Assembly: GCA_002118135.1 (NCBI GenBank)
Contig: BDIU01000156.1
Coordinates: 132,231-196,230 of the forward strand
Length of the DNA: 64,000 bases
Reading direction: 5' to 3'
DNA from: Trebouxia sp. TZW2008
Taxonomy: Eukaryota; Chlorophyta; Trebouxiophyceae; Trebouxiales; Trebouxiaceae
Shown here piece by piece: positions 1-64,000 of the stretch. Position numbers and translations under genes: made by a program. The first letter of the stretch is position 1, and the number at the start of each line of letters is the position of its first letter. The notes under the pieces are model-generated. The model searched no databases and was not told the origin of the DNA. It saw only the letters and a list, made by a program, of their open reading frames with translations.

Positions 1-1330
1 TTCCAGCGCTGCAATGCACTATTGTGCTGATGTTGTAACACAAAGAGCTTTGACTGCTGCTGGACAGACTGTTGCTGCCTTCATACCTGCTTCTAGCCAA
101 TAGAGGCCAAGGCACAGTCATGTCAATGCTGCATCAGGGGAGACCTTGATTGCTGTTTCACAGACGCTTGATGCTTTGGGCGGTGCCTCCTAGAATCAGA
201 TGCCACAGCACTCAGAGTCTGTTCAGCAGATCTCAACTCTGCATTGCACTTTGCATTGACATTGCATCAGGCATAGTTTTGATTTCTGCTGGACAGACTG
301 GTGCTGCCGTAGTGTCTGCATCTAGCCAACAGAGGCCAATGGACAATGCTTCTCAGTGGCAGAGACTAAAGCACCAAAAGTCTGTTCAGCAGAAACCGAA
401 GATGAACCTCGTGTACATGCCCTGCATTTGTAAGCTCAACTTTGCAATGCACAGTCATGTCAATGTTGCATCACGGAAAGCTTTGATTGCTACTGTACAG
501 GCCGTTGGTGCCCCATAATACTGCTTCTGATAGGCAGATAGCACAGCACCAAGAATCTGCTCAGCAGATCTGAACTCTGCTAGGCACTGGTGTGTTGATA
601 TTGCATCAGGGAGGGCATTCACTGCTGCTCGACAGACTGTTGCTGCCTGAGTATCTGCATCTAGACAACAGAGGCCAATGCACAGTCATGTCACTGCTGT
701 ATCAGGGGAGGCTTTGGTTGCCACTCAACAGGCTCTTGATGTTTTGGGCGCTGCCTTTTAGAAGCAGATGCCACATCACCAAGGGTCTGTTCAGCAGATC
801 TCAACTCTGCAATGCACTTGTGCATTGATATTGCATCACGGCAAGCTTGCATTGCTACTGGACAGGCTGTTGCTGCCCTGGTCTCCTGCTTCTAGAAAAC
901 AAAGGCCAAAGCAGGAAAGGGCTCTTCAGCAAAAGTCAAAGATGGATTTGGTGTAGGTACTCTGCAGCTGTAAGCCCAACTTGCAATGCACAGTCATGTC
1001 GATGTTGCATCAAGCAAGATTTGAATTGCTACTGGACAGGCTGTTGATGTAGCGGCACCTGCTTCTGATAGGCAGATGCCACAGCTTCAAGAGTCTGTTC
1101 AGCAGATCTCAACTCTGCAATGCACTTTTGTGTTGATATTGGATCAGGAAGAGCTTTGATTTTTGCTGGACAGGCTGTTGCTGCCTGAGTATCTGCATCT
1201 AGACAGCAGAGGCGAATGCCCAGTCATGTCACTGCTGCATCAGGGAAGGCTTTGATTGCCACTCAACAGGCTCTTGATGCTTTGGGCACTGCCTTCAAAA
1301 AGCAGATGCCAAGGCATCACTTTCGAAAAG
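1..1330. repeat. Higher-order tandem repeat, about 550 bp period
   Basis: Blocks built on 'tgctggacagactgttgctg' and 'cactcaacaggctcttgatg' recur. The second motif appears near 160, 720 and 1260, and the first near 57, 630 and 1164, giving a unit of about 530-570 bp in roughly two and a half copies with shorter sub-repeats. No long clean ORF spans it. On the minus strand several units contain a short open stretch beginning L-D-A-D-T next to a 'tag' acceptor-like site. This could be a relic of the ABCF exon expected after the one at 2340-2678, because that linker usually has a similar motif. That reading is weak. The block most likely lies in an intron of the ABCF gene. Confidence 0.6.
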
Positions 1331-1670
1331 CAGCGCTCAAAGAATCGAGGGTCTGCTTAGCAAACAATGGAAGCCCTACCCCATGTCACAAATCCAGAAC
1401 AACAGCACATGGTGAGGCATGGACCACAGAGCCTGTGGCATTCTGATGCTTGACTTGACACGATTGACAGAATTTTCCATTGCATTCAAGCATCAGGGAA
1501 TCTGTGACACACCAAGAGCAAAAAAACATCTTTTGCCATTCACCTTGTGTGATCGTCCTGTGCTGACTGTGCAAGCTGTGTATGATATACTTATATACCT
1601 CTAACAGCCTGCTGCCTAGAAATCCTGTTGCAGAATATATTTATGATGGCAGCTACAAGGGCTTGTAGGC
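1331..1670. other. Unassigned spacer
   Basis: No convincing coding exon, RNA gene or mobile element is visible here. Short ORFs occur on both strands but lack recognisable motifs or good splice partners. It is probably intronic sequence of the ABCF gene on the minus strand. Confidence 0.3.
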
Positions 1671-1674
1671 ACAG

Positions 1675-2110
1675 CTGGCACAGCAGGCACAGCAGGCCAT
1701 CATAGACCTATGTGACGTCTGCTGCAGCTCTGTTGCCGAGGGACCCTGCTACCAGCTGAATCTTGACAAGTGCATCAACGCTCCAGCTGTGAAACGCGCA
1801 CTATGCAAGCAAGCTGAGGTATAAGCGTATGTGCACTCATAGACCTATGGACATCTGCTACAGCTCTGTTGCCAAGAGACCCTGCCACCAGCTGCATCTT
1901 GATGTGTGCATCAATGAATCATCTGTAGAATTCACACTGTGCAAGCAAGTTCAGGTGCAAGCGTGTGTGCACTCGTAGCCCTGTGTGACATCTGCTACAG
2001 CTTTGTTGCCGAGAGACCCTGCTACGAGCTGCATCTTAAGGTGCATTGCTCTTGCAGCTGTAACATTCACGCTGTGCCAGCAAGCTAAGGTCTGAGCTTG
2101 TGTGCTCTGA
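1675..2110. repeat. Tandem repeat, about 136 bp, three copies
   Basis: Three diverged copies start near 1700, 1838 and 1974. Each carries 'agctctgttgcc', then 'gagaccctgctac', then 'agctgcatctt', then a variable tail ending in 'tgtgcactc'. On the minus strand each copy has an acceptor-like '...cacag' or '...tacag' just before a short open stretch. This suggests copied exon edges of the ABCF gene, but stops and frame changes make all three copies non-functional as read. Confidence 0.6.
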
Positions 2111-2339
2111 AACGAGATGCCTTGAAACAACAAGGTTTTGTGGTGAGTCAGATGAAATGCAAAAAGCGCGCAGTAACAAGACAACAACCAGACCAACACA
2201 CGGTGATGATGTAAATAGCTATGCTGTCCAAGAAAGTGATGTCAGAGTGCTCATGACACGAGCAATCTAAGGACAAAATTGATGTGAGAAGCAAAACATG
2301 GAAAAGCAAACTGAGTGCATTAGGACAGAGCATACGCAC

Positions 2340-5300
2340 CTGTGCCAATTGAGATGCAGCCTTAGACTCAGCAGCATCAGCAGCTTTGTCGTCAACTTCT
2401 GCACCCTTGGCACCATTGCTGTCTCTGTGCTCTGCAGCTGTGGCGGCGGTGCCGTTGGCTGTGGCGGCAGTGCCGTCAGCTATGGCTGCATGTCCGTTGG
2501 CTGTGGCAGCATGTCCATTGGCAGTGGCTGCATGTCCGTTGGCAGTGGCCGCCTTGCTCTGGTCCGGCGCTACTCTGTTGAGCTGAGTGAGCAGAGTCTG
2601 CTCTTGCTTGAGCAGCTGAGTGCGCTCTGTGTCACATGCCAGCACAGCTTGAATGACTGTTGTGTCATCACCAGACACCTGCAGTTCCCACAGTCACAGT
2701 CTTGTGGTGATTGCACAAAACAGACTGCACTAATCATTGCAGTCGGTGCCATTGCAGCCAATCTTTCCACTTGTATCCAATTCCATATGCTGCTATTTTT
2801 GCAAGGGTGCATGCTGTTGATCTGACACATGGCCAGTATGGCAAGCTGTCATACACTTGCTCTCACGCCAAGACCCAGACACTGCGGCCTGAAAGCATGC
2901 TCCAGTGCTGCCCTGTCTGTAGACCATTGAAATGTCAAAAGCTAAGGCAGCTTCAAAGGACTGAACTGAGCTTTGAAAACCACAACAGCGCAGCTGATCA
3001 ACACCATCACAGCAATCATCAATATAAGCATCCGTGGAAGCATCACTGTCCACAATCTTGCAAACAACCAGCGCACAAAAAGAAGCGCTATGGTGCACAG
3101 AAAACCACACTTCCCTGCAACCGTCATTGTGCATGTCAATGCATAAGGATCCCAACCCCTTGCTCAGCCCTCAAGAATGCACACATCACAGCAAACACGT
3201 TTGCGCATGTCAAGGCTTGCAAATCTAACCTCATGCTCAATTGTTGGGAATGCACAGATTGCAAACATGGTTGCTCATGTCAATGCATAAGGATTCTAAC
3301 CTCTTGCTCAGCTCTCAAGAATGCACACATCACTGCAAGCATGTTTGTGCATGTCAAGGCTTGAGAGTCTGACCTCTTGCTCCACATGCAAGATTTGGCA
3401 ATTTTCTGGGATGCCCTTGATTTGGTGCTGGGCCATGGCCCGCAGCAGCGTGGTCTTGCCGGTACCGTTACGCCCAACCAGACCGTATCTCCTTCCGAAT
3501 GCCATTGTCACCGTTGCATCCTGTTCACAGCATTCGGGTCAGATGTAAAGGCAGGAAACATGATATACCCTACCAAATGATCTATAGAGACGGAAAACAG
3601 GATATGTCCCACCAGACCATATCTCATTCCAAAGGCCATCGTCACCTTTGCATCCTATGTACAACACGTGTGTCAGATGCAGAGACAGAACACAGCACAA
3701 GTCCTGTTGGGCTGCGACTCTGACAGCCATTCTGACTGTTGCAGCCTGTTCACAGCGTTTTAGTCAGATGTGGGGGCAGGAAAGAACCATGGTCCGCAGC
3801 AGTGTGGTCTAACCTGTATCATCACGCCCAACCAGACCCTATCTCCGTCAAAAAACCATTGTCACTGTTGCATTGTCACTGTTGCATCCTGTTGCACAAA
3901 AATAGAGTAGGCAACACTCAAGCAAGAAAACATGTACCATACACGCAGTGCAGACATCACAAAGCATGATGGAGCCATACAATGCCACGTCTCAATGGCA
4001 AGCATAGTACATCAGTGGTGCTTCGTAGCACATGATGACATTGCTGATGGTGTGCATCTTTCAGCTGTGGGTCTACAAGTCAGGCCAAGGACCAGGGTTC
4101 TACAAGGCCTCTGAAAAATCGGGGGTTGCCCTCCACAGGGGCAAAATTTCGCGGTGGCATTTTGGTTGGCGGTTTGCGGGGGCTGTCCACGGGCAATGAC
4201 GAGTGCGTGCGGGGTGCCAAGTTGCGATTTCTGTTCGAAAGCACATATTGCCTGTTATTCCATTTAATTGTGGTGTGGCAGCACCGTATTTGCTTAAAAA
4301 GCAAATACGCATCTTTTGCAGGCAAAATCTTTGTACAGCCCACAAAATTGATGTTCCAGCCATAATTTTGTGTGGGCTGCCCACTTTGATGCAATTTTTT
4401 GACGGGGTCTTTGCCCCCATCAAAAAATCAAATCAAGTCAAACTACGGGGCCTGCCCGCGCACGGCCGAAGGCCGGGCGCAGGTCGGGGGCCATGCCCCC
4501 CCGGGCAGAGCGGGGGGTGTAGAACCCTGCCAAGGACCTGATCCCAAGCATTGCATGCTAGGCTTCTGCAAGCAGCCAATGCAAAGGCACTCAATTGCAA
4601 GGCTGTTTCCACACCCTCAAAGTGTACTTCCAAATGCAAAGGGTTTGCAGAATCATTACCTCAATGAGCTCTTGGCCACCATTAGACACAGAGAAGTTCT
4701 CCAGGTGCAAATCCTTGCTGCCCATGGTGCCCTTGTTGCGCTGCACTTGAGGAGCGGCGCCTGCCATTGTCTCTGCTGCCCTTGCCTGAAACAGCACGCA
4801 ATGGTGTGACAGCAAGTTGATGCAAAAGCCGAAAGTGGGTCAACACATAAGCGTCTGCAGGTGGCAATGGTGACCTTGTTGCGCTGCACTTGAGGAGCAG
4901 CACCTGCCATTGTTTCTGCTGCCCTTGCCTGGCAAGCCACAGCATGATGAACTGTCTTGACAACTGTGTAAAGCAGGAGGGATACGCATTGCAACAGAAA
5001 CAGGGTTGGCATGCTCAAGCGGCAACGCTTGTCAATGTCTCCGCTGCCTAGCCTGGCACAAACCACACAGTGCAACAGTGCAACAGTTTCTCGGCAAGGC
5101 ATCAAACAAGCAAGGAGCCTGTCCTTGTTGCGCAGTACTTGAGGAGCGGCGCCTACCGTTGTCTCTGCTGCCCTCGCCTGGCAAATCACACACAGCTGAG
5201 ACCTCATAACAGCAACGCAATGCAGTAAGCATGTGTCAATATGTAGAGGAGGGGAGGTGGAAGACAGCAGAGTCTTTTCTTTGGGGAGGGGCGGTGGGGG

Positions 5301-6951
5301 GAGGGGGCGCAGGGATGTCGAATTGTGGAGGGGAAAAGAGGGGATGGTTGAAAGGCAGCCCCTGCCATTGTCTCTGTCATCCTGGTCTGGTAAAGCATAC
5401 ATTGCTGGCACTTCCTCACACTCAACACAATGCAGGAGAGAAGTGGTTGGGCGTACACATTGCCACATGCAGATTAGCACAAGCCTGTGATGCCTACTTG
5501 TACATATGCAGCTGCAGCTGTGCTGCTGTTTCCTTGGAGCCAACAATATATTCATGCCAGATGAGCAAGGTATGTTGCAGCAATAGCTAGTCATGTAATC
5601 CGTTGTCCGACCTGGTGAGCTGCCAGAGCTGCCCTGGCCGCTTTGTCATCCTTCTCAGCTTTCTTCTTCATCTTCGCTACATCTTTGTCCGTCTTCAGAC
5701 TCAGATCCTCATCTCCCTCAAATGGAGTTTGGATCATATCCCTCGCTGAAACACGCTCACTGGCATGCACGGTGGCTTTGTTCATTTCAGCCATGTTGAA
5801 TGGTCCACCTGCAAACAAGAACAGTAGAGGCTTAACATTAATCCTGCTCAATTGTCACAGGAAAAACTTGCTGTTCTGAAGGTTGCTGTTGCTTGCATTG
5901 TGGCCTTGTTCATTGAAGCTGCATCAACTGGTGCATCTGCAAAGAAGAACGGTAGAGGCTTGACATTAGTGCTGTTTCCTTTCCACAATCAGTACGTGCT
6001 GTTCTGACATCTGCTGGCATGCACTGCAGCCGTGTTCACTTCAGCCGCATTGAATGGTTCGCCTGTCAACAAGAAAGGCAGAAGCCAAGCCACACTCTTG
6101 CCCTCGGTACCATAACGGGCATACACTGAACTTTTGGCTTCCAAATGCAGGCCAGACATGAAAGCATTGCAGATGTTTTCAAGCTGAGCAGAACCCATAA
6201 AACGCATTGTCGCCCAGATCAACCCAACAGCATGCATGGAAGGTTGATGCTGACCTGCCAACACCCTGAAAGACGATTTGGAAGGCGCCTGATTCTGGCC
6301 AAGCTTAACGGCCAGCTGCTTGCATGCTTCCTGGCAGTCGTCATCATTGCTGAAATGCCCTCCGTTAACCTGCGCAATGAAGCTGTGATGCGCCCAAGTC
6401 ACACATTCTCTACAAAATGTCCGTGCTCGCCAGCGACATGGGGGTGCTTGACTGATGAAGCTGAGCAGATATGGCATTGTTCTGTGGTAAATGTCTGGAA
6501 TGGCTATGCCTTGGGGTGGGCAAGATTGGGGTGGGCATATATAAAGGGCTTGCGATACAACTTTGGGCCCTGAACTTGAATTGTGACGCGGCCTGTCTAC
6601 ATATATGTATGTATGCATGCATGTTGCAATGATTGCACCTGAATTGCTCAATATAGCACTGTCTCTTTGAATTGCACATTGCTGTGACATACTTTGCAAT
6701 ACAAACGTAAATCAAAGCTGGCTTGCATGGCTGCATTACCTAGTTGAGGTGCTATGTGACAATTCACGCAATGTGTAGAGGTGCGACCATACCAGAACAG
6801 CCCCAAAAGCATCAAAGGCCTCCTCGCCATCAGACCCAAATTCAAATTCGCAGTCCTCGAGGATGCTGACAACGTATTCAAACACGGTGTCATCTCCCTT
6901 GGTGCCTACCACCTGCTCTACCACTTGCCTGACTTCAGCTGGTGTTGGCAT
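2340..6951 (-). CDS. ABCF3: ABCF3/GCN20-like ABC-F ATPase, N-terminal half (partial)
   Basis: Soluble ABC-F ATPases of the GCN20/ABCF3 class have two ATP-binding domains and no membrane part; in yeast the relative acts in Gcn2 translational control. Seven minus-strand exons join in phase: 6951-6793, 6369-6265, 6183-6102, 5808-5612, 4785-4660, 3520-3374 and 2678-2340, giving 385 residues. The start is the ATG at 6951. The acidic N-terminus (CEFEFGSDGEEAFDAFGAVL) and the Lys-rich stretch in 5612-5808 match the family. The Walker A exon at 3374-3520 has GLVGRNGTGKTT followed by GIPENCQILHVEQE, both hallmarks of ABCF3. The 2340-2678 exon continues with GDDTT and then carries an Ala/Thr/Asn-Gly-His repeat insert. 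The third exon needs a GC donor (GAGG|GCAAGA) and is the least certain. The ABC signature, Walker B and second ABC domain are absent and should lie left of position 1. Confidence 0.85.
3130..3373 (-). repeat. Copies of the Walker A exon's 3' edge and donor
   Basis: Immediately downstream (in transcription sense) of the 3374-3520 exon, its last codons plus donor recur as 'gagcaagaggttag', 'gagcaaggggttgg' and 'gagcatgaggttag'. They are separated by repeated 'gcacacatcac...caagcatgtttg' sequence. The copies have no acceptor of their own and look like duplicated exon-intron junctions. Confidence 0.6.
3560..3900 (-). repeat. Two decayed copies of the Walker A exon start
   Basis: Minus-strand copies of the acceptor and start of the 3374-3520 exon lie upstream of it in transcription sense. 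The nearer copy (about 3605-3665) still reads D-A-K-V-T-M-A-F-G-M-R-Y-G-L-V-G, then diverges. The farther copy (about 3785-3895) has a duplicated 'tgcaacagtgacaa' and frame damage inside the Walker A region. Both keep a 'g/gatgca' acceptor-exon junction. Confidence 0.75.
4093..4529. mobile_element. hAT-like MITE with perfect 8-bp target-site duplication
   Basis: The 437-bp element has 12-bp terminal inverted repeats, CAGGGTTCTACA at 4093-4104 and TGTAGAACCCTG at 4518-4529. It is flanked on both sides by the identical 8-mer CCAAGGAC (4085-4092 and 4530-4537). Eight-base duplications and CAGGG-type ends are typical of the hAT superfamily. There is no transposase-sized ORF, so it is non-autonomous. 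The right end is strikingly GC-rich compared with its surroundings. It sits in an ABCF3 intron between the exons at 4660 and 3520. Confidence 0.9.
4786..5410 (-). repeat. Copies of the 4660-4785 exon start
   Basis: The acceptor and first codons of the ABCF3 exon (reading A-R-A-A-E-T-M-A-G-A-A-P-Q-V) recur at about 4850-4932 and 5110-5180, and more weakly at about 5350-5400. All lie upstream of the true exon in transcription sense. Similarity fades after about 25 codons, and none has the rest of the exon. A purine-rich stretch near 5245-5345 lies inside the array. Confidence 0.75.
5860..6064 (-). repeat. Copies of the 5612-5808 exon start
   Basis: Two short copies of the acceptor and exon start of ABCF3 exon 4 lie upstream of it, at about 5890-5951 and 6005-6063. 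The outer copy reads G-E-P-F-N-A-A-E-V-N-T-A-A-V-H-A-S, close to the real G-G-P-F-N-M-A-E-M-N-K-A-T-V-H-A-S, and then diverges. They repeat the pattern of acceptor-side copies upstream of real exons. Confidence 0.7.
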
Positions 6952-7842
6952 CGCGCAGTCTGACACCAATCCCGATCGGCCGCGTGTTCCACAAGCCTGT
7001 CGCTATTATAACAGCAAGCAAAGAGCTTGTCCAGGCCTAGTACTAACCAAAGCGCAGTCAGGTCAACTCAGATCAAACCCCGCTGTGTATGCTCGGAGCC
7101 GACAGAACGGGAGCACTGCCGAGATGTCACGAAGTGCAGGGTCCTTGCACAGGATGATCTACGTCTCGGCAGCTGATGTCGGTCAAAGCTGCACATACGC
7201 CTATTAGGCAGACCTAACAACAGCTGTGTGTCTGAGTCTTACACAGCTGTGTGAGATAACCGGTCCTTCTTCTTCATGCTGTCCCTCTGAGTGTCTAACT
7301 GGCAGTAAATTTGAAGCACACACTTTGACTTTGTCTGCCCAATGCTGCTATCATCTGCGGTTGACCACCTTTGTGGACACAGGCCTCTGGTGATCCAGGC
7401 TCTTCGACCGCTGCACATCAGTATGTCATGAAACATCATTGCCTGAGTACGTATATGGTACGTATATGGTAACACTGTGGTCACGGCTCGCTACCGCAGG
7501 ATGCATGTGGCCCTGCCGATATAGCATTGGTGTGAAGTGTGTTTGCCAAGACCAGTTACATTGGTCCAGAGCTTTACTGCTGACCCACTGAAAATCCTGA
7601 ATAGGACTAGGCAAAATGGCAAAAATGGATCTGCCAGCATGACTACAATGCATCTATGCGACTGATCCGGCGCATTACAGCTGCAGACGTCCTGTCGCTG
7701 CGCCATTAGCAGCTTGTTTGATCGTAGCATCGCCTGCATTGACTGCGCTCCAATCGCACGGCATTTTCCGCCATCTCCTCAGTGCTGACCTGTTGCATCT
7801 TCGATCACATGCATCTCACATAGAGGGTTGCGGACCACCGCG
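6952..7842. promoter_or_regulatory. Divergent intergenic region (ABCF3-like / MIC60-like)
   Basis: The 891 bp between the two start codons must hold both upstream regions. It has no repeat array and no coding exon I can support, in contrast to the introns on either side. A directly repeated 'gtatatggtac' lies near 7449-7468. No TATA box could be assigned with confidence. Confidence 0.45.
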
Positions 7843-10800
7843 ATGCAGCGCACACTCAAGGGAAATGGTGTGATCAAGCTATACGCATCTTCCCTCATCC
7901 GAGGCTATTCCTCCAAAAAGAAGGTAGATAACAACGCCCGCGCTGGCAAAGGAGGCGTTTACTCTCGCTGCTCTCGGCATCAACAACATCTGTTATGCGG
8001 CTTGCATACTATACTGACATCGCTTGTAGGGCTCAGCCAAATACCCAACTTTGCATGAGCCTGCAATTGCCAAGCCTGATGCCACTGGCGCTACAGCTGC
8101 CAATCCTGGCAACCATGCATACCCACCAACAGCAGGAACATCCACAGCTGCAAAGCCAAGCCAGCCGACCTCGTCCAATGGCACAACATCCAGTACAGGC
8201 ACTGCGCAGTCTTCAGCTGATGGAGCGGCATACACACCCATAGGCAAAGATGCAAAAGTCAACCAAAATAGCAGCAGCAGTACCAGCTCAACACAATCAT
8301 CAGGTGATTGCGCCTGATTTATCACACAACATTTTGATCAAGCCTAGCCTGGACCAAACTGATTGCTGGCTCAATGACTGTACCATGGAGTTGGGCAAGC
8401 AGCTCTTGGGGATCTTTGTATGCCATGGAAATTTGATCAGGACAAGTCGCTTGTGCTACCTGCGCTGTGCTGCAATAGCATGCCCTACAATGTACCATCA
8501 TGGCTGTCCTAGTCAATGGCCATGTGAGAATGCTATGGTTTTGAAGATGATTCAAAGCTTGGATGTAAGGCAAAGCCAAGCATTGCTGCGCAAGTGATTG
8601 TCGTGCACCTGCATGTCACTCAGCATCATTGCTGTTACCTCAACATCATTGCCCTTACGTCAGCATCGTTGTTCCTGCATGCAGCCAGCAGCTCATCCTC
8701 CTCCAGTCCAAACCCCCCTCAGGCTTCTGGAAGTCCATCCTCTTCTTCTGCAGCTCAGCCTCAGGCCCCATCTTCTTCCTCAAGGGCTCCCAGGGCAAGC
8801 CCTAATGCCAGCCCTGCTGAAGCCCCTGGCAATCATGCCTACAAGCCCATTGGTGCCTCTAGCCCTGTCAATAAAAGCACCCCAGCCAATAGCAGCAGCA
8901 ATCCACCAACTTCAGGTGATGACACAAAGCATTATGTTTTGGGTTTCCTACATCACCTCATGAATTTGACTGCTATTCAAAAGGCCATTCTTGCTTTTGT
9001 CCACAAACAAAACTAATTTTTCAATCAGAGGAATTGAAGTGTAGCTAACTACTTAAATGCAGTAACTTCATAACTGCAACTAGCATGGATGCGAGTCAGA
9101 AGCCAAATCTATCCAGGTCTGTAACAGCAAAACCCTGGAAAGCTCTTGGCTGGTCATGTTGCGAGGCAAAGATTTGTGACAAAGACACCGGGTGTGTGTG
9201 CTACAAAGTCTGGTGATCATGACTGTTGTTATGTAGGTGCTCCTGGCAACCATGCCTACCGTCCCACAGCTGGCGCTGCCTCATCATCAGGCAGGGGTCA
9301 ACCCCCAGGACCCCCACCTGCAGAGCCCCTGCCAGGTATGTTCAGGTCATGTACAATGACATGCATTGTTCTTGTCTGGTTTGAAGACATGACTGGCAAG
9401 ACAGCATCCTACAAATCTTGGGTCAAAAACTATTTGGATTTGCTGGAGAGGAAAGAAAGTCCAACTCACTCTTCCTTGCAGGGGCTAGAAACAGGGGGAG
9501 GCTGCACCCATACTTCCCCTTCGATGTGAGGCCCATCAGCGTTGCATTGTTGGGACTAGGCACATATCTGTATCTGGGCACTGAAAAGCAACAAACAGCA
9601 AGATAGGCAGGAAAACGTCCCAAAATTGCTTCACAGGAAGGAAATCTTGATCCACTTTGCTTGCAGGGGGTAGGAATAGGTGGAGGCTGCACCCATACTT
9701 CCCCTTTGATGTCAGGCTCATCAGCGTTGCATTGTTGGGACTAGGCGCATATCTATACGTGGGCACAGAAGAGCAGCATCAACCCAGGGTTGGGGATGGC
9801 AGAATTTTGGGGTCCCCAGACTCCCGAGAGCCTGACCCCAAACTGCTGCCCAGTGGTGAGCCTAAGCCTTTTGACGAAGAAGCTGTTGCCAAGTTTGAGC
9901 AGCGGCTTGAGCAACGCACCAAGCATGGACAGACACAGGATGACAGCCAGCATCAGCCCAATGCAAGGGACGGCAGAATCTTGGGGTCCCCAGACTCTCA
10001 AGAGCCTGAACCTAGGCTGCTGCCCAATGGTCAGCCTGAGCCCTTTGACGAAGCAGCAGTTGCAAAGCATGAGGAGCGGCTGCAACAGCATCAGCCTAGG
10101 GTGGGTGATAGGCGCAAGCTGGGGTCCCCAGACTCCAAAGAACCTCAACCTGAGACTCCGAGCAGTGACCAGAGCGCTGTAGGCAAACATGAGCAGAGAC
10201 TAGCACAGCGCTCTCAGCATGCTGATGACGGTGACAGTCAGCATCAGCCTAGGGTGGGTGATGGGCGTAAGCTGGGGTCCTCAGACTCAAAAGAGCCTCA
10301 GCCTGAGAATCTGCTTGGCGGCTCAACAGCAGGCAACAAGTCTCAGCGTCAGTCATCAGGCGATGGTGGTGGTGATCAAGACAGTCAGCATCAACCCCGG
10401 GTGGGTGATGGGCGCAAGCTGGGGTCCCCTGACTCTCAAGAGCCTGAGCCAGAGCGTTTGGATCACACTGCTTTGGACCTTGATGCTGTTGACAGACATC
10501 AGCAGCAGCTAGAGCTGAAGGCACGCCAGAAGGAATCTGAACAGGTTTGGCCATCAACTCTTGATGTCAGGGTTGTTTAATTAGTCGGTGATTTGGAAGC
10601 AGACTCCCAAAAACTGCACTGACGAGCAAGCTTTGGAAAAGCGCCAAAATCACATATTGTAGCAACGTGTGTCAAGGCTGTTTTGTGTGAGAGTGTACAC
10701 CGCTGTAGCTATTGAATGCTCTGCCTGCTTCACTGTCACCTGTCTTGCAAAGCCTCAAAAATAGACTTTGATGCTGTTGACAGACATCAGCAGCAGCTAG

Positions 10801-13800
10801 AGTTGCAGGCACGCCAGAAAGAATATGAGCAGGTTTGCCCATTGACTCTTGCTGTCAAGGTTGTTGTGCGTGAAAGTGCAGACTGCTGTAGCTATTGAAT
10901 GCTGTGCCTGTTTCACTGTTGCTTGTTTTGCAAATCCCAAAAAGTTGTTGCCCAACTTGAATCTTGCAGAGTTCAGCACACACCTCAAGCCTTGTTCATT
11001 TCAGGGGTCAGACACTGTCATCATGCGCTATCATTTTGCTTGCAGCATCAACCTCGAGCAGGTGATGGCAGAATCCTTGGCTCTCCAGATTCTAAAGAGC
11101 CCAAGCCAGAGCTGCTGGACAACGGCGAGCCACTGCCGTTTGATGAGAAAGCTGTTGCCAAGTTTCAGCAGCGGCTGGAGCAGCGCACAAAGCACAGACA
11201 GACTCAGGATGACAGCCAGCATCAGCCCAGGGCGGGGGATGGGCGCAAGTTGGGGTCCCCAGACTCCCAGGAGCCTGACCCCAGGCTGCTGCCCAATGGT
11301 GAGCCTGAGCCCTTTGATGAAGAAGCTGTTGCCAGGCTTCAGCAGCGGCTGGAGCAGAAGGTATGCGCGGCTATTGTTGTTGTTGCTCCAGCAATTTTGC
11401 TTTGTAACAACTGCTTTGCTTACCAAGAAAGCTGTTCTTATGTTGAGCCACTGCTGTTTGATGAAGAAGCTGTTGCCAGGCATCAGCAGCGGTTAGAGCA
11501 GAAGGTATGTGCCGCTTTTGTCATTGATGTTGTTCCAGTGAGTCCTCCTTGTGACAAATGCTTTGAGCGCCAAGAAAGATGTCCTGAAATCGAATGGTCA
11601 TTATTCAGAGGTACCACTCCAGTCAGGATGCACTATGTGGTTGGAAACGTTCTTACATCAAATGTCCTTACATGGACAACTTGCTGTAGTGCTGTTGCTG
11701 ACATTGTTGTTTTTCAATTGTTGCTAGGGCAGAAGGCACTGAGCATCCTTTTTTCCCGTTTATTCACAGTTCAGCCTCTAAACAAGACAATCTGCTGCCC
11801 TACACTCACAGTCTGAACCCAAGCAGAACAAGATTTATTACTGTTGAGTATCCAGGATTGTCACAACTGCCAGAGCAGTTCAGCCTGGACAACTCAGGCC
11901 TTGTCACAGACTCAGTCAGCATTTGTTCTGCAACCCTATGCAGAAGCTGTTGAGTGAGCTCGTGCTCTGCTTGACTTGCTGCCAATACTCCCCTTTTATG
12001 CCATGTGTTCCCAAGTGGATACATGCCTCCTCTGTCACCCTCTTCCTACACGCACAAAACCGCTGTACTTCAAATGTTCTTAATTACATGTGGGTAGGGA
12101 CACGCAAGTTCACATGCTCATAATCTGCCCAAAGGTATACCCTGTCTGGAGGTGTTGCTGCATATTTCAGGCCAAGCAGCATTCATCACGGCATGAGAAC
12201 GCCCATTCTGATGAGTTTGCCCTGTCTGGGGATCAAGAGGGGCAAGAAGGGGGGTTACAGGGGAATTCAAAGGGGGGCAAGGTCGAGAAGCCAGTGTATG
12301 TCGACACCACGCCTCTGGCAGCCTTATTTCAGGTGAACTCCATATTGCTCTGCACATTATAGAAGGCAATGTATGTTAGCACGACACTTCTGACAGCCTT
12401 GTGTTGAGTGAGCTTACTACTGTGCTGTTTGCTCTCTCATCCTTGCAGCTGACAGCTGATAAATTGCTGCCAATAGCACAAGGTGTGTTTGGTATGAAAC
12501 AAGGCTGTCAGAGGCATAGTGTCATTTGATGTTTGCGGCTGACAGCTGACAAATTGCTGCCACTGAAACAAGAAACGGCCTACCTCAAAAAAGGCTGCCA
12601 GAGGCATCGTGAGAAGTCAGAGTGTATTGACGCAATGCCTCTGACAGTCTTATTTCAGGTGGGCCAGCTCTTGTGCTTTCGGCAGCAACAGCAATTGTAT
12701 GGTATCTGTATAACCTCACTCTCTGTCCTGGCAGCTGACAGCTGACACATTGCTGCCAACAGCACAAGCGTCAGTTAGAATGAAAACAGACTGTCACGGG
12801 CATAGTGTCAGCGTAAATGGGCATTTGATGTTTGCGGCTGACAGCTGATAAATTGCTGCCAACAGAACCAGAACGGCCCACCTCAAAAAAGGCTGCCAGA
12901 GGCATCGTGAGAAGTCAGAGTGTATTGACGCAATGCCTCTGACAGTCGTATTTCAGGTGGGCCAGCTCTTGTGCTTTCGGCAGCAATAGCAATCGTACGG
13001 TATCAGCATAACCTCACTCTCTGTCCTGGCAGCTGACAGCTGACACATTGCTGCCAACAGCACAAGCGTCAGTTAGAATGAAAACAGACTGTCACAGGCA
13101 TAGTGTCAGCATAAATGGGCATTTGATATCTGCAGCTGACAGTTGCAAGTATGAGAACCCAATGTATGTCAACACAATGCCTCTGACAACCTTATTTGAG
13201 GTGGGCCATTTCCTGTGCTATCAGCAATGTTTCAGCTGTCAGTTGCCAGATGCAACGACAAGAGGCCAGTGCATGTTGACATACACGCCTCTGACAGCCT
13301 TGTTGTAAGTGAATCTACGATGTGCTTTTGGCAGCAGTCTGTCAGCTGCAAGTATGGGAAGCCAATGCATGTCGGCATCACACCTTTGACAGCCTAATTT
13401 CAGCTGAGCCACCTCTTGTGCGATTGGCAGCAACCTGTCAGCTGTGGCTGTAAATATGGGAAGCCAATGCCTGTCGGCATCACACCTTTGACAGCCTGGT
13501 TTCAGCTGAGCCATCTTTTGTGCTGGTAGCAGCAACCTGTCAACTGTGGTTGTAAGTATGGACAGCCATTGTATGTTGACACCACACCTCTGACAGCTAT
13601 GTTTCAGGTGAGCTTGATATTCTTGTTGTCAATGACAATGCTGCTTGCCTGGAGTTGCAAACTTGTACTGCAAAGGCGATGTCAATGTAGTCGCAACATC
13701 ATGAACTGCAAGGAATGTTGCATGTTTCACAATCTGTACAGACCTCTATGCAGCGGCCACTTTGTTGCTGCTTGAGCAGGGCAGAAGTCGTCTGCCTTGC

Positions 13801-16800
13801 TTCACGATCCAGCATGCAAGCAGATTGCGCCTCGGAAAGTCATCTCTGCCATTGACCTAACGTCACCTTAGGGTTGCACCCACGGATGAGCACCGTAAAC
13901 GCAGTCACTGGCAAACTGACCTATCTCATTAGCCTTGCAATGCGATGATGCATCTTATGTAGAGGCCTATCATCCGCATTGTGATTCCTGATGAAACAGG
14001 TCAAGCTGCTCTGATTAAGTGATCATCGCTCAGTTGAGAATGCAAGATGAGGACGACAGCAAGCCGGTTGTAAGGATACGGGTTTTCCTGGAAGTGATGC
14101 ATTTGCGTTGTGGCATTGTGCGCAATGCAAGCACGAGTGTGCTGCAGCTCGTATCAGGCCACTTACGTTTCTTTGAGAGTTGATGCATTTGCAACAAATG
14201 GGTCTGCTCAATGCAAGCACATTTCAAATGCGGCTCAGAACGCACAGGTACAGTTCCTTGTGAAGCTCATTCTGATTACGCAGTTGCTTTGCCTGACTTC
14301 TCAATGCCAGACTGGGTACATTTCTGGGTCCACTTGAGTGCATGTGTCTTACATGCGCCATGCAGGCATGTGAATCCCTGAGGAGCTGGCTCCAAATTCA
14401 ATGGTGCCTAGCACATATTTGGTACTCCAAAAAACCTAATCATCTTCCGCTTGCTCGCCTTGAGCAGTGTGGAAATGAGCAATTCCTATTGCTTGTCTGC
14501 TGCATGAGCACAGTATGGACCACTTGGACGGACTGATTCACTTGTATTGGCTGCTGAATCACCCAATGCTGATGCTGCTTGTGCATGCTTGGCTGATTGC
14601 AATGGCAACATGTTCAGCTCATTTCGGCTCATCCCATTCTACCAAATTGTCCTGTCATCATCAGCTTTTGGTCGCATGCATGTTATCGAGCTTCTGTGAC
14701 CCAAGTAGGTGCCTTCAAACAAGTCACGTCCAATGTCAGTGTTTGAGGATTGAGATGAGCTGTCCTGTCCCTGGTTTGAACGCAGACCCATGCTGATTCG
14801 TATCACGATTGCAACGTAGATAGGGACTCTGTGGCCTTCTTTCATGCCGTCAAGTATGAAGCGTGCATGAAAGAGGATCATTGAGTCTTGATCGGACTTG
14901 CTACTGCCTTGAGAAATCAGCATGGCTTTTGTTCATGTTCTATTTGCAGACCCATGCTGCTTTGGACAATGGATGCAAGTTGAACAAAGAATCTGTGGTA
15001 TTTATTTGTGCCCTCAAGTACGAAGCGTGCATAAAACAGCACCACTGAGTCTCTACCCAAGTTGCAACTGTCATCCAAAGAAACAATGGCTACATGCTGT
15101 CTGTGCTCATGTCCCAGCCAGCAAGCTGTCATATGGCCCGCTGAACGGCCATTCATCCTGTAATGAACAGACCTCACTCACACAGTGTGTCTGACTGCAC
15201 ACAGTCCACAATGGTTGGGAGCCTAGTGTTGAACATGACCATTGCAAGTCAGACGGGCACTCTCTGGCCTTTCTTCATGCCCTTCAATATGAAGAGTGCA
15301 CAGACAAGGATCACAAAGTCTCCAGCAGACTTGCAACTGCTTGGGAGAATCAGCATGGCTTTTGTGTGTATGTTCTGTTTGCAGACCCATGCTGCCTCGG
15401 GCCATGGATGCAAGTTAGATAAAGTTTCTGTGGGATTTGTTTGAGCCCTGAAGTACGAAGCGTGCATAAAACAGCACCACCGAGTCTCCATTTGACTTGC
15501 AATTGTCATCCAAAGAAGCATTGGCTACATGCTGTCTGTGCTCATGTCCCAGCCAGCAAGCTGTCATATGGCCCGCTGGACGGCCATTCATCCTGTAATG
15601 AACAGACCTCACTCACACAGTGTGTCTGACTGCACATAGTCCACAATGGTTGCGAGCCCAGTGAGGAACATGACAACTGCAGGTCAGACGGAGACTCTAT
15701 GGCCTTTCTTCATGCCCTTCAATATGAAGATTGCATGCAACAGGATTCACAGAGTCTCCATCTGACTTGCATTTGCCCTGAACCTCAGTATGGCGTGCTC
15801 GCTATCTGTGCTCATGTTCCAGCCAGCAAGCTGTCGCATGACCCACTGAGCGGCCAATTACACTTTTACGAACATCGCCTCACTCACACGTTGTGTCTGA
15901 CTGCACAATGGAGCCCAGTGATGAACTTGACAATTGCAAGTCAGATGAAGACGCTTTGGCCTTTCTTTATGCCCTCCAGTATGAAGAGTGCGTAGAACAG
16001 GACCACAGAGTCTCCATCTGACTTGCCTTGGACCTCAGTATGGCGCGCTTGCTGTCTGTGCTCATGTCCCAGCCAGCAAGCTGTTGCACAACACACTGAA
16101 CAGCTCAGGATGCTGTTGTAGACATACCACACTCACACAGTGTGTCTGACTGCACACAGGTCACAATGTTTGCAACCGTCTTGAAGATCACAGACGTCTT
16201 GCAGTGCTGTTTAGGTTGCCCATCAAAGGGAAGTGCAGCCACACGGTATTCCGATGACATTCCTTGTCAGATGTGCATCAAGGACAAGGTTCTTGTCGGT
16301 TTTGAAACCTAGCAAAAGTACTTGATGCGGTAGCCCTCAAGTGACATCATAATGGCAATCACAGGACCACGTTGCCTGTTAAGACAAATAACAATGAATA
16401 ATGTGAAGGAATTTGATCAAACACATTCCTGTCATGCAGGAGGCATTGGGTGGGTCCCCAGCACCAAGACAGAATGACCCCCAAGACTCTGCTGAGCAGG
16501 GTGCACAGACGGCAGGACAACAGGCTAAATCTGCTGCAGACGTTGCAAAGCACAAGGTCCAGCAGGGTGCAGACAAAGCTGAATCATTGACAGACGCTGC
16601 CAAGCAAAAGGCTCAGCAAGGCACAGACAAGGCTGAGTCACTGACAGACAAAGCCAAGTCTGCTGCACAGCGGGGGTTGCAAAAACCCGGACAAACTCTT
16701 CCTGCTGGTGAGTCTGTCCAACAGTCAGCTCAGGATACGAAGAGTAAGGCTGAGTCTGTCACAGAGGATGCGCGAGCCACTGCTGACAAGGGGGCGCAGA

Positions 16801-19800
16801 GGGCCAAAGAAACAGCAGGCAATGCTCAGGACAAAGCAGGAGACCTGGCTCAAAGTGCCAAACATGGCATCAGCACGGCTAATGACATTGTAGATTGTGC
16901 CAAAGACGAGGTCCAGGCACAGGCTAAGCGTGGTGCTGAACAAGCTAAGAACAAAGCAGGCAATATCAGCAAGTCTGCAAAGGGAGCCGTCAGCAAGGCT
17001 AATGACACTGTAGACTCTGCCAAAGACGAGGTTCAGGCGCGAGCTAAGCGTGGTGCTCAGCAGGCTAAGGACAAAGCAGATGACGTTGCTCAAGCCACCA
17101 AACAAGGCGTGAGCAAAGCCAATGACACAGTAGATTCTGCCAAAGACGAGGTCCAGGCACAGGCTAAGCGTGGTGCTGAAAAGGCTAAGGACAAAGCAGG
17201 CGAAATTGGGAAGTCTGCAAAAGAAGGTGTCAGCAAGGGTAATGACACAGTAGACTCTGCTAAAGATGAGGTCAAAGCCACTGCAAAAGAAGGTGCCCAA
17301 AAGGCTGCAGATAAAGTGGATCCTGCACAGACAGCGCGTCAGCATGCAGAGTCAGTCTTGGCCGCCACAGCTGCTGCTGCTTCTGCTGCAGCTGCACAGG
17401 CAGGTAACACAGCAGCTGCAGCAGCAGGGAGCGTCAAGTCAGCTGTCCAGCAAGGTGTTGGCAAGTCTCAGGATCAGGCAGAGTCAGCCAAAGTGGCAGC
17501 AGAGAAGGGGGGGCAGAAAGCGAAGCAGCAGGCTAGTTCTGCTTCGGACAAGGCTAAATCTGGTGCGAAAGACACAGCACAGAACGCTGGTGACAAGGCA
17601 CAGTCTGCTGCACAGAAGGCAAAATCTGGGGCTGAAAGCGCAGCACAGCAAGTCAGTGACAAGGCCCAGTCTGCTTCAGAACAGGCCAAGTCTGGAGCCA
17701 AAGACGCAGCACAGAAAGCTGGTCAGAAAGCTGAGTCTGCTGCGGACACTGTAACATCTGGAGCAATGCAAACAGCTCAAAAGGCTGCAGACCAAGTGAC
17801 TTCCGCAAAGGACAGTGCCAAAGCAACTGCGAAGGATGCATCAGATAGTCTTGGATCTGCCACAGACAGGGTCAAGTCCACTGCAGAGGACTCAGCTCAG
17901 GATGCTAAAGACAGGGCAGAATCAGCAAAGGGCCCTGCCCAGGACCCTGCTCAGAGGGCCAGGCAGCATGCTGAGTCCATTCTGGCAGCAGCCAAGAAAG
18001 CTGCACAGAAAGCAGGAGACAAAGCAACTGAGCTCAAAGAGGATGTGAAATCTGCAGTCAAGGGCACTGCTGAAAAGGCGGGAGACAAGGCACGGGACAC
18101 AACAGGCAAGCAGCTTTGTTTGCTTGTACTCTGGCTCTTCTGTTGTGTTGCGCTGTGCTTTCCCGTGCTGTGCTGAACCTTGCCATGTAACAGAGCAAGT
18201 GAGCTCAACTAGAATGTCAAGTCTGCTGTCAAGGGCTTTATGCAGAAACCTGGAGACAAAGCAGAAGAGGCAAGAGGTAAGCAGCCCTGTGTGCTTATGC
18301 TTGAGGCTGTGTGTTGCTGCTGATGATCATTTGAGATGTGGTGGCCTGTGCTGTTGATGCTGCTGGTCTTTGTTGGGCTGCTGTGCTGTGCTGTGCTGTG
18401 CTGTGCTGTGCTGTGCTGTGCTGTGCTGTGCTGTGCTGTAGCCATTGCAGCCAATCCATGCCTGTTCTAAATGCACGTCATGTCAGTGTCAAAGCAGCTT
18501 CAGCAAAGGGCAATGACAAGTCTGCTGCAAGGGACACTGCTCACAAGACGATGATTGAATTTTACCAAGCTAGCATCTGCGCGGCAACACCCGGTGCTGT
18601 GAACCACAATCGATGCTTGCTAACACCATCTTCCTGTTGTGCAGGCAAAGCAGGTGACAAAGCATCATCTGCGAAGGACGATGCCAAGTCTGCTGCAAAA
18701 GACACAGCTCATAAGGCGATGACTGGAAGCAAGCAAACTGGCATCAGCACTGCATCAACTGGTGCTGTGGACCAGAATTCATTCTTGCTCATTCTTGCAC
18801 AACCTTCTTGTTCTGCAGGCAAAGCTGGCCAAAACGCAGCTTCTGCCAAGGACGTTGCCAAGTCTGCTGCAGAAGGCACTGCTTATAACGCAATGACTGG
18901 AAGCAACAGAACTGACATCAGCACTGCATCAACTGGTGCTGTGGACCAGCAAACGATTCTTGCTAACACCACCTCCCTGTTCTGCAGGCAAAGCAAGTGA
19001 CAAAGCAGCTTCTGCAAAAGATAATGCCCAGACTGCTGCAAGAGACACAGCTCACAATGCCAGTGACAAAGCAGACTCTGTCAAAGACAAAGCCAGCAGC
19101 ACAGCACAGCAGGCAGGCCAAAAGGCACAGTCAGCTGTCGACTCAACCAAATCTGCTGTCAAGGATGCCGCCCAGCGAGCTTCAAATGCAACTGACTCCG
19201 TGACAGACTCCAGCAAGGATGCCGTCAAGGGGGCTGCACAGAAGGCCTCAGACAACACAGACTCTGTGACAGACTTCAGCAAAGATGCTGCTGAGAAAGC
19301 TAAGGGTAAGGCAGAGGCTTTGAAGAAGCCTGGCAGGGAGGCAAAGGAGAAGGCTGGAGATGAAGTGGCAGCAGTGCCGAATGATGCCAAGTCTACAGCA
19401 CAGGACGTGACCACTGCTGCTGAAGGTACACAGCTTCCTTGCTTTTGCTGTGCTGTTTTCCAGCCTGCACCTGTTTTGCGTAGTACGTAGTCATCTGCTA
19501 AGTCCACAGCACAGGCTGCCACAGCTGCTACTGAAGGTATGCTGCCTGCTGTGTCTGGAAAGCGGCAATCTGTGCACTTCGTAACAGAGGTCAAGTACAA
19601 GTGGCACCTATGAGTAAGATGCATGGGCAGCAGTGCGGGATGATGCCAAGTCTACAGCACAGGACGCTACCACTGCTGCTGAAGGTACACAGCTTCCTTG
19701 CTTTTGCTGTGCTATTTTCCAGCCTGCACCTGCTTTGCGTAGTACGTAGTCATCTGCAAAGTCCACAGCACAGGCTGCCACAGCTGCTACTGAAGGTATG

Positions 19801-22800
19801 CTGCCTGCTTTGTCTGGAATGCAGCAATCTATGCACTTCGTAATAGAGGTCAAGTACAAGTGGCACTTACGAGTCAGATGCATGGGCAGCAGTGCAGGAT
19901 GATGCCAATTCTACACCACACGATGCTGCTGAAGGTACCTCGCTTACTTGCCTCGCTAGCCCCCAGCCTGTACTTCAATCAGACCCAACAGAACAGAAAG
20001 TAACGGTGCTGTATCTATCCTATCTTTCCTTAGTACGCAGTCACCTGATCTGTTGACAGCATTGGATGCTTCTGCTGCTTCTGATGGTGTGCTGCCTGCA
20101 TTGTTTGCTTTGCAAGACCTTTCCACTCTGCATGAGGGAATAGCATCAGCAGGAATAGCATCAGGCTATTACATGCATTACATGCAGCTGCACACTCTGG
20201 ACAAAGGGGAGACCAAACATGTGCGTACTGTTTGCATCAACGCAGAGTGACAGTAATTGCTGGATGCTCTGCTTGCACTTGATATCATGTATCAGCTGCA
20301 CCGAAATGCCTTGCTTCCTGGTCGTCTGCACAGCCAAGCCCAGGATGCACTGCCTTTGGGTCCAGCAGATACATAGTATCAACAATGAGCAGAGGAGGCA
20401 GAGAATTGGTGTCAATCTGCAGCAACACTGCACATGCAACAGTCATGTTTGGTCCTCAAACAGTTGACTGCAAAAGCACACTGAGGTGCCAGTCAAAGGA
20501 CTACACCAATGCTCAGACCCCCTTATTTCCTTGGCCGCTGCACTAAGCTGCATTCTTCCAGGCACTTTGGGCCTGCTACCTCAACACAACACCGAGTAGC
20601 AGTCATGTTGCTGAAAGGGCTTGATGTACCCTGGGCTGGCTTGCTACATTTGCAGCTTACTTGCGTCAGATGCACCATGCTGAAAAGCAACTTCTGGCAG
20701 TGCGGCACCATTACACCAATTGATCTTGTGGCGTGTGGTGTTGCAGATGCAGCGGCAAAGACCAAGAGGAAGGGGCGCAAGGCCATGGAGGAGGCTCTGC
20801 ATGTGGTCAAGCAGTCCATGAGTGATACAGGCGGCATGGGCTACTTCCATGTGCGGTTTTGAACCCCTTGATCCCTCCTAGCCCTCCTCCCCGTCCCCCC
20901 CTCCCCCTCTCCTGCCCCACACTACCAGCCTCCCCTCCCCATAGTTGCTTGCTCTTGCTTGCTTTAGATGGCGCATAAATTGAGTTTGGAGTTGTCTGCT
21001 TGATCCTGCTTGCTTGGGATATGGTACGTATACATCTCAGAATTGAGTGCTTGAACTTGCTGGCTGAAGAGGTGATGCATGTAAATCAAGAGATGGCATA
21101 CATCAGTCATGAGGAAGCCTTGCTTGACTGGCTGGCTGACTGACTGGATGATGCTCATGCTGATGCACACCACATTGGCATTGTGTTTTCTTGTTTCACA
21201 GGACAAGTCCAACAAAGTGAAAGATGTAGAGCCTGAAGATGAAGTAGAGCAGCAGCCCAACGAGGAAGAAGCACAGCAGGCAGCATTGCAAGCAGTACAG
21301 CGACTCACAGAGTCACATGGGCCGGCTGCTGAGCTGCCTAGTAAACCTATTTTGGGTGTTGGAGATGATCTGTCTGGTGCTGCTCTTGTCAGAAAGGTGA
21401 GCTAACAAACAGTATCAATTTTGGGGCTGAAAAGTTGCCCAGTTTTCAATAGTGAGCTTACGCACAACTCAGCTGCCTCGTAAACCCATCCTGGGTGCTG
21501 GGAATGATCTATCTGGTGCTGCTTTTGTCACAAAGGTGAGCTCACAATCAGGCTCTGTTTGTGCTCTATTGTATGCTAATGCTAATTATGGTTGCTGAGC
21601 ATGCATCTGAGGGCCCAGATCAGTGGACTTGAGGCTGAGCACTGTTGGTGGAACACAGATCAATGGCTTGTGTCTGTCTGTGCAGGCAATAGAGGCTGGC
21701 CAAGGAGCAGGGGATGACTGGGTGGAGTTCAAGTACCGTCACCGTCAAGCTGAGCAAGACTCCCGACAGTTGTATTCAGCGCTGCAGCAGGCTGAGCAGT
21801 TTCACATGGTGAGTCATTCTGGAAATGACACATTATCTCTTCTGACTCATGCAAGTGCTGGTGCGCTTAATTTTTAAATTCCTTTTGGCTATTTTGCTAT
21901 GCTCTGCGCTGCAGCAAGCTGAGCAGAACTGCGCAGTGGACCACGCATCACGCATTGAGATAAATATCTTCACTTTCTTTGGCAGAGATCCTATCCTGCC
22001 TATCGTATTGCGTGTTGCATCAAACAGCTAGAGCACCTGGCCAGCACAGAGGCAGCCCGGGCCAAATTGAATGAGGCAGGCAAGCAAACCACCAACGCTT
22101 TTGCACAGACCCTGGAACAGCCATAACACCACCAAGTCAAGCATGACTGCTGCTGCAGGCCAAGTTGGACTGGCAAGAGCACTTTCTTCACATAGGCGTC
22201 GTTCAGCACAACATCAGTCTTTTGCATAGACGCTGGAGCAACCATTGCCACTGGAACATGCGTGAATGTTGCAGGCAGAAATGGACAGGCTAGAGCAGGC
22301 ACCACATGCTGAGATCAATTGTTTAGAGCACCTGGCCAGCACAGAGGCCGCCAGGGCTGACTAACCCTTACAGAGCACAGCATCAATGCCTTTGGACAGT
22401 CCCTGGAGCGGCCATGGCATCACTGACATGTGCTTCACTGCTGCTGCAGGCAGAGATGGACTGGCTAGAACAAGCAGCACAAGCTGAGATAGACCGCCTA
22501 GAGCACCTAGCCAGCACCAAAGCTTCTCGGGCTGACTACATCTTCGGGGCAGTCAAGCACAGCATTGATGCCTTTGGACAGACCCTGAAGCAGCCACAAC
22601 GCCATTGAAGCATTTGTGATTGCTGTTGCAGGCAGAAATGGACCGATTAGAGCAGACAGCACAAGCTGAGATAGACCGGCTGGAGCACCTGGCCAGCACA
22701 CAGGCAACCAGGGCTGACTACATCTTGGAGGCAGCAGAGCAGAACATTGATGCCTTTGCACAGACCCTGGAGCAGCAAGCGCGGCGGCACAGGCACAGGC

Positions 22801-25800
22801 AGCAGGCAGAACTGCAAAGGCAGCGGCAACTTTTGGCTAGAGCTGCTGCGGAGGAGCTGGTCAGGGAGCGAAGGCAGAGGATGACAGCTCTCAAGCAGGC
22901 AAGATAGGGCAGAGTTGTGTAAGAGGCATACAAACAATTGCATCGTCACCAGCATCACCATCACTGTCAACGTCACTGTTCCTGTCACCATCACCACCGT
23001 GATTGACATGTATGTCAGATCACATTCTGAGATGCTGACAGTGGCCCAGAGCTACTTGACACTGTGAATGAGATAGTGCAAGTACGCGTTCATTCAGCTG
23101 GAGATGTGTTGCAATACGCCTGTGTCGTTGGTGTTTATGCATACAGCATGCTGCCAAAGTTGCTTTGCCAAGTTGGGCACGCAAGAAACAGGAACTTGGT
23201 AGGTGTGTTGCTGTGCAATGCAGACATCTCAGTGACTTCCTATGCTGCGAAATATGCTATTCTGGCGGCCATCATATTCATCCATTCATTGTAAACATGG
23301 GCCAGGCAGGCTCAGCAGGCCCATCTAGGTATGTACAGAAGCAATCAACTGTCTCCAACCAGTTCGATCATGTGCTAACCCAAACCATTTATATTGGACA
23401 TGGAGGGCGGCATCACATTCTGTTACAATTTTGACCCTGGCATGTACTGACATGGCACTTAGCATCATCAGCCACTGCACATTTGTCAGTCACAATGACT
23501 GCAAGGGCCTTTCCACCTTACTTGCAGGACCTATAACAAACATACACTTGCTTCAATGCATTGCAGATACGGCAGAAGCTGAGGAGTCTTGAGGGCTTGC
23601 TGCAGTTCCGTGGCAATGAGCAGGCCATCAGCCACACCGCTCACAGGCTGTCCATTGGCACATTCGCCCTGCAGAGTGCCCTTGACAAAGTACGCCGCCT
23701 GTTCCTGTTGGAGCAAAACAAAAGACACCGCTTGCCTCATCCCAGCACCCTTGATTCAAGATGAGACCAATAGCAATCATTAAGCAAGAGTGTTTCTGAT
23801 GCCAATGTTGGCATTGCCTGAACATGCTTGCTGTTTGGTGAATGCCAACTATGTCTACAATGCTGTCATCTGTTCTGCTTTTGTCCAAATTGGACATCTT
23901 GAACAAGCATCTATACCACATGATTTGCGGGGACGGCAATTTGAGCAAGTCTGAGACACAGCATGCTTTCTTTTCAGTAACTGACACCACATTGAGCATG
24001 ACATATTGGTGCCAATGTGTTGCATTCTGCCCGTAATCTCAATGATTCATAGTCCCAGATACCACATATTGTGTGTTTAGTACTGCGTGTTGGGTGTCAC
24101 TTACAGTAAGTCACCAGTATCAAGTGCATTTATGTTGTTATTGCTGCTGCAGGGAGCACCCTTTGAAACAGAGCTCGAGTACCTAGCGTTCAGCTGTCAA
24201 GATGACCCCTTGGTTCAAGCAGCAGTGCTATCGTTCAAGCAGCAAACAGCCTTGAAGGTGACAAGCGTTGCCTCATCATTCATGTGTACATACTTGCTAT
24301 TTGCGGTAAAGTATCATGAACCTCAGACCTAGCCCCTGTATGGCATGCTTCTCTGCTGCGTGATACAGATAATGTCAAGTGCACACTTGAGATGGTTTGC
24401 ATGTACCATCAAAAACAACTCTTTCCCTTGATATCTCTTTCATGAAGACCTACATCATGTGCAGGGTTTTTGACAAGGGCAAAGCTTGTGGACTGGTGGG
24501 CAGGGTGGCACAGTCTGATCATCAGCATCATCATCAACATCGCTTTCATCATGTTTAGCACTGGCTACCGTTTTTGTTGTTATGGCAGAGCATCCCAACA
24601 CGGGCACAGCTTGTGAACAGGTGGGCAGGGGTGCACATGGTAATTGTCGGCATCATTATGATCATCAACAGCGTCATCAGCAGCATTTGTACCATGCTTA
24701 TCATTGTTATCATTGTTGTCCTTGTATGCAGGGTATTCCCACGCGGGCACAGCTTGTAGACAGGTGGGCAGGGGTGAGCAGGGTGAGCCGCCAGCTGTCA
24801 GCCATTCCCCAGGGTCAGGGGGGACCCCTCTCCATTGCTGTTGCCAGCCTAGCATCTGCCCTCAAGGTTTATCAACTGAAACATGCTCATGGGAGTTCAT
24901 TGAACCAGTTGTGGCTGTGATGCAATGCTGCAATGCTCCAATCCTCTGCAGGTCAGCACATTCACAATGTAGGGCGACGCCATTTCACAGGTGAGGCACC
25001 AGCTGTCACCTATTCCCTACAGTCAAAGGGAATCCCTTGTAGGCTCATGATTGATATGACATCTGCATGACCAGGCCACCTCTTTGTGTGCAGCAGGAAA
25101 GTGTCCCTTGCTGTTGCCAGCTGGGCATATTCTCTCAAAGATTTGCATCTACAGCATCAGGCATCATGCCACATGCCGCTGCAAAAGACTGGAGAGACTC
25201 AACAGGTGCTGCTCCAAGGCGTTGTACACCTGTGTAATCCTCTCTTGTCCTTTGCAGCAGGATGTGCCATGCTGATGGTGAGACTGTACACCTGACTAGT
25301 CTTGCAAATTTTGCCCAACAAACAAGGAGTAGCGGGTCACTGTGACTTCCTGTTGGCTTGCAACCCTCGTTGGTGCTGTATTACCTGTAGCTGATATGGT
25401 GTACAGCCCTTTCCCAGACTGCAGAAACTGCTGTTGCTCACAGTTGATGGCGCTGTTGTGTGTGAACAAGTAGCGCCAAAGCTTAGTCACTGCAAGCATA
25501 AGGCATGGCAGCCCAGCCGGCCTGCAGCAAGGTCAATTTTGACAAATGCCTGCTGCTGGTCAAACATACATTGCTCTGCTTGCAAACCCTATACACTGTG
25601 CATACGCCTGCTAGCAGTCCCCTATGAGTGGCTATCTCTGTACATAGTGTAGTGGCTGTATCACTATACAGTAAGTTCTCTTTGTAGGGACCCTCATTTC
25701 AAGCACATTCTTGATGTAAGGATCACGCAGGTGGAAACTAATCATTGCACTCCGGCTGAGATGGGTACCCTGAGTATGGACGATTCAGTGTGACAGCAGT

Positions 25801-26632
25801 TTTCTTGGGAACCAAAGCCTTCGTTATAGAGAGAATTCACTGTATCGATGTGCTGCTATACAGATCAAGGAAGGTCCCAGCACATCAGGAGGGGTGGCCC
25901 ATCTGATTGAGGGGGGGCTGGAAACCCGCTTAGCCCAAGCTGAAGCTTGCTTAGTTAGCGGGCAGCTGTCAGCAGCAGCCTCTCATCTCCAACAAATAGT
26001 ACAGGTGCGGCTACCGCTGGTTGATATAAAAGCTATGCCTGTCAGCAACACTGTCTTTGTCATATAGTGTCATTTGTCTCAAGCAGCCGGCAGAGAATCT
26101 GTATAACCCTATCTCAGCTAGCAGAGACAGTTATGTCTCTGAGCGTGCAGTGGAGAGCGGCAGTTGCTGTGAATGCGGGCAGCATTCAGCCATGTAAGGA
26201 TGTGTCGACACTTTTCTATATGCCGTCTAGCGTATTAGTCAGCATCTTTTGCTATGAGTTTCAGGGCTCTCCATCACGCCTGCCAACAAAAAGACCACTG
26301 CTCTGGCCTCTGTCTTGGTCTCACGCGCTCAGGCCAACTAAGGCGGTCAACCTTGCTAAGCTTCTGCTAGTAATAATGGCCCCCACAATGTTCTGATGCA
26401 TGCCATGATTCAGTCGCCTGTTGGTGTTCTTTTAGGTGTAAATGCCTGATGGTGATTGCCTGATGAGGTTCAGCTGACTGATGTTGTTGTGTTGCTTATG
26501 CAGGACACAGAGGCAGCGCCCTTGGTGCAAGACTGGGTGCAAGCGGCGCAAGCCAGAGCTGTTGCAGAGCAAACATCTGCTATGCTGCAGGCGCATGCTG
26601 CCACTCTAGCTGCTAGCCTGTCTCACGAATGA
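7843..26632 (+). CDS. MIC60: MIC60/mitofilin-like MICOS subunit with a large LEA-like insert
   Basis: MIC60 anchors MICOS at mitochondrial cristae junctions. Exons: 7843-7923, 8030-8303, 8685-8915, 9237-9335, 9667-10544, 11046-11360, 12171-12332, 16440-18105, 18988-19425, 20747-20850, 21202-21396, 21686-21808, 22632-22898, 23567-23689, 24153-24257, 24732-24866, 25864-26004, 26504-26632. All phases agree, giving about 1,821 residues. Residues 1-27 are basic and hydroxylated, like a mitochondrial presequence. A membrane segment (ISVALLGLGAYLYVG) is near 245-262. Next come repeats of the type PRVGDGRKLGSPDSQEPEP, then about 700 residues of Ala/Lys/Asp LEA_4-like repeats (681-1381), a coiled coil (1523-1611) and a mitofilin C-terminus (1612-1821) with GAPFETELEYLAF and GIPTRAQLVDRWAGV. 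Family members are usually 500-800 residues, so the middle is expanded. GC donors are needed at 18105 and 22898. A split into two genes is possible, but the unbroken phase argues against it. Confidence 0.8.
9481..9606 (+). pseudogene. Decayed upstream copy of the MIC60 membrane-segment exon
   Basis: After a 'cttgcag' acceptor this copy reads R-L-H-P-Y-F-P-F-D-V-R-P-I-S-V-A-L-L-G-L-G, nearly the same as the start of the true exon at 9667. It ends at an in-frame TAG (9604-9606) with no donor. Inclusion would truncate the protein right after the membrane segment, so it is either a skipped relic or a poison exon. Confidence 0.75.
10750..11045 (+). repeat. Copy of the 9667-10544 exon end and donor
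   Basis: About 10763-10833 repeats the last 23 codons of the preceding exon (F-D-A-V-D-R-H-Q-Q-Q-L-E-L) with its CAG|GTTTG donor. The downstream intron piece ('gttgtgtgaga...ctattgaatgct') is repeated as well. The copy lies downstream of the true exon and has no good acceptor. Confidence 0.7.
11361..12170 (+). repeat. Intron with a copy of the 11046-11360 exon end, and an orphan ORF
   Basis: About 11440-11502 repeats the exon end (F-D-E-E-A-V-A-R-H-Q-Q-R-L-E-Q-K) and its donor AAG|GTATG. Further on, 11732-11956 is an ATG-less open frame of about 75 codons (L-P-E-Q-F-S-L-D-N-S-G) that is not needed for a phase-correct MIC60 model. It may be an alternative exon or chance. Confidence 0.5.
12333..13640 (+). 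repeat. Array of at least eight copies of an exon end plus donor
   Basis: The end of the MIC60 exon at 12171-12332 (K-P-V-Y-V-D-T-T-P-L-A-A-L-F-Q|GTGA) is repeated about eight times to 13608. Examples are P-M-Y-V-N-T-M-P-L-T-T-L-F (about 13155-13199) and P-L-Y-V-D-T-T-P-L-T-A-M-F-Q (about 13565-13607). The intervening intron motif 'cagctgacagctgac' is also repeated. Several copies keep a usable 'cag|gtg' donor. Stops separate them, so they cannot be one long exon. Confidence 0.8.
13641..16439. repeat. Long MIC60 intron with irregular satellite
   Basis: Between about 14870 and 16140 the block 'tcccagccagcaagctgt...cactcacacagtgtgtctgac' recurs at about 15110, 15545, 15818 and 16068, with spacings of about 435, 273 and 250 bp. 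The flanks 'gtcagacggagactctatgg' and 'cttcatgcccttcaatatga' repeat too. 13641-14869 shows no gene. Minus-strand ORFs in each unit are near-identical to one another only because the DNA repeats. No family is recognised. Confidence 0.6.
18106..18987 (+). repeat. Intron with copies of both neighbouring exon edges, plus a pentanucleotide run
   Basis: The first part (about 18195-18273) copies the upstream exon's end (V-K-S-A-V-K-G) and its donor, with an in-frame stop. A pure GCTGT run of about 12 units lies at about 18379-18438. The second part holds upstream copies of the next exon start at about 18490-18560, 18645-18730 and 18829-18905 (G-K-A-G-D-K-A-S-S-A-K-D-D). These lack donors. Real splicing appears to run from 18105 to 18988. 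Confidence 0.75.
19426..20746 (+). repeat. Intron with copies of an exon end (A-K-S-T-A-Q)
   Basis: The end of the 18988-19425 exon (D-A-K-S-T-A-Q-D-V-T-T-A-A-E-G|GT) recurs at about 19496-19536, 19638-19686, 19759-19796 and 19896-19935. These alternate in two larger units of about 260 bp. All are downstream of the true exon. From about 20000 to 20746 no gene or clear repeat is visible. Confidence 0.7.
20860..20945. repeat. C-rich polypyrimidine tract in a MIC60 intron
   Basis: A strongly C/T-biased stretch rich in 'cccctcccc' follows the exon at 20747-20850. It is intronic and far from the next acceptor (21201), so it is not that intron's normal polypyrimidine tract. Confidence 0.5.
21397..21685 (+). 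repeat. Copy of the 21202-21396 exon end
   Basis: About 21469-21536 repeats the exon end (K-P-I-L-G-A-G-N-D-L-S-G-A-A-F-V-T-K) with an intact GTGAGC donor. It sits downstream of the real exon and has no strong acceptor. Confidence 0.7.
21890..22631 (+). repeat. Upstream copies of the MIC60 coiled-coil exon
   Basis: Four copies of the acceptor and start of the 22632-22898 exon begin near 21986, 22160, 22276 and 22451. They read variants of E-M-D-R-L-E-Q-A-A-Q-A-E-I-D-R-L-E-H-L-A-S-T. Three end in stops after about 30-45 codons and none has the Arg/Gln-rich second half. Each keeps a 'tgctgcag|gcaga' type acceptor. A small copy of the preceding exon's end lies at about 21900-21935. Confidence 0.8.
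22899..23566. other. MIC60 intron, no clear content
   Basis: There is a short imperfect CAYCAC-type run near 22935-23000. Otherwise I see no exon, RNA gene or strong repeat. Confidence 0.4.
24258..25863 (+). repeat. MIC60 introns with copies of the G-I-P-T-R-A-Q-L exon
   Basis: Upstream of the true exon at 24732-24866, its acceptor and start are copied near 24480 and at about 24589-24625 (S-I-P-T-R-A-Q-L-V-N-R-W-A-G-V). Downstream, about 24985-25035 and 25080-25145 copy the exon's second half ('caccagctgtcacctattccc', then 'cttgctgttgccagctggg...ctcaaag'). 25146-25863 holds no recognisable gene. Confidence 0.65.
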
Positions 26633-27231
26633 ATCAATCTCAGTCATATGATAGTGATGTCCAGTGATGAACAGTCAGTGATTGAAGCAGGGAAGCAGAG
26701 CTGCAATGACCAAAGCACCCACCCATAGTATTCATAAGGAAAACAGTAACAATAGCTTACGTCATAATGTGACTAAACATTGTCTGCTGCCACTGATGCC
26801 ACGCATGGACCACACATGGACCACACATGAGCATTTTCAGATCTACACCTCGTCAGCTCCATTCCGTCAGTGTAATCCTGTTCCGTTCCTGAAGCGCCAG
26901 CCTGGGTTTTACCCCGATCATAGATGCATTGTTGTGCCTTGAAAGTGAAGATTGATCCAAATTTGCTTTCCTATTGCCTGGCATGCATCTGGTTGGGTCA
27001 GCAATGCTAAGTTGCTATCAGTATGCATTGAATGGATTGCGCTTGCACCTTCATGCAAAGTTTGCTCATTGTGAAGGTGACTTGACGAATGTGTTTTCGG
27101 CAGCATGCTGAAAGAGTGCAGCAGCTTCAGACTGCGACACACATTCGCATGGACAGACCCTGCCCGCTTAGAAGTTTCAAACTTTTGTGCCGGAGCAGTC
27201 GCCCCTTTACTCAAATGCTGTGCCCTTCGGC
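26633..27231. other. Intergenic spacer between MIC60-like and TOG genes
   Basis: No coding exon is supported here. A TGTAA at about 26871 could be a poly(A) signal of the type used by chlorophytes, some 240 bases past the MIC60 stop. Short 'ggaccacacat' repeats occur near 26807-26830. Confidence 0.3.
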
Positions 27232-29052
27232 ATGCGCGCCTCGCTGCAAGTCATACTGCTGGGTTTGGCAATAGCAACCGCAACATTGCTTGTCGAAGGT
27301 GCCAAACAGTTCATGTCGGGCAAGCACAAGAGATCTCCCAAGCAGGGTGACAGTCCTTCTGCCAAAGAAGCCAAAATAGAGCGTGACGAGCAAGAGCCAG
27401 CAGCAAGCAACCAAAGCGCCCCCACAGACAAGGAGATCGCGGCTGCGGAAGCTGCGCGTGCCCGGCTAAACGGGGAGCAAGCAGCAACTGTATCTGTAAG
27501 GAACTCTCAGCTCAACTCCGCCGCTTTCTGTCAATCGCGATCGAGCGCTCAACACGCATGCATCGCTGACTGCAGACTTCGAAAGGCAAGCTGCCAGACG
27601 GCCCAGAGCCTGTAGTGGTAGAAGTGGACTATCTCACAAGCAGCGAGCTACAACCACTGGAACTGAATACAGCTAGTGAGCAGCTGCAGGTAGCTGATCA
27701 GCCAATACAACTCATGCCTGCTTAGCTTGGTGAGTCATGATAAGAACATAGCCAAAGCGTAAAGTATCTGTGCTTATTTGTGTAGGCAGCTGTACAGCAA
27801 CTTGATGCAAAGGACTGGACACAGGCAATACAAGGTCTCATCACAGTCAGACAAGCTGCAGTGCACCACAAGCACCTATTGGAGCTGTCGCTGTAAGCTC
27901 TCCATCATAGCTTTGATCATTTTGATCGTGTCGCATCAAATTGCTGAACGTGTCCCAAAACACCTTGTACTTTGCAGGGACCAAGTTGTTCCTTTAGTCC
28001 TCAAGTCTGTCAAAAGCTTGAGAAGTTCCCTATGCAAGGTGGGTCCTCCCTTGCAACAGCTTGAGTTGTTGACCATTGTCGTCTGCGTTTGTTGCCACCA
28101 TGCGCCAGGTCTGGGGACAAGTGAAGGGGCAGGTCTCCATACATGCTGGTTTTGTAAGCAAAGCAGTATATATGGAAGTGCCACTGGCTGCATTGTACTG
28201 CATGCAGTGCTGTTGGACGTGAACCTAAGCAGACATCTCATGTGTATTGAATTAGCTGAATCAGAAATGGACACTGTGACACTCCAGAGTTCAGGCTACT
28301 ATAGTAAGATGCAAATTGCAAAATGCCTAGCAGATTGACAGGTCATTGTGCGCATGCAGACAGCTGTGATGTGTGTGGCAGACCTCTGCTCAGTCTTTGG
28401 GAACAGCATGATGCCATACATAGACACAGGTTCACTAGCTCGGCCCGCCAACAGCTTACTACTGCAACTGCTGCTGAAGGCCAGCTCAAATGACAAGCGC
28501 TTTGTGATTGACGAAGTACAGCTGTCTCTCAGGACGCTAGCCAAATCAGTTGACTCAGCCGCTCTCTTGGACAGATTGCTGCCCTACGCAGCGCACAGGA
28601 ATCCAAAGGTCAGAGCTCAGGTGGCGATTGTCTTAGCAGCATCAGCAGAGCAGATGCCTCTGGAAGACTTGGCTCAGTATGGCAATGATAAGCTGCTCAA
28701 AGTCAGTGGTCAGCTTGTAACAGACAACACACAAGACGCAAGAACAGCGGCCAGGGAGCTTTTGTCACTGCTGCGCAAGTCGCATGAAACAGCTGTCACC
28801 AGCCCCAGCACATCAGAAGGGGAGAAAGATGGGGAAAAGGAGAACTCGCCTGCACCATCCAATGGGTCAAGCAGCATCAAGAAGCAGTCAGACGGCGTTC
28901 TTGGCAGCAAATCAGTCTTGGCTCAAAACCAGAGTGAGCCTGCTTGCAGCGAGGCGTGTGGTGCAAGTCCTGATGTCACTTGGGAGACCTTCTGCAAAAG
29001 GACCCTAGCGCCGTCTGCAGCTGCTGCTGTCCTCAAAGTAGTGAACAAATAG
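27232..29052 (+). CDS. TOG-domain (CLASP/TOGARAM-like) protein with N-terminal hydrophobic segment
   Basis: TOG domains are HEAT-type arrays that bind tubulin. Five exons join in phase: 27232-27495, 27576-27689, 27786-27892, 27978-28038 and 28342-29052, giving 418 residues. The ATG at 27232 is the first in frame after a CpG-rich lead. Residues 4-22 (SLQVILLGLAIATATLLVEG) are hydrophobic and could be a signal anchor. A charged linker follows. The TOG region starts near residue 127 with K-D-W-T-Q-A-I-Q-G-L, followed by S-L-R-S-S-L-C-K and D-K-R-F-V-I-D-E-V-Q. The order and spacing resemble the C-terminal TOG of TOGARAM/crescerin ciliary proteins. The tail after the domain is Ser/Lys-rich. Only one TOG domain is present, so it is shorter than animal TOGARAM. 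An ER or organelle location is a guess from the N-terminus. Confidence 0.75.
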
Positions 29053-29538
29053 AAGCCAGCGTGGTCGCCAACATGTGTATTTTAATTTCATTTGCCGACG
29101 GCGGCTCAGCATGCCGCAGCAGTACTGCTGACATTCCCTGAGTCAATAATGCACATTGATATGGCATCACAGGCATTGATGCCAGCTGATCAGCTTGAGG
29201 CAGCATATACTTTACAACAGCCTGTATACTGGCATGATTATGATGGCATTTGCAGTCTTGAGAGCATCACCAGGCTGCAAGTACAAGTCGCACACACTTG
29301 TAAGCAACAGTACTTGATGACGTTTCATTTGTGAACAGATTCCTTGAAGTCTCGATATTGGCTCTTGAGTGTACTGTCTGGCATCGCTGGAATGACATCC
29401 ACACGTGTATTGCATGGCCATGTGACGACCATCGTAATTTCGCCATGACAATCGCTGCTGTGCATGCATGAAGATCAAGGGATGCCAGCGGCAGCGTCGT
29501 GAAGAACAGCGGTGGAACGGTGCAGCAGCAAGCGAAGC
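29053..29538. other. Intergenic spacer, TOG to oxygenase
   Basis: No gene is seen. The last 60 bases before the ATG at 29539 become CpG-richer, as at the other gene starts in this window. Confidence 0.35.
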
Positions 29539-31730
29539 ATGACAGTACCAGATGATGCTGCCAGTGCGCCGCCCTTGCGGGCCAAAGTTGCATATATCAA
29601 ACCTCCTAAGCAAGATGAGGAACTCTATGTTTACAAATATGAACTGCCGGAAGGAGTCGAAATACCGACCAATCTTGCTTTGGAAGAGGTGGAGGTCCCT
29701 GTCACCGACCTACGAAGTGTGCCAAAACCGTTCAATCTGAAGCACAACGGGTTTCAGCTGGAGCGTTTCGTGATCCCAGACATAGACTGGAGTAACGACA
29801 GCGACGTAAGCTCTGCGCCGATTCAGCTCGCGACCTACGGATTTGGTTTCGAAGCATTCTTGTCAGGCTTGGGGCCATGCAATGTTTGTTTTTGGCAGAT
29901 CACAGCCAAGTATTATCCAAAGGTAGAGGAATTGCTCAAGAAGACAGCGCGAGCAAGTAGAGTACATATCTTTGACCACACAATTCGAGGAGCAAGCAGG
30001 AAGTGAGCGACACATGAGATTGCTACATTTCTGACCCTCTGGCTTCCTTTTGCTGTGCTGCGCTGAACGTATTTGCGCATCATCTCTACATAAGTTTTGC
30101 ATTTCTGTTACATTGAGAGGCCATCGTATGCTATGCTGCATTGGCTTGTTCATGAGTGCCAATGTCTTTATACATATTGCCTCTGCATGCTCTGTTCTTC
30201 CACTCTATGTACAGCAAGAGGGCATGTCATGCAGCAGTGAATGTCTGCGCGCATGGCTGGCTGACATTATCCACACAGCGTGATCACTATCACCCACTCT
30301 GCTCATTGTCTGTTGCAGCTCAGTTGAACAAAATGCAAGAAGCAAAAAAGATCCAGACGCGCGGGGCAAGCCAGTATCACGAGTGCATGTTGACTACACT
30401 GTCAAGAGTGGGCTGTCAAGACTGTATGCAGCTTTGCCAGATGGAGCGCAGAAACTCAGCAGGACGCCCTTTGCAGTCATACAGGTGAACAATGTCCTGC
30501 TTTCCTCTGTACAGGCAGAGATTTGCTGAGGTAGTTGTTTGCAGGCAGAACAAGGGACGAGCAGCATACATGGCTCAAGCTTGCAATGCACTATCCATGA
30601 CACTCTGCTTGAATGCCTGTCAATTTTGCTTGTGATTGCAGGCTGCTCAAAAGTCGCCACTTTGTCTGAACCATGTTGCACCATTTTGCTGCTTCATGTC
30701 TACCACTTTTGAGCTGCAGATGTGCACCTTTGCAGCATTACTTTTTGCTGATGCTCATGCCTGCCTCATATGGGTACTTACTGTGTTTACCGCTCCATAA
30801 ACTTTCTGAAAGAATGTAGGCATAAAGCCTAGGTATAGGTCTGGCGACCTCTGCGGGGACCTGTGCATGACTGTTCTTTGGACATGTTTGATGCAGCTTT
30901 GTGGCTGCTTGCACTATGGCAATGTCTTTTTCTTGACCAGATTGTGTTTCTGTGGTGATTACAAACAAGCCTGAATACAGGTGTGGCGGCCTCTGCGAGG
31001 GCCTGTGCATGACTCTCCTTTGGGCATGATTGATGCAGCATCTGTTGCTGCTGAGGATCTGATACCTTACAGCTTGATCTTCCCAGGCAGGAAAGGCTAT
31101 AATCACGCTGCGCAATACAATTCCAACCACAGGCAAGTGTCCTGCTATTGTGTCAGGTTGAGGGCTGCCATTTGACTGACGCTCTTTGACTCAGCAGATG
31201 TCAGTGTGGCAGATGGAACAACCTGTTGCAAGGTCTTGCATAAGATGGTAGCATAATCATTAGCACCATCGTTTCTTCCTATCATGCTTGCATACAACTG
31301 CTGCTGTGGCTGCTGCCGCCGCTGCTGCTGCTGCTGCTGCTGCTGCTGTCCTGTTCTGCTGAGATCAAGCTTGATGGGTTAGCAGATACCTCTAAGCAGC
31401 CGTGTCGGATACTAAGTCTATGCCTGTTGACCTTCTGGTTGTGCTTGCGGGCTGCTTAGGGACTAGTGTCCAGCACCCCAATTGGACACTGAACAGTGCA
31501 AGCATGCTGTGTTGCCCTGCAGATGGTACTACACAAAAGGGATGACAGCAGAGGAAGCATATGTCTTTGTTTGCTATGACTCGCGGCAGGGTCGAGCTCG
31601 ATTCACACCACACACCGGTTTCATAGATCCCACAACGCCCCCAGATGCTTTGCCCCGCCACAGCATAGAAACAAGGGCTTTTGTCTTTTGGGAGAATGAG
31701 CCTGAGCAAGAAATTGCTGCTACATTGTAG
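29539..31730 (+). CDS. CmcJ/NvfI-type (GA4 desaturase family) iron oxygenase-like protein
   Basis: Five exons join in phase: 29539-29805, 29899-30002, 30319-30484, 30981-31132 and 31523-31730, giving 298 residues, a normal family length. Family motifs appear in order: E-L-Y-V-Y-K-Y-E-L-P near the start; Y-Y-P-K-V-E-E-L-L-K then R-V-H-I-F-D-H-T; P-V-S-R-V-H-V-D-Y-T with the H-x-D that binds iron in relatives; V-W-R-P-L-R-G-P-V-H-D-S-P-L; then W-Y-Y, C-Y-D-S and A-R-F-T-P-H-T-G-F with D-P-T-T-P-P-D. Fungal relatives act in secondary metabolism; the substrate here is unknown. The start is the first ATG in frame after a CpG-rich leader. The fourth intron uses a GC donor (ACAG|GCAAGT at 31133), and phase agreement supports it. 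Confidence 0.85.
30800..30980 (+). repeat. Decayed copy of oxygenase exon 4 upstream of the real one
   Basis: About 30832-30905 matches 30982-31055, including 'gcgacctctgcggggacctgtgcatgac' and 'tgatgcagc'. The acceptor-side intron ('aagcctaggtatag', 'aagcctgaatacag') is copied too. Frame damage follows. The unit length is about 150 bp. Confidence 0.7.
31300..31349. repeat. GCT/CTG trinucleotide run
   Basis: The last oxygenase intron contains an interrupted run that becomes about nine to ten pure GCT units at 31321-31348. It is intronic, so no poly-residue tract is encoded in the model. Confidence 0.85.
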
Positions 31731-31798
31731 CAGACTACATTGTAGCAGACTACATTTCAGCAGACCTCATTGTAGCAAACATTGTAGCAGACAGCTAT
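31712..31798. repeat. Short tandem repeat across the oxygenase stop codon
   Basis: A 15-16 bp unit ('tagcagactacattg') repeats about five times. The first copy contains the TAG stop at 31728-31730. The 3' end of the gene is therefore made of repeats that each carry an in-phase or near-phase TAG. Confidence 0.7.
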
Positions 31799-32432
31799 TG
31801 CAATATAGCAGAGCAAAGCAGACAAAGACATGAATGCAGCTTGTTGCTTCCCACAATGCAGAGCTTGTGAGCGCACAAGACCTTGTCTGTACAGTAACAT
31901 TGCTCAGACGCCCCAGTGCACAAGTTTGTTGCACGTTCCCTTAGTGAGTCTACTTGATGTTCAGTGGCAAATGTGTCAGCAAACCTGTGTGCTGACTGTT
32001 GTGCAGCGGTAATGCCATTTTGAAAGGTGAATTTGTAGGCAATGACTCATAATTCGTAATGCTACTGGAGTCCTACCATGTTCAGATGCGGTGGAGGCCT
32101 CGTCCTGTCATTGCAATTAGCTGATGCCATCCCCTAGCCATGACCAGCATGCAACAAAATTTTTGCAATCAGTTTGAGACTCAAAGGTCACTTGCAATCA
32201 GTTTGCTCTGTTTTCTCTCCCTGCCCGTCAGGGTCCTTATGTCCACCTCTACTTCTTCAGCACATTGCTTTGCATTCCCAAACTCCTTTCAGCAGTACAA
32301 GACACGCTCTTTCACCAATACAGAGCGGTCTTCAAGGCGAGGGGTGCTCTCCAGATTTACTTGCTGAGTCTCTAGCTTCGCCAGGTCAGAGTTGTCTGGT
32401 TGTAGTTGCTTACAGCTGTCCCGATCGGCAGT
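31799..32432. other. Intergenic spacer upstream of the small-protein gene
   Basis: No supported gene. The short ORFs here (for example 32140-32367) show no motif and no splice support. Confidence 0.35.
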
Positions 32433-33339
32433 ATGTCTTCTACTGCTGGAGGATCGAAAGTTGACGAAGAGGGCTTCGTGACTCCTGCTCCCGGCCAGGT
32501 AAACAAGCAATCTGTAAATCGAAGATTACATAAGACCAGCGTGCCAGCAAAATTAATGCCCCGGATCTTCGCTTTAAACGTCTCTGCAGCCTCGCATGTG
32601 TGCATGCATACTGATGCAATCTGCATTCGATGTTCGCGATGATGGCACTCGGCAACGAATGTTTTTAACACTACTCTAATGCATATTGTCAACAAGAAAT
32701 CGATTCGCACAGTCTTCGGTATGATTGCAACAGCTGACTGTTGGCAAGCAAGAATGCAGATGTGCAAAACCTAGTCAAGGCACATGAGCAATGCTTGTGA
32801 TTGTGGCAGGGACACTACAAGGGCACCTCTGGTGGAGGCAACACTAAAGTTGATGCAGAGACAGGCGAGACTGCAGCTGTCTTGTCTAGCAGCAATGACC
32901 CCGATCCCCGTAAGCCCCATGTGCCATTACTCAAATCTGCATGTTTCGACCACATCGCTTGTGTGCTCTGCAAAACGCAAGAATACTAGATGTTCAGCAG
33001 TCCCATTCCATGTGCATGCCACACTCTGTGAGGGCCATATTGCATTTGCAACACTACTCACTCAGTGAAGCCTGTTCTGAACTTCACACACTTTTCCTAC
33101 CACTGCTAAATGCTGGTCTTGTTGCATTGATGCAATGCCATGTTGATAGCCAATTTGCAGTTACGACACCTGCAGGCAGCAGTGTCACTGGTCGAGGTGG
33201 AGCAGATCAGACAGGTGGCATTGCAAATGCACCTGGCACAGATGCAGCTGCAGGGAGCAATCTTGGTAGCGGCACATCAAAGGGCATTAGCTCTACTACC
33301 CGCACTGGCCCTGCTCAGTACCAAGGCACCGGCCACTGA
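32433..33339 (+). CDS. Small hydrophilic protein, function unknown
   Basis: Three exons join in phase: 32433-32498, 32810-32909 and 33176-33339, giving 109 residues. The start is the ATG at 32433; an in-frame ATG lies nine codons upstream. The protein is rich in Gly, Ser, Thr and Asp, has no Cys and no membrane segment, and reads like a disordered, stress-type polypeptide (G-H-Y-K-G-T-S-G-G-G; T-G-R-G-G-A-D-Q-T-G-G; ending Y-Q-G-T-G-H). I do not recognise the family. The splice donors (CAG|GTAAAC, CCCC|GTAAGC) and acceptors are strong. Confidence 0.6.
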
Positions 33340-33479
33340 GAAACAAGCGATTTTTGCAGCAGCTGTAACAGTCACGCTGGCTGGTTGACGTCATTGAATT
33401 AGATGCATGCCATTTTGCAACTACAGTCTGCTACACAGGAAGCAGTCATGTCAAAAAAGGATTCACGCATATTGCAGCA

Positions 33480-33612
33480 AGATGTTTGAGGCATTGTAAA
33501 TGCACGTGGCATGGACGCAGCTGCGGGAAGACATCTTGGTGGCGGCACCTCAAAGGGCAACAGCTCTGGTACACGCACAGGCCCTGCTCAGTAACAAGGT
33601 GCTGGTCACTAA
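33480..33612 (+). pseudogene. Decayed copy of the small protein's last exon
   Basis: The sequence mirrors 33218-33339: it reads G-I-V-N-A-R-G-M-D-A-A-A-G, then G-G-G-T-S-K-G-N-S-S-G-T-R-T-G-P-A-Q. A TAA replaces the Tyr codon, followed by Q-G-A-G-H and a stop. It lies about 150 bp downstream of the real terminal exon and has no separate start. Confidence 0.75.
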
Positions 33613-34134
33613 GAAGGAACAAGAGCCAAAATGTCTCAATTGAAGGTGTCATGTTTGGTCAGAATACTTTCTGTCAAAGTATTGTGACCAGAAGCAGCAT
33701 GCAATTTTGGCGCAACAGCAATGAGAGAGCTACTTTGCTGCCAGATTCCTGATATTCAACACCATGACGCCTTCTACTGCGTAAACTGTGCACCGCTGCA
33801 GCGCGAGAGTCTTTCCCGTAAAACATCAAATCGTCGGAGCGAGAAGTTCTTGCGGCAGCGCAGACGGGTCTAGCTGTACTTCATTGGCTCGTTCAGTTTG
33901 GTCACGGTGGCACTGCGCGAACACCACTACAGCGCTAAAGACAGCAGTCTGGCGGCAACATCGCTTGCTGCTGGTGAAGATATACACGCACAATTTGCAG
34001 CTTGCTTCTGGGGTTCTGAGGTGCTGTCTAAACCAGCTTCGTTTTGGGCAGCAGCACAAGCCGCAAACCACCTTGCTTGGCATGCTTGTTGTGTGCGGCC
34101 CTATCACTTCGGCTGGAAGCTGCAAAGAGTATAG
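33613..34134. other. Upstream region of the first carboxypeptidase gene
   Basis: From about 33780 the sequence turns CpG-rich up to the ATG at 34135. This fits a promoter or 5' leader. ORFs on both strands here overlap one another and have no recognisable motif. Confidence 0.4.
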
Positions 34135-37100
34135 ATGAGCCGCAATGCCACAAAGGCAAGGCACCGCAAGAAAGTCCCTTCAGCCAGCGCAGCAGAGGCT
34201 AGAGGGGTGAGGTTAATCGAGCTGCACATCCCACCACCAGCGCTGACCAGCTGAGCTCAACCGCTGCTGACGTCCAGAAATCTGACAATATTCAGCCTGC
34301 CAGCTTGCTTCAAGCTTGCAAGCTCCTTGGCCACATTACCATCAACTTCTGTAAGGTCTGCATATATGTCACTTCAGCTGATGACAGCCCAGCCACTCTT
34401 GTGCAGGGTTCATTGGGCTTTCCAGAAGTAGATCCTGATGCCTTTGTGCATTGGAGCAGCCAAGGCTCAGAAGCTACTTCCAGCCTTCAAAGTCCGCCAC
34501 TCAACGACAACACCTCACCACCCGCCATCATCAGCAGCACATCCCATCAAAGCGCCAGCTTTCAAAGCGTCAACCAGCCAAGCAGTAGCTACAGGCAGGC
34601 AGGGCAACACAGCACAGGCAGCTTAATTTGGGAGTCAGCCGGCATGATGCCTCGCTTGAAGCTACCAGTTCTCCCCAACAGGGAACAAGGACCCCCCCCT
34701 AGACCCCCCGCCCCTTTCCCTGGGGTCCCCCCTGACATGCCCAGTGGGCCTAGCATTGCCACAGCCAGGTACAGCTTCTTCCCAACAGGAGATTAGCAAA
34801 GTTGGGTCACTTCTGATGTGAAGACACTACAATTTGGAAAACAATCACTGCTTTATACCTACAGCGGTATCTGAGTAAGGAAATCTTGCTATGAGGACAA
34901 TCTTGTTGGTAACCAGTGCAGTCGTCATATGTGCAAATCACTGTAGTTCTACACTTGAAAGTGAGCCCCGTAAGCTACACGAGCTGTATTAGGGCACCTT
35001 CAACATGGTATATATTCCCTCTTACTGGGCAGAGACTTTGGCGTTGTTCACTCCAAACATCCAAACATTGGAGTCATCCAACGTGTGCAAATGCATCTGT
35101 TCCAACTGTCACAGACCAAGATGACTGTTGTGGCTTTGGAACGGGAAGCTGTCTGCAGGGTCAAGCACCCTCTCAGCTCCACCGAGTCAGTGGCTCTAAG
35201 TCAGCTGAGAGCTGAGTTGAGTGCCGTGTTTGCTGAGGCCAACAGCGAGCCAACTATCTTCATTTGAATTAGATGACTGTTACAACCACAATTTGAACCG
35301 TGAGCTGTCTGCAGGGTCAAGCACCCTCTCAGCTCCACTGAGTCAGCGGCTCTGACTCAGCTGAGAGCTGAGCTGAGTGCGCTGTTTGCTGAGGCCAACA
35401 GCGGGCCAGATCTCTCCTTAGTGCCCCTGCCCAGACAGCTCAATCAAGCTTCAACGGCACCTCAGGTTTTGCCTCAAACTGCAATTTGCACTATGTCATC
35501 CTTTTCCTATTCATTTTGTCCTGTTTTGATGCTTGATGTTGCCTTGCATGGCACCTGATGTTGCATTGCATTGCACCAAGCTCTCTCCATGGTGCCCTTG
35601 CCTAGACAGCTCAGTCAAGCTTTCAACGCACAGGTCTGCTTTCACCAACACTGAAACAAGATGTTTGCTAGTAGATCATGTTGCTATCCACTTTGTCTCC
35701 TCAGCATGTGACAAACCATGCATCATCTACATATTTCCTGCTTGCGCGCAATGCGCTTTTCACCCAATGGGCAAAGCCTCTGCTCTCGTTTCCCCGCGCT
35801 TTGGTTACTTGCCCCTGCTGTGTATCAATGCGTTGAATCGAAGGTACTCAAGATCACTTTGTGTCATTCCTGGCGCCACAGTGTTGTGTCAACTCCCCAT
35901 GCACAGCTGCAAAAGCCTGCCTGGCATGTCAAGCTTTTCATGTTTTGAGCGTAACTCAACCATGCTGAGGTGTGTACAAATGACCAGACTGGATTGGACT
36001 GGACTATTCTAGGCGGACTGAAGGTGGGATTGAACTGAACTGAGTTGGTCTAAAATGACCTGAACTGAGCTGCACTACAGTGAACTCAGTCAAATGAAAC
36101 TTGGTCGCACAGCAGGTGGACAAGAACGCTGTCAAGGTCACCAGAGCAAACAGGCTACAGCCACGAGCAACAGCATCGCGCAAAGACACCAAGCGCCGTC
36201 ACACAGCTGATGCAGCTTTGCCTAGCGCAGCAAATGCACGCAGACCTGCACAGCCCAGATCTGCTGTTGCACCTGTGACTGCAGCTACTGCCCTTCGTCA
36301 GCAGGGCATGACTCATCCAGCTGTCACGCACCAGGCGCTGATTCAGCACGTGCTTAGTCAGCAGGCGCTGAGTCAGGAAGCTGGCACTCAGCAGGGGCTA
36401 GCCCAGCAGGGCGTCAGTCAGCATGGGATGAGTCAGCAGGGCATCAGTCAGTGTCTCATGTCTCCAAGGAAGTTTCAGAGTCCAAATGCGACAGCTTCTG
36501 GGGCACTTGCTGACACAGGGGCACTTGCTGCCCTCCAGCCCTGCCCTAAGAGCAAGAAGTATAGCAGGTCCAGCAGCTGGGCTGCAGGGGGGAGCTCAAC
36601 GCGGCTTGGGGTCACCCAGAACAGCGCCACATCTACCAGTTACAGCAGGTACAGTGCTAGAAGACCTACCGAGCAGCCTAGGTGAACCAATGTGACCATG
36701 GGCATATGCTTCTTGAGACCGTTCGCACTTTTTGCACACCTGATTGTCTCAGGTCAGTGGAGTTTCAGGTCCTTTAGATTTGGTCAATGTAGCACTGATC
36801 ACTGGAAATCAATTGTTTAAGACGTGCACTGCAGCATTTGCTGACAATCAGCCCTGTGTCTACATGGGCAATGCTGAGAATGAGTGGTGTAATTTGTGGC
36901 CATGCCATACCAGCAGACATCCAGTCCAGTATATTACCAGACATCACACCCACCACATACTTTGTAGCGCACAACAAACAAGCGTCTGAGAGCATGCATC
37001 ATCGGGTTGTAGAGTACATTGTGACCTGTGCAATGTGTTGGGACCAATACACAGCCCGTAGTGAGTCAAATTTCCAGATGACTATACACCAGTGAATCAC

Positions 37101-40100
37101 CATACTCTCCACTTCAGTGATTGATACTCTTGAGTACTTGCGTATTGCACATTACGTATTGGCGCAGACGTCTTGCGTCCTTTGTAAATTGCACTGCATC
37201 GCAGTGATCCATACGCTCAAATACTTCGTATTGGGTATTACGCATTGGGTATTTCGTATTACGTATGGTGATTCACTGCTATACACTGAAGTTGAGAGCA
37301 TCGCAAATCACTGATCTCATTTTTGTTCCTGTTGTGCAGGAGTTCAGCAGGGACAGCAAGCAGCTCAACAAACCTCAGCTTCAGCTGTGACTTTGAGGGT
37401 GGCAATATTGACTTTGCTAAGGCAGCCGACAATGGCTTGGAGTTTGACATCAATGTGCGACAGGATACGTACGGCCCAAAGCACAGATTGTGGTTCCACT
37501 TTCAGATGCGCGGCGGCTTGCAAGGTTTGTCAAACATGACAGTATAGTGGTTTCTTGATGTAATGACTGCTTTGGTCATCAAAGAAAACTGTATATGCAT
37601 CGAATTGTCCTTGCTAACAGGCACAAGTGCACTGATTCTGGAGCAATTGTTTCCTAGTTGCATTGTCCTTTCATTGACAATGCCACTGAGTGACCTTGTA
37701 AGGACGACTTACTGTGTGTTGCCCATTCTAGCTTAGGTACTGGGTCTATGTTGCCCAAGAAGGGGTGATGAGCATCCTGACTACATCATCAGGAAGTTGA
37801 TTTGTCTCACTTGAGCTTGACAAGCCAATATTTCAGCATTGCAACTATACAGGACTGTCTCATCTCTGATACTGCTGGCAATGCTGTCAGTGCTGTAGAG
37901 ATCCCGTGGTGCAACTGCAATGGTTTGAAGGGACCTTCCACAAGTGTGTGCAGGTTCAAAGGTGATACTGAACTTTGTGAACTTCAGCAAAGTTCGGGCT
38001 CTGTACAGGCATGGCATGACCCCTCTGGTGTGTGGCCCCACTCACCCCAATTGGGCCTGCCTCAACCCCTCCGACTGCTAGATCTTTTAAAATTCTGGCA
38101 AGGCCTAGGCGCTGTGCCGAAAACATTCAGCCTGTTTGCAGGGCAGGAAGTGGTGCTGAATTATGTCAACTTCAGCCAAGCGTGGACACTGTGCCGGCAT
38201 GGCATGAGCCCCCTGTTGCGTAGCCCCACCCACCCTCACTGGGCCTGCCTCAACCAGACCAACCGCTAGTTCTTTCCAATTCAGGCTTGGCACTGTACTC
38301 AAACGCTTCACCATGTTTGCAGGGCAAAAGGTGGTGCTGAACTTTGTGAATTTCAGCAAAGCACGGGCTCTGTATAGGCATGGCATGACCCCCCTGGTGC
38401 GCAGCCCCACTCACCCCAATTGGGCCCGTCTCAATCCCTCCAACTGCTTCTACTACAAGAGCCCTCGCCACCGCACCAGCAATGTGCTGTCAGTACTGTT
38501 CACCATTGACAGGTGATCATCTACTATGCTGCTCTACTGTGCACCTGTTCACCATTGACAGATGATCAATTTACTGCGCTGCCGGTGAATTGTCAGTAGA
38601 GTGCTGTTGGTGCTTTTCACCTTTGACAGGTGATGATCTACTGTGCTGCTCTACAGTGAACCTAATCAACACTGATAGCTGATCAATGTACCGCACTGCT
38701 GGCAAAGCACCAGCAATGCGCTGTCGATGCTTTTGATAATTGACAGATGACCATCTGCTATGTTGCTGTTCACCATTGACAGGTGACCGTCTACTGTGAC
38801 GCTTCTACTACAAGAGTACTCACCACAGTATGCAATGTACAGTCAGCGTTGCTCATCATTGACAGATGCAAGCTACATCATTGCCAGCATAACAGCTGAA
38901 GACAAAGGCGCACTGATTGCTCCTGCTGGTAATCAACCTGATTGCATGCGAGTTGACCCATCCGATAGCTGCTCAAACCTTGACAGGACATCATCTATTG
39001 GCATAGCTGCTCAAACCTTGACAGGACATCATCTATCGGCATAGCTGCTCAAACCTTGACAGGACATCATCTATTGGCATAGCTACTCGCAGCTGCAATT
39101 GGTGGCTGCTGACATGCTTGAGGTGCTGTCTGCTGCGAGAATTTCTACACTCAGCGTCGTGTTACATTTGTGATTGCAGGGCAGATGAGGTGTATGAGTT
39201 TGCCTACACTTACCCTTACAGCTACACCCAGCTGCAACGGCGGCTGCTGACTTGGGAGAGGCAGCGATTGCTGCACATGCTTGCAGGACAACCTGATTGT
39301 GAGATGCAGCTACAGCAATGGCTGCCCATATCAAGAAGCCTGTATCAAACTTTGTTGATTGTGCTTGCAGGGCACATGAGGTATATGAGTTTGCCTACAC
39401 CTACCCCTACAGCTACACAAAGCTGCAGCGGTGGCTGCTGACCTGGCGAGGCAGCAGCTGCCGTACATGCAATCCTGCAGCCACCAGTTTTTTTACACTG
39501 AGCGATGCTTACATCCTGTATGCAGGGCAAATGAGGTGTACGAGTTCGCCTACACATACCCTTACAGCTACACACAGCTGCAGCGGTGGCTGCTGACTTG
39601 GGAGAGGCAGCAGCTGCCGTACATGCGCCGCTCCCTGCTGTGCAGAACCCCGCAGCATAAGAGAGTGGATGTGCTCATCATTGAGGACCTCTTCACAGAT
39701 GTAGGTCAGTCAGCTTTGACGTTCCAGTTTGCTGAACAGTTACACATGATATGCCCAGTGTCTAATATCTGTCCATGCACATAGGTCATGTAGCTTGAGT
39801 GTTGCAGTAGCACCCTGAGAATTTTGCAGAAGAGAGTGGATGTGCTCGTCATTGAGGGCCTCTCCACAGATGTAGATCAGTCAGCTACGATGCTGAACAG
39901 TTGTGCCCTCCTGATCATTGACATCTTGTTCTTTCTTGTTTGCTTACAATACTTCTTGACTCTGAAGCTGGTCTACACAGATGTGAGGGCCCTTAAACAG
40001 TGTAGCTCAGTCAGCTATCGTGTTTCACCCTTCTGGGCACTTGCGTAAGACAGTGGATGTGCTCATTACTGAGGACCTTTACAGATGTGCAACATTCAGC

Positions 40101-42925
40101 TGACATGCTTCAGAAGAACCATGACGAGTTGCAATTTCTTGCCCTTGATACTGACCTATTGATGCCCAAGCAAAGCACGATGTGCTGCGGACAGGTCAGG
40201 TGAGGCCTGTCATCTTTGTGACGGCGAGGGTGCACCCTGGGGAGACCCCAGCGTCCTTTGTGGTCCAGGGTCTGTTGGCCTGGCTGCTCAGCACCAATAC
40301 CCAGGCTGTGCAGCTGCGCCAGGCTGCCACAATTGTGGTGATACCCATGCTCAATCCTGACGGCGTCTTTCTGGGCAATTATAGGTAGGCAGCGGATGTG
40401 CATTGATCTGTATCTGCACTTGCATGTGGCCATGACCAGATGGTGTCTTCCTACGCAAAAGTATTCAAAATTTGAAAGATGCGTGTAGGCGCAGAGATGT
40501 GCAGTGCATTGGGTTGACACATGTTTCAAGCAGTCTTCTGTTCATGCAGCTGCTACTTGAATGAAGAGTCATCATGCCAACAATAGCTGATGCCGCAATG
40601 ATGCGCATCATCTTGCAACAAGTGTCTGCCAGATGTCCCCATCTGTGCAAAGTCCATGCGTTGCTGCGCTCCTCTGTACATCAACCAATGGGGGCTTGGA
40701 TAAGTTGATAACCTAGCTGCCTTCACACAGGGCTGCTGGTGGTGGCGGTGGAGAACAGATATAGCTGTAGAAGGTCCTTGGGTTGCTTGAGAGTTCTGCT
40801 TACCTTACTTTCACCTTTGCTTTTGCAGGACTGATGCAGGAGGGCAAGACCTTAACCGGCTGTGGGGCTGTGCCTCACCAGCCCTGGAGCCTGCCCTGTA
40901 CTACACACTACAGCTGATGCACAGGTGACAGGTCTGGCCGAACCCTGCCAATGTGTTGTGTGTCGCGCTATACTTCTGAATACCATCTACATCTTTGGCA
41001 GCTGTATAATTGCATGCTGATGTTTGATGCATGATAATGAATAATTATGAAATTTGATGAAAATACTGTGAAATGTTGATCAAAATTGCATAGCTTTACT
41101 GCTGTTTCAGCCAACGACACTGCCCTCCATAGGATTCAGGCAATGCAATGTAGGTGTCATGCATAAGCAGTCTGTAGAGGACTGTGTATGAGGGATTGCA
41201 TGCAGTGCAGACATGTTGGCATGGCGGCAAGGTTTGGTATGCGACTGTATCTTGCGCAATTTTGCAACTGGCTGCCATCATATGTGTAGCTTCCAAATTT
41301 GCATATAGACAAGTCTTCTGAAACTGCTGCAGGTATGAAGAAGACCCAGGGTATCAGCTGGACATGTTTGTGGACATTCATGGTCACTCAGCCAGCCGCT
41401 GTGGCTTCCTGTTTTGCAACCCCCCTTCCGACCCCTCCCCCTCCCCCTCAGACTTGCAACGCATCAATAGGCTTCCAGAGCTGCTGAAAGGCAACATGCC
41501 TGGCTTCTCTCTGGCTGCCACTCGCTATGACGAAGATGCACGCAAGATCGGTTGTGCCCGCAGAGTTGTAGGTAACAACTGCTCTTCTTCACCACAAGAA
41601 CATAACTGCAATTTGACACTTTCTAGCACACAAACCAGGTGTGTGTTGCGCAGGTTATGTCTTTCCAGGCCGTTCTTCTCACTGTGTGACAATGGAGACA
41701 AGGACTCTGCATGCCTGACATCTGTCAGCAGCTCAAAGTCTTGCGTGTCCTGGGGTTGTGGCACAATGCCGTGATCATCTGTATCAAATGCACAGTGGGC
41801 ATGCAAGTTTTGATTGCTGAATCAAGCTAGGTTTGGATTGCAATGTAAAGTGATGTTGTCAGCGTCTCTTCCTTTGGAAGTGACCAGGAGCAAGTATGCC
41901 GCTGCTCATCAGCCCAAATCATGCATTCTTGCCACAGGAAAGCTATTCATATCAGCGTAGCAGCATGTACAGAGACATTTAAGTTTCTCCCTGCTGCCTC
42001 TTTCTCTACCTGGCCAGCTGGCCTGCAAATGCTCTGGTTGTGTTGGCATGTTCACCTACATGTGCAGCCCTTGATATGAAGGCTGCACTGCAGGATCAAC
42101 GTTCAAGAATGCTCTGAGCTACACCCTGGAGATCTCAATGTTCAACATTCCTACCAATGCTGGCAAAAGTGCATCACCTCCAGGTGAGCTACAGGCAGCC
42201 TAGTGTGGTAAATGTGTTTGCTGTGAAGCCCATTGGTGACCGTGGCCGCTCTATACATGTCTACTGTTCATGAATGTTGGCTGATCTCTTTTGAAACCGT
42301 TGATTGCTCTGGCTGGGTGTGTTATTTAGTGGGTATTGAGGGTTTGAGGACTGATTGTTGTCTGCCATTCTTGACTTCTTGTTGAGCTTATCATGAACAA
42401 GTCTGACTGTTGGCACTAAGGCGCTTTTCCATGGCACACCACCAACAAAACCCTTTGTGCATGTGCACACTGTACCAATTTGGCGGTTGCAGGTGTATGC
42501 GTATCAGTAGAATTGCAGCATCAAGCTCTGCTGAAATGCATTTGGGCCAGCCTTTAGCATGATGGGCCTCTGTACCCTCCTTTTTCTGCATCATGCATGC
42601 AGCACCTCAGAGTCTGCATGCCAATGCTCACCAAGCGTATTTTGGATAAGTGGTTGCTGAGCAAAAGATGCTGTGTCGTGCCTTGCAAGTCTTGCATGGA
42701 ACGACACAGCATACAGCCACAAACAAACACTTCCGGAACTGCGTACTCAAGAGTAGCTGTTGTATGTGCACAGGCAAGCTCAGCAATTCAGTGTTGGGGA
42801 TCAGCGCCAGCAAAGATGAAGCAAATGCAGACTCTGGTTGTGATATTGAATTCTGCAATACACCTGAGGGATACCTGGAGATGGGCAAACAACTTGGTGT
42901 GGCATTTGCTGCTATCTATAGTTGA
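34135..42925 (+). CDS. M14 cytosolic carboxypeptidase (CCP/AGBL-like), copy 1
   Basis: CCPs remove C-terminal residues, chiefly glutamates, from tubulin and other proteins. Exons: 34135-34206, 34407-34768, 35315-35465, 36116-36648, 37340-37524, 38323-38512, 39526-39704, 40195-40384, 40829-40924, 41333-41571, 42094-42183 and 42774-42925. All are in phase, giving 812 residues. Residues 1-372 are low-complexity, with a Pro run and Ser-Gln-Gln repeats. The CCP N-domain follows (L-W-F-H-F-Q-M near 423; E-F-A-Y-T-Y-P-Y-S-Y). The catalytic part keeps R-V-H-P-G-E (zinc His and Glu, about 571-574), N-P-D-G, Q-D-L-N-R, D-I-H-G-H-S (zinc His) and S-Y-T-L-E (catalytic Glu). All key residues are present, so it should be active. 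The disordered N-terminal exons are assigned on phase alone. Confidence 0.85.
35120..35314 (+). pseudogene. Upstream copy of CCP1 exon 3
   Basis: About 35158-35262 reads V-K-H-P-L-S-S-T-E-S-V-A-L, almost the same as the start of the 35315-35465 exon and after the same 'ctgtctgcag' acceptor. It ends in a stop at 35265 instead of continuing to a donor. Confidence 0.75.
36649..37339. other. CCP1 intron 4
   Basis: No exon is supported. Near 37135-37270 there are short AT-rich repeats of the type 'cgtattgcacattacgtattgg'. The acceptor at 37339 is strong and in phase with the donor at 36649. Confidence 0.4.
37945..38322 (+). repeat. Two upstream copies of CCP1 exon 6, each ending in TAG
   Basis: Copies at about 37954-38082 and 38142-38269 follow good 'tgcag' acceptors. 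They read V-I-L-N-F-V-N-F-S and V-V-L-N-Y-V-N-F-S, then R-H-G-M and P-T-H-P as in the true exon at 38323-38512. Both stop with TAG at exactly the point where the real exon goes on to F-Y-Y-K. Neither has a donor. They could be skipped relics or poison exons. Confidence 0.85.
38500..39120 (+). repeat. Array of exon-6 ends with 'ttgacag' donors
   Basis: The end of CCP1 exon 6 ('ttcaccattgacag|gtgatcatctac') recurs more than six times in diverged form, for instance near 38560, 38625 and 38775. A tidier 38-bp run ('cttgacaggacatcatctat') of about three copies lies at about 38980-39085. Some copies keep a GT after the 'gacag'. They lie wholly downstream of the real exon. Confidence 0.75.
39165..39525 (+). 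repeat. Two upstream copies of the E-F-A-Y-T-Y-P-Y-S-Y exon
   Basis: Copies at about 39179-39285 and 39370-39470 carry the acceptor and first 30 or so codons of the true exon at 39526-39704. The first stays in frame for about 35 codons and then diverges. The second has a frameshift (T-W-R-G-S-S in place of T-W-E-R-Q-Q). Neither has the exon's second half or donor. Confidence 0.85.
39705..40194 (+). repeat. Downstream copies of the D-V-L-I-I-E-D-L exon end
   Basis: About 39828-39885 reads K-R-V-D-V-L-V-I-E-G-L-S-T-D-V and about 40048-40085 reads K-T-V-D-V-L-I-T-E-D-L-Y. Both repeat the end of the preceding exon, together with downstream intron sequence ('cagtcagct'). Confidence 0.7.
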
Positions 42926-43485
42926 GGGCTGCCTTATATACCTCTAAGCCCAAGCTTTGCGAATCCTTGATTGGTCAAGCTTGCTGCGTTCAGTACAAGT
43001 TGCTTTGCCATGTTTCGCAATTGACAGTGAGTGGTTTCAGCAGCAAGAGCGCCTGCTTCTGCTTGATATGTCATCGCAAGGAGCTGTGCAGGGATCTGCT
43101 TCCGCATCGACTGTTTGAACATGTTTCCTGTTGCTTTTGACTAAGTGCATGTTGGCAACAAGTTGACAGTCTTTGCAGCTGACTTTGGTCTTGTCTGCAA
43201 GCAGTGTGGTTGACAATGATATGCATCTCAGTAGGACTGGTGCTGTCCCAAGAGAAGGCTCATGATTTCTTGATAAGATGAGCTGCTCATCTGAGGACCT
43301 CTGTATAGTACATGTGTGAATCCTGATGTCGTTCAGCAAATACAAACTCAAGCAGTGACTGCTGCATCCAGTAGTCACAGCCTGGTCTCGGTGCGATCTG
43401 ACGCTGTTTTCCAGAAAAAGCTTTCCAGCAATTTCAGGCGCGTGAACTGAAGCATGTAAGAAGACCGTAGGTCAACATCCGGTCG
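42926..43485. other. Spacer between the two carboxypeptidase genes
   Basis: No supported exon. CpG content rises sharply near 43440, as at other gene starts here. Confidence 0.35.
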
Positions 43486-43698
43486 ATGAGGGCGTCAGGC
43501 ACATCGCGGGGCTCATGCAACGTACTTTTCCTACGACGATCTCGCGATCTTTCTGGACAATACTTCGGGCGGACCCGCAGCTCCGGCCTCGCAATCCTTC
43601 AGGCATACTTCGTCCCACCATTTCTGGAGTCTGCATATCCGGAAGCCCCGCTTGCACTGTCAAAGAGACTTGGGTCTGTTACAGACAACTTGCAAAAG
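43486..43698 (+). CDS. Candidate first exon of the second carboxypeptidase gene
   Basis: A CpG-rich block with an ATG at 43486 reads 71 codons to a donor (AAAAG|GTGATC). All three forward frames are nearly open, as often in CpG-rich first exons. The frame from 43486 ends in phase 0, while the first certain CCP2 exon (44563) needs phase 2. Either another exon intervenes or a different frame is used. A second open stretch with coding character lies at 43715-43924 (V-S-V-I-E-E-E-F-T-M-P). No family is recognised. Confidence 0.35.
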
Positions 43699-44562
43699 GT
43701 GATCAGTAAGAAGTATGTTTGCCTACGACATAGCATCAAGCGTCAAGAAAACAGCAGCACAAGGTGTAGACTTGGTTTCAGTGATTGAAGAGGAATTTAC
43801 TATGCCTCAACAGCACACTGTGCTTGGAATCCCAGTCTTGCAAAGATTAATACAGTTCATTGACCCTGTCAGAAAGCAAGCTGCAATATGTCCTGGTCAG
43901 CAAGCTGTGCAGCTGACAGTATGAGACGCTTGCGCTATGCTTGCACATACAAATGCACAAGACCAACAAATTGCAACACAACGCAACTGGTCTGTACAAC
44001 ACTTGACGAGACTATCACTCTGCACTGACTCAGTATCAAGTAGCTGTAAATACATCAACCTCTCAAAGTTTCAGTAACTGCCAGTACGGGTATCTGATAC
44101 TCACCTCAAGGCACATTTTGGCTGAATTGCATGTTTTCGGTATTGCAAGCTCATGCGTTCATCAGTGTAGGTTCTTGCGGGCAGCATCATGCGCACGACA
44201 GGTTGATGCAAGGCCAGATCCTGCACACCAGGTTTGTTGTCTGCATAACATGGAAGTCTAGCTTTGTGCATTGAGCACAACTTGCTTCAGCACTTTGCTC
44301 CATAAACAGCGTTTCACATAGAGCGCCAAGCGCGGTCATGTGCTTCCGTATTTCTTGACCGCACCATGACTCTGTTTGCTGCACATGTTTTCCTGGTTCA
44401 CGGCAGCACTGCATAATTCAACATGCTCATGACGGCTTAAGAACTGCTTCAAGCTGAGGCCCTTGCTTGGATAGCCTCTTCGCAATGTATCCCACGTGAA
44501 ATGCAGCGCTGCAAGATCAACGCTACAGCAGCATTATCAGCACAAGGATTCTGCTGTTGCAG

Positions 44563-47500
44563 GACAATGGCAACAAATGCTGCATCAAACAATGTGATGT
44601 TCAGCAGCAACTTTGAGGGTGGTAATCTAGGGACCGTCACTGCCATCAGTGATGGATCAGAGTATGACATTGAAATACATGAAGACAGCAGTGGCCCGCA
44701 GCACAGATGGTGGTTTCATTTCCAAATGTGTGGTGGCATAACAGGCAAGATCTTGTGCGCTGCTGCTGCCTGCATTGCCCTTATTGGCGCTAGCTGCTTG
44801 CTTGGTCATGCCTGTATAATCTCCAAGTCATCTGCGCATTAGAGATGAGTTTGCTATCAAATCCATCTGTTCAAGTCTGGGATTTTTGTTTTAGCGGAAA
44901 TTTCCTTTTGCCTGAGTCATGTGCAGAAAGCTTGCGTTACACCCATTACTTGTAAATTGCTATGACGCAAGATCTCTGTGAGTGCTGTTGTGTCTGTCTG
45001 CTCAGACGTAGCTCACCTCTGTTCAATGGCAGCTACTTGTGCTGCCATGCGCCTGCCTACTGATTTGTGGTCAAACGCTCATAGCACCTGTGCTAGAACG
45101 CGTAACATGTTGTCTCTGTTGTCACATGTGCAGGACAGGACATCAAGCTCAATTTGATCATCCGCAGCAAAGCTCGAGAGCTATACAGACATGGCATGAC
45201 GCCTGTGATACGTAGTACCAGCCATGCCCAATGGGCACCCATATCACCCCAGCACTGCTCCTATCAAAGGCATAAGCATGGTCATAGCCATGTGGTGTCT
45301 GCATCAGTCACGATAGACAGGTCAGCACTGATGGGGCATAGCCATGTGGTGCCTGCATCAGTCGCTATAGACAGGTCAGCATTGATGGGGCATAGCTATG
45401 TGGTGTCTGCATCAGTCACCATAGGCAGGTCAGCATTGATGGGGTACAGCCATATGAGGTCTGCATCAGTCACTGTAGATAGGTCAGCATTGATGGCTTT
45501 GAGGTTGACATCTGAATTCCAGTATAGGCACAACCACATGACGTCTGCATCATTCACCGTACACAGGTCAGCAAATGGCTTTAGGCCAAACATTAGCACC
45601 CCAAGCTGTGTGCAGATATCGCTGTGTGCACAATGTCGGTGTGCCCATGCTAGGACTTGTTGGTGTGTAAGCATCCTAATCTGTGTACAGTTGTCATTGT
45701 GCTCACGGTGTCAGTGTGCCCAAGCAAACGTATGTTGCTGTATACAGGATAGCGATGTGCACTGCCCAGATTTGTGCACACAGGCAGACAATGTTCACAG
45801 CTATGCATGCACAGCCTCTCAACGGCCTGATTGGCGTGATAAGACACGACACTTGAAAATTACAGCATGGCAGCGTACACATTTTGATGGAGAATGTCTC
45901 TCAGTTTGTAAATGTGCCTGTGCAAGAAGGCTGATATTTGGCTTGCAGGGATGATGCAGCATATGAGTTTGCATACACCTATCCATACAGCTACAGTCAC
46001 CTGCAGCAGTGGCTAATGGGCTTGAGCAGGCAGCATCTGCCACACGCGAAACGCCAGACGCTTTGCACAACACCACAAAACAGATGTGTTGATATGCTGA
46101 CCATTGAAGAAGCACAAGCAAATGTAGGTGAGTGTTGCGACTACATGGTCCTAGCCAGAGGAATGCAGAACTGTCAATTTTGCTTGTCGTGCATGCACTG
46201 TCAAGCATCAGCTCTTTTGCGCAACGGTTACTGTACATATGAGGCTGTGAAACATCTACTTGCTCTTCCAACGTACACCTGTGCTACCCAGACCTGCATT
46301 TGTATGTGCATATCTTAGTACAGTGCAAAGAATGGTCACAAAGCGAGCCAACTTGTGCCATCCTCCAGAGCAAATGCATCAAACACAACAGCTGCAAGAT
46401 ATCATCCATCTGAGCCACCCTCATAGCGATGACTTGTTCATCAGTACAAGCTACTCATGCACTGCATGCGCATTGAATTGTTTTGGTGGTAGGTGCAGGC
46501 ATGCAGAGGCCTGTGGTTGTCGTAACAGCAAGGGTGCATCCTGGGGAGACTCCAGGGTCTTTTGCGGTCCAGGGTCTGTTGGCCTGGCTGCTCAGCACCA
46601 ACACCCAGGCTGTGCACCTGCGCCAGGCCGCCACCGTTGTTGTGGTGCCCATGCTTAATCCTGACGGCGTTGCTCTAGGCAAGTACAGGTCAGCAGTGCA
46701 AAGCGCAGATGTGTTGCCCATGCTCAATCGCAATGGCTTTGCACCACGCAAGTCTAGATCAGCTGAACAAACAACAGCTGTGCTATTGCCATCCATGTAC
46801 AAGGCAACAAATGGCTTTGCCTACACATTGAAGGGGTCTCTTCATCCTGTGCTCAACCCTGGTGATCCTGCGCTATGCCAGTACAGGTCATTCCAGCACA
46901 CAGCAGCTGTCCTCCCTTATCTGTTGCTGCAAAGGCCAGAATGACTTGCACATGTCTGTGCATTGCTCCTGTTTGGGTATCAGTCCATTTGCTATCTGCC
47001 CTTGCCCTACGCTTTGCAGGACTGATGCTGACAGGCAGAACCTGAACCAGCTGTTTGGCTGTGACTCACAATGCCTGGGCTCTGCTTGGTACAGAAGCGT
47101 GGCCAGAACGCTGTCCGAAACTCTGTCCAGAACCCTGCTAGATTGTGATTGTGGTGATGCAGGACTGATGCAGAAGGGCAGGACCTGAACAGGCTGTGGG
47201 GCTGTACCTTGCAGGACCACCAGCCTGCCCTATACCACACCCTGCAGTTGCTGCACAGGTGATCTCAAACTTGTCTTGATTGCTTCTGTACCTTCAAGGA
47301 GCCTGTGCAGCAAAACAACACACGCAAGTCCCCCTGACACGCACAATGGCTGATGCCTGTCAGGATGCTTAAGAAAGGTTCCCATTGATACACACATCAT
47401 GTATGCATAATAGCATTGCCTTTGCTATTTTGCAAAACCTTCAACGACCTCCATCATGCTTTCAGCATGAGCTTCTGCTTGGTCTCTGACTTGCGTGCTT

Positions 47501-49449
47501 TCATGTCATGTATGTCATCTTATTCTTTGTGTTGTTGCAGCATACAGTCTGGAGTTGTTCCTAGACGCACAGGGCCACTCAGCCAGCCCTTGCTTCATGT
47601 TTTATATTGACCCTACTCCAACTCTCAAACCTCGGTCCCCTCCCCTCCTCGCCTCCCGCCTCTGCTTGCTTGCTTGCTTGCCTACATGCCAACTGCTAGG
47701 TCCGACATGGTGTCTTGTTGCAGGTATGACAAAGATCCAGCATACAGTCTGGACCTATTCCTGGATATACATGGCCACTCAGCCAGCCCCTGCAGCTTCC
47801 TATTCTGTAACACCCCTACTGGACCCACCTCTGGCCCCCCTCACGGCCCCCTTGCAACTGACCCAACCCCAGCAGAAGTCTCTCCTGCTGCTGCAAGCTC
47901 TACACAGGACCATGTCCAAAGGTATAATATTAGATGCAAGACAAGTAGCATCAGATTCAGGGATGTGTTTTACTGTGAGACTCATATACAGCATCTCGGT
48001 GAGATGTGTGCATGGCCTCGTGCAATAAGCACAGGACCTGCACAGGGTAGTACAGGTGAGGGCCACTGGTCAGCAGCCACTGCTGTTGCACCAGACAGAC
48101 CATGCAAGTGTTGATGCATCTAAGTCTGCCATTCTGAACTTGATGCTGTGTCGGCTTGTAAGACCAAAGTACGGCACCATTCGATGCGCATAACAAGCTT
48201 TTCAACTGCCCAGAATCAATCAAGATGTGCCAATCTGCCTTGCCAATGATGCAAAATGATGCCTTGCAGGCTTCCTGAGCTTTTGAATGGCCATATGCCT
48301 GGCTTCTCTCTGGCTGCCACGCGCTTTGACGAAGATGCACGCAAAGTCGGCTCTGCTCGCCAAGTCATAGGTACAATGTCACCTTTGAGATCCTATCATG
48401 CAACTACAGCTATGCGTGTGAATGTTTAGCTTTTGAACCCAAATGAGTACCCGCAGCGTAGCTGCTTTCGGTTCTCAGCAGTTGACATTTTGGAATCAAA
48501 CTGCAAGAACCACACTCAGCTTTTAAACCCTTTTTGAGCACCTGCAGCATAGCTCTTTCCAGTCCTCTAACGTTTTGGGATCAATTTTGCAAGCACCACA
48601 TGCTGAATGCCTGTACTACACAACAGCAGAATGCCAGCATACAATAATGAGACTGTGCAGATATGCAAGAATTACAGATGGGAAGCCAGTCTGTTCAGAT
48701 TGTCTCTTTTGCAGGCGATATCTTCAAGCATACGCTCAGCTACACCCTTGAGATAGCCATGTTTCACACCGCTGACACAGAAAGCAGACCTTGTCATTTG
48801 CCAACAAACTCAGGTAAGCTTTGCATTCTTGGATTCTTGCAGAGTGTAACAGCCTTGCTTAGACAGCATGAACGTCAAATGCTGGGACGGTCCCTTGTGA
48901 TCACAGCCATGGCCAAGCCTTCCCCCTTTCCCGTGCAATTCACCTTGCACCGTGTGCAGCAGCATTCATCAGTCAGAAATGCAGACTGTTTCAGCATCTT
49001 CCACTGCAAGTTGTTTGCCAGTCACGCTGCTCACCTAATGACAAGCAAGTGAGTGGCAGGCCCTAATGTCTGCCACTCCAGGCTGTCATAACTGCAAGCA
49101 GTTTGAAGCTCCTATGTTGCAAGCAGCATGACGCCTGTTTTGCACATCAAGCTACATCTGTGAGCTGCAAAATGCTGTCTGGACCAGAGTTGTCATGTAT
49201 GGCTGTAAGCTAACGCAGGTTCCAGTCTGCGTTGGTATCAGTGCTGCTTTGCAATGTGCAGGCGAGCCTTCAATGGACCAGTCAGATGGCAATGAGAACG
49301 CTGCTGAAAAGGCTGCTGCAGAATTTTGCAACTCACTTGAAGGCTACAATGCAATGGGTGAACAGTTGGGTGTTGCCCTTGCCAAAATGTATGGCCATCA
49401 GCAGTTGTCCACGGCAGATAACAACAAGTCTAGGAAACGTAAAGCATGA
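44563..49449 (+). CDS. M14 cytosolic carboxypeptidase (CCP/AGBL-like), copy 2; 5' end unresolved
   Basis: Exons in phase: 44563-44744, 45134-45320, 45949-46127, 46499-46688, 47163-47258, 47724-47921, 48270-48370, 48715-48813 and 49262-49449, giving about 473 residues from the N-domain to the stop. Exon borders match copy 1 almost exactly. One extra intron (47922-48269) splits what is one exon in copy 1. Catalytic motifs are intact: R-V-H-P-G-E, N-P-D-G, Q-D-L-N-R, D-I-H-G-H-S and S-Y-T-L-E. The C-terminus (E-F-C-N-S-L-E-G-Y) matches copy 1 and ends in a basic K-S-R-K-R-K-A tail that could be a nuclear signal. The first intron uses a GC donor (ACAG|GCAAGA) where copy 1 has GT. This is a tandem duplicate of copy 1, old enough to have diverged widely. 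Confidence 0.8.
45321..45570 (+). repeat. In-frame ladder of 54-bp exon-end repeats, each with a donor
   Basis: After the first donor at 45321, the exon end (H-V-V-S-A-S-V-T-I-D-R|S-A-L-M-G) repeats. 'AG|GTCAGC' donors fall at 45321, 45375, 45429, 45483 and 45567, with spacings of 54, 54, 54 and 84. All spacings are multiples of three, and the exon frame stays open through the whole array and up to 45954. Use of any of the five donors would give the same phase and add 0 to about 82 residues. Confidence 0.8.
46689..47162 (+). repeat. Copies of neighbouring CCP2 exon edges
   Basis: Downstream copies of the M-L-N-P-D-G exon end lie at about 46708-46755 (M-L-N-R-N-G-F-A) and 46845-46888. An upstream copy of the next exon lies at about 47020-47075 (T-D-A-D-R-Q-N-L-N-Q-L-F-G-C) after a 'tttgcag' acceptor. 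None is a complete exon. Confidence 0.75.
47259..47723 (+). pseudogene. Decayed upstream copy of the CCP2 D-I-H-G-H-S exon
   Basis: About 47541-47615 reads A-Y-S-L-E-L-F-L-D-A-Q-G-H-S-A-S-P-C after a 'gttgcag' acceptor. It copies the exon at 47724, but the zinc-binding His of D-I-H-G-H-S has become Gln. It has no donor. Inclusion would not give a working enzyme. 'gctt' repeats lie near 47664-47685. Confidence 0.75.
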
Positions 49450-50216
49450 CTCATACCAGCAGGGGGCAGTTGAAGCAGCACATTGAGGGCAGCTTGGCAA
49501 TTGTTGCCGCTAAGGCTTAGTCCAAAGTGGCCCAAACTGGTTGGAGATAGTTGACTGGCTTAGCATGCGTTTTAACAAATGAATGAAGGGCTCAGATTCT
49601 GAACACACGTTGATGCTTGAGTGACTGACACTGCAAAATCACAGCTTACACACCACTACACTTGGCCTATAACGCCACAGTCATCTGGCAAGCCGGGGCG
49701 GTTTCTGCAAAACAATTTTGATAGTGTGCATAACTTGCATATGCTGTGTGCATTGAGCATGTAACAGTGCCCTTGTGTGTGACACACATGGTCTATATGG
49801 TGCATGGTATAAGACTTGAGCTGCCCTGAATGTGAACCACTACGAAAGATGAGCTCCACATGCAGGCATGTTCCATTAATGGCAACAATCATATCAGGGT
49901 CCACAGCTCAGGCTGCACTTACGTCAAGCAAAGACCATCGCTGACAAAGCATCAAGATAGTACGGGAAAGGAAAGAACAGCACAATAATTAACAACAAGA
50001 AATGCCAGCATTCCAGCACATGTGCTAGGTGTGTATGTGGCCCAAGTCCTGTCTTGCCATGCAGGCTTGCTCTGAGTTTCTTTGTAGGGACATCTGATAT
50101 TCAAGTTGTGAAAGTCAGACAAAGCACAAAGCCCTAGTATTTTGAGGATCTGATAGCAGCACCTGTTGTCGATCGTGTAATGACTGCTGCTATGGAGTCA
50201 TCAGCCCCCTGGCTGC
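49450..50216. other. Convergent intergenic region
   Basis: This separates the plus-strand carboxypeptidases from the minus-strand KCTD-like units. No gene or repeat is supported. Confidence 0.4.
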
Positions 50217-51156
50217 TCAGGCAAATTTATTGTGAGTAAAATTGTATTCTGTACTTGGAGCAGGCAAGATGCTGTATCCAGGTTCCCTCAGATCATATTT
50301 GATCACATCCATATATCTCTCACAGAACCCTTGCATTGTGAGTCGGTGGCAGGCACCTGTTTTGCAGGCAAAATCCATGCTGACAAGCAGTAATGCCTTG
50401 GCTGCTTTCTGGACAGGTCCCAATCGATATCATAGTCACGATCAAGCATTGTTTGCGCTGGTTTTGAGGTGCCATATCCAGAAGAGCCCACTCTTTCCAA
50501 AGTGAATGCTCCTGTGATTATGGCTCCTACAGCTTTGTCAATCAAATCTGATCCAGCTTCTTGCCAAATTCTTGCAATCAATGCAGCTTCTTGCTTGTCA
50601 TGGTGCAAGTATGACAGATCAATGGGATGCACTGTAGCTGGCAAGTTGTTGCCTGACAAAAGATCGATCAGACCCTCCACCTGCAACCAGGTCTCACAGA
50701 TCAGCTTGTCAGCACAGCTTCTCTGCCATGACCTGTGTCCTGGTCAGCTGATTGTGTCCTCTGTATGTTGGCTCAGTGTGCTTGAAGCAGTGCTTGTTGC
50801 AGTCTTGTCGCAGAAACGGAATTGGCTAGCACACGTAAGTGATATGCAGCCACGTGATGGAGTCAGGTGCTGTAGCACTGCATGCACCTGAAAGAAATCT
50901 GCTTCCTTCAGCACCTCCTGCTGTGCTTGCTGATCAGGAGGTAAGATACAGTCCCCATCTCGCAAATAGTTCAGAATGCAACGAAAGCATGTCCCGTCTC
51001 GATCGATGACAGTGCTGTGAAGTCCATGTGCGAAATCATGTTGTGCGATCTTGCCAACAAGCTGTTTGAGTCGCTGGTCATGGTCGCCACGAATGTGTCG
51101 AAAATTTGACCGCCGCCGACGTTCAGGGTGACCATGTCCCCGATTATAGCTGGCAT
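50217..51156 (-). pseudogene. Broken KCTD-like BTB (T1) gene copy
   Basis: This is a minus-strand paralogue of the intact gene at 52324-53351. The first exon (51156-50888) begins D-M-V-T-L-N-V-G-G-G-Q-I-F-D-T, a T1/BTB start. The frame is lost near 51050: against the intact copy ('ttggcaaaaattgc') this one has 'ttggcaagatcgc', one base fewer, and the BTB continues in another frame (I-A-Q-H-D-F, R-D-G-T-C-F, N-Y-L-R-D-G-D-C). The second exon (from 50680, V-E-G-L-I-D-L-L-S-G) shows another frame change near 50410 before Y-M-D-V-I-K-Y-D-L. Two frame breaks make a pseudogene likely; sequencing errors are the alternative. Confidence 0.75.
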
Positions 51157-51169
51157 GCAGCTCTACCAA

Positions 51170-52323
51170 ATGACGCCTCGTCTGCGGTCATACGCTAGAA
51201 GTCGTGCAAGGTCAAACTCTCTGATCTCGCTGCAGCACCTTCTTGGAATTCAACTTGGATAGGTCATATCCTAGGCAAGAAGAAGACTTTTACATGCTTT
51301 AGCCAGTCAAACAAGGCTGCACGTGTGTGGTGCCATGCACGGGAGCAAATGACGACGTGAAGGGATAACGTCGATGCAGCCTCTGTCCAAGGCTTGGTGT
51401 TGACCTGCCGGCAGTGATTTGCGGCCAACAGATGATATGCATTACGGCCCATAGCAGTGAACTCTGTCTCTTCTGAAAACCCAATTGTTGACAAATGACG
51501 CAGGTTGCACATACAGTCTTGACCAGACGCGGAGGATGCTGCAACACAGTACAGACATGCTATGCAGCAGACATTCACTGTGGCCACCTGCCTTGCAAAT
51601 TTCTACAGCGTCTTGCCACTGCCATTTGCTTACTAGTGGCGCTGCTCAGTTCACCCTGAGCAACTGACCTGAATGTCTGTACAACAAAGCCCGTACACTG
51701 CATCCCTACATACTGGCAAATCTGGTGGACCCTCAGAGACATTGAGAGGAGCTTGACATCTGCGTCGCAGTTGCAGCTTAACCCAAAGGAGCATAGACTG
51801 CTCTTTGCCTCATTCATACTTCTTTGCAGTGTCAGAGGTTACTAGTAGGTGTTATTGCATCCTTGCACAGGCTGCTTTTTCTGCTGTTGCAAGCTGCAGC
51901 TGATTTCACAAGGCTTTGTACCACACACATTGCATGATTGAAAATGCAAAGGGGAGCAGTGCAGTGAGCATGCCATGGCAGCTGCATTGCATTGAAATTT
52001 GCACTAAACTACAATCAGGTCAGAAGCAACTTGTATTGTACAGATATCGAGAGTGTGATTGCGGTGTCAAGTGCTTGAACTTCAACATAACTGTCAGGTT
52101 TTAGAAGTGCAGCCAGCAACCTTAGATTTGCTGCAGAAGCTTCATCATTGTTTTTCAGAACTTGATCCTAGGGACGCACACCAGCGTTTGAGCTGCCACA
52201 TATCTCACAATTAGCAAGCTACATGTCCAGACATGTAAACTGCATAATATCATGGCTTGTAGAGCTAATTAAAGACCTGTTCAAAAGCAAAACTTCACTG
52301 CACATGACAAAGTACTTCTCATG
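51170..52323. other. Spacer between the KCTD-like copies
   Basis: No supported exon on either strand; short ORFs only. No clear tandem repeats, unlike the introns of the plus-strand genes. Confidence 0.4.
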
Positions 52324-53351
52324 CTAATCTGAGGTCCTGATGGCAAAATGTTTGTGTGTGTTTGTAACAAACCTTGCCATAGATTCTTCAGTGCTGGAGA
52401 GGACGATGGCTGCCTTTTTGAACTCGGTAGCAGGGAACATCGTGATGACATACCCCAGCTTCTTGAGGTCATGTTTGATGACATCTATGTACCGCAAAAG
52501 AAACACCAGCATTGAGATACCGCCTCCTGATCCACAGGGCTTGCAAGGGGGCCTTTCTCGCATGTCCATATTATGCATGGGAATCTCCCTTGGCCGCTTT
52601 GTAGAGAGGTCCCAAGTGATATTGAACCCAGCATCATACATTTTGCGCTCTGTCACTGGAAAGTTGTTGCCAACCCTCTGGACACCGTAGGCTTTTTGAA
52701 TGATTGCTCTCTCAACACATTCAATCACATCCGGCCCAGCTTCTTGCCGAAACTTCTCAATCAGTATAGCCTCTTGCTTGTCATGATGCAAGTCTGACAG
52801 ACCAGCAAGGTTGGCGGGAACAGACGTGCTGGCATCTGACAAAAGGTCTATCAAGCCCTGGACCTGCAATCATGGCGCTTGTCAGTGTTGCTTTGCTGCC
52901 ACGGCTTGTGGCCAGCTCAGCTAAAAATGTGATTTGCAAAATGCACTCATATCACCCAAGGTACTTGGAGAAGGCACTTCTGCCATGTCTTGGCAGTCAT
53001 GCACAGTGATATGTATTGCCACGTTGCATATACATGGCACATGCAGATGTAACGCAGCTAGATGACAGTGGCAGATACTGTTATTTTGGTCATTACCTGA
53101 AAGTATTCTGCTTCTTTGAGCAACTCCTGCTGTGCATGATCGCCAGGAGGCAAGACACAGTCCCCATCGCGCAAATAATTCAGAACGTAGCGGAACCACG
53201 TGCCGTCTCGATCTATAAATGCGCTTCGGAGCCCGTCTTCAAAGTCATGTAAAGCAATTTTTGCCAACAAGTTGTTTGGATCTTTGGTCACGGTCGTCAG
53301 GGACGTATTGAATAGTTGTCCGCCGACGTCTAAGGTGACTCGGTCTCCCAT
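52324..53351 (-). CDS. KCTD-like BTB/T1-domain protein
   Basis: KCTD proteins use a potassium-channel-type T1/BTB fold to oligomerise, and many bind Cullin-3. Two exons (53351-53097 and 52863-52324) join in phase 0, giving 264 residues. The ATG at 53351 starts directly at the domain (M-G-D-R-V-T-L-D-V-G-G-Q-L-F-N-T-S). The frame stays open upstream to 53516, so a longer N-terminus is possible. T1 motifs follow: F-I-D-R-D-G-T-W-F-R-Y-V-L-N-Y-L-R-D-G. The second exon begins V-Q-G-L-I-D-L-L and includes a Cys-Pro-Gly patch (C-K-P-C-G-S-G-G-G) and the conserved Y-I-D-V-I-K-H-D-L-K-K-L-G-Y seen also in the broken copy. No family is recognised for that C-terminal part. Confidence 0.8.
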
Positions 53352-53516
53352 TGGGCTGAAGCCACAGGGCGCACCGTCTCCGGCTCGGTGACAACTGCTT
53401 TGCAAACACGCAATGGACTGATACTGCAGGTCGTTCTTGGATAGGTCCTGAGAGAAGATGGTCAGGTCAACAATGGTGTCAATGCCACTAGTGCTGACAT
53501 GCTCACAAGAGGTCAA

Positions 53517-54119
53517 TCAGACTTGGAGACTGCACGTCTTTCATCTGCCTGCAGGAGTCATACATGCTGTGCATACATCTGACACCATCAGAACATTGCA
53601 ACAACCTCTGGACATCTAGTCAATATGCGCTGTAAATACATCTGACATCGTCTTGACATTACAAGATTCACTTGTCATGGAGTCATACAGGCTGTGCGTA
53701 CATCCGATACCATCTTGATTTGCCGTGAATCACTTGGCATGGAATGTTTTGTTCTGGTCATACATTGAACATCTTGTCTTCTTTATTGATGTGTGACATC
53801 TGTGTGACACAACATCACCTGTCTTCTGCTGTGTCTTGCTTTGCTGATGGGTCAGACGGGTCAGACAAGTGGTCTGCCTTAGAAATGCTCATGTGGTTTT
53901 TGGGCCTTGCATGATGATGCATGGCTTGCTGCAATGGCAAGATTGCATCAAGATGCTCTTGTCATTACAGTTAAGCTATGCATCACCAGGTATGCAGCCC
54001 ATAACGCATGCGTGGCCCCTGAAGGCACTCTGGCAGGTGTTGGACCTGTATCTTATGATTCTCCTGGTGTCAGACAGCTGATACAGCGAACTTAAGTTGC
54101 ATAATCTACCGCTGCACGA
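53517..54119 (+). other. Spacer with a candidate exon pair
   Basis: 53517-53868 holds short repeats ('catctgacaccatc', 'catacatctgacatcg') at irregular spacing. 53907-54095 is an open plus-strand frame (H-Q-D-A-L-V-I-T-V-K-L-C-I-T-R, then Y-A-A-H-N-A-C-V-A-P-E-G) interrupted by a good CACCAG|GTATGC donor at the junction. Coding character is suggestive, but no family is recognised. Confidence 0.3.
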
Positions 54120-54269
54120 TCACACACGGAACCCTGTGCCTCCTGCAGCGCCATCTACCTGTGGTTTGCAACCGTAGACTGCTCTCCCAGGGAGGTTGTG
54201 CCCCCAATTCAGCCTTTGGCAGTGCAATATTGCAGCTGCATGGGAAGCCACAATCTGAGCCTTTCGTAA

Positions 54270-54530
54270 CCAGTCTGGCCTGACGACCTATGTATCGCAC
54301 AAGCATCTTATCATTCTGTTGCAACTTTTCTTCGGTCTGCTGGATTCAGCCCTGACGGTGGTAGCTATGCACAAGCCTTTCATCATTCATTTGCATTTTG
54401 TGTGCTGGATTTATTGCTGACAATAGTAGGTATGCACAAGCATCTCACCATTATGATGCATTTTGTCTGCTGGACTGTAATCCTGACAATGGTAGCTAAG
54501 GTGACAAGCTTCTGCCAACTGCACCTAAAC
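54270..54530. repeat. Tandem repeat, about 78 bp, three copies
   Basis: The unit 'tctgctggatt...cctgac(a/g)(a/g)tggtagctatgcacaagc(c/a)t' is repeated at about 54335, 54405 and 54470 in diverged form. No ORF spans it. Confidence 0.6.
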
Positions 54531-54959
54531 CCCTGAGGCAGTATGCTTGAGGCATGGGTTTGCCAATTGGATGCAGCTTGTCGCCTTTCAAAGCGCCAGC
54601 ATGTCGCGGGGTACAGTCCAGCAGGAGACAAGTGCTGTCATGTTTTGACAATGCATTGGCGTGGTGATTTCCATCAAAAAAGTACTTCAGAGTTTGCTCA
54701 GAAGTTGGCTTTGAATCAGACAGTCACATTTTAGAGCCTTTGTCCCAGGCGGTGTATTGTTCATTCAGCATAACGGTAGGCTGCTGTCCGCACAAGCCTG
54801 TATCCTTACACAAAGCTTTTGCGCTGCAAGCCTGTAGCTGCACTAGAAGCTAGACCTACACCTCGCATGATGAAGATGGCCCAACTTTTTGATTGTGCAT
54901 GTGCATGTAACATCACATACACAGTACTGTGCTGTGTGGTACTGCCTCCTATGTGCTGA

Positions 54960-55380
54960 GTATCACCCTGCTGGCAGTACAAATGATGACAAGCTACACC
55001 AAGCTGTCAAGGCCTGGAAGGTTGCATGGGCAACAACAAAAATTCGAGCTGGGAAAGCCTGATTTGCGACATGCGCATGAGCATGTCACATCATTTCCAC
55101 ATTACTGTGCTTCATCGGCCTCTGCTCTGCTGACCTTCACCCGGCTGGCAGTCAGAAGGTGACAAGCTACACCAGGCTGCGCTGCCAAGGCCTGGAAGAT
55201 TGCATGGGCAACAAAGTTTTCTGAGCTGAGAAAGCCTGATTTGTTACATGCGCATGAGCATGTCACATCAATTCCACAGTACCATGCTTCATGACTCTGC
55301 CTCTTCTTTGCTGACCTTTGCCCTGCTAGCAATAAGAAGGTGACAAGCTACACCAGGCCGCTTTGCTGAGGCATGAAAGA
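54960..55380. repeat. Tandem repeat, about 180 bp
   Basis: 'ggtgacaagctacaccaggc' recurs at about 54988, 55158 and 55339. The first two copies are followed by 'gcctggaag', 'gcatgggcaacaa', 'aaagcctgattt' and 'catgcgcatgagcatgtcacatca'. The first two copies are full and the last is partial. Confidence 0.75.
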
Positions 55381-55399
55381 CAGCAAGCCTGGCCTTGGC

Positions 55400-55565
55400 G
55401 ACCTGACGTAGCCTGCCATTTCTCCTTTGCTGGCAGGCGTAGCCTATAATTCAGCACAAGACACTTGGTGTCAAGCCTGGCATGTATGCATCGTGGTACA
55501 GCTTGCCACTTTCTCCACTGTCCGCAAGCGTAGCTTATAATCCAGCACAAGACCGGTGGTAGCAC
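55400..55565. repeat. Short tandem duplication, about 90-100 bp
   Basis: 'gcgtagcctataattcagcacaagac' at about 55437 and 'gcgtagcttataatccagcacaagac' at about 55529 are two copies. The preceding sequence 'ttctcctttgctggcag' / 'ttctccactgtccgcaag' is also copied. Each copy has an acceptor-like '...cag/aag' before 'gcgtagc'. Confidence 0.65.
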
Positions 55566-55809
55566 GTCAATGGCACCTGTTGGCAATGATATTGGGCACC
55601 ATGGCACATGTGCCAAGGGACATGACCTTGTCCTGTGCAGGCAGCCTTGCTTGTATACATTACCTAAGCATTTGATCATTGCAAAAGATACAACTTGTGC
55701 AACATGCTTTTCGTGCAATAGCTTGCGTGATGTGGACTGTACAATTGGATTGTACAGATGAACACACTGTTCAGGGCAGCAACAGCCTGCATCAGGCTTG
55801 TGTTTGCAG

Positions 55810-56191
55810 ATTATTTGAGATGTCTCCAGGCACAGGCCTGATTGAGGCCATGCAAAGCTTCACCAATGCAGTGCACAGCTTACCTGCTAAGTCCTATGCA
55901 ATGCCAACGGCTGACAAGTGATCACTCCACTGATCTTAAAATTCTGTTCAGAAGTATATTTGCCTGCTGCGCTTTCAAGTCCCAGCTTCAGCTCAGCAAG
56001 GTATACACAGCAGTAGCAGTCTTGATCACTGTCATGTTTACTGCAGGGGTTGGAGTCAAGACAGGACCCCTCTTGACATACAGCTTGCTGTGGCTGGCAG
56101 AGGATCTTGCGCATGACCTGCAAGCCCAGTCTTTATGGCCTCAGCGCTCACTTTCAGCCGCCACAGCTAGTTGCCAGTCACACACCAACAG
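55810..56191 (+). other. Two candidate exons, family unknown
   Basis: After a 'tgtttgcag' acceptor, 55810-55917 is open (L-F-E-M-S-P-G-T-G-L-I-E-A-M-Q-S-F-T). After 'ttactgcag', 56048-56191 is open and ends at CAACAG|GTAGCT (G-P-L-L-T-Y-S-L-L-W-L-A-E-D-L-A). Both look coding, but their phases do not join directly (phase 2 out; phase 1 needed). An unseen exon may lie between, or one is a relic. Confidence 0.35.
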
Positions 56192-56960
56192 GTAGCTGCT
56201 TGACCTGGTCTGAGCTGTGGCAGTGCTGCACAGGTCCAAATTACAGATGATTGCATTGTAACTTGACTGCTGTACATCCTTCGCAGCTTTCTTTGAGCTA
56301 CTGAGCACATCAGATACAAGCACAGTGCGCTTGCATGTGTGCTTTGTGCCTGTACATTGATGCCATCACAAAGCAACTTATTCAAAACCATGCATGCCAG
56401 TCAAGATGCATACCATAGCTCCCTGTGTGATGTAGACTTGACAAAGCTCATAGTGCCAGCATTCTTCCAATCCCCTTTTTCTGCCTTGGCAGCCTGAGGC
56501 AGAAAATGTTCAATGCTCTGTAGGCAGCATACACACCGCAATACATTCCAGGGTCTTGCTTGCCAGGGCCCCAATACATTCAACTTTGTACTCCAAAAGG
56601 CAGCCAGGGCTTTATCGCAGGTCATTTCCCCACTCCAAATGGCATCCAGGGCCCTAGCGAAAGCCAGTTACTTTTTCCAATTGGCAGTCAGGGACCCCAT
56701 CAAGGCAATCTCTGCAACCCAAAGGGCAGGTAGGGGCCTGACAAATGCCAAGGGCTCATGATTCCCCCATCTGCCTACAAAGCATGATCCAAGGTGCTTA
56801 TGTTCCTTCCTGCATTGTGGCATGTGGTTCTGTCATTTTTCAATACAGTGCCAAAGTGCTGTGGTCAGTGCCCAGGTGCAGGAGCAGTGTTGCAGACTTC
56901 GGCTACACAAGAAGAAGTCTGCTTGCAGGTGCATTTGTCTTAGGCCCGTTGAGATGCAAC
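56192..56960. repeat. Spacer with short diverged repeats
   Basis: Between about 56570 and 56760 the phrase 'caggg(c)c...caatac/ccaaat...ggca(g/t)ccaggg' recurs about four times at 50-60 bp spacing. No exon is supported. Confidence 0.45.
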
Positions 56961-56984
56961 TCGTCATGTGGTCTGGTCCAATAG

Positions 56985-57900
56985 GGGTGCTGTTGTTGTC
57001 AGCTCTTGCTGCATGAACAGTGCTGCCCTTCGGTCCAGATCTCAGGAAATCACAAAGACATTTGAGGACTGCGTTAAAGCTGTATTGCAAGCCATTTGTC
57101 AAAGCATGCTGCCCTGTGAGTCCTTTTGCTCATCATGTAGTCTCAATTCAAACACCTTTGTTGTCACCATCAATCTGCTGCTGTACAACAAGCCAGCTTG
57201 CAAGTGCAATCGTCTGGACTGCTTTTGGGATGACCAGGTGTACCTGTCATGTGACCTGAGCCCAGATGGTGTCTCTGTCGATGCCAAGCTCTTGTTGCGT
57301 CAACAGTGATGCCTCTGAGCTCAAATATCATTCTGATGCAAATCATAAAGATATTCAAGACTGCACTGCAACAATTTGCTTGCAGCAAGCATACTGTCAA
57401 AGTATGCTGCCTTGCTTGGCCTTGTATTCCAACGCCAATCCAGCAGCTTGGGCAAATTTGACAGTCTGCTGCCCCTAGTCCAATTCAACACTTGCATGCA
57501 CAGCATCGTGCAATCTGCTGCTGAATCTTGAACATACAGGGATCTTTGTCATCTTGCAAACTGCATGTGTTCTGGCTAGTCACCAAAGCAGCGCTGATGT
57601 TGCAAGTGCAGTCCCCTATATCTTATAGACATGAGTCCTATCATGTGATCTGAGCTGTAATGCAATCTCTCCTACTGTCAAGCCTTTGCTGCATCAGCAG
57701 CGGCGCCTCTGAGCTGAGATCTCATGATGGTCAAAGTCTCAAAGACATGTGAGGACTGCACTGCTGATGCTGACTTGCGGCAGGCCTGTTGGAAAAAGTC
57801 GCTGCCTTGCTTTAGCCACAGCGCAGCTAAGCTACACACTGCTGCATCTTCCGTGACCTCCTCCGCTCAGCTTGCTTCATGCCAGATCGCAACACTCCAA
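56985..57900. repeat. Tandem repeat, about 300 bp, three diverged copies
   Basis: Blocks containing 'gtctctgtcgatgccaagctcttgttgcgtcaacag', 'cctctgagct', 'aaagacatttgaggactgc' and 'catgctgcc' recur at about 56995-57115, 57250-57410 and 57660-57810. The plus frame is partly open in each (for example S-P-D-G-V-S-V-D-A-K-L-L-L-R at 57261). The units could again be exon-edge copies, but no intact parent exon is recognised in the window. Confidence 0.6.
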
Positions 57901-57929
57901 GCTGCTCTGTGAAGCTTGACCTTGTGGCC

Positions 57930-58052
57930 AGACTCCACTGACTGTCCATGCTCACTAGCTTGAAAGCTTTGTTGCAGTACGGTATGGTCAATCTGAGATC
58001 ACTAGACCTCAGACAGAGGCTTGGGCTTGCACCTTTGACACAGCCTGTTTGA
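57930..58052 (+). other. Coding-like orphan fragment (Leu-rich)
   Basis: From the ATG at 57950 the plus frame reads M-L-T-S-L-K-A-L-L-Q-Y-G-M-V-N-L-R-S-L-D-L and on to a stop at about 58051. The amphipathic, Leu-rich pattern fits a helical-repeat protein. It is short and has no confirmed splice sites. Confidence 0.25.
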
Positions 58053-59229
58053 TCATGCCTGCAACCATGCACGACAGGGTGAGGGTGTGACAGGGTCCTT
58101 GACTTGATCATACCAGAGGTCTACAGTGCATTGTTGCAGCATGAAAGCAAGCAGATGCCTTTGCTTGGTTGTCAATTGTAGCTGGATATAATGCGGTGGC
58201 AGCAGCGTAGGTTGCATTTGACAACGGTAGTGCCTGCAGGAATACAGAGTCACACTCAAATTCCACAAGTGAATTGGAAGACTCAGTGTCAAGGTTATGC
58301 ATGACTTTGGTGGAATATCGGCAATACCCTTGAGTTGGCAAGGGGTCACGAGAGGTGAGGGGCTGGGACTTGCAATCTACCTCCCCCCCCTGCCCCCTCA
58401 GCGCCTCTGCATGTGCCCAAGCCCCTGCAGCTTGACGCTATCGCCTGTTCTGCCAAAGCCTGCCTTGTCGGCAGTGCAAGGTGACAAGCTTCATCAGCCT
58501 GCATCAGCACTCTTCAGGCACTACTTGAGGTGGTGAAGGAGGCGGTGAAGCTTGTCAGATTGTCTACTGCCAGCATGCGCTAGAATGTGGTCCAGATACA
58601 GGTTGGGCACATCATGTTGTGTGGTGTGCAATGCTGGCAAGACTGCATTTTGATCCACATTTCAGTGAAGCATCTTTGTCAACAATGTCACAATCACCTC
58701 TGCCCCCCCAAGGCTCTCTGTCAAGGTTCCCCTCCTTTGGACACTGACCACCTGAGCACTGAGGGGTGCAGCATGGGCCCAAGCTGTCTTGAAGGGCTTG
58801 TCATGGTTCAGCTAACCCAATACGTATCCCAAGCACTGACTATTGGCTGCTCAAAGCCAAGTCTGACCCCTGCCTGTCATCTTGGCCTCGGGTCCAAAGG
58901 TTTACGTTTGCTGGGCAGGCCAACAAAATGGTGTGCTGTGTCATCCTGTCTGTTCTACAAATGTCTGATAACAAAATCATGTTGAAAGTGCCAAGCTGAT
59001 CACTGCAGCGAAATGTGACATGGTCAATCTATATTAGCCTTCCTGCCAGGTTGGGATCAATGCCGTGCTGAGGTAGGTATGCCAGGGGTTCAGGGTTCAG
59101 GCCTAAACCCTTTAAAACCCTGCTGGAGCATGGCGCACTTCCATAAGCAAGCTGCCATGTTGCAGGAACCTTGCAAACATTGGCTGATGCACAAGTGTGC
59201 CTGCGCTCACAGCCAGCACACTAGGTGCC
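58053..59229. other. Sparse region with one candidate exon
   Basis: About 58401-58480 follows a long C-tract acceptor ('cccccccctgccccctcag') and ends at a GCAAG|GTGACA donor. One frame reads A-P-L-H-V-P-K-P-L-Q-L-D-A-I-A-C-S-A-K-A-C. It may be an exon of an unassembled plus-strand gene. The rest shows no supported feature. Confidence 0.3.
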
Positions 59230-60110
59230 ATCATCAGGTTGAGCTGCTCAGGATTCTTTGCAATCTGGGCAGGCCCTCAGCTGAGGCACTATCGGTGTCT
59301 GACATCAGGCACTGCTGGCACCTATCTGAGGGCTTTCTGCTTAGACACTCTGGACAGACACTCTGAAGGCATGATTTGGACACACTTTGCACATACACTT
59401 TGAAGGCACAAACTTCGTTATTGCTGCTTGCTTTGTAGGACTTGCATTGCGTTTTAGGTGTTCACTTGGTGTCAACACACAGACAGACTACATGCCATGA
59501 TCATGGTCAGGCTGGCTGTACACTCTGTGCAGTCCTCACAACAGGTGCCATGAACGCTTGGCCACACTCTAGATACACATGCTTGATGACTGTGCTCAGA
59601 TGGCTCTGTGCTCTGGGCGGCCCTCAGCATGCGTGCCATACATGTCAAGCGCGAGCAATGCCAGGCACGGATGGCGTGTCTTCCAGGGGCTACCTAGCTG
59701 GCAGACACTCTGGGGGCATAGGTGTCATCGAGATTGCTTGCTGTGTAGGACTTGCAATGCCTTTTAGGCGGTCATTCGCTTTCAACACACAGACAGACTA
59801 CTTGCCCTGATCAGGCCCAGGCTGGCTGTACACTCTGTGCAGCCCTTACAACAGGTGCCATGAACGCTTGGCAGACACTCTAGAAACATATGCTGGATGA
59901 TTGTGCTCAGATGGCTCTGTGCTCTGTGCGGCCCTCAGATTGCATGCCATACGTGTCAAGCGCGAGCAACGCCAGGCACGGACGGCGCGTTTTCTAGGGG
60001 CTGCCTAGCTGTCAGGCACTCTCAAGGCACAGCATCATTGATATTGCTTGCTTTGGAGGACTTGCATTGCCTGTATGAGCTGTTCAGGCTGGCCAGCATG
60101 CATAGCTGCA
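59230..60110. repeat. Tandem repeat, about 310 bp
   Basis: 'taggacttgca(t/a)tgc' marks unit starts at about 59437, 59745 and 60057. Units share 'ttcaacacacagacagactac', 'cagatggctctgtgctctg(g/t)gcggccctcag' and 'caagcgcgagcaa(t/c)gccaggcacgg'. The full copies are near-identical. An older, more diverged copy lies at about 59230-59420. ORFs inside are repeats of one another without motifs. Confidence 0.8.
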
Positions 60111-60624
60111 CCTTGCCGATATGCTGAAGGCATGTGTAGCTCTTTGCATGGCACATTTGTTGCGGCTTTCTCTCGTGGTCTCAAGGTTGGGATGCTGAAA
60201 TCAGTGTGGTTGCCAAAGCTGGTCTCTGGTGGCATTGCTGCATACAACGTTCACTCAACTGTGTTGGCAAAGTAATCAGCAGCTTGGAACGTTTCAGATC
60301 AACAATTGGGTTGTGGCGTTGATCTGAGCCGGTCTCAAGCTGCTGGGTGACCACGGTCATGGGCGAAGGCTGAAAACGCTGAGTCAAAGCTGGTAGGGCC
60401 AAAAGAGGCGCCAGCAATACCATGCATACACTTATCAGGGCACCTCATCAGCAATTCTGCTTGCATCTGAGTGTATACACGGGAACAGTCCAACAGCCTT
60501 ACAAACGTTCTCTAGTGTCAAGAGATGTTCATCACCCTCACAAACAAGAGTTGTGGTCTGGTCCTGTTATGGAGGACTGTTGAGAGTGACTCACAATACT
60601 CTCTTGCCAAGAATGATTGAATGC

Positions 60625-60948
60625 ATATCAACTAAAGCAGCACAAAGCTGTCAGCACTGCACACTGCCTGTGGCCTTTTCAAACAAGCCAAGGCCTCATC
60701 TGATGAATGTCTGGCAGCCCCAAACAGCAGCACAACACTTTCTTCTGCTGCAAGAGCATGTCATGGTCAAGCAGCACTGCGGCCTTATGTTGACCTGAAG
60801 GTCGCAGGGCTGATTGATCATGGTGTTATTGTTGCTGCAGAAGGCGCTTCACCGTTTCTGCTGAGAGCTTCCAGCAAGCAGTTGGGCAGTTTGGCCTTGG
60901 ACTGCCTTCTGGCCTTGTCAAACCCTGCTGTGGTACATTGAGAGATCT
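60625..60948 (+). other. ATG-less open frame, possibly an ARM/HEAT-repeat exon
   Basis: An open plus-strand frame runs from just after a TAA near 60630 to a TGA at about 60948. It reads L-S-A-L-H-T-A-C-G-L-F-K-Q-A-K, then V-A-G-L-I-D-H-G-V-I-V-A-A-E-G and Q-L-G-S-L-A-L-D-C-L-L-A-L-S-N. The small-residue amphipathic pattern resembles armadillo-type repeats. It has no in-frame ATG, so it would be an internal or terminal exon. Confidence 0.35.
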
Positions 60949-61149
60949 CGAGATCTAGATAATTCCATTTCCGGGTGTTGTTGGTGCACCTCACCTTCAA
61001 TGTCCAAAGCTGCTGTTAAGGATTGCTTTTGCAAGCGCTTCATGATGCTGACAAGCTGGTTGTAGCACGTCGGAACCAGCTATGTTATCCCACCAAATCT
61101 GTGGAATGTACCCATGCTGAACATGCCTGCATTGAGGACTCATATTGCT

Positions 61150-61351
61150 TGTTGAGTTGTGCAGAACCAGTAAGGCGCATGTTTATGCTGCAAGAGTAGT
61201 TACTAGTACTTACTGGACCAAGTTCCTGCGGAATGAGTTTCCAAGTGTCTTGTGGAGGTTGACAAAGCTTGGGTGCACAAGGAAGGAGTTAGCTACCTTA
61301 GCTGCAACGAACCGTTGCAAACAGCTTGGCACGCTGCTGCAAGTCCAGGTA
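61150..61351 (+). other. Coding-like fragment ending in a strong donor
   Basis: The plus frame reads W-T-K-F-L-R-N-E-F-P-S-V-L-W-R-L-T-K-L-G-C, then T-L-L-Q-V-Q, up to 'ccag|gtaaag' at about 61350. No acceptor is certain and no family is recognised. Confidence 0.3.
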
Positions 61352-61619
61352 AAGTCGCCAACCAACTCATTCTTTGGTGCCAGAAAGCCACCTGAGGTAT
61401 CAAGGTCTCAGTTTCCTCTGCTCAAGCTGAACACTGTCCACAGCAGCTGTCATTCTTTGACTTCATTCGCTCATTTGCTTAAGGTTTGAGGTGGTTGTCA
61501 GACATAAGTTGGGTTTGTGGGGCTGCTACGCTGCTGAGAACACACTGATACAAACTGTTCGCACTCAGGGCTAACACTAACACCTTGGAGCTGATATGAA
61601 GGCCTTGTCATAATACAGA

Positions 61620-61995
61620 CAGCACAGCAGCAACCCAAAGCCTGTGTTCTCTGCCACTCTGTGTCAAAAGTGCCATGTTTGGCTCAGAGTGTCAAAGGTC
61701 AGTGGTTTGGATCAATGCTGGGTTTGCTGAATTGTGATTGTGGCTGGACCCGCAAAGCACTGAATCTGCTTGCTGCTCAGCCTTGACAGCAGTGTTCATG
61801 ACAGAAATTCTAACACGCTCTTTGTTGACCCTGCGCTCTTTGCCACTCTGTGTCAAATAGGTCCCTGCCATGTTTGGATCAGACTGTCACAGTTTAGTGT
61901 TTTGGATCACTGCTGGGCTTGCTGGATTGCAAATGTGGCGGGACCTGCAGAGCACTGAATTTGCTTACTGCTCAGCGTCAACTGCAGTGCTGGCA
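61620..61995. repeat. Tandem duplication, 189 bp period
   Basis: 'tgccactctgtgtcaaa', 'gccatgtttgg(c/a)tcaga(g/c)tgtca', 'ttggatca(a/c)tgctggg' and 'gcagagcactgaat(c/t)tgctt' appear in the same order in two copies, offset by about 189 bp. Confidence 0.7.
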
Positions 61996-62129
61996 CCAAT
62001 CAGCAAGGCAAGGCAGACCACAGTTTTGAAAAGCTTACTAACAGCTTCACCAGTGGTCAGCACTCTGCATTTTGCTGGAATGGACCAGTGCTGATGTCAT
62101 ACGATACCTGGTGATATTGTATGTATGCT

Positions 62130-63190
62130 GCTGTCAGCGGCAGTATCACACATGGTTATGGCGTTATGGCATCAGCAACAGAACAGCTTGACAGTACAGC
62201 GACATAAGGCACAACGCGCACTGATAGCTGGTCTGTGATGGAGCAAACACAATGCGTGCAGCCATCTGCAGCAGCCACGAAGCATTGCACCATGCCATTG
62301 CTGCATAAGTGCTACAGGGTGCTCAAGGCACTGTGTCAAATCCTTTCATACCAGGGCATAGCCTGAATTGGTTGGATTGAGGCATTTTAAATCAAACAAC
62401 AGAATATGAGTTCAGTGAATCCTGTAGATGCGCTGAATCAACCAGCTAGAGGCTGCTTCATCAACAAGTGGCCATATTGATCTGTAAACGTGCTGCATGA
62501 TGTCAGCCTACGTCAGCTGTCATCAACACATCAGGCTGACTGTGTAGTGTTACAGCGGCAAACCCAGCTGCAAGGCATTTTTATGCACATCAAGAGCATT
62601 GCTGGTTGATGATGAAGTTGCTGTACAGCTGCCTCAGGTGGCTCACTATTGAAGTTGACACAACAATAGTGAGCCACCTGTGGCAGCTGTACAGCACTGT
62701 GCCATGCCAGTGCTGCATACTGCTCCAGGGTGCTCAAGGCAGTGTGTCAAAGCCCTCACACACCAGCATACAGCCAGCGATAAGGGGCTGGAGGCATTGA
62801 TGGCAACAAAGGGCACTATTTATGGCTTTGCTTGTGCTGTAGATGCGCTTAAATGATAAATATGAGCCTTTCACACAGCTGCGACATTGGCCAGATTGAT
62901 CTTTACTTGGGATCATGTTGTCAGCCTATGTCAGCCACCAGCAACAGAACAGCTTGACAACGCAGTGACAGAACGCGCTATTATGCACGCTCATGGCATC
63001 ACTGGTCTGTAATGAAGCAAATTCATTACCCAATGCATCCAGAAGCAGCTGTGCAGCTTTGACCCATGCCATTGCTGCATCACTGCCTCAGGGTGCTCAG
63101 GCCGTTGTGTTTGATTCATCACATACCAATATACATCCAGCATAAAGATTAGTGGTGTCAGTGCAGCATGCCTAAAGGTCAATGCAGCAC
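62130..63190. repeat. Tandem repeat, about 360-410 bp, three copies
   Basis: The marker 'ttgctgcat(a/c)...(a/t)cagggtgctca(a/g)gg' occurs near 62300, 62713 and 63073. It is followed each time by 'tgtgtcaaa' or 'gtttgattc', 'cacaccagcatac' and later 'aacagcttgacaacgcagtgaca'. The middle copy contains the hairpin at 62620-62695. Confidence 0.65.
62620..62695. ncRNA. Near-perfect 32-bp foldback (hairpin)
   Basis: The arms are 62620-62651 and 62664-62695, with one mismatch in 32 and a 12-base loop. A transcript from either strand would form a long, nearly perfect hairpin of microRNA-precursor or siRNA size. It lies in a repeat unit; corresponding positions in the other units lack the second arm. 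Its function as a small-RNA source is inferred from structure only. Confidence 0.5.
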
Positions 63191-63720
63191 CTTACACTGT
63201 GAGCATGCTCGATCATTTTAGCGCATCTACAGCATCAGTAAAGCTGGCAATAGCCCTTTTGCACCAATGCCTCCAGTCCTTCAGTTCTGGCCGTAAGCTT
63301 GTATGCTTTGGATCTCACATGATAACTTGAGCATCCTGGAGTTATTATGCAGCAATGTTATCGTGCAACGCTTCACAAGCTGTCTGAGTTGCTCAAATTG
63401 TTCTGTTTGCTCCATCACAGACCAGTGGTGCTCTTGATGCGTATTGTCATGCCTTCTGGCAGATTTTGCTGCTGCATTACGGTATGATCAAGCTTTTCTG
63501 CTGCTGATGGCTGACATGGGCTGACTTCATGCAGCAAGAAGGTCAATTTGGTCAATGAAGCAGCTTCTGAACCTGCTCAAGCTGATCAACTCGGCGCATC
63601 GACAGCATTGGCAAAACTCAATTTACCGCTTCTTGCTGCAATGGAGTGCCTCAAGCTCTACAATCCTGGCCGTATGCTGGTGTGTGCTGATCTCAACATA
63701 ACGCCTTGAGCACTCTGGAG
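63190..63720 (+). other. Duplicated coding-like unit near the right edge
   Basis: After 'catgcag', 63535-63708 is open (K-K-V-N-L-V-N-E-A-A-S-E-P-A-Q-A, then A-S-T-A-L-A-K-L-N-L-P-L-L-A-A-M-E-C-L-K). About 63215-63329 is a diverged copy in the same frame (A-S-T-A-S-V-K-L-A-I-A-L-L-H-Q-C-L-Q, then S-G-R-K-L-V-C). The helical, small-residue pattern again suggests an ARM-type repeat. Both end in stops without a donor, so they may be copies of an exon that lies beyond the window. Confidence 0.35.
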
Positions 63721-64000
63721 CAGTCAAGCAGCAATGGCGTGCTGCTGGCCTGAGCCAGCTTGCTTCAGGCAGTATGTTCGCTCCAGCACAGACCATTGAT
63801 GCTGTTTGTATGCATCAAACTACTTTGCGGCAGTTTTGCCGCTGCAATCCTGCACGGTCAAGCTGTTCTATGCCTGTGAATCCTGAATTAGACTGAGGTT
63901 ATGTACTGCGTTGACAACCGATTTGGTCACCGCTCAATCCAGCAGATGCATGCAGCATAACATGCTTGTATTTATCAACTTCATGCATCTGCAGCATTGA

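Follow-up and report, generated by a model that had tools for sequence, protein, structure and literature searches.

Introns in the window, a 64,000-nucleotide stretch of contig BDIU01000156.1 from the lichen-type green alga Trebouxia sp. TZW2008, carry decayed tandem copies of the edges of the exons that adjoin them, and these copies are polarised. Copies of an exon start lie upstream of the exon and copies of an exon end lie downstream of it in 55 of 56 matches. The copies probably derive from near-neutral tandem duplications across splice junctions, which lengthen introns while the outermost splice sites are still used.

Polarised copies of exon edges in the window

Seven gene segments were modelled by hand, namely ABCF (minus strand), MIC60a, MIC60b, FES1, CMCJ, CP1, and CP2, and all seven feature an open continuous reading frame. 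The models of CP1, CMCJ, and ABCF are supported by homologous proteins and the CP2 model by similarity to CP1 at the DNA level, and the exon edges of MIC60 and FES1 are based on the open frame and the splice consensus. A total of 89 junctions (46 acceptors and 43 donors) was probed with at most 60 bases of exon and 30 of intron sequence, and each probe was aligned to 2 kb on either side of its junction with exons masked. The null consisted of 890 alignments against far parts of the window (99th percentile 30, maximum 33), and a score of at least 30 was counted as a match for the curated models of the window. About 1 match is predicted by the null for the 89 junctions and 56 were observed, 52 of which are above the null maximum, which argues against chance similarity. 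Short repeats are able to confuse assemblers, but the copies are 72–96% identical to the exon edge and hence are not duplicated reads. An explanation by assembly artefact or chance is close to negligible.

Recognizable copies were found near 24 of the 89 splice junctions, 12 acceptors and 12 donors (Table 1). The acceptor-edge matches comprise 23 upstream and none downstream, and the donor-edge matches comprise 32 downstream and 1 upstream. All 36 matches are polar in the genes checked by homology or against the paralogue (ABCF, CMCJ, CP1, and CP2), as are 19 of 20 in MIC60, and the same probe alignment at a score of at least 30 found no copies at the FES1 junctions. The earlier note had claimed that the polarity never broke, and this holds except for one upstream donor-edge match at 10770–10802 that links two exons with internally repetitive ends. 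The match at 11469–11505, which is one of the 32 downstream matches and was given to donor 10545, is the repeat of this exception in reverse view. Apart from the repetitive-exon case, no exon in the window has both edges matched on one side. The polarity results from tandem geometry together with selection on the protein, since a tandem junction copy that leaves the protein unchanged can sit only on the intron side, and it is thus not a separate discovery. In the random stretches, whole-exon copies are possible.

The decayed exon-edge copies that had been listed from the letters alone were recovered in all cases (9/9 upstream and 7/7 downstream), some with qualifications. The copy at 47541 begins within the exon and lacks the acceptor, the copy at 46708 is weak (score 34), the eight matches at 12340–13610 depend on a MIC60a donor after 12332 placed by consensus only, and the four copies at 19496–19935 belong to an exon edge (19425) that is only predicted. 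Additional copies were found at ABCF acceptors (4869–5376 and 5891–6075), at the acceptor served by 24460/24574, and at donors (10773, 11457, 25104, 35579, and 39826/39984/40043). An older repeat begins near 22027, ahead of the copies at 22267..22508.

Table 1. Exons and exon-edge copies in the window, with alignment scores
Feature	Position	Strand	Score	Basis or remark
ABCF exon GRRYGLVGRNGTGKTT	3374..3520	-		flanked by an acceptor (immediately above 3520) and a donor (immediately below 3374); in-frame model; aligns with ABCF proteins, Volvox included
Four acceptor-edge copies of exon 3374-3520, upstream	3608..3898	-	69, 66, 52, 38	AG retained in all 3 that extend to the junction
Three donor-edge copies of exon 3374-3520, period ~74	3127..3309	-	48, 36, 31	GT in 3/3; TRF
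Four acceptor-edge copies of ABCF exon 4660-4785	4869-4931, 5018-5055, 5120-5180, 5355-5376	-	106, 31, 92, 34	
Two acceptor-edge copies of ABCF exon 5612-5808	5891..6075	-	66, 59	
Acceptor-edge copy of MIC60-like exon 9667-10544	9467..9541	+	103	
Donor-edge copy of exon 9667-10544	10773..10862	+	130	
Donor-edge copy of exon 11046-11360	11457..11537	+	107	
Eight donor-edge copies of MIC60a exon 12171-12332	12363..13621	+	32-66	donor after 12332 by consensus only
Four donor-edge copies of predicted exon end 19425	19496..19951	+	44-156	edge predicted; tested separately
Donor-edge copy of exon 21202-21396	21476..21551	+	92	
Short match to end of exon 21686-21808	21903..21926	+	38	exonic part only
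Two acceptor-edge copies of exon 22632-22898	22267..22508	+	71, 90	
Two acceptor-edge copies of exon 24732-24866	24460..24641 (24460/24574)	+	47, 66	
Donor-edge copy of exon 24732-24866	25104..25168	+	40	GT changed to AT
Acceptor-edge copy of CmcJ-like exon 30981-31132 (VWRPLRGPVHD)	30825..30897	+	86	exon confirmed by Trebouxia, Myrmecia, and Coccomyxa proteins
Acceptor-edge copy of CP1 exon 35315-35465	35136..35216	+	122	exon found in Trebouxia C0004 protein P0002
Donor-edge copy of CP1 exon 35315-35465	35579..35631	+	64	exonic part only
Two acceptor-edge copies of CP1 exon 38323-38512	37935..38201	+	89, 67	
CP1 (cytosolic carboxypeptidase) exon, copies on both sides	38323..38512	+		alignment to homologous proteins
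Six donor-edge copies of CP1 exon 38323-38512	38545..39012	+	30-76	last (38977) at threshold
Two acceptor-edge copies of CP1 exon 39526-39704	39148..39430	+	104, 95	
Three donor-edge copies of CP1 exon 39526-39704	39826..40101 (39826/39984/40043)	+	97, 34, 63	GT gone in 3/3
Four donor-edge copies of CP2 exon 45134-45320	45353..45573	+	42-98	GT in 4/4; TRF
Weak donor-edge copy of CP2 exon 46499-46688	46719..46790	+	34	
Acceptor-edge copy of CP2 exon 47163-47258	47015..47062	+	56	
Copy of start of CP2 exon 47724-47921, without acceptor	47538..47583	+	52	0 intron bases aligned

Introns with copies in the window (n = 19, median 628 bp) are longer than those without (n = 22, median 385 bp; Mann-Whitney P = 0.0003). 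Together with the tandem structure and the polarity, this supports growth by duplication across junctions; the claim that introns are built from such copies was an overstatement. Recognizable junction copies make up 12.1% of the curated intron bases in the window and 2.7% in 17 random stretches, so the introns are not mostly made by junction duplication.

Decay and age of the copies

Differences between copy and exon amount to 14.0, 10.1, and 21.5% at codon positions 1, 2, and 3, which is the pattern of a neutral copy and a constrained exon. The copies contain 4 stops in 740 codons, against 6–9 expected neutrally, and a frameshift or stop disrupts 14 of the 33 copies whose exonic part is 30 bases or longer. 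In copies that span the junction the decoy AG is intact in 29/32 and the decoy GT in 17/27. The lower retention of GT (Fisher P = 0.014, from copies that are non-independent) suggests that donor decoys are not fully neutral. AG retention was also considered as a sign of function (29/32 against 22.7 expected, P = 0.006), and this test was set aside because the control dinucleotides can mutate in both copies and the real AG cannot. If only the copy is free to change, the expected retention is estimated at ~27/32.

The often intact decoy sites and the divergent third codon positions would also suit copies that act in some transcripts as functional alternative exon parts, either as alternative acceptors and donors or as mutually exclusive exons. 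As in tandem exon duplication, exon sequence recurs in neighboring introns; unlike mutually exclusive exons, however, the copies in the window are partial, one-edged, and decaying. No copy in the window has both exon edges, the lone upstream donor-edge match being the repetitive-exon case, and coding capacity is lost in the disabled copies. The codon-position pattern and the stop count fit a neutral copy beside a constrained exon, AG retention is near that estimated for mutation of the copy alone, and homologous proteins of CP1, CMCJ, and ABCF have no copy-sized insert at the junctions. A role as alternative exon parts is unlikely.

The age of the copies relative to their introns can be read from the paralogues CP1 and CP2, which have exon edges in common where their DNA aligns and matching exon lengths (179/179, 190/190, and 96/96). 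The comparison covered 18 of the 22 CP1/CP2 copies; omitted were two for which a paralogous counterpart is lacking and two from the set of six at donor 38513. Of these 18 copies, 17 resemble their own exon more closely than its paralogue. Most datable copies are therefore younger than the paralogue split, the intron positions are shared, and existing introns grew. The dating is ambiguous for the CP2 copies at 46719 and 47015, whose divergence from their own exon exceeds that of the paralogous exon. Divergence showed no trend with distance from the exon, the relation that the earlier note had proposed for dating (rho −0.21, P = 0.16, n = 48).

Intron gain by tandem genomic duplication, in which an exonic AGGT segment is doubled and a new intron is born, is described in PMC3443670 and, for Drosophila, PMC2891723, and potato RdRp is a reported case (PMC4974935). 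The Trebouxia copies resemble this known mechanism in that a short, direct tandem duplication within a gene is absorbed by splicing with the protein unchanged, and the junctions are of the AG|G type, as they would be if the copies were birth marks of introns. In contrast to such gain, the Trebouxia unit spans an existing junction rather than lying within the exon (49/56 matches extend at least 3 bases into the intron and 34/56 at least 8 bases), and an existing intron lengthens, with no new intron position in CP1/CP2, the paralogue pair tested. Intron birth is very unlikely given this intron reach and the matching CP1/CP2 exons, whose copies are nonetheless nearer to their own exon.

Recurrence and placement of tandem arrays

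The interpretation in the earlier note is right in part. The pattern recurs elsewhere in the genome, in random stretches and at kinase exons, and is less clean at predicted exons. Exons supported by a kinase HMM at 10 loci gave a polarity of 19/20. In this set L021 and L022 were picked for doubled positions in the HMM table, and L022 has no kinase-supported exon; excluding L021 gave 17/18, and the single miss is in L025, where one kinase match was split into two exons. Predicted exons in 17 random stretches gave 21/22 at an exon score of at least 30, 33/38 at 25, 58/74 at 20, and 71/101 at 14, and held-out stretches gave 10/14 at a score of at least 14. The weaker polarity at low-confidence exons is attributed mostly to false exons inside arrays. 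Copies were found at 30/180 predicted junctions of the random stretches (exon score at least 20). The gene finder used here mistook decoys for exons in several stretches.

The array search spanned repeat distances up to 600 bp and yielded 84 arrays in 23 random stretches, with a median unit of 133 bp (5th–95th percentile 79–291 bp; 205 bp or less in 76/84). The copies are direct, head-to-tail, and share a period, which identifies them as minisatellite-like local duplications, and inverted pairs are rare (1 in 17 random stretches; in the window, 6 compared with 117 direct pairs). Arrays of all ages occur at 0.24 per kb in introns and 0.28 per kb in intergenic DNA of the 23 stretches, and young arrays at 0.09 and 0.24 per kb, respectively.

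With the pooled density, junction-spanning arrays number 31 against 9.2 expected at all ages, 10 against 7.5 at identities of at least 85%, 6 against 5.7 at 88%, and 4 against 5.4 at 90%. The six young arrays (at least 88%) correspond to a ratio of 1.05 with the pooled density and of 1.83 (95% range 0.67–3.99) with the 3.3 expected from intron density only. Young junction-spanning arrays are thus 0.7- to 1.8-fold of random placement, with few cases and no significant excess. The ratio with intron density is 1.7–1.8 rather than 1 because the repetitive stretch L031, which holds 13 of the 37 arrays of at least 88% identity, inflates the pooled density. The all-age excess of 3.0- to 3.7-fold in the random stretches is above the ~2-fold given by simple persistence. 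An excess of 3- to 4-fold arises largely because the exon copy is preserved, and its fall toward young arrays is expected if exon-anchored copies stay recognizable longer. Beyond persistence, it leaves room for extra retention, some targeting, and gene-finder bias. A first simulation (18 junction-spanning arrays against 7.2 expected in the window and 26 against 10.1 in random stretches) had indicated strong junction enrichment, which is ascribed mostly to persistence of the exon copy since the excess shrinks in young arrays.

Duplication may instead be targeted to splice junctions, for example via transcription, R-loops, or splicing intermediates. Such targeting would account for the all-age excess in both the window and the random samples, as well as for the 1.7- to 1.8-fold ratio of young arrays to intron density alone, but the 95% ranges of that ratio include 1, the excess over pooled density shrinks in young arrays, and arrays are common in intergenic DNA too. 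Targeting is rather unlikely, and random placement is compatible with these numbers, short of being proven by them.

Intron growth and splice-site choice

Intron sliding and near intron pairs, as treated in PMC2891723, feature competing splice sites in close proximity. Competing sites are also nearby in Trebouxia; however, the used site seems fixed and the copies lie at distances ranging from tens to hundreds of bases. Introners and transposons add intron DNA by a repeated process, and in contrast to these the Trebouxia copies are local. No dispersed sequence common to introns of different genes was found among the distant direct repeats of the window; apart from one low-complexity match of 34 bases, the repeats more than 3 kb apart there all belong to the paralogous exons of CP1 and CP2 or to copies of these. 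Transposons and small insertions are the usual explanation for intron lengthening. None of the matches listed, in which subscription journals are thinly covered, describes a genome-wide mode in which tandem duplications spanning junctions enlarge introns that already exist.

Exonic bases with a copy nearby amount to 18.6% in the window and 8.2–12.6% in the 17 random stretches. PMC9013439 gives the exonic bases with an at least 80% identical homologue in the parent gene as ~2% in human, 0.08% in fly, and 0.06% in worm, and the Trebouxia share is far above the fly and worm values, although the measure is similar rather than identical and was obtained with other software.

In the explanation favored here, a Trebouxia-like genome would steadily gain short head-to-tail duplications at positions that depend little on gene structure. 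When a duplication straddles a junction, the spliceosome would keep the outermost site, which is the first donor after the exon or the last acceptor before it; protein continuity with homologues points to this choice. The outermost pair would give the shortest exon, and we infer exon definition together with a DNA-level mechanism such as replication slippage or break repair. With the protein unchanged, the duplication would be near neutral, the exon copy would be held by purifying selection, and the other copy, now intron, would decay. Repeated rounds would lengthen introns at both ends and leave polarised fossils, with donor-edge copies after the exon followed by acceptor-edge copies before the next exon.

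Tandem duplication across a splice junction would be a simple process that leaves a readable record of intron lengthening, and every intact decoy amounts to a natural test of the choice between two near-identical splice sites. The interest of the junction copies lies in their scale and in this splicing question, and they are also a warning for gene predictors, since decoys can be taken for exons. A tentative further reading is that exon definition is the default in Trebouxia, such that junction duplications might be nearly invisible to selection, introns might lengthen in the manner of a two-ended ratchet whose pace is roughly that of background duplication, and one-sixth to one-quarter of junctions might carry fossil decoys, with intact decoy acceptors tolerated and decoy donors removed faster. 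If this is true, decoy arrays would provide a natural, experiment-free record of splice-site choice in any genome with enough tandem duplication.

Exon-edge copies in curated gene models

The earlier note described introns holding decayed tandem copies of the adjoining exon edge with its neighbouring intron bases, and this pattern is real and unusual. Probes at 89 window junctions, taking in at most 60 exon and 30 intron bases, were aligned 2 kb to each side with exons masked, and 56 matches scored at least 30. Among the 890 distant alignments that serve as the null, the 99th percentile is 30 and the top score 33, which is exceeded by 52 of the 56. Copies occur at 12 of 46 acceptors and 12 of 43 donors. 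Acceptor-edge matches lie upstream of the real exon in 23 cases and downstream in none, and donor-edge matches lie downstream in 32 and upstream in one (Fisher P = 8e-15). The polarity, described as unbroken, holds in 55 of 56 matches (36/36 in the four genes checked by homology or against a paralogue, 19/20 in MIC60), and it is a consequence of the process rather than a separate discovery. The same probe test found no copy matches in FES1.

A small gene finder was written first and seven window segments were then curated by hand: ABCF on the minus strand, MIC60a, MIC60b, the FES1-like and CmcJ-like segments, CP1 and CP2. Each gives a single continuous reading frame. MIC60a and MIC60b are probably one mitofilin-like gene, and CP1 and CP2 are adjoining carboxypeptidase genes. 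The spliced CP1 protein has its closest matches in Trebouxia sp. C0006 (77% identity) and C0004 (76%), followed by Myrmecia (54%), and Trebouxia C0005 and C0009 have proteins 66% identical to the CmcJ-like one. These nearest proteins point to Trebouxia or a close relative as the source organism. Pfam matches are Peptidase_M14, ABC_tran and BTB_2, with Mitofilin below cut-off; the first CmcJ-like model and the FES1-like piece have none. The real exon edges of CP1, CmcJ and ABCF are fixed because homologous proteins cross the junctions; copy-sized inserts are absent from these proteins, and some distant carboxypeptidases have 3–4 additional residues near the junction after 39704. Exon edges of CP2 were set by DNA similarity to CP1, and those of MIC60 and FES1 by open frame and splice consensus.

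Features of the window and of two sampled loci (L030, L031)
Position	Location	Observation
4080-4525	ABCF (-) intron	GC-rich, G-run/C-run palindromes; differs from surroundings; perhaps a mobile element or a repeat
16440-18044	apparently within mitofilin-like gene	long predicted coding exon; degenerate lysine/alanine/glutamine-rich repeats, presumably resembling LEA-type proteins
22899, 31133, 44745		three likely GC-AG introns (donor CAG/GCAAG); models otherwise continuous
25104-25168, 38545-38869, 39826-40101	decoy donors (donor-edge copies)	first intron base often altered (GT to AT or CT)
34407-42925, 44563-49449	CP1, CP2	cytosolic-carboxypeptidase-like; tandem gene duplication
38513-39525	intron	first part donor-edge copies, last part acceptor-edge copies
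47922-48269	CP2 intron	no counterpart at matching place in CP1 model
50538-53352		two similar tandem stretches ~2.2 kb apart, 69-74% identity where matched
~53100-53355 (-)	in the tandem pair	BTB/POZ-domain (BTB_2) protein
62200-63800		imperfect inverted repeats, one ~1 kb at 65% identity; local inverted repeats otherwise rare in sampled stretches
62619-62696	in 62200-63800	78-base palindrome
G000:C143:51001-55900, ~1887-3213	L030, minus-oriented	long acceptor-edge array, unit ~170 bp; gene finder partly took copies for exons
G000:C27:10001-20000	L031	13 arrays >=88% in 10 kb, far above other stretches' density; no gene with score >=35

Decay of the copies and intron growth

Window copies that include 30 or more exonic bases number 33, and 14 of them carry a frameshift or in-frame stop; 4 in-frame stops were observed against 6 to 9 expected by simulation. 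Copies differ from their real exons by 14.0, 10.1 and 21.5% at codon positions 1, 2 and 3, and real paralogous exons (two pairs) by 13.7, 10.5 and 30.1%; a neutral copy (~10%) set against a constrained exon gives the pattern of the copies. The AG is intact in 29/32 decoy acceptors, where it is rarely lost, and the GT in 17/27 decoy donors, a difference (Fisher P = 0.014) that is a lead rather than a result because the copies are non-independent. Donor decoys may be selected against.

CP1 and CP2 have exon edges in common where their DNA aligns. Of their 22 copies 18 were tested, and 17 are nearer their own gene's exon than the paralogue's, the exception being 23 bases long; two CP2 copies are further from their own exon than the paralogous exons are from each other, which makes their age uncertain. 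This sequence comparison indicates growth of existing introns rather than intron gain. Introns with copies have a median of 628 bp in the window and those without 385 bp (P = 0.0003), and in the random sample 769 and 363 bp, although longer introns have more room for copies. Copies account for 12.1% of curated window intron bases. For introns of the random sample (exon score >=20) the figure is 2.7%, which probably understates the true share, since old copies can no longer be recognised. The claim that introns are built from exon-edge copies thus goes too far, as most intron sequence has no recognisable origin of this kind.

Polarity and arrays elsewhere in the genome

Exons in 17 random 10 kb stretches were predicted by the gene finder and graded by exon score. 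Matches (acceptor-up/acceptor-down/donor-down/donor-up) number 43/11/28/19 at scores of at least 14, 35/3/23/13 at 20, 22/0/11/5 at 25 and 15/0/6/1 at 30. Six later stretches, kept out of training, gave 6/1/4/3 at score 14 and 2/0/0/0 at 20. At ten kinase loci, exons supported by the kinase HMM (17 acceptors, 15 donors) gave 7/1/12/0, and the other predicted exons 18/9/7/9, the majority from one L030 array. Most of the misses fall at short low-scoring predicted exons inside arrays (e.g. loci L011, L014, L030, L035), at L005 (predictions on both strands) or at one exon of L017, and most are judged to be false exons.

Local direct repeats make up 0 to 51.5% of each random stretch, and inverted pairs number 1 in 17 stretches. 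The 23 stretches together hold 84 head-to-tail arrays (median unit 133 bp; <=205 bp in 76); irrespective of age, their density is 0.24 per kb for introns and 0.28 per kb for intergenic DNA. By pooled density, 9.2 junction-spanning arrays would be expected for all ages and 31 are seen; at copy identities of at least 85, 88 and 90% the observed and expected numbers are 10 and 7.5, 6 and 5.7, and 4 and 5.4. With intron density as the sole background, the observed number is 3.61 times the expected one for all ages and 1.79, 1.83 and 1.74 times at these identities, the last three with 95% ranges that include 1; the 17-stretch sample gives ratios of 3.05, 1.53, 1.33 and 0.83. The disagreement between the two backgrounds comes from L031, which alone has 13 of the 37 arrays with >=88% identity. 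Among young junction arrays there is no depletion and at most modest enrichment, and targeting of junctions is not needed to explain the pattern, though it may contribute. Most of the all-age excess is what would follow from the exon copy being preserved; at 3- to 4-fold it is somewhat above a factor of two, so that a further cause is possible.

Scale and splice-site choice

The share of exonic bases that recur on the same strand elsewhere in their gene at >=80% identity, a measure similar to the one used in PMC9013439, is 18.6% in the window and 8.2 to 12.6% in the random sample, with 0 to 0.9% for the opposite strand. For human, fly and worm that paper gives about 2%, 0.08% and 0.06%, figures comparable in order of magnitude only, as the software differs. 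Tandem duplication absorbed by splicing is an already known kind of event; no description at this scale was found among the literature matches listed.

Tandem duplication across splice junctions, the process proposed in the earlier note, is judged right. A junction duplicated in tandem would present the spliceosome with two near-identical sites, and an unchanged protein would require use of the outermost. In exon definition splice sites are paired across the exon, and the outermost site is the choice that it would make. Since young junction arrays are not depleted, the small sample of them suggests that use of the outermost site is the default, and not the survivor of many failures.
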